Positions 1 to 64,000 of a DNA stretch of 64,000 nt are shown here, piece by piece. The notes below the pieces were generated by a model. That model was not told the DNA's origin. It worked only from the letters and a program-made list of their open reading frames with translations, and searched no databases. Made by a program: the position numbers and the translations under genes. How positions within the stretch are numbered: the stretch's first letter is position 1; each line of letters begins with the position of its first letter. This DNA comes from Fluviicola taffensis DSM 16823 (GTDB taxonomy: Bacteria > Bacteroidota > Bacteroidia > Flavobacteriales_D > Crocinitomicaceae): positions 1,612,001 to 1,676,000 of the forward strand of contig NC_015321.1 of assembly GCF_000194605.1 (NCBI RefSeq). The letters run 5' to 3'.

Positions 1-68
1 CGAAACGTGTTGCTTCACCTCAAATTGAGAAAGAACTTAAAAAATTGATGGAAGAATGTCGGAAATAA
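1..68 (+). CDS. C-terminal end of an unidentified upstream gene (partial)
   Basis: An open frame enters from the left edge (frame starting at base 3) and ends with TAA at 66-68. It encodes about 21 residues, rich in Lys and Glu, ending in MEECRK. Too little remains to assign a family. Its stop lies 13 bases inside the next gene, so the two are probably translationally coupled and in one operon, which suggests that the pigment locus continues to the left of the window. Confidence 0.5.
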   Translation, partial: KRVASPQIEKELKKLMEECRK

Positions 69-1309
69 TCAAAACAACAGCCGTATTTCAGCAATTGGCA
101 GAATCGATTCAATACGTTTCGAAACATTCTCCTTTCTATCAAACTCATTTTTCGAAAGAAACAGTTAAGGAACTAACACCTGAACGTTTTCGAACGCTAC
201 CTTTCACTTCGAAGGAAGATTTGTCATTGAACAACACGGATTTCCTCTGTGTTCCAACCAATCAAATCGCTGAATATGTAACCACTTCCGGGACATCTGG
301 AAAACCAGTTACTATTTATTTGACCAAAAATGACTTGATTCGTTTAGGTAAAAACGAAAAAGAATCTTTTGAATTGACTGGAGCAAAAGCAGGTGATGTT
401 TTTCAGCTCATGACAACCATAGATAAGCAGTTTATGGCTGGATTGGCCTATTATTTAGGTGTTCAGGAATTAAATGCTGGCATGATTCGCATTGGCCCAG
501 GAGTTCCCGCACTTCAATGGAATTCGATTCTAGAAAACAAACCAACCATTCTCATTGCTGTTCCAAGCTTTTTGGTGAACCTCATCGATTATGCAAAGCA
601 AAATAACATTGACATCAATCAAACCTCAGTGCGTTCCGTAATTTGCATTGGTGAGCCTATTCGAGAAGATGATTTATCTGAAAATGTATTGGCAAAACGC
701 ATTCATGCAGATTGGAATGTGGAATTGTTCTCCACCTACGCTTCTACTGAAATGGGTGCAGCTTTTACAGAATGTACTGCACATCAAGGTGGACATTTGA
801 ATGAAGGCCTCATTTATTTGGAAGTTTTGGACGACGATGGAAAAGACGTTCCAAACGGCGAAAAAGGAGAAATTGTTATCAGTACACTGGGAACAGAAGG
901 AACACCGCTTATTCGCTATAAAACAGGTGATGTAGCACGTGTTTATAGAGATGCTTGCCCGTGTGGGAGAACTTCTCCCCGTGTTGGGCCAATTATTGGA
1001 CGAAAAAACCAAATGATTAAGTTCAAAGGAACAACCATTTTCCCTCCATCGATTTACGAAATTTTTGATAGTCGATCAGAAGTGAGTTGCTATAAAATAG
1101 AAGTTTCGAAAGATTATTTAGGGCATGATACGATTACTATTTTACTTGAAAACAGAATAGAACATTCACCTGTGATGACTCAAATTATTGAGGATTGCAA
1201 GGCAAAGCTGCGTGTCGTTCCTCATTTTGTGTTCTTAGAGAGCGATTATCTAAGAAGTCAAGTCTTTAAAAACCACATGCGGAAACCGGAAAAGATTATC
1301 TTTAAGTAA
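56..1309 (+). CDS. PaaK-like AMP-dependent ligase (phenylacetate-CoA ligase family)
   Basis: This 417-residue adenylating enzyme should activate a carboxylic acid as acyl-AMP and pass it to CoA or an ACP. The phosphate-binding loop TTSGTSGKP is at residues 76-84. A YASTEMG segment follows near residue 227, then IRYKTGDVARVY and a CPCGR motif typical of phenylacetate-CoA ligase relatives. The ATG at 56 overlaps the preceding open frame. Because a tyrosine ammonia-lyase lies in the same locus, the natural substrate may be 4-coumarate or a related aryl acid used as polyene starter. That is inference: the family includes CoA ligases and F390-synthetase-like proteins, and the substrate cannot be read from sequence. 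Confidence 0.85.
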   Translation: MSEIIKTTAVFQQLAESIQYVSKHSPFYQTHFSKETVKELTPERFRTLPFTSKEDLSLNNTDFLCVPTNQIAEYVTTSGTSGKPVTIYLTKNDLIRLGKNEKESFELTGAKAGDVFQLMTTIDKQFMAGLAYYLGVQELNAGMIRIGPGVPALQWNSILENKPTILIAVPSFLVNLIDYAKQNNIDINQTSVRSVICIGEPIREDDLSENVLAKRIHADWNVELFSTYASTEMGAAFTECTAHQGGHLNEGLIYLEVLDDDGKDVPNGEKGEIVISTLGTEGTPLIRYKTGDVARVYRDACPCGRTSPRVGPIIGRKNQMIKFKGTTIFPPSIYEIFDSRSEVSCYKIEVSKDYLGHDTITILLENRIEHSPVMTQIIEDCKAKLRVVPHFVFLESDYLRSQVFKNHMRKPEKIIFK

Positions 1310-1319
1310 ACGAAAAGCT

Positions 1320-1973
1320 ATGAAAACCATCTACTTAATCGCCATACTAGTTCTTTCCTTTAACTCCATTGCACAAACTTCTGAGGATCTTTTCAAAGCA
1401 ACAAGCTTCAAAATCACTTGGCTAGGGATCGATTATTCGCATGTAAAACTGATTGGAGACATTTCAGAAAAACAAAAATTAGCTTTAACACCCGAACAAA
1501 TCAAAGAAAAGTACTTTGTAGCTTGGAATAAGATAATCAGTGACGAACATCGAAAATACGATGTGCAAAAGATGTTCCGATCCCGATATGTGGGAACAAA
1601 CGTGGAAAAAATCACACAAATCAACGCAGAAGCAAAGACAGATGAGATGATTGATACTGAAAGTCCTAATTATGACAAAAGTACTATCGAAGAGTTTCTT
1701 GAATCAACCAACTTTGAATTGGATGGAATCGGATTTTTACTCATAGCAGAAACTCTCGATCAAACAAAAGAAACAGGAACTTACATTTTTGTAGCAATCA
1801 ATCTCAATGATAACAATGCAATCTTAATTTACGACCGAATTGCGGGTAAATGCTGGGGCGGAAATTTCAGAAACTATTGGTCAAATACCTTCTTTGAAGT
1901 CATTGTGAAAATCACCGAAGAACTCTATCCAAAATGGAAGAAAAAACCAGAAACCAGAATCTTAAAAGACTAA
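1320..1973 (+). CDS. hypothetical secreted or periplasmic protein
   Basis: A 217-residue protein that I do not recognise. Residues 1-19 form a clear Sec signal peptide (charged MKT, hydrophobic core, cleavage after Ile-Ala-Gln), with no lipobox cysteine. The mature part is mixed alpha/beta-like and rich in Lys and Glu, without a motif I can name. It starts 10 bases after the ligase gene, so it is probably cotranscribed with it, and it converges on the halogenase-like gene, whose stop is only 6 bases away. Confidence 0.7.
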   Translation: MKTIYLIAILVLSFNSIAQTSEDLFKATSFKITWLGIDYSHVKLIGDISEKQKLALTPEQIKEKYFVAWNKIISDEHRKYDVQKMFRSRYVGTNVEKITQINAEAKTDEMIDTESPNYDKSTIEEFLESTNFELDGIGFLLIAETLDQTKETGTYIFVAINLNDNNAILIYDRIAGKCWGGNFRNYWSNTFFEVIVKITEELYPKWKKKPETRILKD

Positions 1974-1979
1974 AATAGC

Positions 1980-3200
1980 TTACATTTTTACGATGTGCGC
2001 TACCGCATTGACCAATGTACTGTGTTTTTTAACGAACGGATTCGTTTCATCCCAAACATATCCAGCAAGCACAGAGCAAATTTGTTGTCTGATTGTCTCA
2101 TCTACTTTCTCGCTGAAGAAAATATCTCCCAATGTTCCTTCATACCAAGCAAGAACATAAGTTCTGAAAACGTCAATTCCTTTCTTCAATACAACACTGT
2201 AGTCTTTTTCCCAATCCACTTGTTCACCCTGAAGTTGTTTTGCAACCAAAGTAGCCGCTTTGTATCCAGATGAAATAGCCAAAGTTACTCCTGAACTAAA
2301 AATCGGATCCAAAAACTCCGTACTGTTTCCACACAACACGAATCCTTCACCATATACTTGTTTCACAGAAACCGCGTAGTTAACAATCAAACGTGGTTCG
2401 AACATAAATTCAACACCGTCATAACGACCATTTAAACCTGGGAATTCGGCAACACGTTTTTTAAATTCTTTTCCACCATCGGCATAACATGCTTCAATGA
2501 ACTCTTTGTTTCCAACGATTCCAACCGAAGCCGTTCCATCTGAAAAAGGAATCGACCAAATCCAAGATTTATTATCATTGAAAGCGTGTACGAAGATATT
2601 TCTTCCATCTTCAGGAGTTCTTCTTGTATCATCCAAGTGAGCAAAAACTGCTCCACGAGGAGGCGTTGAAACGGGAACCTCTAAATTAAACATTTGAGGT
2701 AAAACACGTCCATAACCACTCGCATCCATTACAAACCGACAATGAACTTCATGAAGTTCGCCATCCTTATCTTTGTAAGTAACTATTTGCTTTGTTGCAG
2801 AGGTTTTCACATCCGTTACTTCCGCTTGAAATTCAACCACCGCACCTTGCTTTTCAGCTTGTTTGATTAAAGCATGATCAAAATCAGCACGTTTTACTTG
2901 AAACGTATACGACCATCCTTCCGAAAACTGATTTTCGAACAAGAAATCACATCGCTCACCATTGTGATAAAAACAAGCTCCTGTTTTTACTTGAAAATTC
3001 AAGGCTTCAACCGCTGGAAGAAGACCTAACTCATCCAAATAATCCATACTATGAGGCAATAAACTTTCTCCGATTACAAAACGGGGGAATACCATTTTTT
3101 CCAAAACCAATACACTAAGACCTTCTTTTATCAATTTGGAGGATGCAACAGAACCAGCAGGACCAGCACCTATAACAACAACATCTACTTCTTTAGTCAT
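1980..3200 (-). CDS. flavin-dependent halogenase-like monooxygenase
   Basis: A 406-residue FAD enzyme. The dinucleotide-binding GxGxxG is at residues 10-16, the FPRFVIGESLLP segment at 38-49, a FQVKTGA segment with Lys72, and WIWSIP at 213-218, which fits the WxWxIP signature of flavin-dependent halogenases. The combination resembles the CmlS/PltA branch that chlorinates carrier-bound or phenolic substrates, where the lysine after the GESLLP region is catalytic. The locus context fits chlorination of the aryl end of a flexirubin. Non-halogenating geranylgeranyl-reductase-like relatives share parts of this pattern, so activity is inference. The start overlaps the end of the upstream CrtI-like gene by 8 bases, so they belong to one leftward operon. 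Confidence 0.8.
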   Translation of the reverse strand: MTKEVDVVVIGAGPAGSVASSKLIKEGLSVLVLEKMVFPRFVIGESLLPHSMDYLDELGLLPAVEALNFQVKTGACFYHNGERCDFLFENQFSEGWSYTFQVKRADFDHALIKQAEKQGAVVEFQAEVTDVKTSATKQIVTYKDKDGELHEVHCRFVMDASGYGRVLPQMFNLEVPVSTPPRGAVFAHLDDTRRTPEDGRNIFVHAFNDNKSWIWSIPFSDGTASVGIVGNKEFIEACYADGGKEFKKRVAEFPGLNGRYDGVEFMFEPRLIVNYAVSVKQVYGEGFVLCGNSTEFLDPIFSSGVTLAISSGYKAATLVAKQLQGEQVDWEKDYSVVLKKGIDVFRTYVLAWYEGTLGDIFFSEKVDETIRQQICSVLAGYVWDETNPFVKKHSTLVNAVAHIVKM

Positions 3201-4716
3201 AATTTTTGATTTTTTCTATTACCTCTTTATTATCTACAAAGTTAAAGGATGTTACCAATGCACCAATAGTTGCACCTAAAATTCCATGAAAAATAATATT
3301 CTGACCTGTTAGATATAAATTCGGAACATGTGTTCTTGTATTAATTTGTGATTTATGTATTTGATTAAAATCCTTCTGAAATCCATACATTGAGCCTCCA
3401 GGAGTCGCAATGTAATCACGGTAAGTAATCGGAGTAGATGAGTATACATTTTTTATATGTGCTCTAATTCCAGGAAAACGGGTTTCTATTCGTTTCAAAA
3501 TTCGTTCGACGCATACATCTTTGAATTCCTCATAATCAACATGGCGCTCTCCTTCAACAACAACCGTTCTAACAGAATCTTCCCAAGCTTTTAACTCTTT
3601 TATATCCAAATAACACATGATGGAAATAGATTCTGCAAATTCATCCGTGTTTTTTGAAACTTGTGCCGAAGTGAAAGTCATTTGGGGCCATTCTTCGGAG
3701 AAATGAAATTCTTCATCCCAGATATTATCCGTAAAATAATCGTAAAAATTGGAATTAAAATAGGGGAATTTATTCTCCTCAAAAGAAATATACATCATAA
3801 AGGAAGAAACCGTATTTGGTAAAGATTTCAAGCGCTTAATGAACGGATTTTTGAAATTACTTTCTCCCACAATTGCAATCGTTTCAGTAGGATGCAAATT
3901 CGAAATAACAGAATCACATACAAACTCGGATTTGTCCGCACAAATGACCGAGCGAATACAACCCGCTTCATCATAAGTGACAGAAACTACTTCTTTTCTT
4001 CTCAACACTTCGCCACCATGTTCAGAAATTCGCTTCATGAGAATCTTCGCAATTTGTGACGCACCATTCACAAAACGGTAACTCCCTTTGATAAAGCTAT
4101 TCAAAATCAAGGCCATTACGTAGAAAGGAGTAATCCCTTTAATTCCAGCATATAAAGGTCCTGATCCCAAAACAGCTTTAATTAAATCTTCATTATCCGT
4201 CAAAGCAGCTAAACGCTCCCAAGCGCCTACTTCCAAAACAACGGAATTTTCGATATAATTAATTTCAGAATCCAATTCTAAATTATACAATGGAAAATAA
4301 CTGCAATAAAGTCTTATTTCTTGGCAGATATTCTCAATATCTTGGTGATTGTTTGGAAAGGATTCTTTCAACTTCTTTTCAAAATTGGCATAGCCCATCC
4401 CATGCTTGATTACTTGACCATTTGAAAGGCGGATAACATCAAACGCATTTTCATCCATTCGATGAAGATCCAAATCATCCATGATATTCAAATACTTGAA
4501 GATTTGATACAAGTTTTCACCCTTATCCAATCCACCTACGTAATGCACACCCGTATCAAAAATGCGTTTATCTCTGCTGAAAACTTGCAAAGAACCACCA
4601 ATCTGGTGATTTTTCTCCAAAACTTTCACCTGATAGCCATGCTTAGCAAGAATCAAAGCAGTAACGAGTCCACCCATTCCACTACCAATAACAACTATTT
4701 TCTGAGGCTCTTCCAA
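3193..4716 (-). CDS. CrtI-like FAD-dependent oxidoreductase (phytoene desaturase / carotenoid isomerase superfamily)
   Basis: A 507-residue flavoprotein. The N-terminal FAD site is VVIGSGMGGLVTA (Gly11, Gly13, Gly16) followed by EKNHQIGG, and the C-terminal FAD-binding segment is LYLTGQNIIFHG. This is the architecture of phytoene desaturases, carotenoid isomerases and retinol saturases, which oxidise or isomerise polyenes. In this locus the likely substrate is the aryl polyene or an acyl intermediate rather than a carotenoid, because no phytoene synthase is present. It lies 4 bases after the MMPL fusion gene and overlaps the halogenase-like gene by 8 bases. It is one of two such enzymes on this strand; the other is at 8576-10180. 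Confidence 0.85.
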   Translation of the reverse strand: MEEPQKIVVIGSGMGGLVTALILAKHGYQVKVLEKNHQIGGSLQVFSRDKRIFDTGVHYVGGLDKGENLYQIFKYLNIMDDLDLHRMDENAFDVIRLSNGQVIKHGMGYANFEKKLKESFPNNHQDIENICQEIRLYCSYFPLYNLELDSEINYIENSVVLEVGAWERLAALTDNEDLIKAVLGSGPLYAGIKGITPFYVMALILNSFIKGSYRFVNGASQIAKILMKRISEHGGEVLRRKEVVSVTYDEAGCIRSVICADKSEFVCDSVISNLHPTETIAIVGESNFKNPFIKRLKSLPNTVSSFMMYISFEENKFPYFNSNFYDYFTDNIWDEEFHFSEEWPQMTFTSAQVSKNTDEFAESISIMCYLDIKELKAWEDSVRTVVVEGERHVDYEEFKDVCVERILKRIETRFPGIRAHIKNVYSSTPITYRDYIATPGGSMYGFQKDFNQIHKSQINTRTHVPNLYLTGQNIIFHGILGATIGALVTSFNFVDNKEVIEKIKNYD

Positions 4717-4720
4717 ATTC

Positions 4721-7700
4721 CTACTTTTTTAGAATCATTAAAACATTGGATGTTTTGGTTGAATGTTCAATCAATTCAAAACTAAAACCATTCTGATGAG
4801 CAAATTGTTCGATTTGCTTCGCAGATAAAAACGTCAAATCATTAGTCGTCTTATTAAATTTAAACCATTTAGTAGACAAAATTTCTGTCAATTTCGTATT
4901 CTTCAACCGATCTTGCAATTCAATAATTCCATCACGAATGACGATTATTCCTTCATTATCCATTTTGCGATTCACATCAATCAATAACTGAATTTGCTCT
5001 TCTGGTTTCAAATAATGAATCACATCATTGAAGAAATAAACATCAGCAGCAGGAATTTCCCATTCCCGAATATCTGCATTCTCAAAATTTATTTTGTCGG
5101 AAAGTTTAATGCAATTATTTGCAACCGCGATTTTGTCTTCATCGTAGTCCATTCCAACGATTCTTCTAGAAGGGTCATAATAGTTTAAAAACAAAGACAG
5201 GTAACCATATCCACAACCAACATCTACAACACTCTTTTTAGTTCCAATTAATTGGTTGTAAAAATCAAAATTCGTTCTCTCCATACGCCACTTCACTCGA
5301 ATATACCATTCTAGGATTGGACCCTTCAACAAGTAATTTTCCATGACTTTTCGCGTGAAAAAGGTACTTGTTGCATGTTCTTTTCTAAAATTCTGCATTC
5401 CATCACGCATGAGTTGTGTAGCACGTTTGCAAAATTGACCATACGTCTCATTTTCTAATGCAGTGATTCGATCCAAAGGTTTGTATAGTATTTGTCCCTG
5501 ATTAATAATGAAATCATTCTTTGGATTTACTTCATGTGTTCCAAGAATCAACAAAGGCTGAATAGGAATTCCCATTTCCATGGAAAGATAAAATGCTCCT
5601 TTGTGAAAACGCTTAATCATTCCATCCGAACTCCTTGTTCCTTCGGGGAAAATAACAATCGAGTATCCTTCATCGATTCGTTTTCGAACATCATCTAAAT
5701 TACCATCTGCACCTTCTTCCGCAAACAAATAACCTCCATATCGAATAAATGGAGAGAAAACAGGTGAATTGTAAACCCATTTCTTCACCATAATTACGGT
5801 TTTCGGATGCAGCATAAGCACCACCAGAATATCCAAGAAAGAACTGTGATTCGCAATAATAATACTCGGGTTTTTATAATCCAATTTATGGGCGTCAACA
5901 CCGATTTTCTTTACATGAAATCCTGCGTAAATGGTTGATTTAGCTAATCTTGAAATCAAATAATTAAGCACGTTTTGTTTTTTAATTCGCTTAATTGGTA
6001 AAGGAATTAGAATAAAAATAAGGAAGATGTTTAAGACGAAGCTTCCAACAAAGAAATACAAAAACAACAGGATGCTATAGATGAAGTAAAAGAAGGTAAT
6101 TGGACCTCTACCTGCTTTTGCACGATTCAAAACGAAGAAATTAAAAATTCGCGGTTGCAAAAACAACGTGATTAGCATGATTGAGCCTATTCCAACAACG
6201 CTGATTGCTCCAATGGAATGAATGGCAGGATGCTTCGCAAAAATGAGCACCCCAGTTCCAATAATCGTTGAGATTCCAGATAAAATAATTCCAGACTGGG
6301 AAGATTTAATCGAATTCACTCCAGTTCTTGATTGTTGAATCAATCCATCGGTAGTAAAAATACTGAAATCATCCCCCAAACCAAAGATGAAAGTAGCAAC
6401 GATGATATTGATGAAATTGAATGGAATATCAAACATGGATGAAATCCCCAAAATCCAAATCCAACCCAATACCATTGGAAATGCCGCAAAAAGCGTTAAC
6501 TCTATTCGCCCATAAATAACCAACAAAGAAACGAACACCAACAGTGAGGAAAATAAAAACAAATAGTCAAAATCCTTTTTCACCACATTCAACATGGATT
6601 TGGCCATTTCCGAAATATCAAGAATAAAAACACCCTCTATTTTTGATAATTCCTCCTTCACTAAATCTTGTTTGTCTTTCTTTACAGTGATTGACGTAGC
6701 ATACGAATAAAGGTCTTTTTCTTCCGAAACAAATTTGTTTAATCCCAATTGATTCAATAAATCAATTCCTTCCTGTTTGTCAACACTCGGTTTTTCAATC
6801 CACTGAAAGAACGGTTTAAATCCAGCGCTATTTAATCCATATTCTGGTGAAATTTGCTGGACTTCTCGTTCTATATTGGAATGTTTCTTCCAAAAATTCA
6901 ACCAATTGGCTTCCGATTTTTCCAACGAATTTTTGGAGGGCAAGTAAGGAGACAACGAAACCAATTCTGAAATTCCGTATTGTTCTTTATCCGCAACAAG
7001 CGACTGGTAAACGGCATCGTTTTGAATACGTGCAGCTTCCATGGTAGGAGCAGATGAAAAGACGAATAATTTCTTATCGGTATTTGGGTTAATGCCTGTA
7101 TAGAATTTCTCCTTTTCTTTTAATTCTTTGGTGTGAAAAGACAAGTGATTCATGTCGGAATCAAATGTCATACCCGAAGATTTGTAAAGAAAAACCAAGG
7201 AAAGTAGGGTAATCAACAGAAATGAAGCTCGAACAAGTGGCTTGCTTAATTTAAAGCCTTTTGTTGGCTTTGATTTATCACGAATTTCCATCCGGAATTG
7301 CTTCACCAAAACAGGCAGGAATAGGAGCGTAAAAACCACTGAACCAGACAATGTACACAAAGCAATTAATCCGAAATTTTGTAAAACAACTGAATTCGTA
7401 AATAACAAAGAAGCTAACGCGGCAATTGTCGTAAAACTTCCCAATAACATGGGTGAACCAATTTCCTTCACTGTTTTCACTACATCTCCTAAATGCTTCA
7501 GATGGGTAAAGAAATGAAAAGAATAATCCAATACAATTCCAAGTAAAACAGAAGAGGTTGCTAATGAAATTGCAGAAATTTCTGGATGCAAATATCCAAC
7601 CAATCCTGCACCACTTAAAATTCCAAAAAATGCTGGAAACAGAAAGTAAATAGGAGCCAAAACACTTCGGTAGTATAGAATTAAGAGTAATAAAATACCC

Positions 7701-8521
7701 GATATACTAATCATCGAAGTTAAAAAAGCATCAAATTTCACTTGTTTCGCATTCTCAACTGCAACTTGGAACGTTCCAAAATAATCAAATTTCAAGCCTT
7801 TTTGCTTCGCTTTTTCTTGTTTGAATGCTTCTATTCGTTTTGAAAACTCGGCTAATTTTTTGGTGTCTTTTTGATTAATCTCAATGGTTCCAAAGAAAAA
7901 AGCATATTGTTCGTCGCGGGAATATACAACACCATCCTTCAAGCTATAATTGCCAGAATCCGAACTTGGATTGAGTTGTTTCAACTGTTCGTAAAACAAT
8001 CCCAAAGGATCTTGTGCAACAACGCTACTTAAAAAAAAGGCATTGGGGCCATGCAATAAATCAGCACTGCGCTTCAACGATTTCCGAATAGAGTCTCCTT
8101 TTAATTTCTCTTCCAATCGGGCATAATCTTTTGGTTCCAAGGTTCGGATAGAGCTTTTTTGAAGAAAACCAATTAAAGCAGCTTGATCAACCGATTTCAC
8201 GATTTCAATTTCACTCAGTTCCTGAGAAAATCGTTTTTCCAAATCGACTTTTAAACCTTCTAACTGTTCAAAGGTTAATTCTTCATCCCCTTGATTTTTA
8301 ATAGAGAAAACAACTTGCTTATTGAGTTTGTTTTTCTGAACGATTTCATTGAATTTCCGAAACTCTTCGCCTTGTGGGAAAATAGCATACAAATCTTCAT
8401 TGATGTTCAATTTCGAAACACCAACGCCTAAAAAAGTAAGTACGAGAAGAAATATCCCCCAAAAAACGACCCGTTTTCTAAGGAAAAATGCAACGATTCT
8501 AGCGCAAATTTGACCAATCAT
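4721..8521 (-). CDS. three-part fusion: MMPL/RND exporter, PlsC-type acyltransferase, SAM methyltransferase
   Basis: This 1266-residue protein joins three domains. Residues 1 to about 800 form an RND/MMPL-type transporter with a first membrane helix at 18-36, a large outer loop, a helix bundle at about 265-405, then a second copy of that layout (helices near 433-447 and 650-795). Residues about 850-1045 are a lysophospholipid acyltransferase domain with the H(X4)D box at 892-897 and FPEGTRS at 958-964. Residues about 1060-1266 are a class I methyltransferase with VDVGCGYGYLS at 1099-1109. Such trifunctional proteins recur in flexirubin-type loci. It probably exports or membrane-loads the pigment while acylating and methylating it; the order of these steps is inference. 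No frameshift is seen across the joins. Confidence 0.88.
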   Translation of the reverse strand: MIGQICARIVAFFLRKRVVFWGIFLLVLTFLGVGVSKLNINEDLYAIFPQGEEFRKFNEIVQKNKLNKQVVFSIKNQGDEELTFEQLEGLKVDLEKRFSQELSEIEIVKSVDQAALIGFLQKSSIRTLEPKDYARLEEKLKGDSIRKSLKRSADLLHGPNAFFLSSVVAQDPLGLFYEQLKQLNPSSDSGNYSLKDGVVYSRDEQYAFFFGTIEINQKDTKKLAEFSKRIEAFKQEKAKQKGLKFDYFGTFQVAVENAKQVKFDAFLTSMISISGILLLLILYYRSVLAPIYFLFPAFFGILSGAGLVGYLHPEISAISLATSSVLLGIVLDYSFHFFTHLKHLGDVVKTVKEIGSPMLLGSFTTIAALASLLFTNSVVLQNFGLIALCTLSGSVVFTLLFLPVLVKQFRMEIRDKSKPTKGFKLSKPLVRASFLLITLLSLVFLYKSSGMTFDSDMNHLSFHTKELKEKEKFYTGINPNTDKKLFVFSSAPTMEAARIQNDAVYQSLVADKEQYGISELVSLSPYLPSKNSLEKSEANWLNFWKKHSNIEREVQQISPEYGLNSAGFKPFFQWIEKPSVDKQEGIDLLNQLGLNKFVSEEKDLYSYATSITVKKDKQDLVKEELSKIEGVFILDISEMAKSMLNVVKKDFDYLFLFSSLLVFVSLLVIYGRIELTLFAAFPMVLGWIWILGISSMFDIPFNFINIIVATFIFGLGDDFSIFTTDGLIQQSRTGVNSIKSSQSGIILSGISTIIGTGVLIFAKHPAIHSIGAISVVGIGSIMLITLFLQPRIFNFFVLNRAKAGRGPITFFYFIYSILLFLYFFVGSFVLNIFLIFILIPLPIKRIKKQNVLNYLISRLAKSTIYAGFHVKKIGVDAHKLDYKNPSIIIANHSSFLDILVVLMLHPKTVIMVKKWVYNSPVFSPFIRYGGYLFAEEGADGNLDDVRKRIDEGYSIVIFPEGTRSSDGMIKRFHKGAFYLSMEMGIPIQPLLILGTHEVNPKNDFIINQGQILYKPLDRITALENETYGQFCKRATQLMRDGMQNFRKEHATSTFFTRKVMENYLLKGPILEWYIRVKWRMERTNFDFYNQLIGTKKSVVDVGCGYGYLSLFLNYYDPSRRIVGMDYDEDKIAVANNCIKLSDKINFENADIREWEIPAADVYFFNDVIHYLKPEEQIQLLIDVNRKMDNEGIIVIRDGIIELQDRLKNTKLTEILSTKWFKFNKTTNDLTFLSAKQIEQFAHQNGFSFELIEHSTKTSNVLMILKK

Positions 8522-8575
8522 GTATGTTAGTTTCCAGAAATAGGGGAATAAAGCTACAAAGCTACCAAAATTATC

Positions 8576-10180
8576 TTATTTGTTCAGTTTTGCTCCTTGT
8601 TTATAGGTACTAAGCAATTTTTTAAACTGAGGTTTATTCCACTTCTTCAAAATAATTAGTGCAGAATTGAATCCTGTTTTCACAGCAATCGGAACTCCAC
8701 CACCCAATTCAGCCCATTGTCCACCGATAACTAAGTTACTAATCGGGGTTTGATAATGTGCAATTTTACTTTGCATATTCTTTTTGCCTGGTCGAGTACC
8801 CATCATAGAACCATTCTTATTTCCAGTGTAGCGATAATAAGTAATTGGAGTAGCAACCTCATAAAACAAAATATGCTCTCTTAAATTTAACCCCATTTTT
8901 GCTTCCACCCGATCAAAAATAATTTGAGCAAACTCCTCTTTCAATTGTTTATAAGCCTCTGTTCTTACAAATTCTCCTTTGGCATTTCTTTCTGTTTTCC
9001 AATAATCCATGTAATTCATCCACGCCGGAACATACAAAGTAATTGTTCCCAAACCTTCTGGCGCAAGTGTATGATCTCTAACAGTTGGCGCCAAAACAGA
9101 AATTGCACCTTTGTGTGGGTCTCCAGAACTGTGCTCATCTCGCTCATTCGATTCATCACAAATAAGCGTTAATTCGTGTCCAAACCCCAAACTTTCAGCC
9201 GTGCAAGTCAAAGCAACAGAAATAGTAACCGATGAACTGTACATTTCTGAATCTTCTAACGTTTCGAAAAATTTCGGAGGAACAAATTTCGGAGGAACGA
9301 GATGACGGTAAAGAAAGTCTACATCACAAGCTGCGATAACATATTTAGTTTTAACGCTATATTCTTTAGCTCTGTTCGTATATCGAACGCCACTTATCAA
9401 ATCATTTTCAAAATCGAACCCAACTACTTTTGAGCTCAATCGAATTTCTGCATTATCTGGTTTCATTTGCTTTTCCAACCATGCAGGGATCACTTGACTC
9501 CCTCCAATCGGTGGATTTTGATAATCGGAATTATAAGCCCAAGCAATTGGAAATAAACACGAAAGCAAATCTCTTTCCGTACAAAACAAGCCTTGCAATT
9601 TGGGGTCTTTGAAAAATTTACTCAATCCTTTTTTCACTCCTTCATCACCACTTCCAGCAAGCGCATACGGAATCATTGGATAAATGATTGCCAATTGTTT
9701 CATGCGGAAAAAAGGCATTTCTAATTTCGATTTCGATTCAACAGATTGAAAAAACTCATCAAACCGCAAAGAAACCTTTGCAATTTTGCGCGCAACTTTA
9801 AAAAAACGCTCAATTCCAGCCTTCTCATGTGGAAAATCCTGAATCAATTGATCTTTCAGTTCGTCAGGATTATTCGTTAAGAGATAATCGTGGCCTTCAC
9901 CAATATGTCGTTGAATGCGCTCCATCAATTGTGGTCTTGGATAATCTTCACCAAGCATTTTGAAAACACGCGTTACAGTTCCTACTTCATTGTACTGATT
10001 CAACCAATGAATAGCGGTGTCAAAAACAAAGTCTTTACGTTCAAAACCTTGCAAATAACCGCCAATTAAGGAGTGTTTTTCCAATACAAGAACTTTCATC
10101 CCAGATCTAGATAGTAAGGAAGCAGCTAATAAACCGCTTACACCTGAACCAATTATGGTTACATCAAATTCATCATTCAT
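8576..10180 (-). CDS. second CrtI-like FAD-dependent oxidoreductase
   Basis: A 534-residue flavoprotein with TIIGSGVSGLLAA (Gly11, Gly13, Gly16), an EKHSLIGG segment and a C-terminal LVIGGQWAELGGG FAD contact. It belongs to the phytoene desaturase/carotenoid isomerase superfamily, but its sequence differs clearly from the 507-residue protein further along the same operon. As first gene of the leftward block (54 bases before the MMPL fusion) it is probably expressed with it. A role in setting polyene double bonds, or in aromatic or acyl chain oxidation, is plausible. The exact reaction is unknown. It is divergent from the methyltransferase gene at 10362, sharing a 181-base intergenic region. 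Confidence 0.83.
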   Translation of the reverse strand: MNDEFDVTIIGSGVSGLLAASLLSRSGMKVLVLEKHSLIGGYLQGFERKDFVFDTAIHWLNQYNEVGTVTRVFKMLGEDYPRPQLMERIQRHIGEGHDYLLTNNPDELKDQLIQDFPHEKAGIERFFKVARKIAKVSLRFDEFFQSVESKSKLEMPFFRMKQLAIIYPMIPYALAGSGDEGVKKGLSKFFKDPKLQGLFCTERDLLSCLFPIAWAYNSDYQNPPIGGSQVIPAWLEKQMKPDNAEIRLSSKVVGFDFENDLISGVRYTNRAKEYSVKTKYVIAACDVDFLYRHLVPPKFVPPKFFETLEDSEMYSSSVTISVALTCTAESLGFGHELTLICDESNERDEHSSGDPHKGAISVLAPTVRDHTLAPEGLGTITLYVPAWMNYMDYWKTERNAKGEFVRTEAYKQLKEEFAQIIFDRVEAKMGLNLREHILFYEVATPITYYRYTGNKNGSMMGTRPGKKNMQSKIAHYQTPISNLVIGGQWAELGGGVPIAVKTGFNSALIILKKWNKPQFKKLLSTYKQGAKLNK

Positions 10181-10280
10181 TTCGCCTTCAAAATTAATGA
10201 ATTTGAGCGTTAAAAATTTCTTGGATTCTGTTTTTAAGGATTAAGAATTGAAGTAAACCTCCAAAAACTATTTTTTTTTC

Positions 10281-10288
10281 TAACTTTG
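10281..10288 (+). promoter_or_regulatory. candidate -7 promoter box upstream of the main pigment operon
   Basis: TAACTTTG matches the Bacteroidota -7 consensus TAnnTTTG. It lies 73 bases before the ATG of the methyltransferase gene, which would leave a 5' leader of roughly 65 bases. I see no convincing TTTG -33 element at the usual 19-base spacing, so this is a partial match. The rest of the 181-base divergent region (10181-10361) shows no gene. Confidence 0.45.
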
Positions 10289-10361
10289 GCGCACATTTTA
10301 ATGAACCTATTCCGTTAAATATTGCTAAACCCAATTTACGCTTATAGATTAAACTGAACTG

Positions 10362-11411
10362 ATGAAAGCTTTAGATTCTTTATATGAGGCACAAAAAATC
10401 GCCTTTAGTCCTTTTGTATTCCAAACCGTTTATACCATGCTAGAGCTTGGAATAATGGATGAATTGTATGAAGAGAGAGATGGGCTAACTGTTACAGAAA
10501 TTGCATCCCGCAAAAACATGACTGAATATGGTGTTCGTGTTTTAGTTGAAATGGCAAAATGTGCCGATATTCTCGAATTAAATGACGACAAATATTCATT
10601 GTCAAAAATCGGTTATTTCCTAACACGCGATGAGATGACGAAAGTGAATTTGATGTTCACCCAAGACATTTGCTACAAAGGGTTATTCCATTTAAAAGAT
10701 GCAATCGTTCATGGTAAACCAGAAGGTTTGAAAGAAATTGGCCCTTGGGAAACCATTTATCAAGGATTATCTATTTTACCAGAACAATTAAGAAAATCTT
10801 GGTTTGAATTTGATCATCATTATTCAGACAATTCATTTGGTGAAGCATTAAAAATCATCTTCCAACACAATCCAAAGCATATTTACGACATTGGTGGAAA
10901 CACAGGTAAATGGGCTATTGCAAGCACAAAACATGATCCTTCTGTTCGTGTAAGCATTTTCGATTTAGGAGTTCAATTAAAGGTTGCAAAAGCAAATATT
11001 GATGCTATTGCTGAAATTAAAGATCGTGTAGATTTCAATGAACGTGACATGTTAAATCCTGCATCAGAAATTCCTGCTGGAGCTGATGTTTACTGGATGA
11101 GTCAATTTTTAGATTGTTTCAGCGAAGGCGAAATCGAAGCAATTTTATTGAAGATCAAGAAAAATATGAAACCAGATGCAACTATTTTCATCATGGAAAC
11201 TTTCATAGATGATCAGCGTTTTAAAGCTGCTGAGTATAGTTTGGTAGCAACATCTTTATACTTTACGGCCATCGCTAACGGTAATAGTAAAATGTATTCT
11301 TCTTCTGCGTTGAAATACATTATTGAAAAAGCTGGTTTGGAAACTGTCAAAGAACACAGATTGCACGAAGATCGTTTTCATACCATTCTTGAAGTCAAAT
11401 TGCCCAAATAA
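10362..11411 (+). CDS. class I SAM-dependent methyltransferase, small-molecule O-/C-methyltransferase type
   Basis: A 349-residue methyltransferase. Residues about 10-90 look like the winged-helix dimerisation domain of plant-type and polyketide O-methyltransferases (FQTVYTMLELGIMDEL, then a helix-turn-helix). The SAM-binding loop DIGGNTG is at 176-182, with an acidic segment after it and the substrate region at 250-300. It is the first gene of the large rightward operon and sits directly before the ammonia-lyase. A likely job is methylation of the aryl ring or of a hydroxyl on the aryl polyene. Whether C- or O-methylation occurs cannot be told. Confidence 0.83.
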   Translation: MKALDSLYEAQKIAFSPFVFQTVYTMLELGIMDELYEERDGLTVTEIASRKNMTEYGVRVLVEMAKCADILELNDDKYSLSKIGYFLTRDEMTKVNLMFTQDICYKGLFHLKDAIVHGKPEGLKEIGPWETIYQGLSILPEQLRKSWFEFDHHYSDNSFGEALKIIFQHNPKHIYDIGGNTGKWAIASTKHDPSVRVSIFDLGVQLKVAKANIDAIAEIKDRVDFNERDMLNPASEIPAGADVYWMSQFLDCFSEGEIEAILLKIKKNMKPDATIFIMETFIDDQRFKAAEYSLVATSLYFTAIANGNSKMYSSSALKYIIEKAGLETVKEHRLHEDRFHTILEVKLPK

Positions 11412-11436
11412 TAACACTCTCTCCACTTTTAAATAC

Positions 11437-12966
11437 ATGAACAAACTTGATTTAAAACAAATAGAAGCATTTAGTCTTGAAAAAAAGGAATATATAATCT
11501 CTGACTCTATTCGTCAGGAATTAGAAAAATCATTCTCTTTTCTTCAAGAATTTTCAAGTGATAAAATCATTTATGGAATTAACACTGGTTTTGGACCAAT
11601 GGCTCAATTCAAAATAGATGATGACAAATTAAATCAATTGCAATACAACCTTATCCGAAGTCATTCTTCTGGAACAGGAAATGTATTGGATGCTGAATCT
11701 GCAAGAGCAGTTGTACTTTCTCGCTTGTCCAATTTCATGCAAGGAAATTCAGGTGTAAGCTATGGTGTAATTGAAAAATTAGTTCAATTTTTGAATCATG
11801 ACATTATTCCTGAAATATATGAGCATGGTGGTGTTGGGGCTAGTGGAGATTTAGTTCAATTAGCACATCTTGCCTTGAATTTAATTGGTGAAGGATATGT
11901 GTATGTTAATGGCGAACGCAGAAAAACAGCTGAAGTTTTAGCTGAAAAGAATATCAGTCCATTAAAAATTCAATTGCGCGATGGTTTAGGTTTGATGAAT
12001 GGAACTTCTTGTATGTCAGGAATCGGTTCTATTAACTTGATTTACTCTTATCGATTATTGGATTGGGCAATTGCTGCATCTACCATTATCAATGAAATTG
12101 TTGAAGCCTACGATGATTCTTTCTCTGTTGGATTAAACGAAGTAAAATTACATGCTGGGCAACAAGCTATCGCAAATTCCATGCGTGAATTTCTGAATGA
12201 CAGCACTTTAATCAAAAAAAGAGAAGAACTTTTCCAAGATTCCGCAGTAAGCGACACCGTTGAATTCAAGAAAAAAATTCAAGAATATTATTCCATTCGC
12301 TGCATTCCACAAATATTGGGTCCCGTAAAAGACACCTTGGATTTTGCCAAAGGAATCATTGTGAATGAAATCAATTCTACGAATGACAATCCAGTAGTAA
12401 GTCTAGATCGCGGAAATGTATTTCATGGTGGAAACTTCCATGGTGATTACGTTTCTTTAGAAATGGATAAAATCAAATTAGTCATTACTAAATTGACTAT
12501 GCTAGCAGAAAGACAATTGAATTTCTTGCTAAACAGCAAAATCAATGGTGTTTTTCCTCCATTCTTAAATACACAAACACTTGGATTAAATTTTGGAATT
12601 CAAGGAATGCAATTTACGGCAACGTCAACAACTGCCGAAAATCAAATGCTTTCTAATTCCATGTATGTTCATAGTATTTCCAACAACAATGACAATCAAG
12701 ACATTGTAAGCATGGGAACAAACAGTGCGGTTATTACTAAAAAGGTCATTGAGAACGGCTTTCAAGTTATGGCGATACACATGATGTCTGTTTGCCAGGC
12801 AATTGATTTACTCGACGAAACTAAGAAAAGTAAGCTATCTTCTAAAACAAAAGAAATTTATGCTATAATTAGAGCAGTCACTTCAACAATTAATGAAGAC
12901 GTTCCTCAATTTGAAAACATTCGAAATATAACAAACACCCTTAAGAAAACAACTCTTGACCTATGA
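11437..12966 (+). CDS. tyrosine ammonia-lyase (aromatic amino acid ammonia-lyase family)
   Basis: A 509-residue MIO enzyme that should convert L-tyrosine to 4-coumarate and ammonia, supplying the aryl starter unit. The Ala135-Ser136-Gly137 triad in GGVGASGDLVQ forms the MIO cofactor. The Tyr loop YGINTGFGPMAQ (46-57) and the selectivity region LIRSHSSGTG (72-81) match what I recall of the characterised Flavobacterium johnsoniae tyrosine ammonia-lyase rather than ordinary histidases, although the Ser-His pair is shared with histidases. The frame is open from 11323, but the ATG at 11437 lies after the end of the methyltransferase and gives the family N-terminus. It ends in an ATGA overlap with the ketoreductase. 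Confidence 0.9.
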   Translation: MNKLDLKQIEAFSLEKKEYIISDSIRQELEKSFSFLQEFSSDKIIYGINTGFGPMAQFKIDDDKLNQLQYNLIRSHSSGTGNVLDAESARAVVLSRLSNFMQGNSGVSYGVIEKLVQFLNHDIIPEIYEHGGVGASGDLVQLAHLALNLIGEGYVYVNGERRKTAEVLAEKNISPLKIQLRDGLGLMNGTSCMSGIGSINLIYSYRLLDWAIAASTIINEIVEAYDDSFSVGLNEVKLHAGQQAIANSMREFLNDSTLIKKREELFQDSAVSDTVEFKKKIQEYYSIRCIPQILGPVKDTLDFAKGIIVNEINSTNDNPVVSLDRGNVFHGGNFHGDYVSLEMDKIKLVITKLTMLAERQLNFLLNSKINGVFPPFLNTQTLGLNFGIQGMQFTATSTTAENQMLSNSMYVHSISNNNDNQDIVSMGTNSAVITKKVIENGFQVMAIHMMSVCQAIDLLDETKKSKLSSKTKEIYAIIRAVTSTINEDVPQFENIRNITNTLKKTTLDL

Positions 12967-13694
12967 AATGTGCTTTAGTGACAGGTGCTTCTAGAGGAAT
13001 TGGACGTGCAATTGCCATCCAGTTATCTCAAGACTTAGACCTGCATATCATCATTAATTATGCATCCAATCAAACTGCTGCAGAAGAAACATTAAAATTG
13101 ATTCAAGATGCTGGCGGATCGGGTGAAATTCTTCATTTTGATGTCAAAGACGGAGCTGCAGTAAAAACTGCAGTTGACAATTGGTATACCGCTAATCCTG
13201 AGGGAATTATACACGTATTGGTAAACAATGCTGGTATTACAAAGGACAATCTATTTCCTTGGGTAACAGAAGATGATTGGGATGCTGTAGTGAACACTTC
13301 TTTGAAAGGGATGTATAACTGTACACAAGCAGTTATTCAAAAGATGTTAAGACAACGAAAAGGACGGATTATCAACATCGCTTCACTAAGCGGATTAAAA
13401 GGTGTTCCAGGACAAACCAATTATTCTGCAGCAAAAGGTGGAATGATTGCAGCAACAAAAGCTTTATCGCAAGAAATTGCGAAACGAAATATTACGGTAA
13501 ATGCTATTGCACCAGGCTTTATAGAATCAGACATGACTAGTGAACTAGATATGAATGAGTTGAAAAGAATGGTGCCTGCTAATCGCTTTGGAAAAGTCGA
13601 AGAAGTAGCTTATCTTGCTAGTTTTTTAGCGTCTGAAAAAGCTGCATATATTACTGGCGAAGTGATCAATATTAACGGAGGAATTTACGCGTAA
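12963..13694 (+). CDS. 3-oxoacyl-ACP reductase (FabG-like SDR)
   Basis: A 243-residue short-chain dehydrogenase that should reduce beta-ketoacyl-ACP to beta-hydroxyacyl-ACP with NADPH during polyene extension. The cofactor motif TGASRGIG is at 7-14, NNAG at 88-91, and the catalytic set is Asn111, Ser141, Tyr154 and Lys158 (YSAAK), spaced as in E. coli FabG. Its start overlaps the lyase stop by 4 bases and the next gene begins 1 base after its own stop, so coupling with its neighbours is tight. A dedicated FabG in the locus matches the ApeQ role of aryl polyene systems. Confidence 0.92.
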   Translation: MKCALVTGASRGIGRAIAIQLSQDLDLHIIINYASNQTAAEETLKLIQDAGGSGEILHFDVKDGAAVKTAVDNWYTANPEGIIHVLVNNAGITKDNLFPWVTEDDWDAVVNTSLKGMYNCTQAVIQKMLRQRKGRIINIASLSGLKGVPGQTNYSAAKGGMIAATKALSQEIAKRNITVNAIAPGFIESDMTSELDMNELKRMVPANRFGKVEEVAYLASFLASEKAAYITGEVININGGIYA

Positions 13695-13695
13695 A

Positions 13696-14919
13696 ATGGA
13701 ACATCGTGTAGTAATAACTGGAATTGGTGCTTACTCGTGTTTGGGCGAAAATCTAGATACGGTATTGGAATCATTGCGTCTTGGGCGTAGTGGAATCATC
13801 GATGATTTGGTGCGAAAAGAATTTGGATACCGCTCTTCTTATACTGGAATGGTTGCTGAACCAGATTTAAACCCTTTCCTTTCTCGCAGACAGCGAATTG
13901 GAATGCACCAGCCAGCGCGTTTTGCCTATATGTCGACCAAAGAAGCCATGGAAGCTTCAGGTTTAGACATTGATTTTTTAGAGAAAACTGAAACCGGAAT
14001 TATTTTTGGAAATGATTCAACGGCAGGAGCAGTGATAGAAACAGTAGATAAAGCACGATTGAAAAAAAACACTGAACTTATTGGTAGTGGTGACATTTTT
14101 CAAAACATGAATTCAACGGTAAACATGAATCTTTCAACGATTTATAAGTTGAAAGGAATGAATATTACCATTTCTGCAGCATGTGCTTCTGGTTCTCATT
14201 CTATTGGAATGGGCTATTTATTGATTAAACAAGGATTGCAAGACCGCGTTGTTTGTGGTGGAGCGCAGGAAATTAATGTGTATGCCATGGCAAGTTTTGA
14301 TGGATTAGGCGCTTTTTCAGTGCGTGATGCTCACCCTTCTATGGCAAGTAGACCTTTCGATAGAGATCGTGACGGATTGGTACCTTCTGGAGGTGCTGCA
14401 ACCGTTATAATTGAATCATTGGAGTCTGCTTTAAAAAGAAACGCTCCTATTTACGGAGAAATCGTCGGATTTGGATTCTCATCCAACGGAGAACATATCT
14501 CAAACCCAAACTTTGATGGTCAATTTAGATCATTAAACATGGCTTTGAAACAAGCGAATTTAACTCCAAAGGATATAGATTATGTAAATGCACATGCCAC
14601 GTCTACTCCAATTGGAGATTCAACCGAAGCAGAAGCAATTTTCAATGTATTAGGCGGAGATGTTCCTGTAAGTTCTACTAAAAGCATGACTGGTCATGAA
14701 TGTTGGATGGCAGGTGCAAGTGAGATTGTGTATTCCCTTTTAATGATGAATAACGATTTTATTGCTCCGAATATTAATTTCGAAAACCCAGATGAGCATT
14801 CAGAAAAAATAAACATCATTCCGGAATATACCGAAAAAAACATTGACTGTTTCTTGTCAAACTCCTTTGGTTTTGGAGGTACAAACTCCTCGCTAATAAT
14901 TAAAAAGTATAAAAAATAG
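13696..14919 (+). CDS. beta-ketoacyl-ACP synthase (FabF-like), catalytically complete
   Basis: A 407-residue ketosynthase of the FabF/KAS II fold. The active-site triad is intact: Cys163 in ISAACASGS, His300 in NAHATSTP and His334 in MTGHECW. The C-terminus ends in NSFGFGGTNSS, as in complete enzymes. It should condense malonyl-ACP with an acyl or aroyl chain. It differs from the two KS/partner pairs further on in lacking a Cys-less partner next to it, and it is followed after 13 bases by an ACP gene. A role as starter-elongating enzyme of the aryl polyene is plausible. Confidence 0.92.
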   Translation: MEHRVVITGIGAYSCLGENLDTVLESLRLGRSGIIDDLVRKEFGYRSSYTGMVAEPDLNPFLSRRQRIGMHQPARFAYMSTKEAMEASGLDIDFLEKTETGIIFGNDSTAGAVIETVDKARLKKNTELIGSGDIFQNMNSTVNMNLSTIYKLKGMNITISAACASGSHSIGMGYLLIKQGLQDRVVCGGAQEINVYAMASFDGLGAFSVRDAHPSMASRPFDRDRDGLVPSGGAATVIIESLESALKRNAPIYGEIVGFGFSSNGEHISNPNFDGQFRSLNMALKQANLTPKDIDYVNAHATSTPIGDSTEAEAIFNVLGGDVPVSSTKSMTGHECWMAGASEIVYSLLMMNNDFIAPNINFENPDEHSEKINIIPEYTEKNIDCFLSNSFGFGGTNSSLIIKKYKK

Positions 14920-14932
14920 ACGAACTAATAAC

Positions 14933-15178
14933 ATGAAAAGAGAAGACATCATTCTTACAACGAAAAAGTTTTTATCCGAAGAATTTGAGGTTGATGAAAC
15001 GTTGATTCAAGCTGAGAGCAACTTACAACAAACACTAGATTTAGACAGTTTGGATTACGTAGACTTAGTGGTGGTTATTGAAGAAAATTTAGGTATTAAG
15101 CCAACCGCAGAAGATTTCAAAACTATCAATACTTTCAACGATTTCTACGATTTAGTAGAGAAACGTTTGAACGCTTAA
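14933..15178 (+). CDS. acyl carrier protein
   Basis: An 81-residue acidic carrier protein. Ser39 in LDLDSLDYVDLV is the phosphopantetheine attachment site. It carries growing chains for the neighbouring ketosynthase and ketoreductase. It is the first of three ACPs in the locus, and its DSLD context differs from the GLDSID context of the other two, which suggests a separate pool of intermediates (inference). It lies 13 bases after the ketosynthase and 6 before the acyltransferase gene. Confidence 0.93.
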   Translation: MKREDIILTTKKFLSEEFEVDETLIQAESNLQQTLDLDSLDYVDLVVVIEENLGIKPTAEDFKTINTFNDFYDLVEKRLNA

Positions 15179-15184
15179 GAGTGA

Positions 15185-16057
15185 ATGGAACAAAAATGGG
15201 ATGGTAAAACCAAGGGTTCGCTTTTGGGCTATCGATTTTTCATCTTTGCTATTAAATTTCTAGGAGTTCGATTTGCTTACGTTTTTTGTATTGGTGTATC
15301 CGCGTATTTCATCCTTTTTGCAAGAAAACAGCGATTTGCATTGATTTCCTTTTACAAAAAGGGATTTGGTTACAGCACTCCTCAGGCCATTCGAGCAACT
15401 GTGCGAAATTTTTATCTTTTTGGACAAACACTCATTGATCGGATTGCCTTAAAAACAAAACGTAAACGAATTTTTAGTTTCAGATTCAACAATGAACAAG
15501 CATTAATTGAAATGAATGCTGCCGGAAAAGGTGGTTTTTTGTTTTCAGCACATGTAGGAAATTGGGAAAATGCAGGAAATTTATTAGGAGAGCGGATTAC
15601 TTTAAAAATCAACATTTTAATGTTGGATGCGGAGGTTCAAAAAATCAAAGCTTTTATTGAAGATGCTGCTGGAAAATCACAATACAACCTCATCCCCATA
15701 AAGGATGATATGTCTCATCTAATCTTAATTCATCAAGCTCTGAAGCGCAATGAATTAATTGCTCTCCATGCGGATAGAACAACTTTTGGACAAAAGAACT
15801 TTCGGCTAAAATTTCTGAATGGATTTGCAGAATTTCCAGCTGGGCCATTCATAATGGCCTACAAATTTAAAGTCCCTTTGACTTTTGTGTATGCGGTAAA
15901 GAAAGGTAGCACACATTATGAATTAAGTGCAACAAATCCTAAAAATGACTTTGAATCGCCTGAAAAAATAGCAGAAGAATACGTAAAACACTTAGAAAAA
16001 CAAGTAATAGCGAGTCCCACTCAATGGTTTAATTTTTTTGAATATTATGTTGATTAG
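15185..16057 (+). CDS. LpxL/HtrB-like lauroyl-type acyltransferase
   Basis: A 290-residue membrane-associated acyltransferase of the lipid A late-acyltransferase family. A hydrophobic N-terminal segment (residues about 15-48) is followed by the catalytic H(X4)E box HVGNWE at 123-128, and there is an ALHADRTTFG segment in the middle. In aryl polyene and flexirubin loci this family is thought to transfer an acyl or polyene chain from ACP to a lipid or resorcinol hydroxyl, so it is a candidate for making the ester bond between aryl polyene and dialkylresorcinol. The target is inference. It overlaps the next gene by 11 bases. Confidence 0.82.
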   Translation: MEQKWDGKTKGSLLGYRFFIFAIKFLGVRFAYVFCIGVSAYFILFARKQRFALISFYKKGFGYSTPQAIRATVRNFYLFGQTLIDRIALKTKRKRIFSFRFNNEQALIEMNAAGKGGFLFSAHVGNWENAGNLLGERITLKINILMLDAEVQKIKAFIEDAAGKSQYNLIPIKDDMSHLILIHQALKRNELIALHADRTTFGQKNFRLKFLNGFAEFPAGPFIMAYKFKVPLTFVYAVKKGSTHYELSATNPKNDFESPEKIAEEYVKHLEKQVIASPTQWFNFFEYYVD

Positions 16058-16466
16058 TAAAGAAAATATTACTTCAATCATTCCACAAAGAGCCCCTTTC
16101 GTGATGATTGATTCATTGTTAGACGCCAATGAAACTGGTTTCAACACCGAATTTAAAATTACGGCAGATAATTTATTCCTAGATAATGGCATTCTATCCG
16201 AATCTTCCTTGATTGAGAACATTGCTCAAACTTGCGCTGCAGGATTTGGCTATTTGAATAGTTTAATTGAAGGTGGTGAACCAAAACTAGGGTTTATCGG
16301 GGCAGTTACACAAGTTCAAGTGATCGAATCTGCAAAATTGAACGATGTGATTGAAACGGCTGTTCAAATTCTAAGTACTTTTGACACCATCCATTTAGTT
16401 GAAGGAACGGCAAAATCAAATGGAACCGTTTTATTGAGCTGCCAAATGAAAATTGTACTTGCATGA
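16047..16466 (+). CDS. hotdog-fold dehydratase-like protein (ApeP/FabZ-type)
   Basis: A 139-residue hotdog-fold protein related to the 3-hydroxyacyl-ACP dehydratases of aryl polyene clusters. It has IIPQRAPFVMID near residue 10 and SLIENIAQTCAAG in the central helix, whose Glu matches the acidic catalytic residue of the family. The usual PHR in the first motif is PQR here, and the GHFPxxP loop of classical FabZ is absent, so activity is uncertain. I chose the ATG at 16047 over an upstream TTG at 16038, because the methionine start gives the normal family length and overlaps the preceding gene by only 11 bases. Confidence 0.72.
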   Translation: MLISKENITSIIPQRAPFVMIDSLLDANETGFNTEFKITADNLFLDNGILSESSLIENIAQTCAAGFGYLNSLIEGGEPKLGFIGAVTQVQVIESAKLNDVIETAVQILSTFDTIHLVEGTAKSNGTVLLSCQMKIVLA

Positions 16467-16891
16467 AAATCTTGAAATCGACTCTTATTATTCCAGTTCG
16501 CTTTAGTGAAACTGATGCAATGGGAGTTGTATGGCATGGCAATTACCTCAAATTTTTTGAAGATGCTCGCGAAAGTTTCGGCAAAGAGCATGGAATGGAA
16601 TACCTCGATGTGTACGGAAAAGGATATTTTATCCCAATAGTGAAATCTGAAATCTCACACAAAGCATCTATTTTCTATGGAGAAGACGCATTGATTCATG
16701 TAACTCTCGAAAAACACGAATCTGCTAAGATTGTTTTTCGCTACAAAGTCATTAACAATACAACCAAACAAGTTGCAGCAACAGGCATGACCATGCAAGT
16801 ATTTATGTTTGTAAGCGATCGCACATTGGAATTAATCAAACCCGAATTTTATGCAATTTGGGAAGAAGCTCAAAATTGGATAGATGGATAA
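16463..16891 (+). CDS. hotdog-fold acyl-CoA/ACP thioesterase (4-hydroxybenzoyl-CoA thioesterase type)
   Basis: A 142-residue hotdog thioesterase. The signature VRFSETDAMGVVWHGNY (residues 12-28) contains the conserved Asp18 of the YbgC/4HBT family, and EDARE follows. It should hydrolyse acyl- or aroyl-thioesters and may release stalled or finished chains. It overlaps the dehydratase-like gene by 4 bases (ATGA) and the following ketosynthase by 8 bases, so all three are translationally coupled. Confidence 0.87.
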   Translation: MKILKSTLIIPVRFSETDAMGVVWHGNYLKFFEDARESFGKEHGMEYLDVYGKGYFIPIVKSEISHKASIFYGEDALIHVTLEKHESAKIVFRYKVINNTTKQVAATGMTMQVFMFVSDRTLELIKPEFYAIWEEAQNWIDG

Positions 16892-17960
16892 TCCAATTTA
16901 CATACAATATGCCGCGATCGTATCTCCACTTGGAAATTCGATTGAACAACATGTGGATGCCTTTCAAAATGGACGTTCTGGCATTGAATTAATCGAAAAA
17001 AGCGGTTATCAAGACACAACGCTTCCTTTAGCAAAAAGAAAAGAAATCACAACAAATCGGTACGATAACCTCTTACGCGAAGCACTGGAACAAAATACAA
17101 TCCAATTTTCCGCAAAAGACTTGGAAAGAACAGCTGTTATTGTTAGTTCTACCAAAGGAAACATGGATTTATTACCCAACGATACTTTTACAAGTACACG
17201 AGCAATTGTAGCAGAATATTTTCCTGGAACAACCCTCACAATCATCTCAAACGCATGTATTTCTGGTGTTATTGCTATTAATACTGCAGCTGATTTATTA
17301 TTGGCGGATAAATATGATCAAATTGTGGTTATTGGTATTGACGCCATTTCCGACTTTGTTTCTTACGGCTTTCAAAGCTTGTATGCACTAAGTAATGAAG
17401 GGTGTAAACCCTTCGACAAAGCAAGAAATGGGACAACATTGGGCGAAGGCTGCGGAGTTGTTGTTGTTTCTAAAAAACCAATAGGTAATTATTCCGTTGT
17501 TTACAAAGGTGGGGCTTCATCAAACGATGCTAATCACATTTCTGGACCTTCCCGAACAGGTGAAGGATTGGTTCGATCTATCGAAAAAACATTCAAACGA
17601 AGTCAACTAAACGCTTCTGATATCGATTTTATTTCGGCACATGGAACTGCAACCATATTTAATGATGAAATGGAAAGTATCGCATTTGGTAGAACGATGC
17701 TCGATAAAACGCCACTCAATAGCATGAAAGGGTATTTCGGTCACACACTTGGTGCAGCTGGAATCTTGGAAACCATTATGAGTATTGTATCGATGGAAAA
17801 AAATTACTTGTTTGCCAACTTGGGATTCTCGGAAATGGGAACTTCTGTTCCATTAAATATTATTACGAAAAATACCGAAGCCAATTTGACAACCGTTTTG
17901 AAAACAGCATCTGGTTTTGGTGGTGGAAATGCTAGTTTAATCATTCAAAAAAGAGCGTGA
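16884..17960 (+). CDS. beta-ketoacyl synthase, short form but with full catalytic triad
   Basis: A 358-residue ketosynthase, shorter than the roughly 400 residues of FabF. All active residues are present: Cys125 in ISNACISG, His253 in SAHGTAT and His287 in FGHTLGAAG. The glycine-rich C-terminus is SGFGGGNAS. Its next gene encodes a truncated KS-fold protein with no catalytic Cys, so the two may pair as a synthase and a chain-length-factor-like partner. The start at 16884 overlaps the thioesterase by 8 bases and the end overlaps the next gene by 4. Confidence 0.87.
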   Translation: MDNPIYIQYAAIVSPLGNSIEQHVDAFQNGRSGIELIEKSGYQDTTLPLAKRKEITTNRYDNLLREALEQNTIQFSAKDLERTAVIVSSTKGNMDLLPNDTFTSTRAIVAEYFPGTTLTIISNACISGVIAINTAADLLLADKYDQIVVIGIDAISDFVSYGFQSLYALSNEGCKPFDKARNGTTLGEGCGVVVVSKKPIGNYSVVYKGGASSNDANHISGPSRTGEGLVRSIEKTFKRSQLNASDIDFISAHGTATIFNDEMESIAFGRTMLDKTPLNSMKGYFGHTLGAAGILETIMSIVSMEKNYLFANLGFSEMGTSVPLNIITKNTEANLTTVLKTASGFGGGNASLIIQKRA

Positions 17961-18565
17961 AGATTTTAGCACATAGCTACATTTGTCCGAAAGGAACTTT
18001 TCTCAACGGAAAATTGGTTTTAAAGACCGATGGCGAAGAAAATTGGCTAAAATTGGCCTATCAACACTTAAAAGTTGAGTATCCAAAGTTTTATAAAATG
18101 GATACTTTATCGAAAATGGCTTTCATTGGAACGGAATTAATCCTTCCATTTTTCCCCGCCGATACAGATTTGGAAAACGAGTTGCAATTGCTTTTTGCAA
18201 ATACTTCATCGAGTCAGCAAACCGACACATTTTTTGTAGACAGTTATGAGAAATTAAACAATCCGAGTCCTTCTTTGTTTGTATATACATTACCGAATAT
18301 AGTTACAGGCGAATTGTGCATACGACACAAATGGTATGGAGAGAACTGTTTTTTTATAGAACCAGCATTCAATCCAGCCAAATTTACAACTTGGACTGAC
18401 ATTGCAATGAAGAAAGGAAATTCACTGTGTTTATGTGGTTGGGTGGAAGCAAAAGCCACTGGTGAACAAGAATGTTTCCTATTTTTGTTGTCTGATTCTT
18501 CGGATCCAATAAATAAAATTGAAAAAGAGCTATCAACGTTAATAAAACAATATAGAAATGAGTGA
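17957..18565 (+). CDS. truncated ketosynthase-fold protein lacking the active-site Cys
   Basis: A 202-residue protein starting with GTG at 17957 inside the stop of the ketosynthase gene. The segment KMDTLSKMAFIG (48-57) and the run from SPSLFVYTLPN to GELCIRH (104-124) follow the N-terminal half of ketosynthases. By spacing from that SP-x-x-F segment, the position of the nucleophilic Cys falls at Glu135, and the whole C-terminal half with the two histidines is missing. It is therefore not a condensing enzyme by itself. A structural or chain-length partner of the 358-residue synthase is likely but not shown. It overlaps the next ACP by 8 bases. Confidence 0.62.
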   Translation: MKILAHSYICPKGTFLNGKLVLKTDGEENWLKLAYQHLKVEYPKFYKMDTLSKMAFIGTELILPFFPADTDLENELQLLFANTSSSQQTDTFFVDSYEKLNNPSPSLFVYTLPNIVTGELCIRHKWYGENCFFIEPAFNPAKFTTWTDIAMKKGNSLCLCGWVEAKATGEQECFLFLLSDSSDPINKIEKELSTLIKQYRNE

Positions 18566-18812
18566 TTTAAAAGAAACCTTAAAGGCACAAATCATCGAAC
18601 AACTAAACCTGGAAGACTTAACTCCAGCTGATATTCAAGACGACGCTTCACTTTTTGGAGACGATGGTCTTGGATTGGATTCGATTGACGCATTGGAATT
18701 CATCGTATTGTTGGATTCGAACTATGGAATCAAGATTGCAGATCCAAGTCAAGGAAAAGAAATTTTTTACTCAATAAATACTTTAGCAGATTACATCGCT
18801 AAAAATCAATAA
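18558..18812 (+). CDS. acyl carrier protein
   Basis: An 84-residue carrier protein with Ser42 in GLGLDSIDALEF as the phosphopantetheine site. It overlaps the truncated KS-like gene by 8 bases and its stop abuts the start of the next ketosynthase (no gap). The GLDSID motif and the order ACP - KS - Cys-less KS are repeated at 29532-32033, so this is one of two similar three-gene modules in the locus. Confidence 0.93.
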   Translation: MSDLKETLKAQIIEQLNLEDLTPADIQDDASLFGDDGLGLDSIDALEFIVLLDSNYGIKIADPSQGKEIFYSINTLADYIAKNQ

Positions 18813-19991
18813 ATGCGCATTTACGTTACTGGATACGGTGTCATTTCTTCTATTGGTGAAAATGTAGAAGAATCTTTGCTTGCTTTGCGTTCTGAAAAAA
18901 CTGGAATCAAACAAGGTGAAAAGACCTATACAGAACGTTTTAAAGTAGGTGAAATTCGCTGGACGAATGACGAATTGGTAAAGCGATTTGAATTGACTCA
19001 GGATGCATCACGAACTGCGCTCCTCGGAATGATTGCTGCAAAAGAAGCTTTCAAAGGGCACCAACTTTCACCAGAAGTGAGAACTGGATTGATTTCTGGA
19101 ACTTCTGTAGGTGGAATGGATGTCAGCGAACTTGCTTACAAAGATTTTTTAAACGGTGAGCAAGACGATTTAAACATTTATCGCAATCATCCAAGTGGAA
19201 CAACCAGCGAACAAATTGCTGGTGAATTAGGAGTTAATGGATATGTGAACACCATTTCTACTGCTTGTTCTTCAGCTGCAAATTCCATCATGCTTGGAGC
19301 ACGAATGCTTCGAAGCGGGCAGTTGGATCGCGTAATTGTTGGAGGAACAGACGGGCTTTCACAGTTCACAATATCAGGTTTTCGATCTTTGATGATCTTC
19401 GACGATGAATGGTGCAGACCTTTTGACGAAAGCAGAAAAGGATTGAATTTGGGTGAAGGTGCAGGATATTTGGTATTAGAAACAGAAGAAACGATCAAAA
19501 AAACAGGCAAAACACCACTTGCTGTTTTATCAGGTTGGTGCAATGCTTCAGACGCTTATCATCAAACAGCATCTTCTCCAGAAGGTTTAGGCGCTACTTT
19601 ATCCATGAAAGGTGCATTGGAAATTGCAGGCTTGCATCCAAGTGATATTGATTACATCAATGCGCACGGGACAGCAACACCAAACAATGATTTATCAGAA
19701 TCTGAAGGCATAAAAGCAGTTTTTGGAACAACTATTCCTCCTTTTAGTTCAACAAAAGCTTATACGGGCCACACACTCGCTGCTTCAGGAGGAATTGAAG
19801 CTGTTTTTGCAATACTTGCGCTTCAAAAAGGAATTCTTCTACCCAATTTAAACTTTAGAAATCCAATCGAAGAAACCCAGTTAATTCCTGTAAAAAGTTA
19901 TTCTGAAGGAAATACGATAAACCATATTTTATCCAATTCATTTGGGTTTGGGGGAAATAATTCCACGATTATTCTAAGCAAAGTTTCATGA
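18813..19991 (+). CDS. beta-ketoacyl-ACP synthase of a KS/chain-length-factor pair
   Basis: A 392-residue ketosynthase with the complete triad Cys152 (STACSSAAN), His285 (NAHGTATP) and His320 (TGHTLAASG), and a C-terminal NSFGFGGNNS. It belongs with the KS subunits of aryl polyene KS-CLF heterodimers (the ApeO/ApeC type), because the next gene, overlapping by 4 bases, encodes a Cys-less KS homologue. It should catalyse repeated condensation with malonyl-ACP. Confidence 0.9.
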   Translation: MRIYVTGYGVISSIGENVEESLLALRSEKTGIKQGEKTYTERFKVGEIRWTNDELVKRFELTQDASRTALLGMIAAKEAFKGHQLSPEVRTGLISGTSVGGMDVSELAYKDFLNGEQDDLNIYRNHPSGTTSEQIAGELGVNGYVNTISTACSSAANSIMLGARMLRSGQLDRVIVGGTDGLSQFTISGFRSLMIFDDEWCRPFDESRKGLNLGEGAGYLVLETEETIKKTGKTPLAVLSGWCNASDAYHQTASSPEGLGATLSMKGALEIAGLHPSDIDYINAHGTATPNNDLSESEGIKAVFGTTIPPFSSTKAYTGHTLAASGGIEAVFAILALQKGILLPNLNFRNPIEETQLIPVKSYSEGNTINHILSNSFGFGGNNSTIILSKVS

Positions 19992-20917
19992 AGTATTTCA
20001 TCCAACATATTGAATCAATTACACACCAAAATTCGTTTCAACAAGCCAATATATGGGATGAATTGAAACCTTTGAATAAAGAAAGTGAACTTATTTCACC
20101 AGATTACAAAGCATTTATTCCGATTGCTGCATTGCGCAGATTGAGTACTATTTTAAGAATGGGAATCACTGTATCCAAAGCTTGTAAAGAAAAAGTAGCG
20201 ACCGAATTTGATGCCATTTCAGTGGGAACATCTTTGGGTTGTTTGACAGACACTGAGAAATTTCTAACAACCATCAATACCGTTAGCGGAGACATTCTTT
20301 CCCCAACAGCTTTTATTCAAAGCACACACAATACCATTTCGGGTCAAATCTCTTTGGATTTGAAGAATCATGCCTACAACATGACGCATACCCAAAACGC
20401 ACTTTCGTTTGAAGTAGCATTGATGGACGGTTTACTTTGCATAGACGAGGGGAAAAAATCTGTATTGGTTGGAGCAACTGACGAAGCCATTCCATTTTTA
20501 GAAAGACTACGCGGTTCTTTGATTGAAACAAGTTCTCCATTCACAACAGGAGCTACTTTTTCAGTTATTTCTCCCAACAAAGGAAATTCCATTGCTTTTA
20601 TTAAAACCTGTGAGGTGTTTATGGCTGTTGAAAATGAGAAAGACACTGTATCTCAATTCTTATCCAAGCACGAGATTAGTTTCAAAGACATCGATTTAGT
20701 CCTAGAAGCCCGTTCAAACTTTTCTGCTCAATCTAAGAAACACATTTCCTTCTTAGATTATTCTGGTTATTATCAAAGTGCTTCCTCTTTTGCTGTTCAC
20801 ATGGCACATGATTATTTTAAAGGAAACCCGAATGCTAATAAAATATTGATTATAAACAATTTGGAATCTAAAAAACGGGGCTTAATGCTCGTATACAGAA
20901 ATGAAGTGGAAGCATAA
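19988..20917 (+). CDS. chain-length-factor-like ketosynthase homologue (Cys replaced by Gln)
   Basis: A 309-residue KS-fold protein. In the segment NMTHTQNALSFEVAL (131-145) the position of the nucleophilic Cys is Gln136, the same replacement that marks chain-length factors of type II polyketide synthases. The HGT and GHTL histidine motifs of active synthases are not seen. It should form a heterodimer with the 392-residue ketosynthase just upstream (4-base overlap) and set polyene length. It overlaps the deacetylase gene by 17 bases. Confidence 0.8.
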   Translation: MKYFIQHIESITHQNSFQQANIWDELKPLNKESELISPDYKAFIPIAALRRLSTILRMGITVSKACKEKVATEFDAISVGTSLGCLTDTEKFLTTINTVSGDILSPTAFIQSTHNTISGQISLDLKNHAYNMTHTQNALSFEVALMDGLLCIDEGKKSVLVGATDEAIPFLERLRGSLIETSSPFTTGATFSVISPNKGNSIAFIKTCEVFMAVENEKDTVSQFLSKHEISFKDIDLVLEARSNFSAQSKKHISFLDYSGYYQSASSFAVHMAHDYFKGNPNANKILIINNLESKKRGLMLVYRNEVEA

Positions 20918-21674
20918 ATTGAACATTGCAGTTGCGATTAGCACACTCTTAATCGTACTTCTAATTTTTCGAGATAGTCCCTATTTATGGCTTTGGATTG
21001 CTTTCGTATTCTCTAATTTTTTATTGGTTCTTGTCTTCGGAATAGTATTTCTGCGGTTTCAATATTTTTACCCTACAATCTTTCGAAATACGGGTAAAGA
21101 AGTTATTTTGACATTTGACGATGGTCCTGATCCCGTTTTATCAATCAAAGTATTAGATATTTTAAAAAAGTACGACATCAAGGCGATTTTTTTCATAATT
21201 GGACAAAAAGCACTAGAAAACCCAGCTATATTTCAGCGAATCATTGCAGAAGGACATGCCGTTGGAAATCATACACAGAATCATTCCATTTTCTTTGCCG
21301 CTTTACACAGCAAAAAAGTTGCTGAAGAAATCGATTTATTTGACGCATCAATCTCTCCTTTATTAGGAGAAAAAATTACCATTTTTAGACCACCAATTGG
21401 ATATACCAATCCAAAAATTGCTCGTGCATTGAAAAAAAGAAACATGAAGATTATTGCTTGGAGCGTTCGTTCCTACGATTCTTTTAAAAGCAAACAAGGT
21501 TTACTCGATCGTTTGGTTAAATATACCAGACCAAGCAGCATTGTTTTATTACATGATAACCTAGTCCAAACAGCAGAAATATTGGAAGAGTACATTAAAC
21601 GAGCAACAGCAAATGGTATCATTTTTGCAAAACAAGATCATCTGAAAAAATTCATTCATGAAATTAATAAGTAG
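20901..21674 (+). CDS. membrane-anchored polysaccharide deacetylase-family protein (NodB domain)
   Basis: A 257-residue protein with two hydrophobic segments (residues about 8-23 and 29-51) followed by a NodB catalytic domain. The metal and catalytic motif TFDDGPD is at 71-77 and the second motif HTQNH has His124 and His128. A catalytic-arginine-type segment (FRPPIGYTN) and a C-terminal LLHDN motif are also present, so the fold looks complete and active. In a pigment locus its substrate is unclear: deacylation of a lipid or ester intermediate is possible, but a carbohydrate substrate cannot be excluded. It overlaps both neighbours by 17 bases. Confidence 0.85.
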   Translation: MKWKHKLNIAVAISTLLIVLLIFRDSPYLWLWIAFVFSNFLLVLVFGIVFLRFQYFYPTIFRNTGKEVILTFDDGPDPVLSIKVLDILKKYDIKAIFFIIGQKALENPAIFQRIIAEGHAVGNHTQNHSIFFAALHSKKVAEEIDLFDASISPLLGEKITIFRPPIGYTNPKIARALKKRNMKIIAWSVRSYDSFKSKQGLLDRLVKYTRPSSIVLLHDNLVQTAEILEEYIKRATANGIIFAKQDHLKKFIHEINK

Positions 21675-22284
21675 TCTATTTATTTTATTTGCGCTTTTCA
21701 CTCAGCTGTATGGACAAGAATTCACCAAAATGAGTGATTCTAAAGCATGCAAAGCAGCACTTGAAAAGCAACACAAAGAAACGGAATCCATCAAAGCAGA
21801 TTTCTCTGAAACAGCAACTTCTGCTCTATTGACGAGCGCTCAAAAGGCTACGGGGAAAATGTGGTATAAAAAGTCAGACAAAATTCGCTGGGAGAAAACC
21901 AGTCCTGAAAGTCACATCATCCTCATCAACGGAAAAACCGTTAAAATGAAAGACAAAGGGAAAGAAGTAACCAATGCTTCAGCCAAAATGGTTGCAAAGA
22001 AAATTCAACAGCTCATGGTACAAATGATGACTGGTGAGTTTTTAAATGAAAAAGACTTCAAGATTGTTTATTTCGAAAACAAATCCAATTATAAATTGGT
22101 GTTGACACCTAAAAACGACAAAATGAAGCGGTATGTTGCTGAAATCAGTTTGATTTTTGACAAAAAAGAGCTAATAATCAAGCAACTAACAATGGAGCAA
22201 GATGAAAGCAGTAAATTGGATTACAAATTTTCAAATACTGAACTAAATACATCCATTGCTGATACAAAATTTACAACATTCTAA
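21658..22284 (+). CDS. LolA-like outer-membrane lipoprotein carrier protein
   Basis: A 208-residue periplasmic protein with a signal peptide at residues 1-20 (hydrophobic core, ending Leu-Tyr-Gly-Gln) and no lipobox. The mature part follows the LolA/YhjT fold: an early SIKADFSE segment, then GKMWYKKSDKIRWE, ILINGKTVKM and a long antiparallel sheet. LolA carries lipids or lipoproteins across the periplasm. A copy inside a pigment locus probably delivers the hydrophobic polyene or a lipid intermediate to the outer membrane (inference). It overlaps the deacetylase gene by 17 bases and lies 2 bases before the dehydratase. Confidence 0.83.
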   Translation: MKLISSLFILFALFTQLYGQEFTKMSDSKACKAALEKQHKETESIKADFSETATSALLTSAQKATGKMWYKKSDKIRWEKTSPESHIILINGKTVKMKDKGKEVTNASAKMVAKKIQQLMVQMMTGEFLNEKDFKIVYFENKSNYKLVLTPKNDKMKRYVAEISLIFDKKELIIKQLTMEQDESSKLDYKFSNTELNTSIADTKFTTF

Positions 22285-22286
22285 TC

Positions 22287-22658
22287 ATGATTTTAAAAGA
22301 CACTTTTTACACGATCAACTCCTTAAAGTTGGAAGAGCAAGCGCTAGAAGCAAATATTACAATTGATGCAAATCATTCCATTTTTGAAGGTCATTTCCCA
22401 GGAAACCCAGTTACTCCAGGAGTTGTTCAATTGGAATTGATAAAAGAATTACTGAGCACCCAATTTGGTGAAAAAATTCAGTTAAAAACATTGTCAAATA
22501 GTAAATTTTTAGCCGTCTTGAATCCAGTAAACACACCCGAAGTACACGTAAAAATGACAGTTGTGACGCAAGAAGACGATAGCTTGAAGGTTTCTGGGCA
22601 GATGATAACTGGAGAAGTTGTTTGTTTGAAGTTTAGCGGAATTTATACTAAAGGTTAA
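22287..22658 (+). CDS. FabZ-like 3-hydroxyacyl-ACP dehydratase
   Basis: A 123-residue hotdog dehydratase. The catalytic loop GHFPGNPVTPGV is present, with His36, and the partner acid is Glu50 in QLELIKELL. It should dehydrate 3-hydroxyacyl-ACP to the trans-2-enoyl form, which gives conjugated double bonds because no enoyl reductase is encoded in the locus. Unlike the hotdog protein at 16047, its catalytic loop is complete. It is the last gene of the first rightward run and meets a leftward gene. Confidence 0.88.
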   Translation: MILKDTFYTINSLKLEEQALEANITIDANHSIFEGHFPGNPVTPGVVQLELIKELLSTQFGEKIQLKTLSNSKFLAVLNPVNTPEVHVKMTVVTQEDDSLKVSGQMITGEVVCLKFSGIYTKG

Positions 22659-22712
22659 AAAGGGTTTAATTGAAAAATCCTTAAGGAAGTTTTTTAAATT
22701 TTCGAAAAGAAA

Positions 22713-23882
22713 TTAAGCCTTCGGCTCTTTTCGAAGCAATTTCAACAAACCAAAACTCACCAAAAACACACTTACGAAAGCAAGGACTGCAAATACGCAG
22801 GCGCCAATCACGTATTGATAGAAATTTGTTTGAATCGTATTCATACTAAACTCCGTTAATTGACTTGTATCAGTTGTTCCTGTTAGAAAGAGTTGTCCAA
22901 ATAAAAAGCTCCAATAAATAATCACTGGAATCATGGGTGGAATGGAAATATTTGCAGCAGCGATAAACAATACCTTATTCATTCGGAATAAAACCGATAA
23001 TGGGATTCCAATTAAAAGCTGAAAACCCCAAAGAGGAATAACACCCATAAAAACTCCAAAACCGAGTGATAAGGCTTTTTTGAAATTCGATTCTTCTGGC
23101 TTGACTGCTTCGTGTTTGATGATATTCCACGTTTGAATCGAGAAAAATTTGCGGGGATAATACCAAGCCAATGCAATCAGGACTAAAAAAGTATTTAAAA
23201 TACTGATTCGTGTAAAATCTCTTCCTGGACGGAAATGTGTGACACGTTCATTCGGATCATACTTCACTTGAATAGGGACAGCAACAAACGGCACAAAACG
23301 CCAAGCTAATTTTACGATTACTTCAATCTCCAATTCAAATTTTGTGGTAAAAAGCCAAATCTTTTTCAACGGTTTCAGCGGATAAATGCGAAAACCCGTT
23401 TGGGTATCAGGCAAGGTAATCCAGGTTTCTACTTTGAACCAAAAATTCGAGAATTTATTTCCAAAAGAGCTTTTTTGAGGAACTCCTTCTTGATTCATAT
23501 TGCGAGACCCCATAACCACAGCCCCCGGATTTTTTACCGCCTGCTCGATTAAAAGAGGAATATCACTCGCAAAATGTTGGCCATCAGAATCAATCGTTAG
23601 CGCATTCTCATATCCTTGCTCTTGCGCAAATTTGAATGCCTTTCGGAGAGAATACCCTTTTCCTCTATTAGGACTATTGACTAAAATAGAGACCTTATCT
23701 TCGTAATTTTTTAAAATTTCTGCTGTTGAATCAGTAGAACCATCATTTACGATAATCAAATTAGAAGCAGGCGTATACTCCAACACCTCATCGATAACCC
23801 GTTTTAAGGTTCGTTCGTTGTTATAGGTGGGGATAATAATACAACCAGCAATTTGGTCTAATGAATACTGACTTGATTCCAT
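22713..23882 (-). CDS. family 2 glycosyltransferase fused to a DUF2062 membrane domain
   Basis: A 389-residue protein. Residues about 12-235 are a GT-A glycosyltransferase (CIIIPTYNNE at 14-23, NDGSTDSTAEIL, TIDSDGQH as the DxD region). After residue about 265 comes a DUF2062 domain with membrane segments (GFGVFMGVIPLWGFQLLIG and two more helices). Such fusions occur in flexirubin and aryl polyene loci of Bacteroidota. The sugar donor and acceptor are unknown. It is encoded against the surrounding rightward operon, separating its two runs, and is divergent from darA by 155 bases. Confidence 0.83.
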   Translation of the reverse strand: MESSQYSLDQIAGCIIIPTYNNERTLKRVIDEVLEYTPASNLIIVNDGSTDSTAEILKNYEDKVSILVNSPNRGKGYSLRKAFKFAQEQGYENALTIDSDGQHFASDIPLLIEQAVKNPGAVVMGSRNMNQEGVPQKSSFGNKFSNFWFKVETWITLPDTQTGFRIYPLKPLKKIWLFTTKFELEIEVIVKLAWRFVPFVAVPIQVKYDPNERVTHFRPGRDFTRISILNTFLVLIALAWYYPRKFFSIQTWNIIKHEAVKPEESNFKKALSLGFGVFMGVIPLWGFQLLIGIPLSVLFRMNKVLFIAAANISIPPMIPVIIYWSFLFGQLFLTGTTDTSQLTEFSMNTIQTNFYQYVIGACVFAVLAFVSVFLVSFGLLKLLRKEPKA

Positions 23883-23982
23883 AGCTCAAAATTAGTTATA
23901 AGTTTTCAAGAATTGAATTACACATGCGGTGGTTTCTAACATTTAAACGAAACAAAAAAGTAGTTTAAAAACAAAACCTTAC

Positions 23983-23990
23983 TAAATTTG
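23983..23990 (+). promoter_or_regulatory. candidate -7 promoter box for the darA run
   Basis: TAAATTTG fits the Bacteroidota TAnnTTTG box and lies 48 bases before the darA ATG. A TTT run 16 bases upstream is a weak -33 candidate. As the preceding gene is on the other strand, the darA run needs its own promoter, and this is the best match in the 155-base gap. Confidence 0.45.
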
Positions 23991-24037
23991 TAAGAACGAA
24001 AGCCAAACAGCTTTTTACTAAAGCCCAATTATCAGTC

Positions 24038-24946
24038 ATGCAGAACATATTAGTAATTGCATATTCTCAGTCAGGACAGCTTACCGAAATTCTTCAAAAT
24101 TTCTGTAAACCATTCACTGACAGCACTATTGAATGGGTTCACGTTTACCCAGAAACTCCATTCCCATTTCCATGGAACGGTCCCGCTTTTTTCAATGCGA
24201 TGCCTGAAACCGTATTGGAAAAACCAGTTCCAATTCAACCATTGAAATTTGAAAGAGATCACTACGATTTGATCATTTTTGGCTATCAACCTTGGTTTTT
24301 GTCTCCTTCATTACCTGCTTCAGCTATCCTACAAGATGAGAGTTTTCGCAAACTGATGAAGGATACAAATATTGTTTCTATTTTGGGATGCAGAAACATG
24401 TGGATTAATTCGCAGGAAGCCGTTAAAAAACAAATCGCTTCGGCTGGTGGAAAATTGATTGGAAACGTTCCATTGATTGATAAAACGAGTAATTTGATTA
24501 GTGTCATTACCATTTTACACTGGATGCTAACAGGTCAGAAAACACGCAAATGGGGAATTTTCCCTAAACCAGGAGTTTCAGATCAAGACATTGAAAATGT
24601 GGCCCATTTTGGAAAATTACTTCAGGAGAAAATCCAAGCAAATGATGTTCAAAATTTTCAAACAGAACTTATTTCAAAAGGAGGCGTGAACATTCCTATC
24701 TCCATTTTGTTTATTGAGTCTAGGGCAAAAAAATTGTTCCTGATATGGGCAAACCTGATTATGAAGAAAACAGCAAATGGTGGTAATCGAAACTTTTGGA
24801 TTAACTTCTTTAAGTACTATTTACTTTTTGCTTTATTTATCGTTTCACCAATTGTTTTAACGATATATCATATCTTTGTACGACCCTTTTCAGGAGGACA
24901 TATTAAACGCGAATTAGCATATTACAGAGGCACTCAACTGAGATAA
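24038..24946 (+). CDS. darA: dialkylresorcinol-forming enzyme DarA
   Basis: A 302-residue protein of the DarA family. The N-terminus ILVIAYSQSGQLTEIL (4-19) resembles a flavodoxin-type phosphate loop. The middle contains an YQPWFLSPSLPA segment, and the C-terminus carries a hydrophobic stretch (about 262-285) before a basic tail, so membrane association is likely. In known dialkylresorcinol pathways DarA works with DarB and aromatises the cyclohexanedione intermediate to the resorcinol. DarB follows after 2 bases. The pair is the diagnostic feature that makes this a flexirubin-type locus. Confidence 0.88.
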   Translation: MQNILVIAYSQSGQLTEILQNFCKPFTDSTIEWVHVYPETPFPFPWNGPAFFNAMPETVLEKPVPIQPLKFERDHYDLIIFGYQPWFLSPSLPASAILQDESFRKLMKDTNIVSILGCRNMWINSQEAVKKQIASAGGKLIGNVPLIDKTSNLISVITILHWMLTGQKTRKWGIFPKPGVSDQDIENVAHFGKLLQEKIQANDVQNFQTELISKGGVNIPISILFIESRAKKLFLIWANLIMKKTANGGNRNFWINFFKYYLLFALFIVSPIVLTIYHIFVRPFSGGHIKRELAYYRGTQLR

Positions 24947-24948
24947 GA

Positions 24949-26097
24949 ATGAGTTTGAAAGAAGTATACATTACACGCACGGCAGCTTTTTTACCTAATA
25001 ATCCAGTTTCAAATGATGAAATGGAGGGTTATTTAGGTTTAATTAACGACCGTGCATCTAAATCGAGAAGAATCGTTTTGCGTAATAACGGAATTAAAAA
25101 CCGATATTATGCTATTCAAAAAGATGGAACTGCAACACATACGAATGCAGAAATGGTTTCATTGGCGATTCGTAAATTATTTGAAAAAAATCCAACAGAA
25201 TTAAAATCGGTTGATTTAATTAGTTGTGGAACCTCCTCACCAGATCAAATGATGCCCTCTCATGGCGTTATGGTTCACGGTTGGCTGCCAGAATCTGGGA
25301 ACATTGAGGTAGTCTCACCATCGGGCGTTTGTTGCTCTGGAATGCACGCTATGAAATATGCGTTCATGTCCATTAAATCTGGAATGAGTACAAAAGCTAT
25401 TTCATCCGGTTCAGAAAGATTATCACGTGTATTAAGCGCAGACAAATTTGAATTAGAAATTCAAAAGTTAAACGAACTAGAAGAAAATCCATACTTGTCA
25501 TTCGACAAAGATTTTTTACGATGGATGCTTTCAGATGGTGCTGCTGTTTTCATGCTAGAGGACAAAAAAAGTACGGATGGCCCATCTTTGAGGATTGATT
25601 GGGTGGAAGGAATTTCCTTTGCCAATGAAATTGAGTCTTGTATGTACATGGCTGCCGAGAAAATGAGCGACGGAACTTTGAAGAGTTACATGGATTACGA
25701 ACCTCAAGAAATGATTGAAAAATCTATTTTGAGTATCAAACAAGACGTTAAGTTGTTAGATGAACATATTGTCAAACTAGGATTCAACAAATTGAAAACC
25801 AAGTTTGAAGAGAATAATTTAACAAATAATGACGTAACTTGGTTCCTCCCTCATATGTCAAGTTATTTCTTTGAAGACAAAATTTATGCTCAATTGGCAG
25901 ATAATGGAATGGAAATTCCAAAAGACCGTTGGTTTTCCAATTTAGCAACTCATGGAAACGTAGGTGCAGGATCAATTTACTTAATGGTTGATGAATTGTT
26001 CAATAGTGGTAAATTAAAAGTTGGTGATACGATTTTACTTGCTGTACCAGAAAGTTCACGTTTCTCTTACGTATTTGCTTATTTAACCGTTTGTTAA
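24949..26097 (+). CDS. darB: DarB-type beta-ketoacyl-ACP synthase III
   Basis: A 382-residue KAS III homologue. The nucleophile is Cys129 in SGVCCSGMHA. The His is in FLPHMSSYF and the Asn in ATHGNVGAGS, giving the Cys-His-Asn triad of this family. In dialkylresorcinol synthesis DarB joins a beta-ketoacyl and an enoyl thioester to a cyclohexanedione. It lies between darA (2-base gap) and the unknown 132-residue gene (no gap), so all are probably translated from one message. Confidence 0.9.
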   Translation: MSLKEVYITRTAAFLPNNPVSNDEMEGYLGLINDRASKSRRIVLRNNGIKNRYYAIQKDGTATHTNAEMVSLAIRKLFEKNPTELKSVDLISCGTSSPDQMMPSHGVMVHGWLPESGNIEVVSPSGVCCSGMHAMKYAFMSIKSGMSTKAISSGSERLSRVLSADKFELEIQKLNELEENPYLSFDKDFLRWMLSDGAAVFMLEDKKSTDGPSLRIDWVEGISFANEIESCMYMAAEKMSDGTLKSYMDYEPQEMIEKSILSIKQDVKLLDEHIVKLGFNKLKTKFEENNLTNNDVTWFLPHMSSYFFEDKIYAQLADNGMEIPKDRWFSNLATHGNVGAGSIYLMVDELFNSGKLKVGDTILLAVPESSRFSYVFAYLTVC

Positions 26098-26496
26098 ATG
26101 AAAAAGTCAGAAGTTCCCCAAGATAAAAGTGCTCTTGAAAATTTTACAAGAGAAGTTTGTTATGTAAAGAACGAATCTGGTCAATACGATACTGAGTTAA
26201 GCATTGGCTGGGAAGCCAAAAAAGTTGCTCTTGATGAAGCATGGAAGGAAATTGAACGAAGAACTTCAGAAGCTCGAGAAAAAATAAAAAACGGAGAAGC
26301 TAGCCCAATTCTCTATTTTATGGAAGAAAAACTAATGGACTTCACCGTTTTAGCTGGTTATACTGGCATTTGGAAATTTCGGATCAAAAGACATTTAAAA
26401 CCAAACTCATTTCAAAAACTGAATGATACCGTTTTAAAAAAATATGCAAATGCATTTGATATTTCCGTTCACGAACTCAAAAATTTTAAAGCTTAG
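26098..26496 (+). CDS. uncharacterised small protein next to DarB
   Basis: A 132-residue soluble protein that I do not recognise. It has no signal peptide or membrane helix. A charged helical middle (VALDEAWKEIERRTSEARE, about residues 42-60) precedes a C-terminal part whose last 25 residues (LKKYANAFDISVHELKNF) resemble the end of an XRE-type helix-turn-helix domain, but the recognition helix region is not convincing. It starts directly at the DarB stop and overlaps the BtrH-like gene by 1 base, so a role in the same step or complex is likely. Confidence 0.7.
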   Translation: MKKSEVPQDKSALENFTREVCYVKNESGQYDTELSIGWEAKKVALDEAWKEIERRTSEAREKIKNGEASPILYFMEEKLMDFTVLAGYTGIWKFRIKRHLKPNSFQKLNDTVLKKYANAFDISVHELKNFKA

Positions 26497-27503
26497 TGTC
26501 AGAATTTAAGCATCATCAAACCGCGCATTGTGAAAATGGCGTAACTGTGAGTCTTTTAAAGCATCATGGTGTAGACTTCATCACGGAGCCTTTGGCTTTT
26601 GGGTTGGGTTCTGGTTTGTTTTACATTCACATTCCATTCATGGAGATTAATAATGGTCCTGCAATTTCATTTCGAACAATGCCTGGTTCCATTTTTAAAC
26701 GTACGTGTAAAGCTTTAGACGTGCACGTGGAGCGGAAAAAATTCAAAAACCCCAAAGAAGCTACTGATTTCTTAGATTCAAAACTAGCGCAAGGAATGCA
26801 TGTTGGATGTCAGGTTGGCGTCTTTCATTTACCCTACTTTCCAAAAGAATATCGTTTTCACTTCAATGCCCATAACCTAATTGTTTTTGGAAAAGAAGGG
26901 GATCGCTATCTAGTAAGTGACCCTGTAATGGAAGTAACGACTTCTTTAAGTGTGGAAGAATTAGAGAAAGTTCGCTTTGCTAAAGGTGCTTTAGCTCCAA
27001 AAGGTCATATTTATTATCCTGTCCAAGTAGGCGAAATTAGTCAAGAACAAATAAGAAGTGCTATTGTACGTGGAATCAAAAGAAACAGTAAAGACATGTT
27101 GAATATTCCCGTACCCATGATTGGTGTAAAAGGAATTAACTACACTTCTAAAAAAATTAGGGGTTGGAGGGAAAAACATGGACCTCGAAAAGCAGGACTA
27201 CATTTAGGTCAAATTGTGCGTATGCAGGAAGAAATAGGTACTGGAGGTGGTGGATTTCGCTTCTTATATGCTGCATTCTTAGAAGAAGCTTCAGCAATTA
27301 TGCAAAATGATGAATTAATGCGTGTTTCTGAAAAAATGACCAAAGCTGGCGATTTATGGAGAGATAGTGCTTTGCAAATGTCAGGAATCTACAAAGGTCG
27401 AATCACCGAACAAAAAGATTTTGACAATTGTGCGGACTTACTACTTGAAATTAGCGCTGTTGAAAAAGATGCATTCTTAGATTTATACAATATTAAACTT
27501 TAA
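26496..27503 (+). CDS. BtrH-N-domain cysteine acyltransferase-like protein
   Basis: A 335-residue protein starting with GTG inside TAGTG. Residues about 8-150 match the BtrH N-terminal papain-like domain: a candidate triad is Cys12 (AHCENGV), His126 (FNAHNLIVFG) and Asp142 (YLVSDPV). BtrH itself moves an acyl group from an ACP to an aminoglycoside in butirosin synthesis. By analogy this protein could transfer an aryl or polyene acyl chain from ACP to an acceptor such as the dialkylresorcinol. The C-terminal half (about 170-335, helical) may be a DUF4872-type domain. It is 5 bases before the ABC transporter genes. Confidence 0.8.
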   Translation: MSEFKHHQTAHCENGVTVSLLKHHGVDFITEPLAFGLGSGLFYIHIPFMEINNGPAISFRTMPGSIFKRTCKALDVHVERKKFKNPKEATDFLDSKLAQGMHVGCQVGVFHLPYFPKEYRFHFNAHNLIVFGKEGDRYLVSDPVMEVTTSLSVEELEKVRFAKGALAPKGHIYYPVQVGEISQEQIRSAIVRGIKRNSKDMLNIPVPMIGVKGINYTSKKIRGWREKHGPRKAGLHLGQIVRMQEEIGTGGGGFRFLYAAFLEEASAIMQNDELMRVSEKMTKAGDLWRDSALQMSGIYKGRITEQKDFDNCADLLLEISAVEKDAFLDLYNIKL

Positions 27504-27508
27504 TTGTC

Positions 27509-28252
27509 ATGCAGAATACCCTTTTGCATGTTTCAAAGATTTACAAATCTTACAACAAAAGTATAACTCCTAGTTTGGATGGAGTTGACTTTCACATTGA
27601 TAAAGGGGAAATTGTTGGAATTTTTGGACCCAATGGTGCAGGTAAAACTACACTCATTTCCATTTTATGTAGTATTCTAGATCCAACCCTTGGTTCCGTT
27701 ACTTATTTTTTGGATGGTGAAAAAACACCTCGACAAGTACGTGATAAACTTGGCTTTGTACCACAAGATTTTTCATTCTTTCCTGAATTAACTGCCAACC
27801 AAAATTTAGAATATTTTGGAAGTCTTTATAATCTCAAAAAAGACGAATTATCGACTAAAATTGATGAATTATTGCAAAAAGTAGGTCTTTTTCACGTAAA
27901 AAACAAAAAAGTATCTACTTTTTCTGGTGGGATGAAGCGCCGTTTAAACCTGATTATTTCACTGCTTCACAACCCACTTATCCTCTTTTTAGATGAACCA
28001 ACAGTTGGTGTTGATGTTCAAAGCAAAATCGCTATCATGAATTTATTGCAAGAACTCAATAAACAAGGAACAACAATTATTTATACCTCACATCATTTAA
28101 AAGAAGCGGAAGAATTTTGTAACCAAATCATCCTAATCGATCATGGCAAAATCATCGCTTGCAATACTTTAACTCATCTATTAAGCAAATTTGAGGTCAA
28201 AAATTTAGAAGATTTAATCCTTCTGTTAACAGGATCTATACTCCGCGATTAA
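27509..28252 (+). CDS. ABC transporter ATP-binding protein
   Basis: A 247-residue ATPase with Walker A GPNGAGKT at 40-47, signature FSGGMKRR at 138-145, Walker B ILFLDEP at 158-164 and an H-loop in YTSHHL. The arrangement is typical of ABC-2 exporters. It overlaps the permease gene by 1 base, and together they should export a product across the inner membrane. Position among the pigment genes suggests transport of flexirubin or an intermediate, beside the MMPL fusion. Confidence 0.93.
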   Translation: MQNTLLHVSKIYKSYNKSITPSLDGVDFHIDKGEIVGIFGPNGAGKTTLISILCSILDPTLGSVTYFLDGEKTPRQVRDKLGFVPQDFSFFPELTANQNLEYFGSLYNLKKDELSTKIDELLQKVGLFHVKNKKVSTFSGGMKRRLNLIISLLHNPLILFLDEPTVGVDVQSKIAIMNLLQELNKQGTTIIYTSHHLKEAEEFCNQIILIDHGKIIACNTLTHLLSKFEVKNLEDLILLLTGSILRD

Positions 28253-29529
28253 TGAGAAAACTTAGAGCATCTATCTGGAAAGAAATACTACTGGTAGTAC
28301 ACGATAAAGTGGGCTTACTTCTCATGTATTTGATGCCTTTATTGCTGGTATTCATTATCACTATAGTTCAAGATAGTGCATTTCAAATTGTCAATGAGAA
28401 TCAATTAACGGTTCTGATTTCCAATCAAGATGAAGGCACATTAGGAGATTCATTGGTAAAAGCATTGTCTCATTCAGGTAGTTTTGATATAAAAGTAAAA
28501 AACACCTTAACAAAATCAGCCATCAAACGCAACACCATTGACGAAGATGCAATGCTTGGGATTTATATTCCTCCGCATTTCAGCAAGCGTCTTGGAGATA
28601 ATGCTGACAACATTTCCAAATTGATGCTGGTACAGATGGGTGTCATTGAAAAAGCGCCCAAAATTCACCCTAAAAAACAGGAAATAACGATTTATTTTGA
28701 TCCAGTAGTACAAGAAAATTTTCGCATTTCAGTAATTAATGGAATTCAAGCTATCACCTTCGGAATTGAAAACGAAGAAATGGTTTCAAAACTATTTGCC
28801 GAAATGGGTTACGATTCAATACCAAAAAACATTCGCCAAGCAATCATTGATCGAGAAACGAATTTAATAACTTCAAATGCCAGCCTCAATGAAGGAGCCG
28901 AAATGATTCCAAATTCAAGCCAACACAATGTTCCTGCATGGTCCATTTTTGCCATGTTCTTCATGGTTATTTCTTTGGGTGGAAATATTGTGAAAGAACG
29001 TTTATCTGGAAGTTTTTTGCGTCTGCAAACCATTCCACAAGCATTTGTACTAACATTGGTCTCTAAGTTTTTAGTTTACCTTTTTGTTGCGCTATCTCAA
29101 CTGTTGATTCTTTTCTTAATGGGAATCTTCATCTTTCCACACATCGGCTTACCTAAGTTGGCCATGCCAAATGCATTTTTACCCTTTTTAGTTGTGACTC
29201 TGCTTTCCGCGATATCTGCAATTTCCTACGCCGTATTAGTAGGAACTTATGCGAAAACACAGGAACAAGCCAATGGTTTTGGAGCAATTTCAATTATTAT
29301 TTTCGCAGCAATTGGTGGTATTTGGATTCCAAACTTCGTAATGCCAGATTACATGCAAAAAATTGGAAATATTTCTCCACTAAAATGGTGTTTAGAAGGT
29401 TATTACACGCTTTTCTTGAAAAATGGTGCATGGAGTGAATTAATTGGTACCATTTCTTTCTTATTTTTGTTTACCCTGACTTGTCAACTCTTGATATTCA
29501 TCAAGTTGAGAATTCAAAATTATATATAG
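28252..29529 (+). CDS. ABC-2 type permease
   Basis: A 425-residue membrane protein. One N-terminal helix (about 21-41) is followed by a large periplasmic loop to about residue 225, then about five helices (around 230-250, 275-297, 310-333, 340-360 and 390-418). This is the ABC2_membrane_3 layout of drug and lipid exporters. It partners the ATPase just upstream and ends 2 bases before an ACP gene. Confidence 0.9.
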   Translation: MRKLRASIWKEILLVVHDKVGLLLMYLMPLLLVFIITIVQDSAFQIVNENQLTVLISNQDEGTLGDSLVKALSHSGSFDIKVKNTLTKSAIKRNTIDEDAMLGIYIPPHFSKRLGDNADNISKLMLVQMGVIEKAPKIHPKKQEITIYFDPVVQENFRISVINGIQAITFGIENEEMVSKLFAEMGYDSIPKNIRQAIIDRETNLITSNASLNEGAEMIPNSSQHNVPAWSIFAMFFMVISLGGNIVKERLSGSFLRLQTIPQAFVLTLVSKFLVYLFVALSQLLILFLMGIFIFPHIGLPKLAMPNAFLPFLVVTLLSAISAISYAVLVGTYAKTQEQANGFGAISIIIFAAIGGIWIPNFVMPDYMQKIGNISPLKWCLEGYYTLFLKNGAWSELIGTISFLFLFTLTCQLLIFIKLRIQNYI

Positions 29530-29531
29530 TT

Positions 29532-29801
29532 ATGACTGAAAACAGAGAAGAATTAGTTTTTGAATTCAAAGAGCATTTAATTAAATATTTGAATTTGTTG
29601 GATTTGTCTCCAGAACAAATCAAGAATGACGTTCCGCTATTTGGTGATGAATTAGGTTTAGATTCTATTGATTCAGTGGAACTAATCGTATTATTGGATA
29701 GAGAATATGGAATTAAAATCAAGAATCCAACTGAAGGAAGACAGATTTTAGTTGACGTAAACACAATTGTGGATTACATCATTGCAAATCGCACAAAATA
29801 A
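29532..29801 (+). CDS. acyl carrier protein
   Basis: An 89-residue carrier with Ser45 in LGLDSIDSVEL as the phosphopantetheine site. The frame is open further upstream, but the ATG at 29532 follows the permease stop by 2 bases and gives a normal ACP length. With the two following genes it repeats the ACP - KS - Cys-less KS order of 18558-20917. Confidence 0.92.
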   Translation: MTENREELVFEFKEHLIKYLNLLDLSPEQIKNDVPLFGDELGLDSIDSVELIVLLDREYGIKIKNPTEGRQILVDVNTIVDYIIANRTK

Positions 29802-29805
29802 AAAA

Positions 29806-31005
29806 ATGAGTGAAATTGTTGTAACAGGAATGGGTGCAATCAGTTCAATTGGTTTAACCGTTGCTGAAAATCTGTATTCCTTGCAACAGGAAATCTCGGG
29901 CATTCAAAAATCCAAGCATTTCAAATCCAATTATTCAGATTCATTGGTGTTTGGAGAAATTGATCGAAGTGACGAGCAATTATTTGATGAGCTAAATTTA
30001 GCATCCAAGTGTGGCTTTACGCGAACAACTTTAATTGCATTAAAGGCATTTCGAGAAGCGATTGCACAGGCTGGGCTTAGTTCGGAAGAAATCTCTTCCA
30101 AAAGAACTGCTTTCATAAGTTCCAGCACTGTTGGAGGAATGTGTTATACCGATCATTTATACCAAGATGCAAATTTACTTGGAGAACCTTCTGAATATGT
30201 TAGAAACTATGAAGGATCAGATCATGCACTACAAATTGTAAAGCTGTACGAAATGAAGGGGATTACAGATGTCATTAACACTGCCTGCTCATCTTCTGCA
30301 AATGCGATTGCACTGGGAGCAAGATTATTGGAAACGGGAAAAGTAGACCGTGTAATAGCTGGAGGAAGCGATTGTTTGGCAAAGTTTACTGTGAATGGCT
30401 TCAACTCTTTACGCATTTTGAGTGAGGTTCCTTGCAAACCATTCGACACAAACCGAGAAGGTCTAAGTTTAGGAGAAGCGGCGGCTTATGTTGTTTTAGA
30501 AAGAAAAGAAGATCTTTTACCTTCCAAAACAAGCCTTGCGAAGTTTGCAGGATTTGGAATTTGCAATGATGCCTTCCACCCTTCCGCTACTTCAGACGAC
30601 GCGAGAGGTCCTAGAATGGCAATGGAATTAGCATTGAAACGCGCTTCATTAAAACCAGCAGATATTCAATACATCAATGCACATGGAACTGGAACTCCCA
30701 ATAACGATTTGACGGAATCAGTTGCGTTTTCAAAACTATTTGAGGTTGTTCCTCCCTTCAGCTCTACTAAATCTTACGTTGGACACACATTAGCAACGGC
30801 GGGCGTTTTAGAAGCTATTTATAGCATTCTTGCAATTCAAAATCAAGAAATATATCCAAGTTTACGTGTAGAAGAACCAATTGCTGATTTTCCATTTGCA
30901 CCAACCTTAAAGTATACGCCTGAAACAACTATTCAAAACGTACTTTCCAATTCATTTGGATTTGGTGGAAACTGCACATCACTAATCTTCTCAGCATGTA
31001 TATAA
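29806..31005 (+). CDS. beta-ketoacyl-ACP synthase of the second KS/chain-length-factor pair
   Basis: A 399-residue ketosynthase with full triad Cys161 (NTACSSSAN), His293 (NAHGTGTP) and His327 (VGHTLATAG), ending with NSFGFGGNC. I took the ATG at 29806, 4 bases after the ACP, rather than an upstream in-frame start inside the ACP gene. It resembles the 392-residue synthase at 18813 closely in motif context, so the module was probably duplicated and specialised, for example one for the polyene and one for resorcinol acyl chains. Confidence 0.9.
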   Translation: MSEIVVTGMGAISSIGLTVAENLYSLQQEISGIQKSKHFKSNYSDSLVFGEIDRSDEQLFDELNLASKCGFTRTTLIALKAFREAIAQAGLSSEEISSKRTAFISSSTVGGMCYTDHLYQDANLLGEPSEYVRNYEGSDHALQIVKLYEMKGITDVINTACSSSANAIALGARLLETGKVDRVIAGGSDCLAKFTVNGFNSLRILSEVPCKPFDTNREGLSLGEAAAYVVLERKEDLLPSKTSLAKFAGFGICNDAFHPSATSDDARGPRMAMELALKRASLKPADIQYINAHGTGTPNNDLTESVAFSKLFEVVPPFSSTKSYVGHTLATAGVLEAIYSILAIQNQEIYPSLRVEEPIADFPFAPTLKYTPETTIQNVLSNSFGFGGNCTSLIFSACI

Positions 31006-32033
31006 AAGATTTGATAGCCATTTCGCCACAAAAAACACACGATCTTTCTTTCGAAAAAGGAGATTGGCAAGTTTTAACAGATTACATGTACAGAGCAATT
31101 GAACCATCTTACCAAAATCTTATTCCGAACGCACAATTGCGACGCATGGGAAAAGCAGTCCGCATGGGAATGGGTGCTTCATTACCCTTAATGGGAAGAA
31201 ATGAAAAACCAGATGCCATCATTTTTGGAACCGCAAATGGTGGATTGGAAGATTGTATTAAATTCTTGAATCAAATTGTTGAATACGATGAAGGAACTTT
31301 AACACCTACAAATTTCGTTCAAAGTACACCAAATGCCTTGGCCGGCCAAGTTGCTTTGCTGTCAGAGAACATGGCTTATAACATGACCCATGTAAATGGG
31401 TCCTTAGCTTTTGAATCTGCACTATTAGATGCATCCTTGTTCTTTGAAGAACATACAGCTTCGGAAAAATCAATTTTACTGGGTGCAATTGAAGAAATAT
31501 CAGACTATAACTACAACATTGATCGGTTAGGGGATCGATTCAAAACAGATTTGATATCCAACAATGAACTTCTAACCAGCCATTCAAACGGATCTTATTG
31601 TGGTGAAGGCTCTACTCAATTCATTTTGAGTAATAATCCAACAAACAACTTAGCAAAATTCACTGGATTTAAACAGTCCTCTAACCTATCTCTTTCTGAA
31701 CTTCCTCATTTTCTAATGGAGTTCTTAGAAGAACAAAGGCTTGCGATTGGTGATATTGATTGCCTTTTGTTGGGTAAAAGTGGAGATATTCGCACAGACA
31801 ACTGGTATGTAGAATTGGAGCAAATTTTTGGCAAAATTCCTACTGTATATTACAAGAAAGCCGTTGGCGAATACCGAACTGTGAGTGCCTTTGCAAGTTA
31901 CTTGGCAGTTCGACTGCTCAATGGAGAAGCTCAGCATGTTTTCGAAAATGAACCACAATTTACTCCCAAGACTATCTTGATTTACAATCATTTTGACGCA
32001 ATTCGCCATAGTTTAATCCTCATTCAAAAATAA
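30996..32033 (+). CDS. second chain-length-factor-like ketosynthase homologue (Cys replaced by Asn)
   Basis: A 345-residue KS-fold protein. In NMTHVNGSLAFESAL (129-143) the Cys position is Asn134, whereas the paralogue at 19988 has Gln. The early segment LRRMGKAVRMGMG and the TPTNFVQSTPNALAGQ run align well with that paralogue. It overlaps the active synthase by 10 bases and should pair with it. It is the last gene of the pigment locus before convergent genes. Confidence 0.8.
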   Translation: MYIKDLIAISPQKTHDLSFEKGDWQVLTDYMYRAIEPSYQNLIPNAQLRRMGKAVRMGMGASLPLMGRNEKPDAIIFGTANGGLEDCIKFLNQIVEYDEGTLTPTNFVQSTPNALAGQVALLSENMAYNMTHVNGSLAFESALLDASLFFEEHTASEKSILLGAIEEISDYNYNIDRLGDRFKTDLISNNELLTSHSNGSYCGEGSTQFILSNNPTNNLAKFTGFKQSSNLSLSELPHFLMEFLEEQRLAIGDIDCLLLGKSGDIRTDNWYVELEQIFGKIPTVYYKKAVGEYRTVSAFASYLAVRLLNGEAQHVFENEPQFTPKTILIYNHFDAIRHSLILIQK

Positions 32034-32056
32034 TTTTCCTCTACCAATCTGGTTTT

Positions 32057-32116
32057 GATTAAACGCAACCGCAAAGATTATTCAAAAACCTTCGCTTAAT
32101 CAGTCCCCTTTGCGTT
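32057..32116. repeat. overlapping inverted repeats between convergent genes
   Basis: AACGCAA (32062-32068) is complementary to TTGCGTT (32110-32116), and alternatively CGCAAAG (32070-32076) to CTTTGCG (32108-32114). GATTAA (32057-32062) also pairs with TTAATC (32096-32101). No long T run follows on either strand. It sits where the rightward pigment operon meets a leftward gene, so it may act as a weak bidirectional terminator or be an interspersed palindromic repeat. Confidence 0.4.
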
Positions 32117-32129
32117 GAAAATAAAGTTC

Positions 32130-32792
32130 TTACTTCTTCAGAATTGTAATTGTTTTTCTTCCTTTCACAGGCATTGTTCGAAATACAATATCCCAGATAG
32201 GCGTAGAAACTCCAAATGCCTTATCGTGCTGTTGATAATGATGTATGTTATGGTGTTTCCACCAAAAATTAAAGCGCGCTGGAGCTGGCTTGCTATGAAC
32301 CATCCAGTGAATGCTAATGTACACCAGATAACCAATTAGAAATCCAGAACCAAACGTAAATGCTGCGCCTCCCATTATTAGGTAATAGACTCCCAAAAAC
32401 AAACAAGCAATAGCCAATCCAGGAACAGGTGGAAGAATAATTCGGTCTTCATCTGTTGGATATTGATGGTGAATTCCATGAAAAACATACTGAATTCCAG
32501 AATCATAAGAAGCATCTTTCAACTTATGATAGACAAAACGATGCAATATATATTCACCAAAAGTCCAAGTAAAAAACCCAAGAACAAACAATAAAATCAG
32601 GTTGAACACAGTTCCATGAAAATAGTACATATAGACCCACAAACAGAATGTAGCTACAGAACTATACAACAAGATAATAATCCAAAGCTTGGTTTTTGTG
32701 AGAACCTCTAAAAGAGGAGACTTGAATAGTTTAGGCGATTTTTCATCCGGATAAACTCTGAATTCATAATTTTCATTAGATGCAGATTCCAT
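32130..32792 (-). CDS. fatty acid hydroxylase / sterol desaturase family membrane protein
   Basis: A 220-residue di-iron membrane enzyme. Histidine motifs are spread as in fatty acid 2-hydroxylases: HRFVYH, GIHHQYP, HWMVH and HHNIHHYQQH. Four hydrophobic segments lie at about 34-52, 57-78, 120-135 and 140-155. It probably hydroxylates an acyl chain in a membrane lipid, such as a sphingolipid or flavolipin-type fatty acid. Whether it serves the adjacent pigment locus is unknown; it lies on the opposite strand from it, converging on its last gene. Confidence 0.85.
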   Translation of the reverse strand: MESASNENYEFRVYPDEKSPKLFKSPLLEVLTKTKLWIIILLYSSVATFCLWVYMYYFHGTVFNLILLFVLGFFTWTFGEYILHRFVYHKLKDASYDSGIQYVFHGIHHQYPTDEDRIILPPVPGLAIACLFLGVYYLIMGGAAFTFGSGFLIGYLVYISIHWMVHSKPAPARFNFWWKHHNIHHYQQHDKAFGVSTPIWDIVFRTMPVKGRKTITILKK

Positions 32793-32950
32793 GTGAGTAG
32801 AAATTAGTAAGTATTATTAATTGAAACAATGTGTCAATTTTTGGCACTTATCGTTCTAGCAGAACTCACATAAAGTTAATGAACTTTTTCTATAATTTGA
32901 TTTCAAATTACGACAAAAACTCATTCTTTAGTTAAAAAAATGTAATTATT

Positions 32951-33616
32951 TTAAGCTATTAATGTCGGAAGAATCTCAATAAGCTCGTGATAGCTCGAGG
33001 TATTTAAAACCAAAGTCGATTGATAACCAAGACTCAACATCAATTCATTGGTAGTTTCTCCCCAAGCAATAATTATAGCATTTTTAGGAATTTTGTTTTC
33101 AAGTAAGAAACTAGTTAAATTAGAAGGACTAGTGAAAATATAAACCGAACACCAATCAATTTTTGAACTAGAATTGACTGTTTCGTAGACCAATAAAGGA
33201 ATTCGCAACGATTCCGATATTGATTTTTCAACCGATTTATTGGATTTATTAGATTGAGGAAACAAGGCTATTCTCTTTCCAAGCCATTCTTTAAATGCAA
33301 TTCCTACTTCACTTGGTTTTCCAGCTTCTTGACCGACAAAACTGACAGAAAATCCAGCTTTTTCAATTTGATTTTTAGTTTCATTGCCTATACATGCAAT
33401 TTGCTGATTCTCCTCTAAATGAAGACCTCGTTTACAAAAAAAATCAAAAGATCGGGGTGAACTGAAGAAAACAACATCCCATTCGGAAGGAAGTGAAAAA
33501 TCAATAGCTTTGAAAGAAATAAGTGATCGGCGGATTAATTGAATGTTGTTTTCAGTACAAAACTGAACTACTGGTAAGGATGAATTGCTTTCCGAACTAA
33601 GAAATATCCTCGTCAT
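32951..33616 (-). CDS. hemD: uroporphyrinogen-III synthase
   Basis: A 221-residue protein at the HemD position, directly after hemC. It begins MTRIFLSSESN and has the two-lobed HemD pattern with DVVFFSSPRSFDFF and YIFTSPSNLTSF segments, the second being a common HemD signature region. It closes hydroxymethylbilane to uroporphyrinogen III. HemD is poorly conserved, so context carries much of the call. The frame is open to 33634; I chose the ATG at 33616, which still overlaps the hemC 3' end by 20 bases. Confidence 0.83.
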   Translation of the reverse strand: MTRIFLSSESNSSLPVVQFCTENNIQLIRRSLISFKAIDFSLPSEWDVVFFSSPRSFDFFCKRGLHLEENQQIACIGNETKNQIEKAGFSVSFVGQEAGKPSEVGIAFKEWLGKRIALFPQSNKSNKSVEKSISESLRIPLLVYETVNSSSKIDWCSVYIFTSPSNLTSFLLENKIPKNAIIIAWGETTNELMLSLGYQSTLVLNTSSYHELIEILPTLIA

Positions 33617-34511
33617 CTTCTTCCTCTTCTTCACCTAACAAAGCTTCTAGCACCACATCGATCATATCCAAATCATGTGGTCCTTCAAACTCATACCATT
33701 GAGCCCCTTGTTCCCATTCGTGAGCAAACGAAACAATCAGACGTCCTTCTTCTGGGCAATATGCACCCAAAGGCAATTGACAACCACCTTGCAAACGATT
33801 TAAAAGATTCCGCTCCAAAGCAATTTGCGATTGAATATCCTCGTGATTCATGGCTTGCATGAAATTGTATAATTCGTTGTCGTTTTCTCTGATTTGCAAA
33901 GCCAAAACTCCTTGAGCTGGAGCTGGAATGAATTCTTCAGGATCCAAAACTACTTCATGCATTCCTTTTAAATCCAATTGCAGACGATCCAATCCTGCTT
34001 TAGCAAGTAAAATAGCATCGTATCCACCATCAATCAATTTTTGAAGGCGTGTGGGAACATTTCCACGTAAATCTTTTATTTCAATATCAGATCGAAAGGC
34101 AATCACTTGTGATTTTCTGCGCGCCGAAGAAGTCCCAACAACAGCTCCTTTTTTCAAAGACCAAAATTCATCTTTGTCAAAGGCATTCGGATGAATCAAT
34201 AAAACATCAGCTGGATTTTCTCTTTCGGAAACCGCAGCAATAATCAATCCTTCTGGTGTATTTGTTTCTAAATCTTTGTGAGAATGAACGGCCAAATCAA
34301 TGCTGTTGTCCAATAACGCTTGTTCGATTTCCTTAGTGAAAAAACCTTTCCCTTCTAGTTTATCAAAACTCAAATCTTGAATTTGATCACCTTTAGTAGT
34401 GATAATTGTAATGCCTACTTCAGCACCTAAAGCTTCTAATTGTTTTTTGACATGATTCGCTTGCCAAAGTGCTAAATCACTTCCACGCGAGCCGATACGA
34501 ATATTTCTCAT
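33597..34511 (-). CDS. hemC: porphobilinogen deaminase (hydroxymethylbilane synthase)
   Basis: A 304-residue enzyme polymerising four porphobilinogens. The N-terminus RIGSRGSDLALWQA (5-18), HSHKDLET (76-83), GTSSARRKSQ (126-135) and Cys244 in LQGGCQLPLGA, which holds the dipyrromethane cofactor, are all present. The C-terminus has an unusual acidic run of Glu and Asp before the stop, encoded in the part that overlaps hemD. It lies 9 bases downstream of hemA. Confidence 0.95.
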   Translation of the reverse strand: MRNIRIGSRGSDLALWQANHVKKQLEALGAEVGITIITTKGDQIQDLSFDKLEGKGFFTKEIEQALLDNSIDLAVHSHKDLETNTPEGLIIAAVSERENPADVLLIHPNAFDKDEFWSLKKGAVVGTSSARRKSQVIAFRSDIEIKDLRGNVPTRLQKLIDGGYDAILLAKAGLDRLQLDLKGMHEVVLDPEEFIPAPAQGVLALQIRENDNELYNFMQAMNHEDIQSQIALERNLLNRLQGGCQLPLGAYCPEEGRLIVSFAHEWEQGAQWYEFEGPHDLDMIDVVLEALLGEEEEEDDEDIS

Positions 34512-34520
34512 GAAGTAAAG

Positions 34521-35747
34521 TTACGATTTAAACATGATTTCCTTTGCCATAATCATCGGCATACTCATGTATTTTTTCTCCATGTAACCAACTACTTTTT
34601 CCAAAATTTCAAGTGAAGGTTGATCTAATTGATCCAATTCATTCTTAAATATTTCGTTGAAAGCCGTAGCACGAATATCTTTAACCATTTGAGGAACTGG
34701 CCGCATAGCAACTTCGATAGCACGCATTTTTGCAATATTGCGAAACTCCTTATTTGCCTCATCAAGGATTTGCTCCACATGAATCACTTCTTGAGAACGT
34801 TCTAACAAATGACCCTCTGAAATTTTCTGTAAAACCTCAATGGAGATGTTTTTAGTAGAAAATCTTGCATGAACATCTGCTGAAATATCACTTGGAAGCG
34901 CTAAATCAACTGTAAATTTAGGTCTTAAATCATCCATCAATAAAGATGAATATAGTTTTTCATCTACAATAACATCTTGAGAACCTGTACAAGAAACAAG
35001 CACATCAAATCCACCTGTATAACTAGTTAATTCATTAAGCGAATATGCTTTCCCTCCTAATTCCTCTGCCAATAATTCGGCCTTTTCAATCGTTCTATTG
35101 AAAATTACAAAATTAGTCATACCGTGTTTTTTCAAAAAACGAAGCATAGCAGTATTTGTAACTCCAGCCCCAATTGCTAAAACTCGGGCATCTCTTGGAG
35201 CATCCATTCCAACCAAACGATGATAAGCAATGGAAACAACTGATACTGGTTTTTGAGAAATTTTTGTTTCTGTATAAACACGTTTTGCCGTCTCAATAGT
35301 GTGACGGAACAAAATGCGCAAAGTATCTCCAGAAAGACCTAAATCGCGTGACTCTTCGTAAGCTTGACGTACCTGTGTAATGATTTCACGTTCGCCAATT
35401 ACTAGCGAATCAATAGAAGAAGCAACTCGTAATACATGATTTACAGCATCCATTTTAGAAAAAATAAATGCGTTACTAGAGAAATAAGTTACTTGTTCTG
35501 CTGAAAAATCGGGATATAGTATCGAAAAGAAATTCGTCAAAAACTCATCAGTAAGAGCTTCATTTGTCACTAAAAAATACTCAACGCGGTTACAAGTAGA
35601 TAAAAATGTGATTTCATTGATTTTCAAAGAATCTTTAAGCACTTGAAAACGTGATTGAAGCAAGGCTTTTTCAATATGCAAAGCTCCAATTTTGGAAACT
35701 TCCAAATTTCGATGTGTAAACGCTATTGTATGTAACTCTTTTATCAC
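34521..35747 (-). CDS. hemA: glutamyl-tRNA reductase
   Basis: A 408-residue enzyme that reduces glutamyl-tRNA to glutamate-1-semialdehyde, the first step of C5 haem synthesis. The catalytic Cys52 lies in FLSTCNRVEYF, SLVIGEREI is at about 114-122, and an NADPH-binding GAGVTN segment is in the middle. It begins the hemA-hemC-hemD operon. The 251-base divergent region to the carboxylase gene contains its promoter, but I see no clear box for this strand. Confidence 0.95.
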   Translation of the reverse strand: MIKELHTIAFTHRNLEVSKIGALHIEKALLQSRFQVLKDSLKINEITFLSTCNRVEYFLVTNEALTDEFLTNFFSILYPDFSAEQVTYFSSNAFIFSKMDAVNHVLRVASSIDSLVIGEREIITQVRQAYEESRDLGLSGDTLRILFRHTIETAKRVYTETKISQKPVSVVSIAYHRLVGMDAPRDARVLAIGAGVTNTAMLRFLKKHGMTNFVIFNRTIEKAELLAEELGGKAYSLNELTSYTGGFDVLVSCTGSQDVIVDEKLYSSLLMDDLRPKFTVDLALPSDISADVHARFSTKNISIEVLQKISEGHLLERSQEVIHVEQILDEANKEFRNIAKMRAIEVAMRPVPQMVKDIRATAFNEIFKNELDQLDQPSLEILEKVVGYMEKKYMSMPMIMAKEIMFKS

Positions 35748-35970
35748 TTGTATTGATTTCCTCTAACTACAACCACAAAATTGCCTTTAGAATCGCGAAG
35801 TATTGTCAGAAAACTGTCAGGTTTGTTAATTTAGAATGTTTATAAACAAATCGAGAAAATCTAAAGCAGGAAAAAAATTAAAAATTACACTTTTGCTTTT
35901 CACTTTTACCTTACTTCTTTTTCAATTCTCACTTTTTGATGAACCCTTCTCCTTTTTTCACTTGAAAGTG

Positions 35971-35978
35971 TATCTTTG
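35971..35978 (+). promoter_or_regulatory. candidate -7 promoter box for the carboxylase gene
   Basis: TATCTTTG fits the TAnnTTTG consensus and lies 20 bases before the ATG at 35999, so the leader would be only a dozen or so bases. No good TTTG is seen at the expected -33 spacing. The remainder of 35748-35998 shows no supported gene. Confidence 0.45.
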
Positions 35979-35998
35979 AGACCCACAAACCTTTTTTC

Positions 35999-37543
35999 AT
36001 GAAAGAAAAGAATTCCGAACTTATTCAAAAACGAGAAGCCGCTCAATTAGGTGGTGGAAAAGCTCGAATTGACAAACAACATGCGCAAGGAAAGCTGAGC
36101 GCAAGAGAACGTATCCTTTTGTTAATGGATGAGGGCTCTTTTCAAGAAATTGGAATGTTGGTTGAACATCGCGCTACTTCCTTTGGATTAGAGAAAACAA
36201 AAAGCCCTGGTGATGGAGTAATTACTGGCTTTGGAACAATTCACGGAAGAGTTGTATACGCGTTCTCTCAAGATTTCACTGTCCTTGGAGGATCTCTTTC
36301 AGAAACACATGCTCAAAAGATTTGCAAAGTATTAGATTTAGCCATGAAAAATGGAGCTCCAGTTATCGGGTTAAATGATTCGGGTGGTGCGCGAATTCAA
36401 GAAGGAGTTGTTTCCTTGGCTGGTTATGCGGATATTTTTTACCGCAACACACGTGCTTCAGGAGCTATTCCTCAAATTTCAGTAATCATGGGGCCTTGTG
36501 CAGGTGGTGCAGTATATTCGCCAGCATTGACAGATTTCGTTTTCATGGTGGAAGACACTTCTTACATGTTCGTAACAGGACCAAGTGTTGTAAAAACGGT
36601 AACACACGAAGAAGTTAGTTCGGAAGATTTAGGAGGAGCAAAAGCACATGCCGAAAAATCAGGTGTGACGCACTTTACTGCTGGAAATGATGTGGAATGT
36701 TTGCGTAAAGTGCGTGATTTAATCACTTATATGCCACAAAACGCCATGGAATTGGCTCCTCAATTTGATTCTGTTCTTTTTGCCAAAGAAAAATTAAATC
36801 GCATCCAAAATATTATACCTGACAATTCGAATTTGCCGTACGATATTCGTGAGGTAATTGATTGTTTGATTGACGACGACACATTCCGCGAAGTACAAGC
36901 TGATTTTGCAACGAATATTGTAGTTGGATTTGCTCGTTTAGATGGAAGATCTTTGGGGGTTATTGCCAATCAACCGTCTTCAATGGCTGGAGTTTTAGAC
37001 ATCGATTCTTCAAGAAAAGGTGCGCGTTTTGTACGTTTCTGTGATTCATTCAATATTCCATTATTGGTATTGGAAGATGTGCCTGGTTTCTTACCTGGAA
37101 CAGATCAAGAATGGCGTGGAATTATTACGCACGGAGCGAAATTATTGTACGCATTCTCTGAAGCGACTGTTCCAAGAATTACGGTGATTACACGTAAAGC
37201 TTACGGTGGTGCATTTGATGTGATGAACTCAAAAAATATTGGTGCAGATTTAAATTATGCTTGGCCAACAGCAGAAATTGCTGTAATGGGAGCAAAGGGT
37301 GCAGCAGAAATTATCTTCAAAGCAGAAATTGCAGCTGCGGAAGATAAAGAAGGAAAATGGAAAGAAAAAGAAGCAGAATACGCAGAAATGTTCGCCAATC
37401 CTTACCGCGCAGCAGAAAGAGGATTCGTTGATGCAGTAATATTACCTGAGGAAACAAGAAGCACCTTGATTGCGGCGTTTAAATCTTTGGAGAAAAAATC
37501 GGAGACTTTGCCGAAGAAGAAGCATGGGAATATACCTTTATAA
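35999..37543 (+). CDS. acyl-CoA carboxylase beta subunit (carboxyltransferase, PccB-like)
   Basis: A 514-residue carboxyltransferase that moves carboxybiotin CO2 to an acyl-CoA, probably propionyl-CoA. Typical segments are KLSARERI (about 33-40), [23 protein letters not shown], a central SGVTHF segment, [10 protein letters not shown] and a C-terminal [13 protein letters not shown]. The family length is 500-540 residues. No biotin carboxylase or biotin carrier gene is beside it, so the other subunits are elsewhere. A strong terminator follows. Confidence 0.93.
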
Positions 37544-37550
37544 TAAAGTG

Positions 37551-37581
37551 AAATAGGTTCTAATAATCGTAGAACCTATTT
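37551..37581 (+). terminator. strong hairpin terminator after the carboxylase gene
   Basis: AAATAGGTTCTA (37551-37562) and TAGAACCTATTT (37570-37581) form a perfect 12-bp stem with a 7-base loop, followed by CTTTT. It begins 8 bases after the carboxylase stop and lies before the WG-repeat gene. Confidence 0.85.
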
Positions 37582-37604
37582 CTTTTCAATACACGCTTAA
37601 TATC

Positions 37605-38822
37605 ATGACCCTAACTCAAAAAATTATTACCTGCGCTATTGTAGCATTAATTTCTGCAACAAATTGCGCATTCGGTCAACTAATTCCCTTTTGTCAAAAG
37701 ACAACTTGGGGTTTTTCAACGAAAGAAGGTAAAGTTGTTATTCCATGTGTATATGAAAGTGTCGACTTCTTTTCAGATGATCGGCTGGCACGCGTTAAAA
37801 AGAATGGGAAATACGGATATATTAATCAAAAAGGGATAGTCGTTATACCCCTTGAGTACGATGATTGTCACCGTATTTACGAAATCTATCACAGTGAATA
37901 TTCAGTAGGAATTGAAACAAATCCGTCTACAAATTTAAATCGCAATTACGATTTCATGGAAATTGAAAACCCTGAAAACAATCGATATGTGGTTTCGAAA
38001 GCTAAAAAATTTGGAGTATTAGGTCTCATAGCAGAAAAACCGAAAGTGGTAATTCCATTCAATTATATTTCAATCATGTATGATCCATCCAAAAAGGTGT
38101 TTCATTGTAAGAATGAGCTTACAATGAAATACTTCAATAAATCTGGTGGGAAAATGACTGAAAAACAAATCAATGCTCTACAGCCTGAAAACTATTTCGC
38201 TGCTTCGTTTGAAGAAACACCTTTGCCAGTAGTTGTTGCAGCTCATGGAAAGTATGGAGTAGTTCGTGAAAGCTCTAAACACTATGGTAGGGTAACTTAC
38301 GATACGTTGGTTGCAATAATTTATGACACGGTAATTATTGACAAAGAAGTAGAGGGTTTTGGATTCGATGAAGATTTTATCGCTGTAAAAAAAGGTGATA
38401 AATGGGGTGCTTACGACGATAAGAAACGTTTGATTTTACCCGTTGAATATGACAGTATCAATTTCAAATTGAGTAAATATCACAAACATTGGATGGAATA
38501 CAACAGATCCTTTTACGTTTTGAAAAATGGCAAATGGGGTGTTTTGGGAGGAAAAGACAATTCTGAAACCCTCACTGTATTGCTACCGTTCGAATACGAT
38601 GGATTCAGTGAAATTTATTACAAGTTTGTAGGAGTTTGGAAAGCAGGATTTGTTGAAATTTTCCAGAATGAGGACCTGAAGATCATTACAAAAAAAGGGT
38701 ATTCATTCATACAGAACTACGAACACGAATCCTTGGGTTCATTTGAAATCTTCTTGGTCAAAAACAAAGCCGGAAAAACGGTATACTTGGGAGAAAACGG
38801 GGTTGAGTTTTTTACTGATTAA
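37605..38822 (+). CDS. WG-repeat protein with signal peptide
   Basis: A 405-residue exported protein. A signal peptide covers about residues 1-24 (hydrophobic core, ending CAFGQ). The mature part consists of WG repeats, with units such as TWGFSTKEGKVVIPCVYE, KYGYINQKGIVVIPLEYD, GDKWGAYDDKKRLILPVEYD and GKWGVLGGKDN. These fold as beta structures of unknown function in many bacteria, and proteins of this kind are common and variable in Bacteroidota. The gene is probably monocistronic: a terminator precedes it and a convergent gene follows. Confidence 0.85.
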   Translation: MTLTQKIITCAIVALISATNCAFGQLIPFCQKTTWGFSTKEGKVVIPCVYESVDFFSDDRLARVKKNGKYGYINQKGIVVIPLEYDDCHRIYEIYHSEYSVGIETNPSTNLNRNYDFMEIENPENNRYVVSKAKKFGVLGLIAEKPKVVIPFNYISIMYDPSKKVFHCKNELTMKYFNKSGGKMTEKQINALQPENYFAASFEETPLPVVVAAHGKYGVVRESSKHYGRVTYDTLVAIIYDTVIIDKEVEGFGFDEDFIAVKKGDKWGAYDDKKRLILPVEYDSINFKLSKYHKHWMEYNRSFYVLKNGKWGVLGGKDNSETLTVLLPFEYDGFSEIYYKFVGVWKAGFVEIFQNEDLKIITKKGYSFIQNYEHESLGSFEIFLVKNKAGKTVYLGENGVEFFTD

Positions 38823-38914
38823 TTCTCACGGAAACCAATTTGCTGTGAATTGGATAGTAGATGTACTTAGACAATTAAAACAACAATAAAAGTCAGTCAA
38901 GAACAACAGCCTTT

Positions 38915-40639
38915 TTACAAAGTTTCTCTCACATCTCTAATTTGTAGCTGTAAAGTAGCCCGATTGTTCCACACATTTTTCTCCAACGTAAAGGCACAAT
39001 CAAAGGCACAGCCAGCGGCAATTAAATCGGCTTTATCTGCCATATTGAACCCAATTGCTGAAAGTTGAATTCTAGATATAGGATCAACTAAATCAAATTT
39101 CAAGTGTGCTTCTTTTAAAATCCGCGTTTTATCTGCATACATGTTCTTGGCGCAAAAAACAGGCTTGTCGTTTCCAGGTCCAAAAGGCTCCATTTGTTCC
39201 AACATTTTATACAAGCGCGGTATTTGCAAGGCCGATTCACCTGCCAAAAACAATTCAGACAAACCAATTTCCAAATCAATGACCAATTCTTCCACCTCAT
39301 CCAATGGTTGAATGTTCTTTTGAACGTAAGAATCAAAATGCTCTCTGAAAGAAGCCACATTCTCCAAAGGCAAAGAAAGTCCGGCAGCATGCTGATGTCC
39401 CCCATATTGGGTCAACAAATGTTCGCAAGAAGTAATCGCATCATAGACATTGAAGCCAGAAACTGAGCGTGCCGAACCAGTTGCTTCTCCTTTATTTTCT
39501 GTGAGAACAATCGTAGGTCGGTAATGATGTTCGATTAAGCGTGAAGCAACAATTCCTACCACTCCTTTGTGCCAATCCGATTGAAAAACTACTGTTGATT
39601 TCCGACTTAAAAACAAATCATCTTGCGCAATCAAATCCAAAGCTTCCTCTGTTATTTGAGCATCCAAAATACGTCTTTCGGAATTATACTCATCTATTTC
39701 TAATGCAATTAATTGTGCTTCTTTCGGAGTTTCTGAAAGCAATAATTCAACTGCTCTTGAACCACTTTTTAATCGACCTGCAGCATTTATTCGAGGAGCA
39801 ATTGTAAATACCACATTCGATAAATCGAGCGGAAAAGAACGTTTTGCTTGTTCTACCAAGGCCAAGATTCCAGCTCTCGGATTCTCGTTCAACATTTGAA
39901 TTCCTTGCTTACATAAAATCCGATTTTCTCCAGTTACTGGAACAATATCTGCCCCAATGGCAATAGCCACTAAATCCAGGTACTGAAAAAGAGTTGTTGC
40001 ATCTTTTCCCGTTTTTGAAAACCAAGCTTGCATCAGTTTAAACCCAACACCACAACCACAAAGCTCTTTAAACGGATATGCGCAATCTTCTTGCTTCGGA
40101 TCCAATATAATTCCATCTGGCACTTTTGGACCTGGATTGTGGTGATCACAAATAATGACATCCAATCCTTTTTCTCTCGCATAAGCAACCTTCTCTATTT
40201 CCTTAATTCCACAATCCAATGCGATCATCAACGAACAACCGTTTTTCAATGCCAAATCAATTCCTTGATAAGACAGACCATATCCTTCTTCGTAGCGATC
40301 TGGAATATAAAAATCAACAGAAGTAAATTCTTTCAAAACACTATAAACGAGCGCAACAGCAGTTGTTCCATCCACATCATAATCACCAAAAATCAGTATT
40401 CGCTCTTGGTTTTGAACGGCACTTTCCAAGCGATCAACTGCTCTATTCATATTTAACATCAAAAACGGATCGTGCAAACTGCTAATTTCAGGTGTGAAAA
40501 ATGAACGAATCTGTGGAAGAGATGTAAGATTCCTTTGAGCAAGCAAAGAAGCCATGATTGGACTCACTTTTAAGTTGTCGATCACAACTTGAATTTTTTC
40601 ATCGGATGGAACTTGTTTGATAAACCAGTGTTTTTGCAT
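38915..40639 (-). CDS. recJ: single-stranded-DNA-specific 5'-3' exonuclease RecJ
   Basis: A 574-residue DHH-family nuclease for recombination and mismatch repair. The first metal motif GDYDVDGT lies at 85-92 and the DHH at 165-167 (IICDHHNP). A DHHA1-type region includes GVVGIVASRL and GGHQHAAGLSL, and the C-terminal OB-like part follows. Length and motif order are standard for RecJ. It is divergent from the next gene, whose start is only 25 bases away. Confidence 0.95.
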   Translation of the reverse strand: MQKHWFIKQVPSDEKIQVVIDNLKVSPIMASLLAQRNLTSLPQIRSFFTPEISSLHDPFLMLNMNRAVDRLESAVQNQERILIFGDYDVDGTTAVALVYSVLKEFTSVDFYIPDRYEEGYGLSYQGIDLALKNGCSLMIALDCGIKEIEKVAYAREKGLDVIICDHHNPGPKVPDGIILDPKQEDCAYPFKELCGCGVGFKLMQAWFSKTGKDATTLFQYLDLVAIAIGADIVPVTGENRILCKQGIQMLNENPRAGILALVEQAKRSFPLDLSNVVFTIAPRINAAGRLKSGSRAVELLLSETPKEAQLIALEIDEYNSERRILDAQITEEALDLIAQDDLFLSRKSTVVFQSDWHKGVVGIVASRLIEHHYRPTIVLTENKGEATGSARSVSGFNVYDAITSCEHLLTQYGGHQHAAGLSLPLENVASFREHFDSYVQKNIQPLDEVEELVIDLEIGLSELFLAGESALQIPRLYKMLEQMEPFGPGNDKPVFCAKNMYADKTRILKEAHLKFDLVDPISRIQLSAIGFNMADKADLIAAGCAFDCAFTLEKNVWNNRATLQLQIRDVRETL

Positions 40640-40664
40640 AAATTTCCGTTTTCTAATATAAGTT

Positions 40665-41309
40665 ATGAAAAAAGTTCTTCTTGTTTGTATTCTTTTGAAC
40701 CATTTTTTGAGTTTTTCCCAAAAATCTGTTCAATTTTCCGATCCTCTTCCTTTCGGAAGCAATTCTCAATTAACTACTGAGAAAATTCATTTTGGAAAAT
40801 ACAAAAGTAGTGATTCAGAAGTCACCTATGTAATCGACGAAAAAGGAATATCCATCGTTACCTTAGCCATTGCAAGTATAACCAGAGAACAAGTGCGTGA
40901 ATCCTCGAAATTACAAGTGCGTGGAGATTATTTATTCGGAATTAAGACCAATGATTCGGTTCCTTGCGTTTTAGAGGGTGAAAATTATTACTATGGAATA
41001 GAATCCAAATTGATGATTGCTGGTGAAGGTTCTCTAAACACATTTACTAAAATTACTGCCAATAAATACATCATTAATTTTCACGAAGGATCTTATTTTG
41101 AACCAAGCTTAGTCATATTTACTGGAGGAAAAATGACTATTATTCATAGCGATTTGGCTTATCAATCACTATTTTCAAGCATATTGCAAATAAAGACAAT
41201 CACACGATACGGCTCTGCGGTTGCTATTTTAGCTCCAACTTTTGAACAATGGGAACAGCTTGAAAAAGCCCTGTTTAATGGACGTAAATTGATTTATACC
41301 AAAGAATAA
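40665..41309 (+). CDS. hypothetical secreted protein
   Basis: A 214-residue protein of unknown function. The N-terminus MKKVLLVCILLNHFLSFSQ is a typical Bacteroidota signal peptide ending at about residue 19. The mature part is mostly predicted beta strands with few charged clusters. I recognise no domain. It is divergent from recJ and followed by a 113-base gap to tatA. Confidence 0.65.
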   Translation: MKKVLLVCILLNHFLSFSQKSVQFSDPLPFGSNSQLTTEKIHFGKYKSSDSEVTYVIDEKGISIVTLAIASITREQVRESSKLQVRGDYLFGIKTNDSVPCVLEGENYYYGIESKLMIAGEGSLNTFTKITANKYIINFHEGSYFEPSLVIFTGGKMTIIHSDLAYQSLFSSILQIKTITRYGSAVAILAPTFEQWEQLEKALFNGRKLIYTKE

Positions 41310-41398
41310 TTGGTTTTCACTCCCTTAAAAAAGCCTAACTTTTTCAGCTAAAACCAAGCTTCGCGTATTTTTAACAGATAACTTAACTGATATTTCCT

Positions 41399-41406
41399 TA
41401 ATTTTG
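41399..41406 (+). promoter_or_regulatory. candidate -7 promoter box for tatA
   Basis: TAATTTTG fits TAnnTTTG and lies 16 bases before the tatA start. No clear -33 TTTG is visible at the expected distance. Confidence 0.4.
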
Positions 41407-41422
41407 TCAAAAAATTAGTGTT

Positions 41423-41599
41423 ATGGGCAAATTTGGTGCATTTGAAATTATATTAATACTTGCTGTAGTTGTTTTATTATTCGGTGGAAAGAAAATTCCT
41501 GAATTGATGAAAGGATTAGGAAAAGGAATCAAGGAATTCAAAGACGCTAGTAAAGGCGAAGAGAGTTCTACTCCAACTACAGAAGAGAAAGTTAAATAA
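41423..41599 (+). CDS. tatA: twin-arginine translocase subunit TatA/TatE
   Basis: A 58-residue protein. It has an N-terminal [18 protein letters not shown] membrane helix (residues 5-22), the invariant [17 protein letters not shown] amphipathic helix with its Phe-Gly hinge, and a short charged tail. These are the full features of TatA, the pore-forming component that exports folded proteins. No tatB or tatC is next to it. It lies 15 bases before gatA and probably shares its message. Confidence 0.93.
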
Positions 41600-41614
41600 G
41601 TCAATCCATTCTTC

Positions 41615-43021
41615 ATGTATAAAACATTTTCGGAAGTGAAGTCAGCACTCTCCGCAGGGAAATCTGTGGAGAGTATTGTGCATTCATACCTTGAGCAAAT
41701 CGAAAAGCACAAAGACTTAAATGCCTTTTTAGAAGTATTTACTGAAAGCGCATTAGATCAAGCTCGATTGGTAGATCAAAAAATCACTTCGGGAAAAGCT
41801 GGTCGACTTGCTGGAATGGTAATTGGCCTAAAAGACAATATTTGTTACAAAGGTCACGCTGTTAGTGCAAGTTCAAAAATCTTAGGTGGATTTGAATCCT
41901 TGTATTCAGCAACTGTTGTAGAACGTTTATTAGCCGAAGATGCTGTAATCATTGGTCGATTAAATTGCGATGAATTTGCAATGGGCAGTTCGAATGAAAA
42001 TTCAGCTTATGGTCCAGTGAAAAACAATTTACGTCCAACCCATGTTCCTGGAGGTTCATCAGGCGGTTCTGCTGTTTCAGTTTCTGCAGGAATGTGCACC
42101 GTTGCCCTTGGTTCTGATACGGGAGGTTCTATTCGTCAACCAGCTTCATTTACTGGAACTATCGGTTTCAAACCAACTTATGGTCGGGTAAGCAGATATG
42201 GATTAATTGCTTATGCTTCTTCTTTTGATCAAATTGGTCCTTTTGCAAACAATTTGGAAGACACTGTTTTAGTCTTAGAAATAATGGCTGGAAAAGATCC
42301 TCACGATGCAACAAGCTCTTCTAAACCATTGGGTTTTTCAACAGAAATTCCAGCAATTGGAAAAAAGAAAATTGCTTATTTGAGCGAAGCCCTTGAAAAT
42401 GAAAATGTTGACCCAGAAGTTCGTGCTATGATGGAAAAAACCATTGCAGACTTACGTGCTCAAGGTCATACTGTTGAAGGAGTCAGCTTTCCATACTTAG
42501 ACTATTTAGTTCCAACATATTACGTATTAACAACAGCTGAAGCATCGTCGAATCTTTCACGTTTTGATGGTGTTCACTACGGTTATCAGTCTCCCAATGC
42601 AAAAGGAGTTGAGCAAACATATACCCTTTCTCGCTCTGAAGGATTTGGAACAGAAGTAAAAAGACGCATTATGGCTGGTACATTCGTATTGTCTCATGGA
42701 TTTTACGATGCATATTATACCAAAGGAATGAAAGTAAGACGTGTTTTGAAAAACAAAACCAACGAAATTTTTACGCAATACGATTTACTCATTCTACCAA
42801 CAACACCATCTACTGCATTTGAATTTGGATCAATCAATGACCCAATTCAGATGTATTTACAAGACATTTTTACTGTTCATGCAAACTTAACAGGAAATCC
42901 TGCAATTGCTATTCCTCACGGAATGCACAGCAATGGTTTACCATTGAGTTTACAAATTATGGCTGATGATTTCAATGAAGAAGCAATTTTCTCATTGGCA
43001 AATCAAATTATGCATAATTAA
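41615..43021 (+). CDS. gatA: aspartyl/glutamyl-tRNA amidotransferase subunit A
   Basis: A 468-residue amidase that supplies ammonia from glutamine to convert mischarged Glu-tRNA(Gln) or Asp-tRNA(Asn). The Ser-cisSer-Lys triad is Lys73 (GLKDN), Ser148 (PGGSSGGS) and Ser172 (DTGGSIRQPA), with the same mutual spacing as in Staphylococcus GatA. Subunit C is encoded separately at 50181-50474, and subunit B is not in the window. It is slightly shorter than the common 480-490 residues but complete. Confidence 0.95.
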   Translation: MYKTFSEVKSALSAGKSVESIVHSYLEQIEKHKDLNAFLEVFTESALDQARLVDQKITSGKAGRLAGMVIGLKDNICYKGHAVSASSKILGGFESLYSATVVERLLAEDAVIIGRLNCDEFAMGSSNENSAYGPVKNNLRPTHVPGGSSGGSAVSVSAGMCTVALGSDTGGSIRQPASFTGTIGFKPTYGRVSRYGLIAYASSFDQIGPFANNLEDTVLVLEIMAGKDPHDATSSSKPLGFSTEIPAIGKKKIAYLSEALENENVDPEVRAMMEKTIADLRAQGHTVEGVSFPYLDYLVPTYYVLTTAEASSNLSRFDGVHYGYQSPNAKGVEQTYTLSRSEGFGTEVKRRIMAGTFVLSHGFYDAYYTKGMKVRRVLKNKTNEIFTQYDLLILPTTPSTAFEFGSINDPIQMYLQDIFTVHANLTGNPAIAIPHGMHSNGLPLSLQIMADDFNEEAIFSLANQIMHN

Positions 43022-43036
43022 ACACCCCATTTGCCT

Positions 43037-44638
43037 ATGAAACGATTCGGACACGCACTACTTCTTTTAATTCTTTTGCTAAATGTATCTCATGTATTTG
43101 CACAGCGAAGGCCCAAACCACCAGTAAAAGATACCATAACTGGAGAAGTATTTATCCGAATTGTTGATCAAAGTTTAGCTCTTCATTACGAAGATTTCGC
43201 CAAAGGTTTAAATTACGATTCCATTGTAGATGCGTTGGATTATGAAGCAGGAACGATTCCCGTTTTTACCGATCAAGATTACTGCAAACGTTTGGCAAAA
43301 ATGAATGAAACCTCTTCATTTGGCTTCGATTGTAATAATGTATCCCTTACAACTATCAAATTTTTTGCTCAAAACCGTCGAAATTTTACACGCGTTGTTT
43401 TGGGACGTGGTCGTTTGTACTTTGACCTATACGAAGAGAAATTAGCTGAATACGGCCTTCCTTTGGAATTGAAATACTTATCAGTGATTGAAAGTGGTTT
43501 AAGACCGCAAGTAAAATCGCGCGCTGGAGCATTGGGTTTATGGCAATTTATGTACGCAACTGGAAAGCAATATGGCTTGAAAGAAAACTCATACATGGAT
43601 GAACGCATGGATCCACTAAAAGCAACGGATGCTGCTTGTAGATACTTGAAAAAATTATACAACATTTATGGAGATTGGAATTTAGCACTTGCTGCTTACA
43701 ATGCCGGACCAGGAAATGTAAACAAAGCAATTCGTCGCTCTGGAGGGAAAAGAACTTATTGGGAAATAAGACCTTATTTGCCACGTGAAACACAAGGATA
43801 TGTTCCAAATTTTATTGCTGCAACTTATTTGTTGACCTACCATGCGGAACACAATTTGCTTCCTGCCGAACCGAAAATGCACTTCTATCAATTGGACACT
43901 TTGTGCTTAAATCGTGGAATTCACATGCAAACGATTGAAAAATTGGTTGCATGGCCAGTTGATGATATTCAAGCATTGAATCCCGTTTATAAAACATCCT
44001 ATATTCCTCCAACGTTCCCCAAACAATGTGTAACAGGGCCTTTAGAAAAAATTGGATTGCTTGTAAGTTTAGAAGATTCTCTTTACGCTTTGGAACAACG
44101 CATTTACGGATCTGGAGGCATTAAAAATCCGCTTCCAACAGATGTTGCCATTGATACAAAAAATGATCAATTAGTTGTTTCTGCTCCTATCGACAAACGA
44201 ATTGATATTCCTAAAACAAAAGTTATCACAACGATTAATTACACCTATCACAAGGTGAAATCGGGTGAAAGTTTGGGTAGCATTGCTGCTCAATATAGTG
44301 TTGCTATTCAGGAGTTAATGAATTGGAATGATTTAACAACCGCACGTATTACTGTTGGACAATTGCTGAAGATACAGACTAAGGTTAGCACCACTGTTGA
44401 AAACGAAGAATATACAGAAGCAGTGGAAGATAGCATTCAAAATGCGGATAACGCTATCAAAACCCCAATTCCGCCAGTTCAAACAAACGTAGCGAAGAAA
44501 TTTTATACGATTCGAAGTGGAGATACTTTTTCTAAAATCGCATCCAGACACGGTCTTACGATGTCTCAGTTACAACGCTTGAATCCAGGAGTATCCGCAA
44601 GTCGTATTCGAGCTGGGCAACGTTTACGTGTTAAATAA
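43037..44638 (+). CDS. MltD-like lytic transglycosylase with two LysM domains
   Basis: A 533-residue periplasmic peptidoglycan-cleaving enzyme. A signal peptide spans about 1-23 (ending VFAQ). The SLT domain contains the catalytic Glu152 in SVIESGLRPQ, followed by SRAGALGLWQFM and ALAAYNAGPGNV. Two LysM repeats lie near the C-terminus: one begins YHKVKSGESLGSIA (about 403) and one FYTIRSGDTFSKIA (about 487). The ATG at 43037 is preferred to a TTG at 43031. It lies 15 bases after gatA, so cotranscription is likely. Confidence 0.92.
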   Translation: MKRFGHALLLLILLLNVSHVFAQRRPKPPVKDTITGEVFIRIVDQSLALHYEDFAKGLNYDSIVDALDYEAGTIPVFTDQDYCKRLAKMNETSSFGFDCNNVSLTTIKFFAQNRRNFTRVVLGRGRLYFDLYEEKLAEYGLPLELKYLSVIESGLRPQVKSRAGALGLWQFMYATGKQYGLKENSYMDERMDPLKATDAACRYLKKLYNIYGDWNLALAAYNAGPGNVNKAIRRSGGKRTYWEIRPYLPRETQGYVPNFIAATYLLTYHAEHNLLPAEPKMHFYQLDTLCLNRGIHMQTIEKLVAWPVDDIQALNPVYKTSYIPPTFPKQCVTGPLEKIGLLVSLEDSLYALEQRIYGSGGIKNPLPTDVAIDTKNDQLVVSAPIDKRIDIPKTKVITTINYTYHKVKSGESLGSIAAQYSVAIQELMNWNDLTTARITVGQLLKIQTKVSTTVENEEYTEAVEDSIQNADNAIKTPIPPVQTNVAKKFYTIRSGDTFSKIASRHGLTMSQLQRLNPGVSASRIRAGQRLRVK

Positions 44639-44646
44639 TATCGCTT

Positions 44647-45405
44647 GTGAAATCGCTTTCTGTTGTCATAATTACGTTAAATGAAGAACGGAATATCCAA
44701 CGTTGCTTAAAATCTATCCGCGATTTGGCAGACGAAATCATTGTTCTAGACGCATTTTCAACAGATAAAACAGCTACAATTTGTGAACAATACAACGTTC
44801 AATTTGTACAAAGAGCCTGGGAAGGTTATGCCGCAAGTAAAAATCACCTCAACAGTTTAGCAACTTCCAAATACATCCTTTCACTCGATGCTGACGAAGT
44901 GATCAGTGAAGCACTTTATCTTGAAATCAAAGCTGAAAAAGGAAACGGATTTAAAGGAACGTATTCTGTCAATCGACTAACCAATTACATGGGAAAATGG
45001 ATTTATCACAGTGGTTGGTTTCCAGATATCAAACCTCGTTTATTTCCCAAAGAAGGTTCTTACTGGTCGGGCGAATATGTACACGAAGAATTAGTTCACC
45101 CACCTTCTGAAGTCAAAATATTCAAAGGTGTGCTGGAACATTATTCCTATTATTCGTACGAAGATCACCGAGCCCGAGCAGATAAATATTCGATATTGAC
45201 AGCACAAAAATTCAATGCAAAAGGTAAAAAAGCAGGACCTCTCAAACCAATTATTAGTGCTGTTGGTCGTTTTGTTGCGATGTATTTTATTAAATTAGGC
45301 TTTCTAGATGGTTGGAAGGGTTTCAAAATTGCTCAGATTAGCGCTCAGTCCAACGTTTTGAAGTACAAAGAACTAAGAAGACTGAATCGTGAAGGAAGAA
45401 ACTAA
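44647..45405 (+). CDS. family 2 glycosyltransferase, WaaE/KdtX-like
   Basis: A 252-residue cytoplasmic glycosyltransferase starting with GTG. It has SLSVVIITLNEERNI at 3-17, LDAFSTDKTA, and the metal-binding SLDADEVIS, and it resembles WaaE-type enzymes that add glucose to the inner core of LPS. A basic, hydrophobic C-terminus may dock it to the membrane. It overlaps the following family 9 gene by 17 bases, which supports a shared envelope-polysaccharide role. Confidence 0.87.
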   Translation: MKSLSVVIITLNEERNIQRCLKSIRDLADEIIVLDAFSTDKTATICEQYNVQFVQRAWEGYAASKNHLNSLATSKYILSLDADEVISEALYLEIKAEKGNGFKGTYSVNRLTNYMGKWIYHSGWFPDIKPRLFPKEGSYWSGEYVHEELVHPPSEVKIFKGVLEHYSYYSYEDHRARADKYSILTAQKFNAKGKKAGPLKPIISAVGRFVAMYFIKLGFLDGWKGFKIAQISAQSNVLKYKELRRLNREGRN

Positions 45406-46408
45406 AGATTGGAACGGAAAACACATTGCAATTAGTCGCACAGATAGTATTGGTGATGTCCTTTTAACACTCCCCATTACAGCTTGGCTGAAGGAGAAAT
45501 ACCCTACTTGTAAAATCACTTTTTTCTGCAGAAACTATACGGCTCCAATTGTCAAACATTACGAATCCGTTGATGACATTGTCAAAATCGATGATTTGCT
45601 GACACTTCCTAAAAAAGAGCAAATTGATGCAATCGAAAGTTTGAATTTAGATGCTGTTGTTCACGTATTTCCTAAAAAAGAACTTGCCAAACTCTTCAAA
45701 AAGGCATTGGTTCCAACACGAATTGGAACTTCTCACCGCCTTTTTCATTTGAATACCTGTAACATACGTCCTAATTTTACGCGTAAAAAATCCCCGCTTC
45801 ACGAATCGCAACTGAACTTTGAATTGATTCGCCCTTTTGGACTTTCACAAATCCCAAGTTTAGAAGAAGTCTCTAAATACACATCCTCTTTCGGAAGTGA
45901 AAAAGAAGAATTACCTCCCGAATTTGATTCGCTAATCGGCAAAAAATATGTTATTCTCCATCCAAAATCTCAAGGAAGTGCCAGAGAATGGCCGATTGAG
46001 AAATACATTGAATTGGCAAAACAGCTAATCGTAAAAGATTACGAAGTTGTTTTTACAGGAACAGAACAAGAAGGAAAATTGTTTCGAAAAGAAATTCCAA
46101 CCGATGCGAGTTCCTATGATTCCACTGGTAAGTTGAACATTGATCAATTGATTTGGCTCATCAAAAATGCATCTGGATTGGTTGCCTGCAGTACAGGTCC
46201 ATTGCACATCGCTGGGTTTCTGAACACAAAAGCAATTGGGTTGTTTTCACCAAGAATTCCCATTCACCCAGGAAGATGGAAACCTCTTGGCAAACATTCT
46301 ACTCCACTTATTTTTGATTCAAATTGCGAAAAGTGTATGGCGAAAAAAGAATGTGATTGCATTTCTAGCATCTCAGTAGAAACCGTTTTGAACGAAATTT
46401 TAAAGTAG
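45389..46408 (+). CDS. family 9 glycosyltransferase (heptosyltransferase-like)
   Basis: A 339-residue GT-B enzyme starting with GTG. The N-terminal ISRTDSIGDVLLTLPI (about 12-27) and the donor-site region LVACSTGPLHIAGFLN are the marks of LPS heptosyltransferases. A cysteine-rich CEKCMAKKECDC segment near the C-terminus is an additional feature. It pairs with the preceding GT2 enzyme in LPS-core or glycan assembly. The sugar is unknown. Confidence 0.87.
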   Translation: MKEETKDWNGKHIAISRTDSIGDVLLTLPITAWLKEKYPTCKITFFCRNYTAPIVKHYESVDDIVKIDDLLTLPKKEQIDAIESLNLDAVVHVFPKKELAKLFKKALVPTRIGTSHRLFHLNTCNIRPNFTRKKSPLHESQLNFELIRPFGLSQIPSLEEVSKYTSSFGSEKEELPPEFDSLIGKKYVILHPKSQGSAREWPIEKYIELAKQLIVKDYEVVFTGTEQEGKLFRKEIPTDASSYDSTGKLNIDQLIWLIKNASGLVACSTGPLHIAGFLNTKAIGLFSPRIPIHPGRWKPLGKHSTPLIFDSNCEKCMAKKECDCISSISVETVLNEILK

Positions 46409-46409
46409 A

Positions 46410-47225
46410 ATGAGACCTGCCCTCAGCATATTGATCTATACCAATAGCTGGGTTGCATTGTGCGTTACAAGCCTAGTTTACGGTATTGGAAGTTATTTTC
46501 AATTAGATCATCTCGAATTGTTCGCCCTTTGGAGTTTTACTGGAACAGTAAGTGCTTATCAACTCCATCGGTTGTTTCGTTTGCGCCAATTAAATCATTC
46601 TGTGCGTTCGAATCGACGTTTATTGTGGATGCAAAACACCTATTCCTTCCAGATTACTTGGTTTATTTTAAACTTTCTGATTTGTTTGGTTTGTCTATTT
46701 TACATTCCATTGAACAAAGAAGTTGGTGTATTAATCGGTTTGAATGCGTTGATTGTTGCTCTTTATGCACTTCCAGTTCCTCTTATCGGAAACGGAATTC
46801 GAAACATTCCTTTTGCCAAAAACGGGTTAATATCTCTCAGTTGGATTCTGATTGTTTTCATCCCTTTCGCTTCCATAAAACAGCTTGATTTGATCCCTTG
46901 GGAAATCCCAGTGCTGCTTTTCATTGCTGTTTTTGCTCAAATCATTCCTTTTGATAGTCGGGATATTCCACATGATCGAAAATTGCTATTCACCATTCCA
47001 CAAATCATAGGGGTTCAAAAGGCCAAATATGTTGGATTTGGTCTTTTGATTATTGCATTACTCCTCCAAACAAATCTCTTAGGCTTCCATTGGTTGCTTC
47101 CATTTACCCTCTTTTGCGGAGCGGTTGGCCATCTTATTTCGTTCAAAGTAGGTTATCAATTGCGCTTAGAATTCATGTGGGAATTACCTTTGGGATTGAT
47201 GGGACTTTGGTTTGTAGTAGCGTGA
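46410..47225 (+). CDS. polytopic membrane protein, UbiA-like
   Basis: A 271-residue protein of about eight to nine membrane helices. The segment QIIPFDSRDIPHDRKLLFTIPQIIG resembles the second Asp-rich motif of UbiA prenyltransferases, and NIPFAKNGLISLSW fits the surrounding helix. The first Asp-rich motif is not evident (SAYQLHRLFRLRQLN stands near its place), so catalytic activity as a prenyltransferase is doubtful. It begins 1 base after the glycosyltransferase stop and is therefore probably part of that operon. Confidence 0.62.
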   Translation: MRPALSILIYTNSWVALCVTSLVYGIGSYFQLDHLELFALWSFTGTVSAYQLHRLFRLRQLNHSVRSNRRLLWMQNTYSFQITWFILNFLICLVCLFYIPLNKEVGVLIGLNALIVALYALPVPLIGNGIRNIPFAKNGLISLSWILIVFIPFASIKQLDLIPWEIPVLLFIAVFAQIIPFDSRDIPHDRKLLFTIPQIIGVQKAKYVGFGLLIIALLLQTNLLGFHWLLPFTLFCGAVGHLISFKVGYQLRLEFMWELPLGLMGLWFVVA

Positions 47226-47232
47226 ATTTCCA

Positions 47233-47263
47233 TTTGTTCTTTCCAATCTTTAACCTAACTTTG
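47233..47263 (+). promoter_or_regulatory. Bacteroidota-type promoter for pgk
   Basis: TTTG (47233-47236), a 19-base spacer and TAACTTTG (47256-47263) match the -33/-7 consensus of Bacteroidota vegetative promoters with ideal spacing. The ATG of pgk follows 22 bases later. This is the clearest promoter in the window. Confidence 0.75.
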
Positions 47264-47285
47264 CCTCAAAATTAAGATACCGTTA

Positions 47286-48479
47286 ATGGCAACAATAGCA
47301 ACTTACGATTTTCAAAACAAACGTGCTTTAGTACGTGTAGATTTTAATGTTCCTTTGAACAAAGAAACGCTTGAAGTAACTGATGATACACGCATTCGCG
47401 CAGCATTACCAACTGTAAAGCACATTCTTGAAAATGGAGGAAGTGTTGTGTTAATGTCGCATTTGGGAAGACCAAAAGAAGGACCAGAAGACAAATTTTC
47501 TTTGCGCCATATCAAAAACAGAATCGAAGAGTTACTTGGAAAATCGATCAAGTTTTCATCCGATTGCATTGGAGCAAGTGCTGTTGAAATGAGCTCAAAT
47601 TTGAAACCAGGTGAAGTTCTATTGCTTGAAAACGTGCGTTTTTACAAACAAGAAACAGCTGGAACAGAAGCATTCGCAGCAGATCTAGCAAAACATGGAG
47701 ATTGCTATGTAAACGACGCTTTTGGAACAGCCCACAGAGCCCACGCATCAACCACAGTTGTCGCAAACTATTTTCCAAACGATAAAATGTTCGGTTTCCT
47801 TTTGGAGGCTGAAATTAAAAGTGTAGATCGCGTTTTGAACAGCCATGACAAACCATTGACAGCCATAGTTGGTGGAGCAAAAGTTTCTTCCAAGATTACG
47901 ATTATAGAACGCCTTTTAGAAAAAGTGGACAACCTAATTGTTGGAGGTGGAATGGCCTATACTTTTGTAAAAGCACAAGGTGGAGCAGTTGGAAGTTCAT
48001 TGGTGGAAGATGATTTCTTGACTGTTGCCAATGAAATTCTTGAAAAAGCAAAAGCAAAAGGGGTGAATCTTTACATTCCAACAGATACAATCGTTGCAGA
48101 TAAATTTGACAATAACGCAAGTACACAACTCGTTCCAATTGGAGAGATTCCTACTGGTTGGATGGGATTGGATGTTGGTCCGGAATCCATTAAAGCTTGT
48201 GCGGAAATCATTGAGGATTCGAAACTGATCTTGTGGAACGGACCAATGGGTGTTTTTGAAATGAGCAATTTCCAGAAAGGAACCGCAGAAGTAGCACAGG
48301 CTATTGTTCGCGCTACTGAAAAAGGAGCTTTCTCACTGATCGGTGGTGGTGATTCTGTTGCAGCTATCAATCAATTCGGATTGGCAGATAAAGTAAGCTA
48401 CGTTTCTACCGGTGGTGGAGCGATGTTAGAATATTTGGAAGGAATTGAATTGCCTGGAATAAAGGCGATTCGTTCATAA
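47286..48479 (+). CDS. pgk: phosphoglycerate kinase
   Basis: A 397-residue glycolytic enzyme making ATP from 1,3-bisphosphoglycerate. It shows RVDFNVPLN (17-25), the substrate segment [25 protein letters not shown] and the nucleotide-binding GPMGVFE and GGGDSVAA motifs. The length is standard for bacterial Pgk. It has its own promoter upstream and a hairpin terminator downstream. Confidence 0.97.
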
Positions 48480-48496
48480 TCAGAAAAATACAAAAG

Positions 48497-48535
48497 AAAT
48501 TCCCTGGTTTGTTCAACAGATCGGGGATTTTTTTT
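48497..48535 (+). terminator. rho-independent terminator of pgk
   Basis: AAATTCCC (48497-48504) pairs with GGGGATTT (48523-48530), eight pairs including one G-U, around an 18-base loop, and is followed by a run of eight T (48528-48535). It starts 18 bases after the pgk stop. Confidence 0.8.
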
Positions 48536-48702
48536 GAATCCTGTTCATGTGGAAGCGTAAAATTTTCAGTCGTTGTCTACTGATGCTCATTTTGTGTTTC
48601 CAAATCTTCTATTATTTATTCCTTCGTGATCTGATAGTGTAATATTGATTTGTCAATAATCTATTTATTGACGGTATCAGACCGCATAAAGAAACCCGAA
48701 TT

Positions 48703-49308
48703 ATGAAAAAAGCAATCCTGATCATTCTCCAATTGGCTTTAATTACAACTTTGTTCAGCCAGGAAACGGAAACTCCAATTACAACAACTCCTCTTAAAAA
48801 CAAACACACGATTTATGCGGAAGTATTTGGCCAGGGATTTTCCGGGTCACTCAATTATGACCTGCTTTTTAATTCGGAAAAAAAGTGGAAACGTTCATTG
48901 ACCGTTGGAATAATCGCTGTTCCAAGATCATTTGGATTTGGTGACGGTGCTTATATCGGGCTTCCGGTTTCTTACAATTGGTTATTCGGTAACAAAAGAA
49001 GCCACCTGGAACTCGGAATCGGATTAACCACACAAATCGGTGAAGATTACATTTTCGGATCGGATCAAAGACGCTTTTCCCGTATTTACACGTATCTTAC
49101 TCCCAAGATCGGTTACCGTTTTCAACCATATAAAACCGGTATCTTCTTCAGAGCTACTTTAACACCGCATGTGTCACTTGTAAATACGGATTTCAGTGTT
49201 CGCAACGGAAGTCTTACTACCGGCAGCTCGTTCTTCAACAACTTTATGAACCTGGGTTACCGGGCATTTCCATGGTTTGGTGTAAGTTTGGGTTATACTT
49301 TTAAATAA
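48703..49308 (+). CDS. hypothetical outer-membrane beta-barrel-like protein
   Basis: A 201-residue exported protein. The signal peptide is about residues 1-20 (ending TLFSQ). The mature part alternates polar and hydrophobic residues in strands such as HTIYAEVFGQG, SGSLNYDLLF and SHLELGIGLTT, and ends with an aromatic strand (FGVSLGYTFK), the usual mark of an outer-membrane barrel. Function unknown. Codon choice (many CTG, GGA/CGG) looks somewhat GC-richer than in neighbouring housekeeping genes. It lies 14 bases before a second protein of similar kind. Confidence 0.7.
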   Translation: MKKAILIILQLALITTLFSQETETPITTTPLKNKHTIYAEVFGQGFSGSLNYDLLFNSEKKWKRSLTVGIIAVPRSFGFGDGAYIGLPVSYNWLFGNKRSHLELGIGLTTQIGEDYIFGSDQRRFSRIYTYLTPKIGYRFQPYKTGIFFRATLTPHVSLVNTDFSVRNGSLTTGSSFFNNFMNLGYRAFPWFGVSLGYTFK

Positions 49309-49322
49309 CACCATACAAACCG

Positions 49323-50162
49323 ATGAAAATCGCTATTTCAATTTTACTTAGTCTACTTTCAACTGGTTCATTCGCACAGCAAACCAGGGATAAGCTGGTT
49401 GTGGAAGTTTCACCCGTCAATATTTTCTTTTCACGTGGTTTCATGTATTCTATTCAGGGCAGTGTTGAGTATTCCTTTAAAAACCGGTTTCAATTGACCG
49501 GCAGGTACAACCAAACACTTCAGCTCCAGCATGATTTCTTGACCCCGGATTTAAAACCAGATCCCTATTCGCCGGCAAGTTATGCTCAACTTGGCTTTTC
49601 TGCATCACTTTACGATACTGAAAACCATAATCGAAAAACACCTCATTTGTGCCATGCATTCAAAGTGGAAGCTGGAATCATGTACTTCAGACAAGAAACC
49701 AAAAACCTGGAATACTACACCTACGACACAACCGCTTTGGGTCAGCGAAAAGTCATTAAAGGGAAAAACACCTTGTCATTGACGCTCGGATTTCAATATC
49801 AAATTCGGGAATACAAGGTGAAAGATACCACCGACGTTCGTTTACAACGCCAGCACAGGCTCTCCTTAGGAGTAATTTACGGATTAGACTATTTTTTGCC
49901 GGCATTTAGTAATATTCCCGGAGAGTATCCATCGTTCCATGCTCCGAAAGACTATGCCTTTGATCGCTGGGGTGTTTATTTCCGGTACAATTTCAGACAA
50001 CAGATCACACGCAACCTATTCGCCGGGTTAGACTTATATTGTGCTATAAACCCTTACGTTCAGTATAGATATCAAAATATATATTATGTCCCCAGAGGCA
50101 GTGAAGGAGAAATGAAAATTAAACCTTACGCAGGAATTACGGTTGGTTGGGCGTTTCTTTAA
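49323..50162 (+). CDS. hypothetical outer-membrane protein
   Basis: A 279-residue protein with a signal peptide (about 1-18, ending GSFAQ) and a beta-rich mature part: YSIQGSVEYSFKNRFQLTGRYNQ, LSLTLGFQYQI, WGVYFRYNFRQQ and a last strand GITVGWAFL with terminal aromatic residue. It looks like a small outer-membrane barrel. Specific function unknown. It shares codon use with the preceding gene, so the pair may have been acquired together. Confidence 0.68.
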   Translation: MKIAISILLSLLSTGSFAQQTRDKLVVEVSPVNIFFSRGFMYSIQGSVEYSFKNRFQLTGRYNQTLQLQHDFLTPDLKPDPYSPASYAQLGFSASLYDTENHNRKTPHLCHAFKVEAGIMYFRQETKNLEYYTYDTTALGQRKVIKGKNTLSLTLGFQYQIREYKVKDTTDVRLQRQHRLSLGVIYGLDYFLPAFSNIPGEYPSFHAPKDYAFDRWGVYFRYNFRQQITRNLFAGLDLYCAINPYVQYRYQNIYYVPRGSEGEMKIKPYAGITVGWAFL

Positions 50163-50180
50163 TTTTGAGGGAATTGAAAA

Positions 50181-50474
50181 CTACTTATCCAACACCTTTG
50201 CGATGCGGAAATAATCCGAATCCTTTTTAGGTGCATTTTTTAATGCTTCAGCTTGTGTAATTGTTACCTCCGGCTCATCGTCGCGAAGCACGTTCACTTC
50301 ATCACTCATGAAGATCAAAGGTTCTACATCATCTGTAGGAATTTCAGACAATTTCCCCATAAACCCGATGATTTTATCCATATCCTGACGGATTGCTACT
50401 TTCGCATCTCCTTCAAAACGCAATCGCGATAAATGTGCAATGTGATCAATTGTTTCTTCTGAAATCTTTTCCAT
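50181..50474 (-). CDS. gatC: aspartyl/glutamyl-tRNA amidotransferase subunit C
   Basis: A 97-residue GatC. The N-terminal ISEETIDHIAHLSRLRF segment, the central MDKIIGFMGKLSEIPTDDVEPL and the LRDDEP motif are diagnostic. It stabilises the GatA-GatB complex. It lies 8.5 kb from gatA and on the other strand, so the three subunits are not in one operon here. Confidence 0.93.
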   Translation of the reverse strand: MEKISEETIDHIAHLSRLRFEGDAKVAIRQDMDKIIGFMGKLSEIPTDDVEPLIFMSDEVNVLRDDEPEVTITQAEALKNAPKKDSDYFRIAKVLDK

Positions 50475-50501
50475 GGTGCAAAATTACAAAAATTGCTGCA
50501 A

Positions 50502-51260
50502 TCAATTCTTCATCAAGCCTCTTTCTCTCAAAGGACTTGCAACTGTATTAAAAACGAATTCTGACAATTCTGTTTCTGTCATGCTATTTTGTTGTTCCAC
50601 AGAAATTACTTCGTGCATGTAAATACGTGAAATACCTGGGTGCGCATAGCCTAAAACCTGATCTGGGTCAGACATCATGTGATAATGATCAATAAAGGTA
50701 ATTGGCACAATTGGAATCTTTGCGTGTTTTGAAAGCTTGAATGCGCCATCCTTAAACGGAATCATTTCTGGCAAGTTAAAATCTGGAATCCCGCCTTCGG
50801 GGAAAATAACAATCGACCAACCTTCTTTGATTGCTGTTTTCGCCTGTATGAATGATTTCGCAGCTTTCATGCGATCATTGCGGTAAACAGGAATATTCAA
50901 TCGCTTGAAGAAAGTCTTCATCAAAGGATAACTTAGAATTTCACTCTTCCCCATGAACAAAAACCGATGTGTGGGCAAAATGGAATACATCACAAAAATA
51001 TCAAAGTATGACGTATGATTTGAAACAATTAAATAAGGTCCTTTTGGTAAACGTACTCTATTTAATCGGTGAATCCAGATTCCACAGAAGATACGCATCG
51101 TTGAGCTCCAAACGACATTAATGGGGAAACTCCATCTTTTCCAAGAATTTCGAGAAAGTGTTATACAAATAAAAGGGTAAAAGAAAAGGAGTGTCGCAAC
51201 AAAAATCAGTCCAACATAACACTTATAACACAAACTTAAAACTCCCAGGAACTGCTTCAC
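50502..51260 (-). CDS. plsC: 1-acyl-sn-glycerol-3-phosphate acyltransferase
   Basis: A 252-residue membrane acyltransferase making phosphatidic acid. A hydrophobic N-terminus (about 8-34) precedes NHTSYFD, the H(X4)D box, a FLFMGKSEI segment and FPEGGIPD, the second substrate-binding motif. The length is normal for PlsC. It lies 27 bases upstream of gatC and may be cotranscribed with it. It is divergent from trpS. Confidence 0.88.
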   Translation of the reverse strand: MKQFLGVLSLCYKCYVGLIFVATLLFFYPFICITLSRNSWKRWSFPINVVWSSTMRIFCGIWIHRLNRVRLPKGPYLIVSNHTSYFDIFVMYSILPTHRFLFMGKSEILSYPLMKTFFKRLNIPVYRNDRMKAAKSFIQAKTAIKEGWSIVIFPEGGIPDFNLPEMIPFKDGAFKLSKHAKIPIVPITFIDHYHMMSDPDQVLGYAHPGISRIYMHEVISVEQQNSMTETELSEFVFNTVASPLRERGLMKN

Positions 51261-51381
51261 ATCTCAAAAATAATGCTTCCTTTCAAAAATCAACTATAAA
51301 AAAGAAGTCTTCCATCGAATTTCTATCCAATAGTTTCGATTTAGCAGAAAGAAACCCCTAAATTCGCAAAAAACAATTTCA

Positions 51382-52350
51382 ATGGCACGAATTCTTACAG
51401 GTATACAAAGCACGGGAACTCCTCATTTAGGGAACTTACTTGGTGCAATTTTACCTGCTATTGAATTAGCGAAAGATTCAAAAAATGATTCTTTTCTATT
51501 CATAGCTAATTTGCATTCTTTGACTCAAATCAAAGATTCCGAAACCATGCGTGAAAACACCTATTCTACAGCAGCCGTTTGGCTAGCTTGTGGATTAGAC
51601 CCTGAAAAAACAACGTTCTACAGACAAAGCGATGTAGCTGAAGTGACCGAATTGATGTGGCATTTATTGTGTTATTTTCCGTTTCAGCGTTTAACTTTAG
51701 CTCATAGCTTCAAAGATAAAGCGGATTATTTAGCAGATGTAAATGCGGGATTATTTACATATCCGATTCTGATGGCTGCCGATATTTTATTATATGATGC
51801 AGAAGTTGTTCCAGTTGGCAAAGATCAGTTGCAACATTTGGAAATTGCACGTGATGTTGCTTCCAGATTTAACCATCAAATGGGAGAAACCTTTGTTTTA
51901 CCAGATGCTCGAATTGATGAAACAACGAAAATAATTCCTGGAACAGACGGGGAGAAAATGAGTAAATCGCGCAACAACTTTATCAATATTTTTCTTCCAG
52001 AAAAGCAATTGAAGAAACAAGTGATGTCTATTCTTACAGACAGTAAAGGATTAGAGGATCCAAAAGATCCAGAAACGTGTCACATTTTCCGTTTGTATGA
52101 ATTATTGGCTTCAGCAACTGAAATTGAAACGATGAGAAGTAACTATTTAGCTGGAGGTTATGGATATGGCCATGCAAAGACAGCACTTTTGGAGTTGATT
52201 TTGAGAAAATTTTCAACTGAAAGAGAAAAATATAATGCACTAATGGAAGATAAATATCAGATAGATAAAGCCTTAGAAATTGGGGCTTCCAAGGCAAGAT
52301 TGATTGCTCAAGAAACATTAAAACGTGTAAGAACGAAGATTGGTTACTAA
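51382..52350 (+). CDS. trpS: tryptophanyl-tRNA synthetase
   Basis: A 322-residue class I synthetase. The HIGH-type motif is PHLGN at 14-18 (after TGIQSTGT), and the KMSKS loop is present in GEKMSKSRNN. The central VPVGKDQLQHLE segment is typical of TrpRS. It has a terminator about 100 bases downstream. Confidence 0.96.
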   Translation: MARILTGIQSTGTPHLGNLLGAILPAIELAKDSKNDSFLFIANLHSLTQIKDSETMRENTYSTAAVWLACGLDPEKTTFYRQSDVAEVTELMWHLLCYFPFQRLTLAHSFKDKADYLADVNAGLFTYPILMAADILLYDAEVVPVGKDQLQHLEIARDVASRFNHQMGETFVLPDARIDETTKIIPGTDGEKMSKSRNNFINIFLPEKQLKKQVMSILTDSKGLEDPKDPETCHIFRLYELLASATEIETMRSNYLAGGYGYGHAKTALLELILRKFSTEREKYNALMEDKYQIDKALEIGASKARLIAQETLKRVRTKIGY

Positions 52351-52450
52351 TTATTTTTTGATTGAAGGATACCGTTTAATCAAAATATACTATATTTGAA
52401 TCAACTTATGTTACACCAACATAAACTACTCTTATTAAACCAACATGCTG

Positions 52451-52480
52451 AAGCTCCTTATTTTGGGGGCTTTTGCCTTT
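52451..52480 (+). terminator. terminator downstream of trpS
   Basis: AAGCTCC (52451-52457) pairs with GGGGCTT (52466-52472), seven pairs with one G-U, around an 8-base loop, followed by a T-rich tail. The rest of the 221-base gap to the next gene (52351-52571) shows no gene. Confidence 0.75.
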
Positions 52481-52571
52481 TAAAGACGGTTGTTAAAGGT
52501 TATTCCTCCTGAAAAGAAGGAAATTTGTTTAAAATGTTATTTTTGTATAAATACACTGCAACTTACTTACT

Positions 52572-54290
52572 ATGCTAAAACATTTTGCACTTATTACTTT
52601 ACTTTCCTTCGGCTTTGTCGGGTGCTCTGATGATTCAGTAAATATTGAAAACTTGAAGGCAATTGGCGGTGCAAAATATGGCGGAACGTTTCGTTTCATG
52701 TCTTCCGAGAAAATTGAAACCTTAAATCCATTACAAGCAACAACACTTTACAGACAACGCATTACTTCTCAAATTTTTGACCCTATTTTACGTCTTGATG
52801 CATCTGGATCTAAAGTAATTCCTTCCATTGCAGAAAATTTTACAGTGTCGCCAAATGGAAAATCATATACCTTACAAATCAAAAAAGGAATCTATTTTCA
52901 TCCGGATGAATGTTTGGATGGTTCTGAAAGAGAATTAACAGCTGAAGATGTCAAATTCACCCTTGATTTATCGTGCAGTGGTTTAAAGATAAATGACATT
53001 AGTTTTATGTTGCATGACCGAGTTGTTGGAGCAGCGGCTTTCAACAAGGCTACAAAAAAACAATTCAAAGAAGGCGGTGTTTCAGGTGTCAAAGTTTTAA
53101 GCAAATACAAAGTACAAATTGATTTGGTAGAGGCTTTTGCAGGTTTCGACAAATTACTTACTTATAGTGGTTTTGGTGTTTTTCCGAAAGAAGCTTATGA
53201 GTTTTACAAAGATGATTTAAAGAATCATCCTGTGGGAACTGGCCCCTTTATGTTGGATGAATATTCAAGTAAAGGCATCAAATTAAAGCGCAATCCAAAT
53301 TATTGGGGAAAAGATCAATTCGGCAACCAACTTCCTTTCTTGGAAAGCATTGAATTAAGTTATACTAAAAACAAGCGCAGCGAATTAATTGCATTCAGAG
53401 AGCGAAAAATTGACTTAGTTCTTGAAATTCCTACAGACGAAGTAGACAACATTTTAGGCTCTTTAAAAGAAGCACAAGAAGGAAAAACTGTAAAGCACAA
53501 AGTGGATTCTAAGCAGTCTTTTTCTGTTACATTCATGGGGATTTCACAACAAAACCCTGTTTTTAAAGACCTTCGTGTAAGACAAGCAATTAATCATGCG
53601 ATTAATAGAGAATATTTGGTGAATCAAACACTGCAAGGTGAAGGTTATCCTGTAACCAATGGTTTTATACCTAACACTGAATTTTTTCCAGCAAATCGAG
53701 TAAAAGGGCCAGATTACAACATTGCAAAAGCACAATCTTTACTTGCTACCGCTGGTTATCCGAATGGGAAAAATTTTCCAGTTACGGTATTGTATGTTAG
53801 TGGAAATAAAGATGCATACAATCATCTTCTTGCAAAGGGTGTTGCTCAACAATTAAAAGAGAACTTAGGGATTTCAATAAGCGTTGAACTCGTTGATTTT
53901 GAAAAGAGAAACAGCTATGTGAAAACAGGAAAAGCTAGTTTATGGCTTTCAGGGTGGATTGCAGATTATCCAGATGGAGAAAGTTTTTTAAGTATTTTCT
54001 ATGGTAAGTATGCCAATCTTGATTCTGAATTCATGAATCCGTTCAAATATAGAAGCGCGAAGTTTGATGAATTGTATAGCAGATTAAACAAAGAACAAAA
54101 CGAAGACAAGCGCACTGATATCATGGTGGAATGTGATCAACAAGTAGTAAACGATGCTGTTGTAATTCCATTAACGAATGACGACTTTATCACGATGATA
54201 AATTCCCGTATTCGAAATTTCAAAACAAATTCTTTGGAAAACTTAGACTTTTCTAATATCTTTATTAAGGAACAAAAGGATTCCGAATAA
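52572..54290 (+). CDS. peptide/dipeptide ABC transporter substrate-binding lipoprotein (SBP_bac_5)
   Basis: A 572-residue periplasm-facing lipoprotein. The signal peptide ends in a lipobox with Cys18 (GFVGC). The SBP family 5 pattern is clear: GGTFRF, ETLNPLQATT, YTLQIKKGIYFHPDE, VGTGPFMLDEY, LKRNPNYWGKDQ, DLRVRQAINHAINREYLV and GWIADYPDGESFL. It binds oligopeptides or similar solutes for an ABC importer. No permease gene is next to it. Confidence 0.92.
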   Translation: MLKHFALITLLSFGFVGCSDDSVNIENLKAIGGAKYGGTFRFMSSEKIETLNPLQATTLYRQRITSQIFDPILRLDASGSKVIPSIAENFTVSPNGKSYTLQIKKGIYFHPDECLDGSERELTAEDVKFTLDLSCSGLKINDISFMLHDRVVGAAAFNKATKKQFKEGGVSGVKVLSKYKVQIDLVEAFAGFDKLLTYSGFGVFPKEAYEFYKDDLKNHPVGTGPFMLDEYSSKGIKLKRNPNYWGKDQFGNQLPFLESIELSYTKNKRSELIAFRERKIDLVLEIPTDEVDNILGSLKEAQEGKTVKHKVDSKQSFSVTFMGISQQNPVFKDLRVRQAINHAINREYLVNQTLQGEGYPVTNGFIPNTEFFPANRVKGPDYNIAKAQSLLATAGYPNGKNFPVTVLYVSGNKDAYNHLLAKGVAQQLKENLGISISVELVDFEKRNSYVKTGKASLWLSGWIADYPDGESFLSIFYGKYANLDSEFMNPFKYRSAKFDELYSRLNKEQNEDKRTDIMVECDQQVVNDAVVIPLTNDDFITMINSRIRNFKTNSLENLDFSNIFIKEQKDSE

Positions 54291-54317
54291 TTTTTTAATT
54301 TTCACTACTTGCAACGT

Positions 54318-54348
54318 AAAGGCAGTCTTAGGCAGATTGCCTTTTTTT
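54318..54348 (+). terminator. terminator of the peptide-binding lipoprotein gene
   Basis: AAAGGCAGTCT (54318-54328) pairs with AGATTGCCTTT (54334-54344), 11 pairs with one G-U, around a 5-base loop, and runs directly into seven T (54342-54348). It lies 28 bases after the stop. Confidence 0.88.
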
Positions 54349-54425
54349 ATTCCTTAACACAAAATCAAAAATTTCTTAACTTCGTTCTAATTGAAGCTGG
54401 GTATGTTTGCAACCTATTTTGAGAC

Positions 54426-56537
54426 ATGCAAGCAACAATCAAAACTTCTTCTAAACCCATTCCAATGAAATACTTTAATCGTGAATTAAGTTGGCTCGCA
54501 TTTAATGACCGTGTGTTGCAAGAAGCTTTAGATGATCAAGTTCCTTTGGTTGAACGTATGCGGTTTTTAGGTATCTATTCCAATAATTTGGATGAATTCT
54601 ACCGCGTGCGGGTGGCAAACATCAAACGAATGATTCAGGTAGATGGATATAAAGTAGATGGATATAAAGGAACAGCTGAAGAACTGTATGAAGAAATAAG
54701 AAATGTGGTTATCAAACAACAACGCAAGTTTGAACACGCTTATGCTTCCATCCTTCATAAACTGAAACTGAAAGGAATCAAGCACTTCAATGAAAATACA
54801 GTTACTGAATTGCAAAAAAAAGAGTTGAAAAATTATTTCTTTTCATCTGTAATCCACGACATTGTACCTGTACTTTTAGACAAAAAAATGCCTTTTCCCC
54901 GATTGAGAGACAAGGCGATTTATTTAGCTGTTCGCATGGAATGGGATTCGAAACGGAAAGCACGCTATGCACTTATTGAAATTCCCAATTTAGTTTCTCG
55001 ATTTTACATTTTAGAATCGGAAAAAGAAAAAGGAGTGATACTCATCGATGATATTATTCGACTGAATCTTGCAGATATTTTCCCTATTTTCTCCTTCGAT
55101 ACCATTGAGGCATTTACATTTAAGTTTACACGTGATGCCGAATTAAACCTCGATGATGATGTTTCCATGTCATTTATTGAAAAAATGGAGAAAAGCATTA
55201 AACAGCGAAAAAAAGGTGAACCCGTTCGAATGGTTTATGATCATCGAATGCCACAAGATTTATTGGAAATGCTCATTAAGAGTTTGAATCTAACTTCAGG
55301 AATAAACACGATAGCTGGTGGAAAATACCACAACTTCAAAGACTTCATGAAATTTCCAGATTTTGGAAACACATCCTTTGTTTATAGGCGTAATAAACCT
55401 GCTGACCATCCGGATTTTTACAAACAACCGAGTCTTATCAAAGTAATTTTGGAGAAAGATGTTATGCTTCATTATCCCTATCACCGTTTTGATCACTTAG
55501 TTGATTTATTACGTGAAGCTGCCATTGATCCCAAAGTTGCTTCCATCAAAATCAACATTTACCGTGTAGCTAAAAATTCACAAGTAATGAATGCCTTAGT
55601 AAATGCGGTACGAAATGGAAAGGAAGTAACTGTAGTTTTAGAACTTCAAGCACGTTTTGATGAAGAAAACAATTTGTTTTGGTCTGAACGAATGAAAGAA
55701 GAAGGAGCAAAAGTTTTATATGGACCAGAACATTTAAAAATTCATTCCAAGCTCATTCAAATCAAACGAATTTCGGATAAAAAAGAACAGTTAATCACCT
55801 ATGTTGGAACTGGAAATTTCAACGAACAATCTGCGCAAATTTATACCGATTTAGGTTTAATTACGGTCAATAAAAAAATAGCCGAAGAAGTACTTCATGT
55901 ATTTCACATGATGGAACATCCGCTTCACCATTATCACTTTAAAAACCTGATTGTTTCACCTATTAATGCACGTAAAAAATACCTGCATTTAATTAACAAT
56001 GAAACAAAAAATGCGAAAAATGGTTTACCCGCATACATTCATATAAAAATCAACAATTTGGTTGATTCACAACTCATTGACAAATTGTATGAGGCATCTC
56101 AATACGGTGTGAAAATCAAATTAATGATTCGTGGAATCTGTTGCTTAGTGCCTGGCATAAAAGGATTGAGCGAAAACATCGAAATTCTAAGTGTTGTTGA
56201 TCGCTTTTTGGAACACACCAGATATCTTGTCTTTGGAAACAACAATAAACCGCAATATTTCATTAGTTCAGCAGATTGGATGGAGCGAAACCTTGACAAA
56301 CGTATTGAAGTTGGTGCGCCCATTCTTGACAAAAGACTTCAAGAAAAAATAAAGTTCATTTTTGCACTTCAATGGAGCGACCGTGAAAAAGCGCGAATTA
56401 TTGATAAATTACAACGGAACAATTACAAAGAAGCTGTTGGAAATGAAGCCATTATTCGATCACAGGAAGAGCTGCAAAGTCATTATCATCAATTAATTGA
56501 AGAATTAGACACTAAAAATAGTTCAATAGTTCAATAG
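54426..56537 (+). CDS. ppk1: polyphosphate kinase 1
   Basis: A 703-residue enzyme building inorganic polyphosphate from ATP. The N-terminal YFNRELSWLAFNDRVLQEA and FYRVRVANIKR segments, the catalytic HLKIHSKL (His436-Lys442, with His440 the likely phosphohistidine) and the C-terminal phospholipase-D-like region are all present, at full family length. The last seven codons run into an 8-bp tandem repeat that also provides the TAG stop, so the C-terminal tail NSSIVQ is repeat-encoded. Confidence 0.96.
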   Translation: MQATIKTSSKPIPMKYFNRELSWLAFNDRVLQEALDDQVPLVERMRFLGIYSNNLDEFYRVRVANIKRMIQVDGYKVDGYKGTAEELYEEIRNVVIKQQRKFEHAYASILHKLKLKGIKHFNENTVTELQKKELKNYFFSSVIHDIVPVLLDKKMPFPRLRDKAIYLAVRMEWDSKRKARYALIEIPNLVSRFYILESEKEKGVILIDDIIRLNLADIFPIFSFDTIEAFTFKFTRDAELNLDDDVSMSFIEKMEKSIKQRKKGEPVRMVYDHRMPQDLLEMLIKSLNLTSGINTIAGGKYHNFKDFMKFPDFGNTSFVYRRNKPADHPDFYKQPSLIKVILEKDVMLHYPYHRFDHLVDLLREAAIDPKVASIKINIYRVAKNSQVMNALVNAVRNGKEVTVVLELQARFDEENNLFWSERMKEEGAKVLYGPEHLKIHSKLIQIKRISDKKEQLITYVGTGNFNEQSAQIYTDLGLITVNKKIAEEVLHVFHMMEHPLHHYHFKNLIVSPINARKKYLHLINNETKNAKNGLPAYIHIKINNLVDSQLIDKLYEASQYGVKIKLMIRGICCLVPGIKGLSENIEILSVVDRFLEHTRYLVFGNNNKPQYFISSADWMERNLDKRIEVGAPILDKRLQEKIKFIFALQWSDREKARIIDKLQRNNYKEAVGNEAIIRSQEELQSHYHQLIEELDTKNSSIVQ

Positions 56538-56640
56538 TTCAATAGTTCAATAGTTCAATAGTTCAATAGTTCAATAGTTCAATAGTTCAATAGTTCAATA
56601 GTTCAATAGTTCAATAGTTCAATAGTTCAATAGTTCAATT
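56518..56640. repeat. tandem repeat, about 15 copies of the 8-bp unit GTTCAATA
   Basis: From 56521 to 56640 the unit GTTCAATA is repeated 15 times without interruption; only the final base of the last copy differs (T for A). It begins inside the 3' end of ppk1 and supplies its stop codon, since every frame of the array meets TAG within eight codons. The 81 bases behind it contain several TTGAAC words, the reverse complement of GTTCAA, so hairpins between array and flank are possible. It lies between convergent genes and contains no spacers, so it is not a CRISPR array. Confidence 0.97.
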
Positions 56641-56720
56641 AAAAATCTATTTTGAATCCATTTGAAATTTCAAATTTCCTTTGAACATTTGGAACCTTTT
56701 GAACATTGTTTGAACTTCAT

Positions 56721-58619
56721 CTAGAATCCTTCTTTCTTCAGCTCTTCAGCGTAAGCTTTCGTAATTAGCGGAATGTAAATTTCTACAGATACTCCGCCGC
56801 CCGTTTTCTCTCTGATTAAATAGGAAGAACTACTTTTGTGGAGTTTATTCAACAAATACAGGCGGTCATTGATAATTTCCGAAGCTCTTGAGGAATCGAT
56901 GGCCTTTAATCCCTTTCCATTGTCATCAATAATGATTGCAAGTTCGTTTAATCCTTTCAATTTAAAGCGAATAGTCAATTCTCCTATACGGCTCAAATTG
57001 GAGAAACCATCCAAAACTGTGCTTTCAACAAAAGGTTGTAAAATCATAGTTGGCAAACAAATATTACTCGGATCTAGTTGCTCATCGATATCAAAGGAAA
57101 AATTAAAGGCATTTTTCGATCGCTCTCTTTGAAGAGTTAAGTAGAAAGTCAGAAACTCAATTTCACGATCCAGAGTCATGAAGTCATCATGCGTGCTATC
57201 CAACACTTGCTTCAACAATTTTGAGAACGCTTGAATTTGCTTTTTATAATCGCTTGTTTGATTCAATCCTTCATTTTGAAGCTGATTCAAAGCGTTGTAG
57301 ATAAAATCAGGATTTATTCGTGCTCGATTTAAACGGTGTTGAATCTCCAATCGTTTTTGCTTTTGCTTGATTGTTTTCTGTCTAAATACCATCAGCACAT
57401 AAGCTGTCAAAAGCGCAAAAATGATACTACCTACTAAAATCAAGCGCCATTTCAAGTTGCCAATTTGCTGTTGTTGTTGCAACAAGCGTTTGTCTTGTTC
57501 GTATTCCGCATCCGATTTTTCCTTTCGTACTCGGTGATATTTATCTTCCAACTGACTAAAAGCACGCGCATTTTGAATCTTTAATACACTGTCCTTCATT
57601 TTAGATAAATCCTCGTAAACAACTAATGCTCGCTCATATTCACCACTCAATTTTGCACAATTGTAAAGCAATTCTAATGCATTGGTAACATCATAAGGAT
57701 CGCCCGTTTTTTGAGCATAAACTAAATTTGAATCTGCAAATTGATATGCTTTATCGTATCGTTTCAGTTCCAAATAAATATCAGACATATCTCCATAGAT
57801 TGCACCACGTTCTTTCCAATGAAATTTTGAATCAGTTTGTAATAGAGCACTGTCTAAATAATTCAATGCCAGCCGAAAATTACGCGTGTAATAAGCATGA
57901 TCCTCCAATAAATTATAGATTTCCAAATAGCTTTCCGAATAATTTACTTTTCGCGCTAAGGCATTTGCAAAAGTCACCATATTCAAAGCAGAATCTAGAT
58001 AGTCTTTGTTTTTTTCTAGTTGAAATAATTTGTAGTAGCGGGATGAAAGTTGAGAGAGTAAATCAATTTTGGACTCATTATCAGATAAGGTAATGACTAA
58101 AGGATGAGCCAAATGCGTGTAATACTTGATCTTATCTTTGTCTTTCAATCTTCCATAATTTCCAGCTAAACCAATGTAAGCTCGAGAAAGCATGGCATTA
58201 TTCCCCGCTTTCTGAAGCGTTCTTAATGTCTTTCTATAGGAGTCAATCGAAGTTTCATAATCCCCTTTAAGCATGAGCAACTCGCCCATCCGAAGATAAT
58301 TTTCAATATAACTTGCCGTTTTACAATGAATACTGTCTAGAATAAATTTCTCCCTTTCCAAACTCTTCTGAGCATCGTCAAATTGCCCGTTTTTGATTTG
58401 TACTTGAGCTTTTAACTGAAATGAAAAGGCCTGACATCTTGCATTTTTATCCCTGTCTAAGCTTTTAGCTAACTTCCATAAGTTAATAGGGCTATGCATT
58501 ACTGTACTATCAAAGTCGCGTTTTGTGATATATTCTTGCATCGGTTCACACGAACAAGTAGATTGCGCATGAAGCAAACCAGCAATACCAACAAATAAGA
58601 AACAAATAATAAACCGCAT
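56721..58619 (-). CDS. TPR sensor protein with degenerate LytS-type histidine kinase domain
   Basis: A 632-residue membrane protein. A signal peptide (about 1-19) is followed by a periplasmic TPR-like region (about 60-345), a coiled-coil stretch with a Gln run (360-388), one membrane helix (391-413) and a cytoplasmic His_kinase domain. In RINPDFIYNALNQLQ (434-448) the phosphoacceptor His is Asp438, and the N-box reads VESTVLDG (531-538) with Ser533 where Asn is expected. The G boxes (DDNGKGL, TGGGV) remain. Thus it has lost the phosphoacceptor and a Mg-binding Asn and may be a pseudokinase signalling through protein contacts. No LytTR regulator is nearby. Confidence 0.85.
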   Translation of the reverse strand: MRFIICFLFVGIAGLLHAQSTCSCEPMQEYITKRDFDSTVMHSPINLWKLAKSLDRDKNARCQAFSFQLKAQVQIKNGQFDDAQKSLEREKFILDSIHCKTASYIENYLRMGELLMLKGDYETSIDSYRKTLRTLQKAGNNAMLSRAYIGLAGNYGRLKDKDKIKYYTHLAHPLVITLSDNESKIDLLSQLSSRYYKLFQLEKNKDYLDSALNMVTFANALARKVNYSESYLEIYNLLEDHAYYTRNFRLALNYLDSALLQTDSKFHWKERGAIYGDMSDIYLELKRYDKAYQFADSNLVYAQKTGDPYDVTNALELLYNCAKLSGEYERALVVYEDLSKMKDSVLKIQNARAFSQLEDKYHRVRKEKSDAEYEQDKRLLQQQQQIGNLKWRLILVGSIIFALLTAYVLMVFRQKTIKQKQKRLEIQHRLNRARINPDFIYNALNQLQNEGLNQTSDYKKQIQAFSKLLKQVLDSTHDDFMTLDREIEFLTFYLTLQRERSKNAFNFSFDIDEQLDPSNICLPTMILQPFVESTVLDGFSNLSRIGELTIRFKLKGLNELAIIIDDNGKGLKAIDSSRASEIINDRLYLLNKLHKSSSSYLIREKTGGGVSVEIYIPLITKAYAEELKKEGF

Positions 58620-58635
58620 CCTGAAAGTTCTCGTT

Positions 58636-58643
58636 CAAAGTTA
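58636..58643 (-). promoter_or_regulatory. candidate -7 promoter box of the TPR sensor gene
   Basis: On the minus strand this reads TAACTTTG, fitting TAnnTTTG, 16 bases before the start of the gene. No -33 TTTG at standard spacing is seen. Confidence 0.4.
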
Positions 58644-58674
58644 GCAAAAAACGACTTATACTCGATTTTCGGCA

Positions 58675-58703
58675 AAAAAGAAAAGGAGGTTTAAAAAACC
58701 CCC
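58675..58703 (-). terminator. terminator of the outer-membrane protein gene
   Basis: On the minus strand GGGGGTTT and AAACCTCC (plus-strand 58696-58703 and 58685-58692) form an 8-pair stem with one G-U and a 3-base loop, followed by a T-rich run. It lies 33 bases after the stop at 58737. Confidence 0.8.
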
Positions 58704-58736
58704 ATCTCCTGCTTTGTTACACCTGTTACGAAAACG

Positions 58737-59528
58737 TCAAATGTTAACTGTTAAACCGAATGTAAGTGGATAAACTGCAACTGTTTTGTCTGTATCAAAA
58801 AGTGGCAATAAGTTGTAATTTGCGAACACTCCAATATTTCTATATCCTAATTTTACTGCAGCGTCTACTTTAAAGGCATTCAAGCCATAAACACCTTTTG
58901 TTTTAGATCGTATTTTTGTTTTATCGTCTTCAATCACTTGTTTAGTACTTGACCCTAATCTGACCGCACCAATTACACCAGCTGCGAAATAGAATCCTTT
59001 GTTTGATTTTTCATTTGTACAAAACTCAAGCAGTAATGGAACTGTTAAATAAATCGCTCTCAATTTGTTCTTTTTGTAATCATTCACACTATCCTTTACA
59101 GTCCACAAAGAATCAGAATTTGCGTACAACAAGTTATTTTTTAATCCGATTTGGGTCCAGTTTAATCCCAAACCTGTTGTAATTCCTACATAATTCTTGT
59201 GAATTTTGAATTTGTATTCTGCAAAATTCAAATTCCAACTGAATGATTTCCCAGGATCGTTCTCCCATTGTTTGTCATCTGGGAAACTAGTACCCATTCC
59301 GCTATTCATTAACATCGTTGGTCCAAATTCAATTCCTGCCCAATGAGCCTCCACGTGTTTTAATTGCCATTTCGTTGGAGCTGCATCAATGGTGTCTGAT
59401 TCTCCATCACCGCGCACTATTAAAATTTTTCCTTTATTGATTTTGATACTGGTGGTATCAGGATCTTCTTGACTGAATGAGTAACCAAATAAGAAGAAAA
59501 TAAATGTGATAAATAATCCTGTTTTCAT
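58737..59528 (-). CDS. outer-membrane beta-barrel protein
   Basis: A 263-residue protein with a signal peptide (about 1-19, ending YSFSQ). The mature part resembles PorT-like barrels: HWAGIEFGPTMLMN, WNLNFAEYKFKIHKNYVGITTGLGLNW, FYFAAGVIGAVRLG, VDAAVKLGYRNIGVFANYNL and a terminal strand LTFGLTVNI. Function unknown. It has its own terminator and is separated by 214 bases from aspS upstream; that gap holds no gene I can support. Confidence 0.78.
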   Translation of the reverse strand: MKTGLFITFIFFLFGYSFSQEDPDTTSIKINKGKILIVRGDGESDTIDAAPTKWQLKHVEAHWAGIEFGPTMLMNSGMGTSFPDDKQWENDPGKSFSWNLNFAEYKFKIHKNYVGITTGLGLNWTQIGLKNNLLYANSDSLWTVKDSVNDYKKNKLRAIYLTVPLLLEFCTNEKSNKGFYFAAGVIGAVRLGSSTKQVIEDDKTKIRSKTKGVYGLNAFKVDAAVKLGYRNIGVFANYNLLPLFDTDKTVAVYPLTFGLTVNI

Positions 59529-59742
59529 CTGTTCTATTTTTTATGTTGTGTTTTGTGAAGTACTTCGTGCTTTTCGAACATATGACCTTCTCATTCTTCA
59601 TTTTGTTACACGAAAATCAAAAAATAAATCAAAAAAATTACAAAACACTGATTATGTGATGTTTATATAGAATAAAAAAATCACTAGAGATACCTGAAAG
59701 CTCTCATACATTCGTTAATTTTGCAAATCAATTTTCAAGTAC

Positions 59743-61500
59743 ATGTACAGATCACATACAAACGGCGAATTACGCGCCTCACATATCGGGCAGGAAGTAA
59801 CATTAGCAGGTTGGGTTCAGGCCAACAGAAAAATTAGTGCTAATCTGCTGTTTGTTGATTTAAGAGATCGATACGGTATCACTCAGTTGAATTTTACAGA
59901 TGACTCAACAAGTGATGTTGAAAATTCCCTGATCTCACGCGCATCCAAATTGGGACGTGAATTTGTGATTCAGGTAAAAGGAACTGTTATTGAAAGAAGC
60001 AGTAAAAATGACAATATCCCAACGGGTGAAATTGAAATCAAAGTTTCCGAGCTTCTTGTTTTGAACGCCGCAAAAACACCTCCGTTTACCATTGAAGATG
60101 ATACGGATGGCGGTGAAGAATTGCGCGCTCAGTATCGATATTTGGATTTAAGAAGAAATCCAGTGCAACAAAAATTGCGTTTGCGTAATCATGTAGCATT
60201 GGAAACACGTAAATTTTTAGATTCAAAAGGATTCTTAGATGTAGAAACCCCTTATCTGATCAAATCTACTCCAGAAGGTGCACGTGATTTCGTGGTTCCA
60301 AGTAGAATGAATCAAGGAGAATTTTATGCATTGCCACAATCTCCTCAAACATTCAAGCAATTATTGATGGTTTCTGGTTTTGACCGTTACTATCAAATCG
60401 TGAAATGTTTCCGTGATGAAGATTTACGTGCGGATCGCCAGCCAGAGTTTACTCAAATTGACTGTGAAATGGCGTTTGTGGAGCAAGAAGACATTTTGAA
60501 CATGTTTGAAGGTTTGATTAAACACTTATTTCAAACAGTTCGCGGAATCACTTTTGAAGGAGATTTCCCAAGAATGACTTACGCTGAAGCGATGGAAAAA
60601 TACGGTTCTGACAAACCAGACATTCGCTTTGGAATGGAGTTCACAGATTTGAAAACACTTTCAGCAGGAAAAGGCTTCTCCATTTTTGATAATGCAGAAG
60701 CTGTAATAGGAATCGCTGTTCCAGGAGCAAGTGAATATACCCGCAAGCAATTGGATGAAATCACTGATTGGGTGAAAAGACCTCAAATTGGAGCTTTAGG
60801 ATTAATCTACGTAAAATGCAATGCTGATGGAACTTTCAAAAGTTCAGTAGATAAATTTTACGACGAAGCAGCATTAAAAACCTGGGCAGAAGCAAGTGGT
60901 GCAAAAGCTGGTGACTTAATTTTTGTATTGAGTGGTGAATTAGATAAAACACGCAAACAGATGAATGAATTGCGTTTGCGCATGGGGACAGAACTTGGTT
61001 TGCGCAAACCAGATGATTTCAAACCTTTATGGGTTCTTGATTTCCCCTTATTGGAATGGGATGAAAACAGTGGAAGATACCATGCAATGCATCATCCATT
61101 TACATCGCCAAAACCAGAAGATTTCAGTTTGATTGATACAGAGCCAGGAAAGGTAAGAGCAAATGCTTACGATTTAGCCATGAATGGTGTTGAATTGGGT
61201 GGTGGTTCTATTCGAATTCACGACCGTGCGTTACAATCTCGTATGTTTGAATTGTTAGGATTTACTCCTGAGCAAGCGCAAGAACAATTTGGATTCTTAC
61301 TGAATGCATTTGAATACGGTGCTCCTCCACATGGTGGATTGGCATTTGGTTTAGACCGTTTGGTAGCAACCATGGGTGGATCAGACTCCATTCGTGATTA
61401 CATTGCATTCCCTAAAAACAATAGCGGAAGAGATGTGATGATTGACGCACCTTCTGTGATCGATGAAGCGCAATTGAAAGAATTGGGAATAAAATTATAA
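59743..61500 (+). CDS. aspS: aspartyl-tRNA synthetase
   Basis: A 585-residue class IIb synthetase of bacterial type. The N-terminal OB anticodon-binding domain ([24 protein letters not shown]), [10 protein letters not shown], the motif 2 loop [14 protein letters not shown], a GAD insertion and motif 3 [12 protein letters not shown] are present. Full length indicates the bacterial rather than archaeal form. Whether it also charges tRNA(Asn) is open; the presence of gatA and gatC would fit that or Gln-tRNA formation. TAATTTTG at 59716-59723 is a weak promoter candidate. Confidence 0.96.
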
Positions 61501-61505
61501 ATATG

Positions 61506-61545
61506 AAATATGTAGGCACGTGATGCGTCGCGTGCCTACATATTT
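61506..61545. repeat. GC-rich perfect palindrome between convergent genes
   Basis: AAATATGTAGGCACG (61506-61520) and CGTGCCTACATATTT (61531-61545) form a perfect 15-bp inverted repeat around TGATGCGTCG. The core (GGCACG...CGTGCC) is far GC-richer than the surroundings. It begins 6 bases after the aspS stop and ends 7 bases before the stop of the NlpE-like gene. It has no true T run, so it may be a bidirectional terminator or a REP-like mobile palindrome. Confidence 0.85.
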
Positions 61546-61552
61546 ACATCAA

Positions 61553-62047
61553 TCATTTCGATTTTCGAACCATTTTCAGGCGGTACGCAGCTGTATTTGA
61601 AAAACGATTTTCATCCAGTGATAACTGAACAATTTCTTTGGAGCGGAATTCATATTCCATTCTACGCACAGAATCACTGATTCCTCCCTGCGAAAGAATC
61701 AGAATTTCTTTTGAGTTTGTTTTGATTTTCTTCCATTGCCCGCTGCAAACAATTGTTGCGTCTCCATCTTCTGTGGCATTTTTATACGTTTCTGTTAGAC
61801 GGAAAATACCCGCTGTATCTCCTTTAACGACCAAACGTTGTTCAATTTCATCACAATCTTCACAAGGAATTGTTCCTTCGTAAATATGAAAAGTCTTATA
61901 ATCGGCATCTTGAATAAACTTCTCTTCTTCTGGATTATTCTTAGTCCTTGATCGGGAAAACTTCTCATCTGCACGGTGTTCAATACATCCATTCAATGTA
62001 AACAAAACACTTCCTAAAATCCCTAGAAACTTAATTTGGTTGTTCAT
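61553..62047 (-). CDS. NlpE-like lipoprotein
   Basis: A 164-residue outer-membrane-type lipoprotein. The signal peptide ends in a lipobox with Cys21 (LFTLNGC). The mature part contains TIPCEDCDEIEQRLVV, the CxxC motif of the NlpE N-terminal domain involved in copper response or surface sensing in enterics, followed by beta strands (GIFRLTETYK, SGQWKKI). I use the ATG at 62047, not one 9 bases further upstream, because it gives a standard signal peptide. It overlaps the following upstream gene by 17 bases. Confidence 0.8.
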   Translation of the reverse strand: MNNQIKFLGILGSVLFTLNGCIEHRADEKFSRSRTKNNPEEEKFIQDADYKTFHIYEGTIPCEDCDEIEQRLVVKGDTAGIFRLTETYKNATEDGDATIVCSGQWKKIKTNSKEILILSQGGISDSVRRMEYEFRSKEIVQLSLDENRFSNTAAYRLKMVRKSK

Positions 62048-63074
62048 CCCACTCAATAATTAATTTACCAACGGTTTTTCCTTCTTCCAATAATTGATGA
62101 GCTAAAGCCAATTCTCCTTCCTTGTAGACACCACCTACAACTGGATGAATTTTCCCGTCTTTTACCAATTGTACCACTTCATTTAAACACTTAGTAATCA
62201 CACTTGGTTTAAAGTCTGCTACTTTGAGCATATTGATTCCAATAATGGATTTAGAACGCATCATTAATCCAATTGGTACAACAAAACCCATCTTTCTAAC
62301 AAAATTAAGCGTTGAAAGGATTCCCCACTTACCATTTGATAATTCAGAACCGCCAAATAACACCATCCTTCCTCCTGTACCTAACAAAGACCAATCTTTT
62401 TTAAAGGTTGTCCCTGCAACAGGATTAAAACTAACATCCAATCGTTCGGTTTTTAATCGCGCAGAAATTTGCGTTGCGTAATCACTTTCTTTGTAATTAA
62501 TTACCTCATCTGCTCCCAAGCGAAGAACCAGCTGCTCTTTCTCCTTCGAACTCACTTTCGCAATGACATGAGCTCCTTTATGTTTGCACAATTGAATCAA
62601 CGCGGTTCCAACGCCACCTGCTGCTGCATGAATTAAAACACGCTCATCAGATTGTACATTGGCAGAATAATTAACCATGTAGTAAGCGGTCACAAATTGT
62701 GTTGCAAGCGACAACGCAATACCCGTATCCATCGAATCAATAACAGAAACAGCATATTCTTCCGTAATTACATCTTTGGCATATCCTCCAAATCTGCAAA
62801 ATCCAACCACTCGTTTTCCCAATAAATCTGGATCTACGTCATTTCCGATTTCTGAAACAATTCCTACCACTTCATATCCAATGACACAAGGCATCGGCGG
62901 AGCTTCTCGGTACAAACCTAAGCGAGCCATAACATCTGCATAGTTGAGTCCAAAAGCTTCTACTTTAATCAAAACTTGTTTGCCCTTTAGTTCTGGCAAA
63001 GTGACATTATTTAATGCAAAAGCGTTGTTGGCTGAACCTTTTTTTACTAACTGAAATGCTTGGGATTGTTTCAT
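62031..63074 (-). CDS. zinc-independent medium-chain dehydrogenase/reductase (quinone oxidoreductase / VAT-1-like)
   Basis: A 347-residue NADPH-dependent MDR protein. The N-terminal lobe contains KVEAFGLNYADVMARLGLY, like QOR and synaptic-vesicle VAT-1 proteins. The cofactor motif HAAAGGVGTALIQL lies in the middle, followed by VIAKVSSKEKEQLVLRLGADEVINY. Zinc ligands are missing, as expected for the quinone-reductase branch. The start is the ATG at 63074, since the upstream TTG at 63080 is less likely. It is in an operon with the NlpE-like gene. Confidence 0.88.
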   Translation of the reverse strand: MKQSQAFQLVKKGSANNAFALNNVTLPELKGKQVLIKVEAFGLNYADVMARLGLYREAPPMPCVIGYEVVGIVSEIGNDVDPDLLGKRVVGFCRFGGYAKDVITEEYAVSVIDSMDTGIALSLATQFVTAYYMVNYSANVQSDERVLIHAAAGGVGTALIQLCKHKGAHVIAKVSSKEKEQLVLRLGADEVINYKESDYATQISARLKTERLDVSFNPVAGTTFKKDWSLLGTGGRMVLFGGSELSNGKWGILSTLNFVRKMGFVVPIGLMMRSKSIIGINMLKVADFKPSVITKCLNEVVQLVKDGKIHPVVGGVYKEGELALAHQLLEEGKTVGKLIIEWDEQPN

Positions 63075-63169
63075 CTGCAAATTTAACTTAAAAAGTTCGG
63101 GGGATTATCTCCGTTTACCTCGTTCATAAGTAAAAATTTGTACTTTTAATCAAACATAAAACTGAAAAA

Positions 63170-63991
63170 ATGGCAATTAAGTTCCACTATCTTGTACCAA
63201 TCGATTTCACTCCGGTTACTGAAAATGCATTAGTTTTCGCATTAGATGCTGCGAAATATAACAAAGGTGAGATTATCTTACTACATATCATTTCTCATGC
63301 AAAGGAACGAATCGTTGCAGAAAGAAACATGAACGATTTAGCGAAGAAATATGAAAATTCGGAAGTTACTATTTCAACGCGTGTAGTTATTGGTAAGGTT
63401 TTACGCGATATTGGAATTATTGCAGATTCATTGGGAGTGCAACTCATTATCATGGGAACGCATAACACCTCTATTTGGCAAAAAATCTTCGGGAGTCCAG
63501 CTTTATCCGTTGTTTCAAATAGTAATGTTCCAATTGTTTTAACACAGCAAGACACTTCGTTCCATAAAATCAAAACGATTGTAATGACCGTAGACTTGTC
63601 TCGTGAAAGTGTTCAAGTAGTAAAATACGCATCACGAGTTGCTAAAACATTCAACTCAAAAATGTACTTGGTCGGTCAAAAATATTCGGATGAAGGATTA
63701 ATGCAAAAAATTGAAGTAAACTTAAAAGTGGCCAATGGTTACTTGAAAGACCATGGATTAGAAGCAAATATTCATTTGTTGGAAAATACCAATTTTGAGA
63801 AAAACTTAATCGGTTATTGCAAAGAAATCAAGGCAGATTTATTGGCAGCAACTTGTTATCAGGATGGGTTCTCATTGTTTTCCACGAATCTGGTTCAAAG
63901 TTTATCCGAAAACGAATTGTCTATTCCAGTAATGACTTTGGATGGAGAAGACACTTCTACGGGATCCCAGTTTGGGTTTATTACACAATAA
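63170..63991 (+). CDS. tandem universal stress protein
   Basis: A 273-residue protein with two Usp domains (about 1-128 and 135-260). The first begins HYLVPIDFTPVTENALVFA and has the nucleotide-binding pattern MGTHNTSIWQKIFGSPALSV. The second begins KTIVMTVDLSRESVQVVKYA and lacks a clear glycine motif, so probably only the first binds ATP. Such proteins help cells under starvation or stress. It is divergent from the MDR gene. Confidence 0.9.
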   Translation: MAIKFHYLVPIDFTPVTENALVFALDAAKYNKGEIILLHIISHAKERIVAERNMNDLAKKYENSEVTISTRVVIGKVLRDIGIIADSLGVQLIIMGTHNTSIWQKIFGSPALSVVSNSNVPIVLTQQDTSFHKIKTIVMTVDLSRESVQVVKYASRVAKTFNSKMYLVGQKYSDEGLMQKIEVNLKVANGYLKDHGLEANIHLLENTNFEKNLIGYCKEIKADLLAATCYQDGFSLFSTNLVQSLSENELSIPVMTLDGEDTSTGSQFGFITQ

Positions 63992-64000
63992 GATATTAAG

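Follow-up and report, generated by a model that had tools for sequence, protein, structure and literature searches.

Flexirubin gene clusters and related systems

Flexirubin is a well-known yellow-orange pigment of Bacteroidota. Its genes lie in two separate loci in Chitinophaga pinensis DSM 2588, an flx cluster (Cpin_1853-1877) and a dar cluster arranged as DarA-B-G-H-ABC-ABC-ACP-KS-CLF, whereas Fluviicola taffensis has a single locus. Flavobacterium johnsoniae UW101, likened here by its published description, carries one continuous locus of ~37 kb that includes darA/darB and flx (PMC3992019), and LolA2 sits inside this flexirubin locus, as in F. taffensis (PMC11885536). Azoarcus sp. BH72 has its arc genes in two unlinked clusters and its dar genes in another. 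The dar order given in PMC3949708 (aromatase, cyclase, hypothetical protein, BtrH-like protein, ABC ATPase, ABC permease, ACP, KS) is that of F. taffensis, with a PHD/PilT pair inside the cluster; the arcuflavin genes also include a halogenase (arcA), LolA, an exporter and a deacetylase, and the polyene starter comes from chorismate (XanB2 type), not from tyrosine.

A single-piece flexirubin locus in Fluviicola taffensis

The window analysed here, a stretch of 64,000 nucleotides from the 4,633,577-bp genome of the freshwater bacterium F. taffensis, holds a flexirubin locus at positions 56-32033, in which an flx block serves to make and export the aryl polyene and a dar block to make the dialkylresorcinol. 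Overall, seven NCBIfam flexirubin or dialkylresorcinol families exceed their curated cut-offs (FlxA, FlxB, FlxY, LolA2, DarB, DarG and DarH), nearly all flxA-flxY genes of C. pinensis have counterparts, and the dar order is identical in both species, which upholds the flexirubin reading of an initial annotation made from the sequence alone. We consider it very likely that this locus makes and exports a flexirubin, i.e., an aryl polyene-dialkylresorcinol ester. The flx block reads as follows (window positions, strand, product):

1..68, +, 3' end of flxW, encoding an acyltransferase or hydrolase of the C45/AAT type; the gene starts 1597 bases left of the window
56..1309, +, FlxY, 4-coumarate-CoA ligase (NF053551, 559 bits, cut-off 520)
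1320..1973, +, flxG-like protein (shares 30% identity with the gene at the flxG position of C. pinensis)
1980..3200, -, flavin-dependent halogenase-family enzyme, flxK position (PF04820; K72, WIWSIP, FLDPIFSSG)
3193..4716, -, CrtI/CrtD-like FAD oxidoreductase, flxV position (40% to the C. pinensis gene)
4721..8521, -, MMPL exporter-PlsC acyltransferase-methyltransferase fusion, 1266 aa, flxU position
8576..10180, -, second CrtI/CrtISO-like FAD oxidoreductase, for which the C. pinensis flx cluster has no separate counterpart
10362..11411, +, FlxJ-family O-methyltransferase-fold enzyme (NF053543, 445 bits, short of the 560-bit cut-off)
11437..12966, +, FlxA, tyrosine ammonia-lyase, ASG motif (NF053541, 814 bits, cut-off 700)
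12963..13694, +, FlxB, ketoreductase (NF053542, 395 bits, cut-off 340)
13696..14919, +, ketosynthase KS1, flxC position, AACASG
14933..15178, +, acyl carrier protein 1
15185..16057, +, LpxL-type acyltransferase, flxE position (PF03279)
16038..16466, +, FabZ-like dehydratase, flxF position (36% to the C. pinensis gene)
16463..16891, +, 4HBT thioesterase (PF13279)
16884..17960, +, ketosynthase KS2, flxI position, NACISG
17957..18565, +, flxL-like protein (36% to C. pinensis)
18558..18812, +, acyl carrier protein 2
18813..19991, +, ketosynthase KS3, TACSSA
19988..20917, +, chain-length-factor-like KS without active-site Cys (PF13723; Ala in the Cys column)
20901..21674, +, polysaccharide-deacetylase-family protein, flxP position (PF01522)
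21658..22284, +, LolA2 carrier (NF053544, 147 bits, cut-off 125)
22287..22658, +, FabA-like dehydratase, flxS position (PF07977)
22713..23882, -, GT2 glycosyltransferase with DUF2062, flxT position (48% to C. pinensis)

It is followed by the dar block:

24038..24946, +, DarA, flavodoxin-like dialkylresorcinol aromatase, adjoining DarB here and in relatives
24949..26097, +, DarB, cyclising ketosynthase (NF053539, 645 bits, cut-off 550)
26098..26496, +, DarG (NF053545, 192 bits, cut-off 170)
26496..27503, +, DarH, BtrH-like acyltransferase (NF053550, 480 bits, cut-off 300)
27509..28252, +, ABC transporter ATPase (PF00005)
28252..29529, +, ABC transporter permease (PF12698)
29532..29801, +, acyl carrier protein 3
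29806..31005, +, ketosynthase KS4, TACSSS
30996..32033, +, second chain-length-factor-like KS without active-site Cys (PF13723; Ser in the Cys column)

All elements named at the outset were recovered: DarA/DarB, the tyrosine ammonia-lyase, a dedicated FabG (the NCBIfam FlxB), the halogenase-family flavoprotein, the MMPL fusion and LolA, together with four cysteine-type ketosynthases (KS1 to KS4), three acyl carrier proteins (each with a DSL/DSI site), LpxL-type and PlsC-type acyltransferases and two methyltransferases, one free and one fused. Both expected dehydratases are likewise there, the one at 16038 having no Pfam match and a weak NCBIfam FabZ match (1.7e-07, below cut-off). The Ala and Ser in the active-site Cys column of 19988-20917 and 30996-32033, respectively, make these two proteins chain-length-factor-like. 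Further genes, absent from that first list, are the FlxY CoA ligase, DarG, DarH, the ABC pair and the two CrtI-like flavoenzymes.

DarA matched no family model in Pfam or NCBIfam; it shares 37-44% identity with 17 aligned relatives, and its N-terminal half is predicted to be flavodoxin-like. The flxL-like protein had no match in Pfam or NCBIfam either, and the 217-aa flxG-like protein, whose gene occurs in some relatives only (12/87 loci searched), had no fold match in the PDB at E<=0.001.

Neighbouring genes from the tyrosine ammonia-lyase to the second dehydratase are spaced by -20 to +13 bases, and the first in-frame ATGs of the ammonia-lyase, ACP3 and KS4 are at 11437, 29532 and 29806, where mechanically called ORFs began at upstream TTGs. 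The right limit is sound, as a fatty-acid-hydroxylase-family gene and then haem synthesis genes follow beyond 32033. The left end is open, as had been suspected: the window edge cuts flxW (554 aa, from genome position 1,610,404 to window position 68), so that "near-complete" holds for the window, with flxW supplied by the genome just outside. Left of flxW lies a candidate gene for a phosphopantetheinyl transferase (21.6 bits against Pfam ACPS, where the cut-off is 25), whereas C. pinensis instead has an AcpS-like frame, read by eye, between flxW and flxY. The two species also differ in that the F. taffensis genes for the halogenase, the flxV-like protein, the MMPL fusion, the second CrtI-like protein and the GT2 enzyme are on the opposite strand.

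That the product is simply an aryl polyene, not esterified with a dialkylresorcinol, is hardly credible: the polyene half is indeed similar to aryl polyene loci and relatives without DarB exist, but DarA, DarB, DarG and DarH are all intact at the F. taffensis locus. Moreover, where absence of the alkaline colour shift and of dialkylresorcinol esters had been named as grounds for refuting the flexirubin reading, F. taffensis RW262T is described as flexirubin-pigmented in PMC3236050, which also reports no growth of this strain with Na+; a conflict between strain pigmentation and locus was considered and rejected, as both agree. A FlxA match above cut-off is in itself no proof of flexirubin, because one of 14 control genomes, Bacteroides ihuae, passes without DarB above cut-off and without any DarH match. 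As a near-complete gene set for a well-known pigment of the phylum, the find is ordinary; it adds one well-resolved single-piece flexirubin cluster for Fluviicola, in a strain already known as a pigment maker.

Predicted biosynthetic route

Judging by family, FlxA would convert tyrosine to 4-coumarate and FlxY would turn this into the CoA thioester, two activities that have reportedly been shown by others in C. pinensis. The ketosynthase/chain-length-factor pairs, acyl carrier proteins, FlxB and the two dehydratases would then extend the coumaroyl starter to an aryl polyene. Its ring would be methylated by the FlxJ-family enzyme, a putative ring methylase that matches the family over its full length and is 45% identical to the C. 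pinensis gene; the earlier expectation of a probably methylated pigment thus appears reasonable, although the score (445 bits) stays below the family cut-off (560). On the other side, DarB and DarA are predicted to form a 2,5-dialkylresorcinol out of fatty-acid intermediates, which the dar-side ACP, KS4 and the second chain-length factor probably supply. DarH most likely takes the polyene off its carrier and attaches it to a hydroxyl of the resorcinol, the halogenase-family enzyme probably chlorinates some or all of the pigment beside the phenol OH, and the MMPL fusion, LolA2 and partners would bring the pigment to the outer membrane.

Candidate enzymes for ester formation

To evaluate co-occurrence, 296 genomes of the window's class were examined. 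Of the 50 genomes with any of FlxA, halogenase, DarB, DarH and FlxW, 43 have all five; Fisher values for the co-occurrence counts are not independent evidence, because the genomes are related. FlxA was counted in 49 genomes, of which 44 are above cut-off and five score 635-693 bits, well apart from the following match with 391 bits. The halogenase was counted in 46 (E<=1e-60) and FlxW in 48 (E<=1e-30), with up to six and up to four candidates, respectively, scored in each genome. DarB was counted in 48 (38 above cut-off and ten below, including G168 with two fragments), leaving out six matches of 350-420 bits in frames of 616-635 aa (G069, the second of G080, G087, G226, G264 and G345). The 46 genomes with DarH all score above cut-off, and matches of 150-180 bits in five genomes without DarB (G023, G096, G239, G327 and G330) were left out.

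The published candidate for joining polyene and dialkylresorcinol is FlxW, proposed by Schoner et al. (2014) as a "ligase-like enzyme (FlxW)" (PMC3992019). Its family fits such a role (C45/AAT-type acyltransferase or hydrolase; PF03417, 1e-24; NF040521, 243 bits, cut-off 85), and its gene adjoins that of FlxY in F. taffensis, with the small AcpS-like frame alone separating the two in C. pinensis. The distribution of the genes points elsewhere, however: DarH above cut-off occurs only alongside DarB (46/46), while FlxW is retained in two FlxA genomes that lack both DarB and DarH (G253 and G272), and DarB occurs without FlxW in two others (G080 and G162). The third FlxA genome without DarB (G348) also lacks DarH, these three being the only such genomes, and DarB is found without DarH in G125 and G197. 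Thus co-occurrence, in few cases, speaks for DarH rather than FlxW as the ester-forming enzyme, and the published alternative is rather unlikely.

A halogenase-family enzyme accompanies flexirubin genes

The enzyme in the flxK position carries K72, which we take to be the catalytic lysine of flavin-dependent halogenases, and the WxWxIP and FxxPxxSxG (FLDPxFSSG among the relatives) motifs of the same enzymes; all three are intact in 80/80 relatives examined. Its nearest solved relative is PDB 3nix_A (1.3e-124), presumably from Cytophaga hutchinsonii, which has the same lysine, WxWxIP and FLDPIFSSG under an entry name ("Flavoprotein/dehydrogenase") without "halogenase". The closest named relatives after 3nix are halogenases of the PltA/CmlS/ChlB4 type, and K72 aligns with the Lys of CmlS, ChlB4 and 3nix.

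The 46 genomes with this gene are all among the 49 with FlxA. Among the 80 named loci, 78 carry one or more of 14 flx/dar genes no further than 10 kb away, and 73 carry three or more; without KS3, both CrtI-like genes and the deacetylase, which may match paralogues, 78/80 have at least one and 59/80 at least three of the remaining ten. The genomes of the two loci without such neighbours (L052 and L053) carry FlxA above cut-off. We thus rejected a chance neighbourhood and regard the halogenase-family enzyme as a near-constant companion of flexirubin genes, which makes chlorination of this classic chemotaxonomic pigment directly testable.

Does the enzyme chlorinate the pigment? Chlorinated flexirubins are known (PMC3992019), but the C. 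pinensis pigment was published as C43H54O4, without chlorine (PMC3992019), and the C. pinensis gene is intact with all motifs present. Because of this intact copy beside a chlorine-free pigment, chlorination by the F. taffensis enzyme is plausible rather than proven, and the "possibly chlorinated" of the initial annotation was correctly hedged, the motifs speaking for it and the C. pinensis pigment against. That the enzyme leaves the pigment unchlorinated, catalysing another flavin-dependent step or doing nothing visible in the product, is a possible if somewhat doubtful reading; the gene is missing at E<=1e-60 from 3/49 FlxA genomes, which is in its favour along with the C. pinensis formula, while the 80/80 conserved motifs, the halogenases among the PDB relatives and the known chlorinated flexirubins argue against it. 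A role as hydroxylase was rejected, as by our own structure reading C43H54O4 is explained without an extra hydroxyl.

It is tempting to speculate, although we think it improbable, that flexirubin synthesis throughout Bacteroidota includes halogenation by the flxK-position enzyme as a general, conserved step, with chlorinated forms overlooked or halogenation cryptic; in the latter case chlorine would be added and then lost, e.g., aiding export or coupling. A literature search for chloroflexirubin found nothing, and the word "halogen" is absent from PMC9248904, PMC10734526, PMC11237725 and PMC9606717.

Export genes

For the C. pinensis lipoprotein FlxR no counterpart was found in the F. taffensis locus: tblastn gave no LolB2/FlxR-like gene in the window or its left flank, a search that divergent forms could escape. 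As for the MMPL-PlsC-methyltransferase fusion, we rejected the idea that it is peculiar to F. taffensis: of 23 loci that match it at all, 17 hold the three parts in a single reading frame and the other six are truncated by the end of a contig or locus, and the C. pinensis counterpart is a single frame of 1291 aa.

The flexirubin locus and its limits

The window lies on one contig of 4,633,577 bases, at 1,612,001–1,676,000, and its left half had been interpreted in the initial annotation as a flexirubin locus joining aryl polyene and export genes (flx) with dialkylresorcinol genes (dar). This interpretation is upheld by the known gene set and by the reported pigment of the strain (RW262T is termed “flexirubin-pigmented”, with “flexirubin-synthesizing” among the keywords; PMC3236050). 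The parts listed for the locus were borne out by Pfam and NCBIfam scans, with FlxA (tyrosine ammonia-lyase, TAL), FlxB, FlxY, LolA2, DarB, DarG and DarH above the curated NCBIfam cut-offs, and FlxJ matched over its full length at 445 bits, below its cut-off of 560. Each of the four FabF-type ketosynthases (KS) does carry the active-site Cys, and two more KS-like proteins, in which Ala and Ser occupy the Cys column of the alignment, look like chain-length factors (CLF). The left end is open as described, the next gene crossing the edge. Features discussed below are:

ending at 68: C45/AAT-family protein in the flxW position (FlxW), 554 aa
left of flxW, other strand: 188-aa protein taken for a putative phosphopantetheinyl transferase (Pfam ACPS match of 21.6 bits, under the cut-off of 25)
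1320–1973: protein in the flxG position
1980–3200 (-): halogenase-family protein in the flxK position
8576–10180: second CrtI/CrtISO-like flavoenzyme
26496–27503 (+): DarH, a BtrH-like acyltransferase

On the right, the locus ends at a fatty-acid-hydroxylase-family gene followed by hemD-, hemC- and hemA-type genes. About 7–9 kb left of the window (L002, 10908–12796), a DNA cytosine methyltransferase gene and an adjoining 207-aa gene were noted by eye; the two resemble a restriction-modification pair. Clusters for flexirubin are very common, with 268 counted in one survey (PMC9248904) and 1,234 in a second (PMC10734526), and the gene set of this locus is already known; the parts worth testing are the roles proposed below for the halogenase and DarH, tests of which were not found in the open-licence literature searched.

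DarA has no family match in the Pfam and NCBIfam scans, and was identified from its position beside DarB and from 37–44% identity to 17 aligned relatives. Its AlphaFold2 model is confident (mean pLDDT 90.9), and flavodoxins superpose on its N-terminal half (for 3edo, TM is 0.70 by target, 0.38 by query, with 154 columns aligned out of 302 residues). Slightly better E-values than that of 3edo belong to three GPCR entries, at a TM by target of just 0.15–0.24, probably through flavodoxin fusion partners in the crystals. A flavodoxin-like half would agree with the label “DAR-aromatase” published for Azoarcus DarA (PMC3949708). DarB-like proteins scoring 350–420 bits occur in open frames of 616–635 aa, a longer architecture than DarB, in genomes G069, G080, G087, G226, G264 and G345, and a further one lies in a 683-aa frame of C. 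pinensis.

Comparison with Chitinophaga pinensis

In C. pinensis DSM 2588, DarB lies at 8.58 Mb and the flx cluster at 2.26–2.29 Mb of a 9,127,347-base contig, whereas the window unites the gene sets of both clusters in one locus. The C. pinensis flx cluster reads TAL, KR, KS, ACP, LpxL, DH, flxG-like, TE, KS, methyltransferase, halogenase, flxL-like, ACP, KS, CLF, deacetylase, LolA, lipoprotein, DH, GT2, MMPL fusion (1291 aa), CrtI-like, C45, AcpS-like frame (read by eye) and CoA ligase. These 25 genes are consistent with Cpin_1853–1877, published as flxA–flxY (PMC3992019), some letters, including FlxK for the halogenase, being assigned here by counting genes along the cluster. The dar cluster (DarA, DarB, DarG, DarH, ABC, ABC, ACP, KS, CLF) has the order of window 24038–32033. 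Five window genes lie on the opposite strand, one additional CrtI-like gene among them, and a FlxR/LolB2-like lipoprotein was not found in the window or left flank by tblastn, which could miss divergent forms. Flexirubin loci with lolA2 and lolB2 have been described (PMC11885536).

The second CrtI-like protein (8576–10180) is weakly similar to the first (40% over 70 residues). Among 80 named loci (the best 80 of 155), its gene has counterparts at 61–86% identity in 11 and at 42% in one further locus, while weaker matches (≤34%) in 12 more loci could stem from the paralogue next to it or from different flavoenzymes. It has no separate counterpart in the flx cluster of C. pinensis, and lineage-specific tailoring of the polyene is possible. 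The flxG-position protein (1320–1973), whose predicted fold gives weak CT253/PelC/TolB-like matches, also occurs in Chitinophaga; of the six close Fluviicola-type loci whose flanks are full, L019 has it and L015–L018 and L020 do not.

A candidate pigment halogenase

The protein at 1980–3200 matches the tryptophan-halogenase family (Pfam) and, among solved structures, 3nix (“Flavoprotein/dehydrogenase”, 1.3e-124), ChlB4, 5buk (an FADH2-dependent halogenase), CmlS and PltA. Lysine 72, W-x-W-x-I-P and F-L-D-P-x-F-S-S-G are conserved in all 80 named relatives (the best 80 of 155 confirmed candidates), and in the loci of these 80, FlxA lies within 10 kb of the halogenase in 69, three or more of 14 flx/dar genes are present in 73, and three or more of ten (four paralogue-prone genes omitted) in 59. 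Across 296 genomes of the window's class, the halogenase was detected in 46, all within the 49 genomes (20 families by hand tally) that have FlxA; G125, G162 and G253 have FlxA without it. In a set of 59 genomes made up of the window's own and those nearest to it, 18 have FlxA (E ≤ 1e-150), 18 have the halogenase (E ≤ 1e-40) and 16 have both; FlxA stands alone in G029 and G036, and the halogenase in G002 (84% complete) and in G044, where the match is weak (32%). Of 60 genomes drawn from the genus of Chitinophaga oryziterrae, 59 carry the halogenase.

A simple chlorination reading is opposed by C. pinensis, in which the halogenase motifs are intact and the pigment is published as C43H54O4 (PMC3992019); the introduction of the same paper mentions chlorinated flexirubin derivatives as known. 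Weighing the motif and co-occurrence data against C. pinensis, we lean slightly towards the view that the predicted halogenase chlorinates some or all of the pigment in F. taffensis.

Ester formation

FlxW has been proposed as the joining enzyme (PMC3992019). DarH was above cut-off in 46 of the 296 class genomes, every one with DarB (five other genomes with DarH-like proteins far under cut-off, and without DarB, were left out of this count), whereas the 48 genomes with FlxW include two, G253 and G272, that carry FlxA and lack both DarB and DarH. The occurrence of DarH thus tracks the resorcinol half, and that of FlxW tracks the polyene half. Dyadobacter sediminis (G348) has FlxA, without a match to DarB (E ≤ 1e-60) or to DarH (E ≤ 1e-30), and FlxW was not seen within its locus (L029); the genus is not uniform in this respect, since darA and darB are reported from another Dyadobacter (PMC9606717). 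The co-occurrence numbers are small, with three resorcinol-less genomes and two counter-cases having DarB without DarH (G125, and G197, a draft in 360 contigs). The control genome of Bacteroides ihuae has FlxA over cut-off, a DarB match under cut-off and no DarH match. Because it follows the resorcinol half and resembles BtrH, an acyl-carrier-dependent transferase, DarH is, with fair probability, the better candidate for ester formation than FlxW. Another DarH/BtrH-like protein, a distant one scoring 176 bits, is encoded outside the window at 1149111–1150046 of the F. taffensis genome (G000:C1).

Distribution in Fluviicola

Seven named loci have a halogenase at least 86% identical to that of the window (four labelled Fluviicola, two Flavobacteriales and one Glaciecola). 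Besides the window's own genome, 13 from its genus were compared, of which eight have FlxA and nine the halogenase; the locus is not universal in Fluviicola, since G010, G011 and G012 (all ≥99% complete) and G004 (83% complete) have neither. The complete genome labelled Glaciecola amylolytica (L019, CP034120.1) carries the locus at Fluviicola-level identity (halogenase 92%), and this label looks wrong because a genome of equal size and match position, G003, falls within the same genus as the window. A metagenome-assembled genome labelled Chitinophaga pinensis (L022, CAMDNE010000003.1) likewise bears a Fluviicola-like cluster, unlike that of the C. pinensis type-strain genome: its halogenase and FlxA are 67 and 72% identical to those of the window, vs. 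46 and 51% for the type strain.
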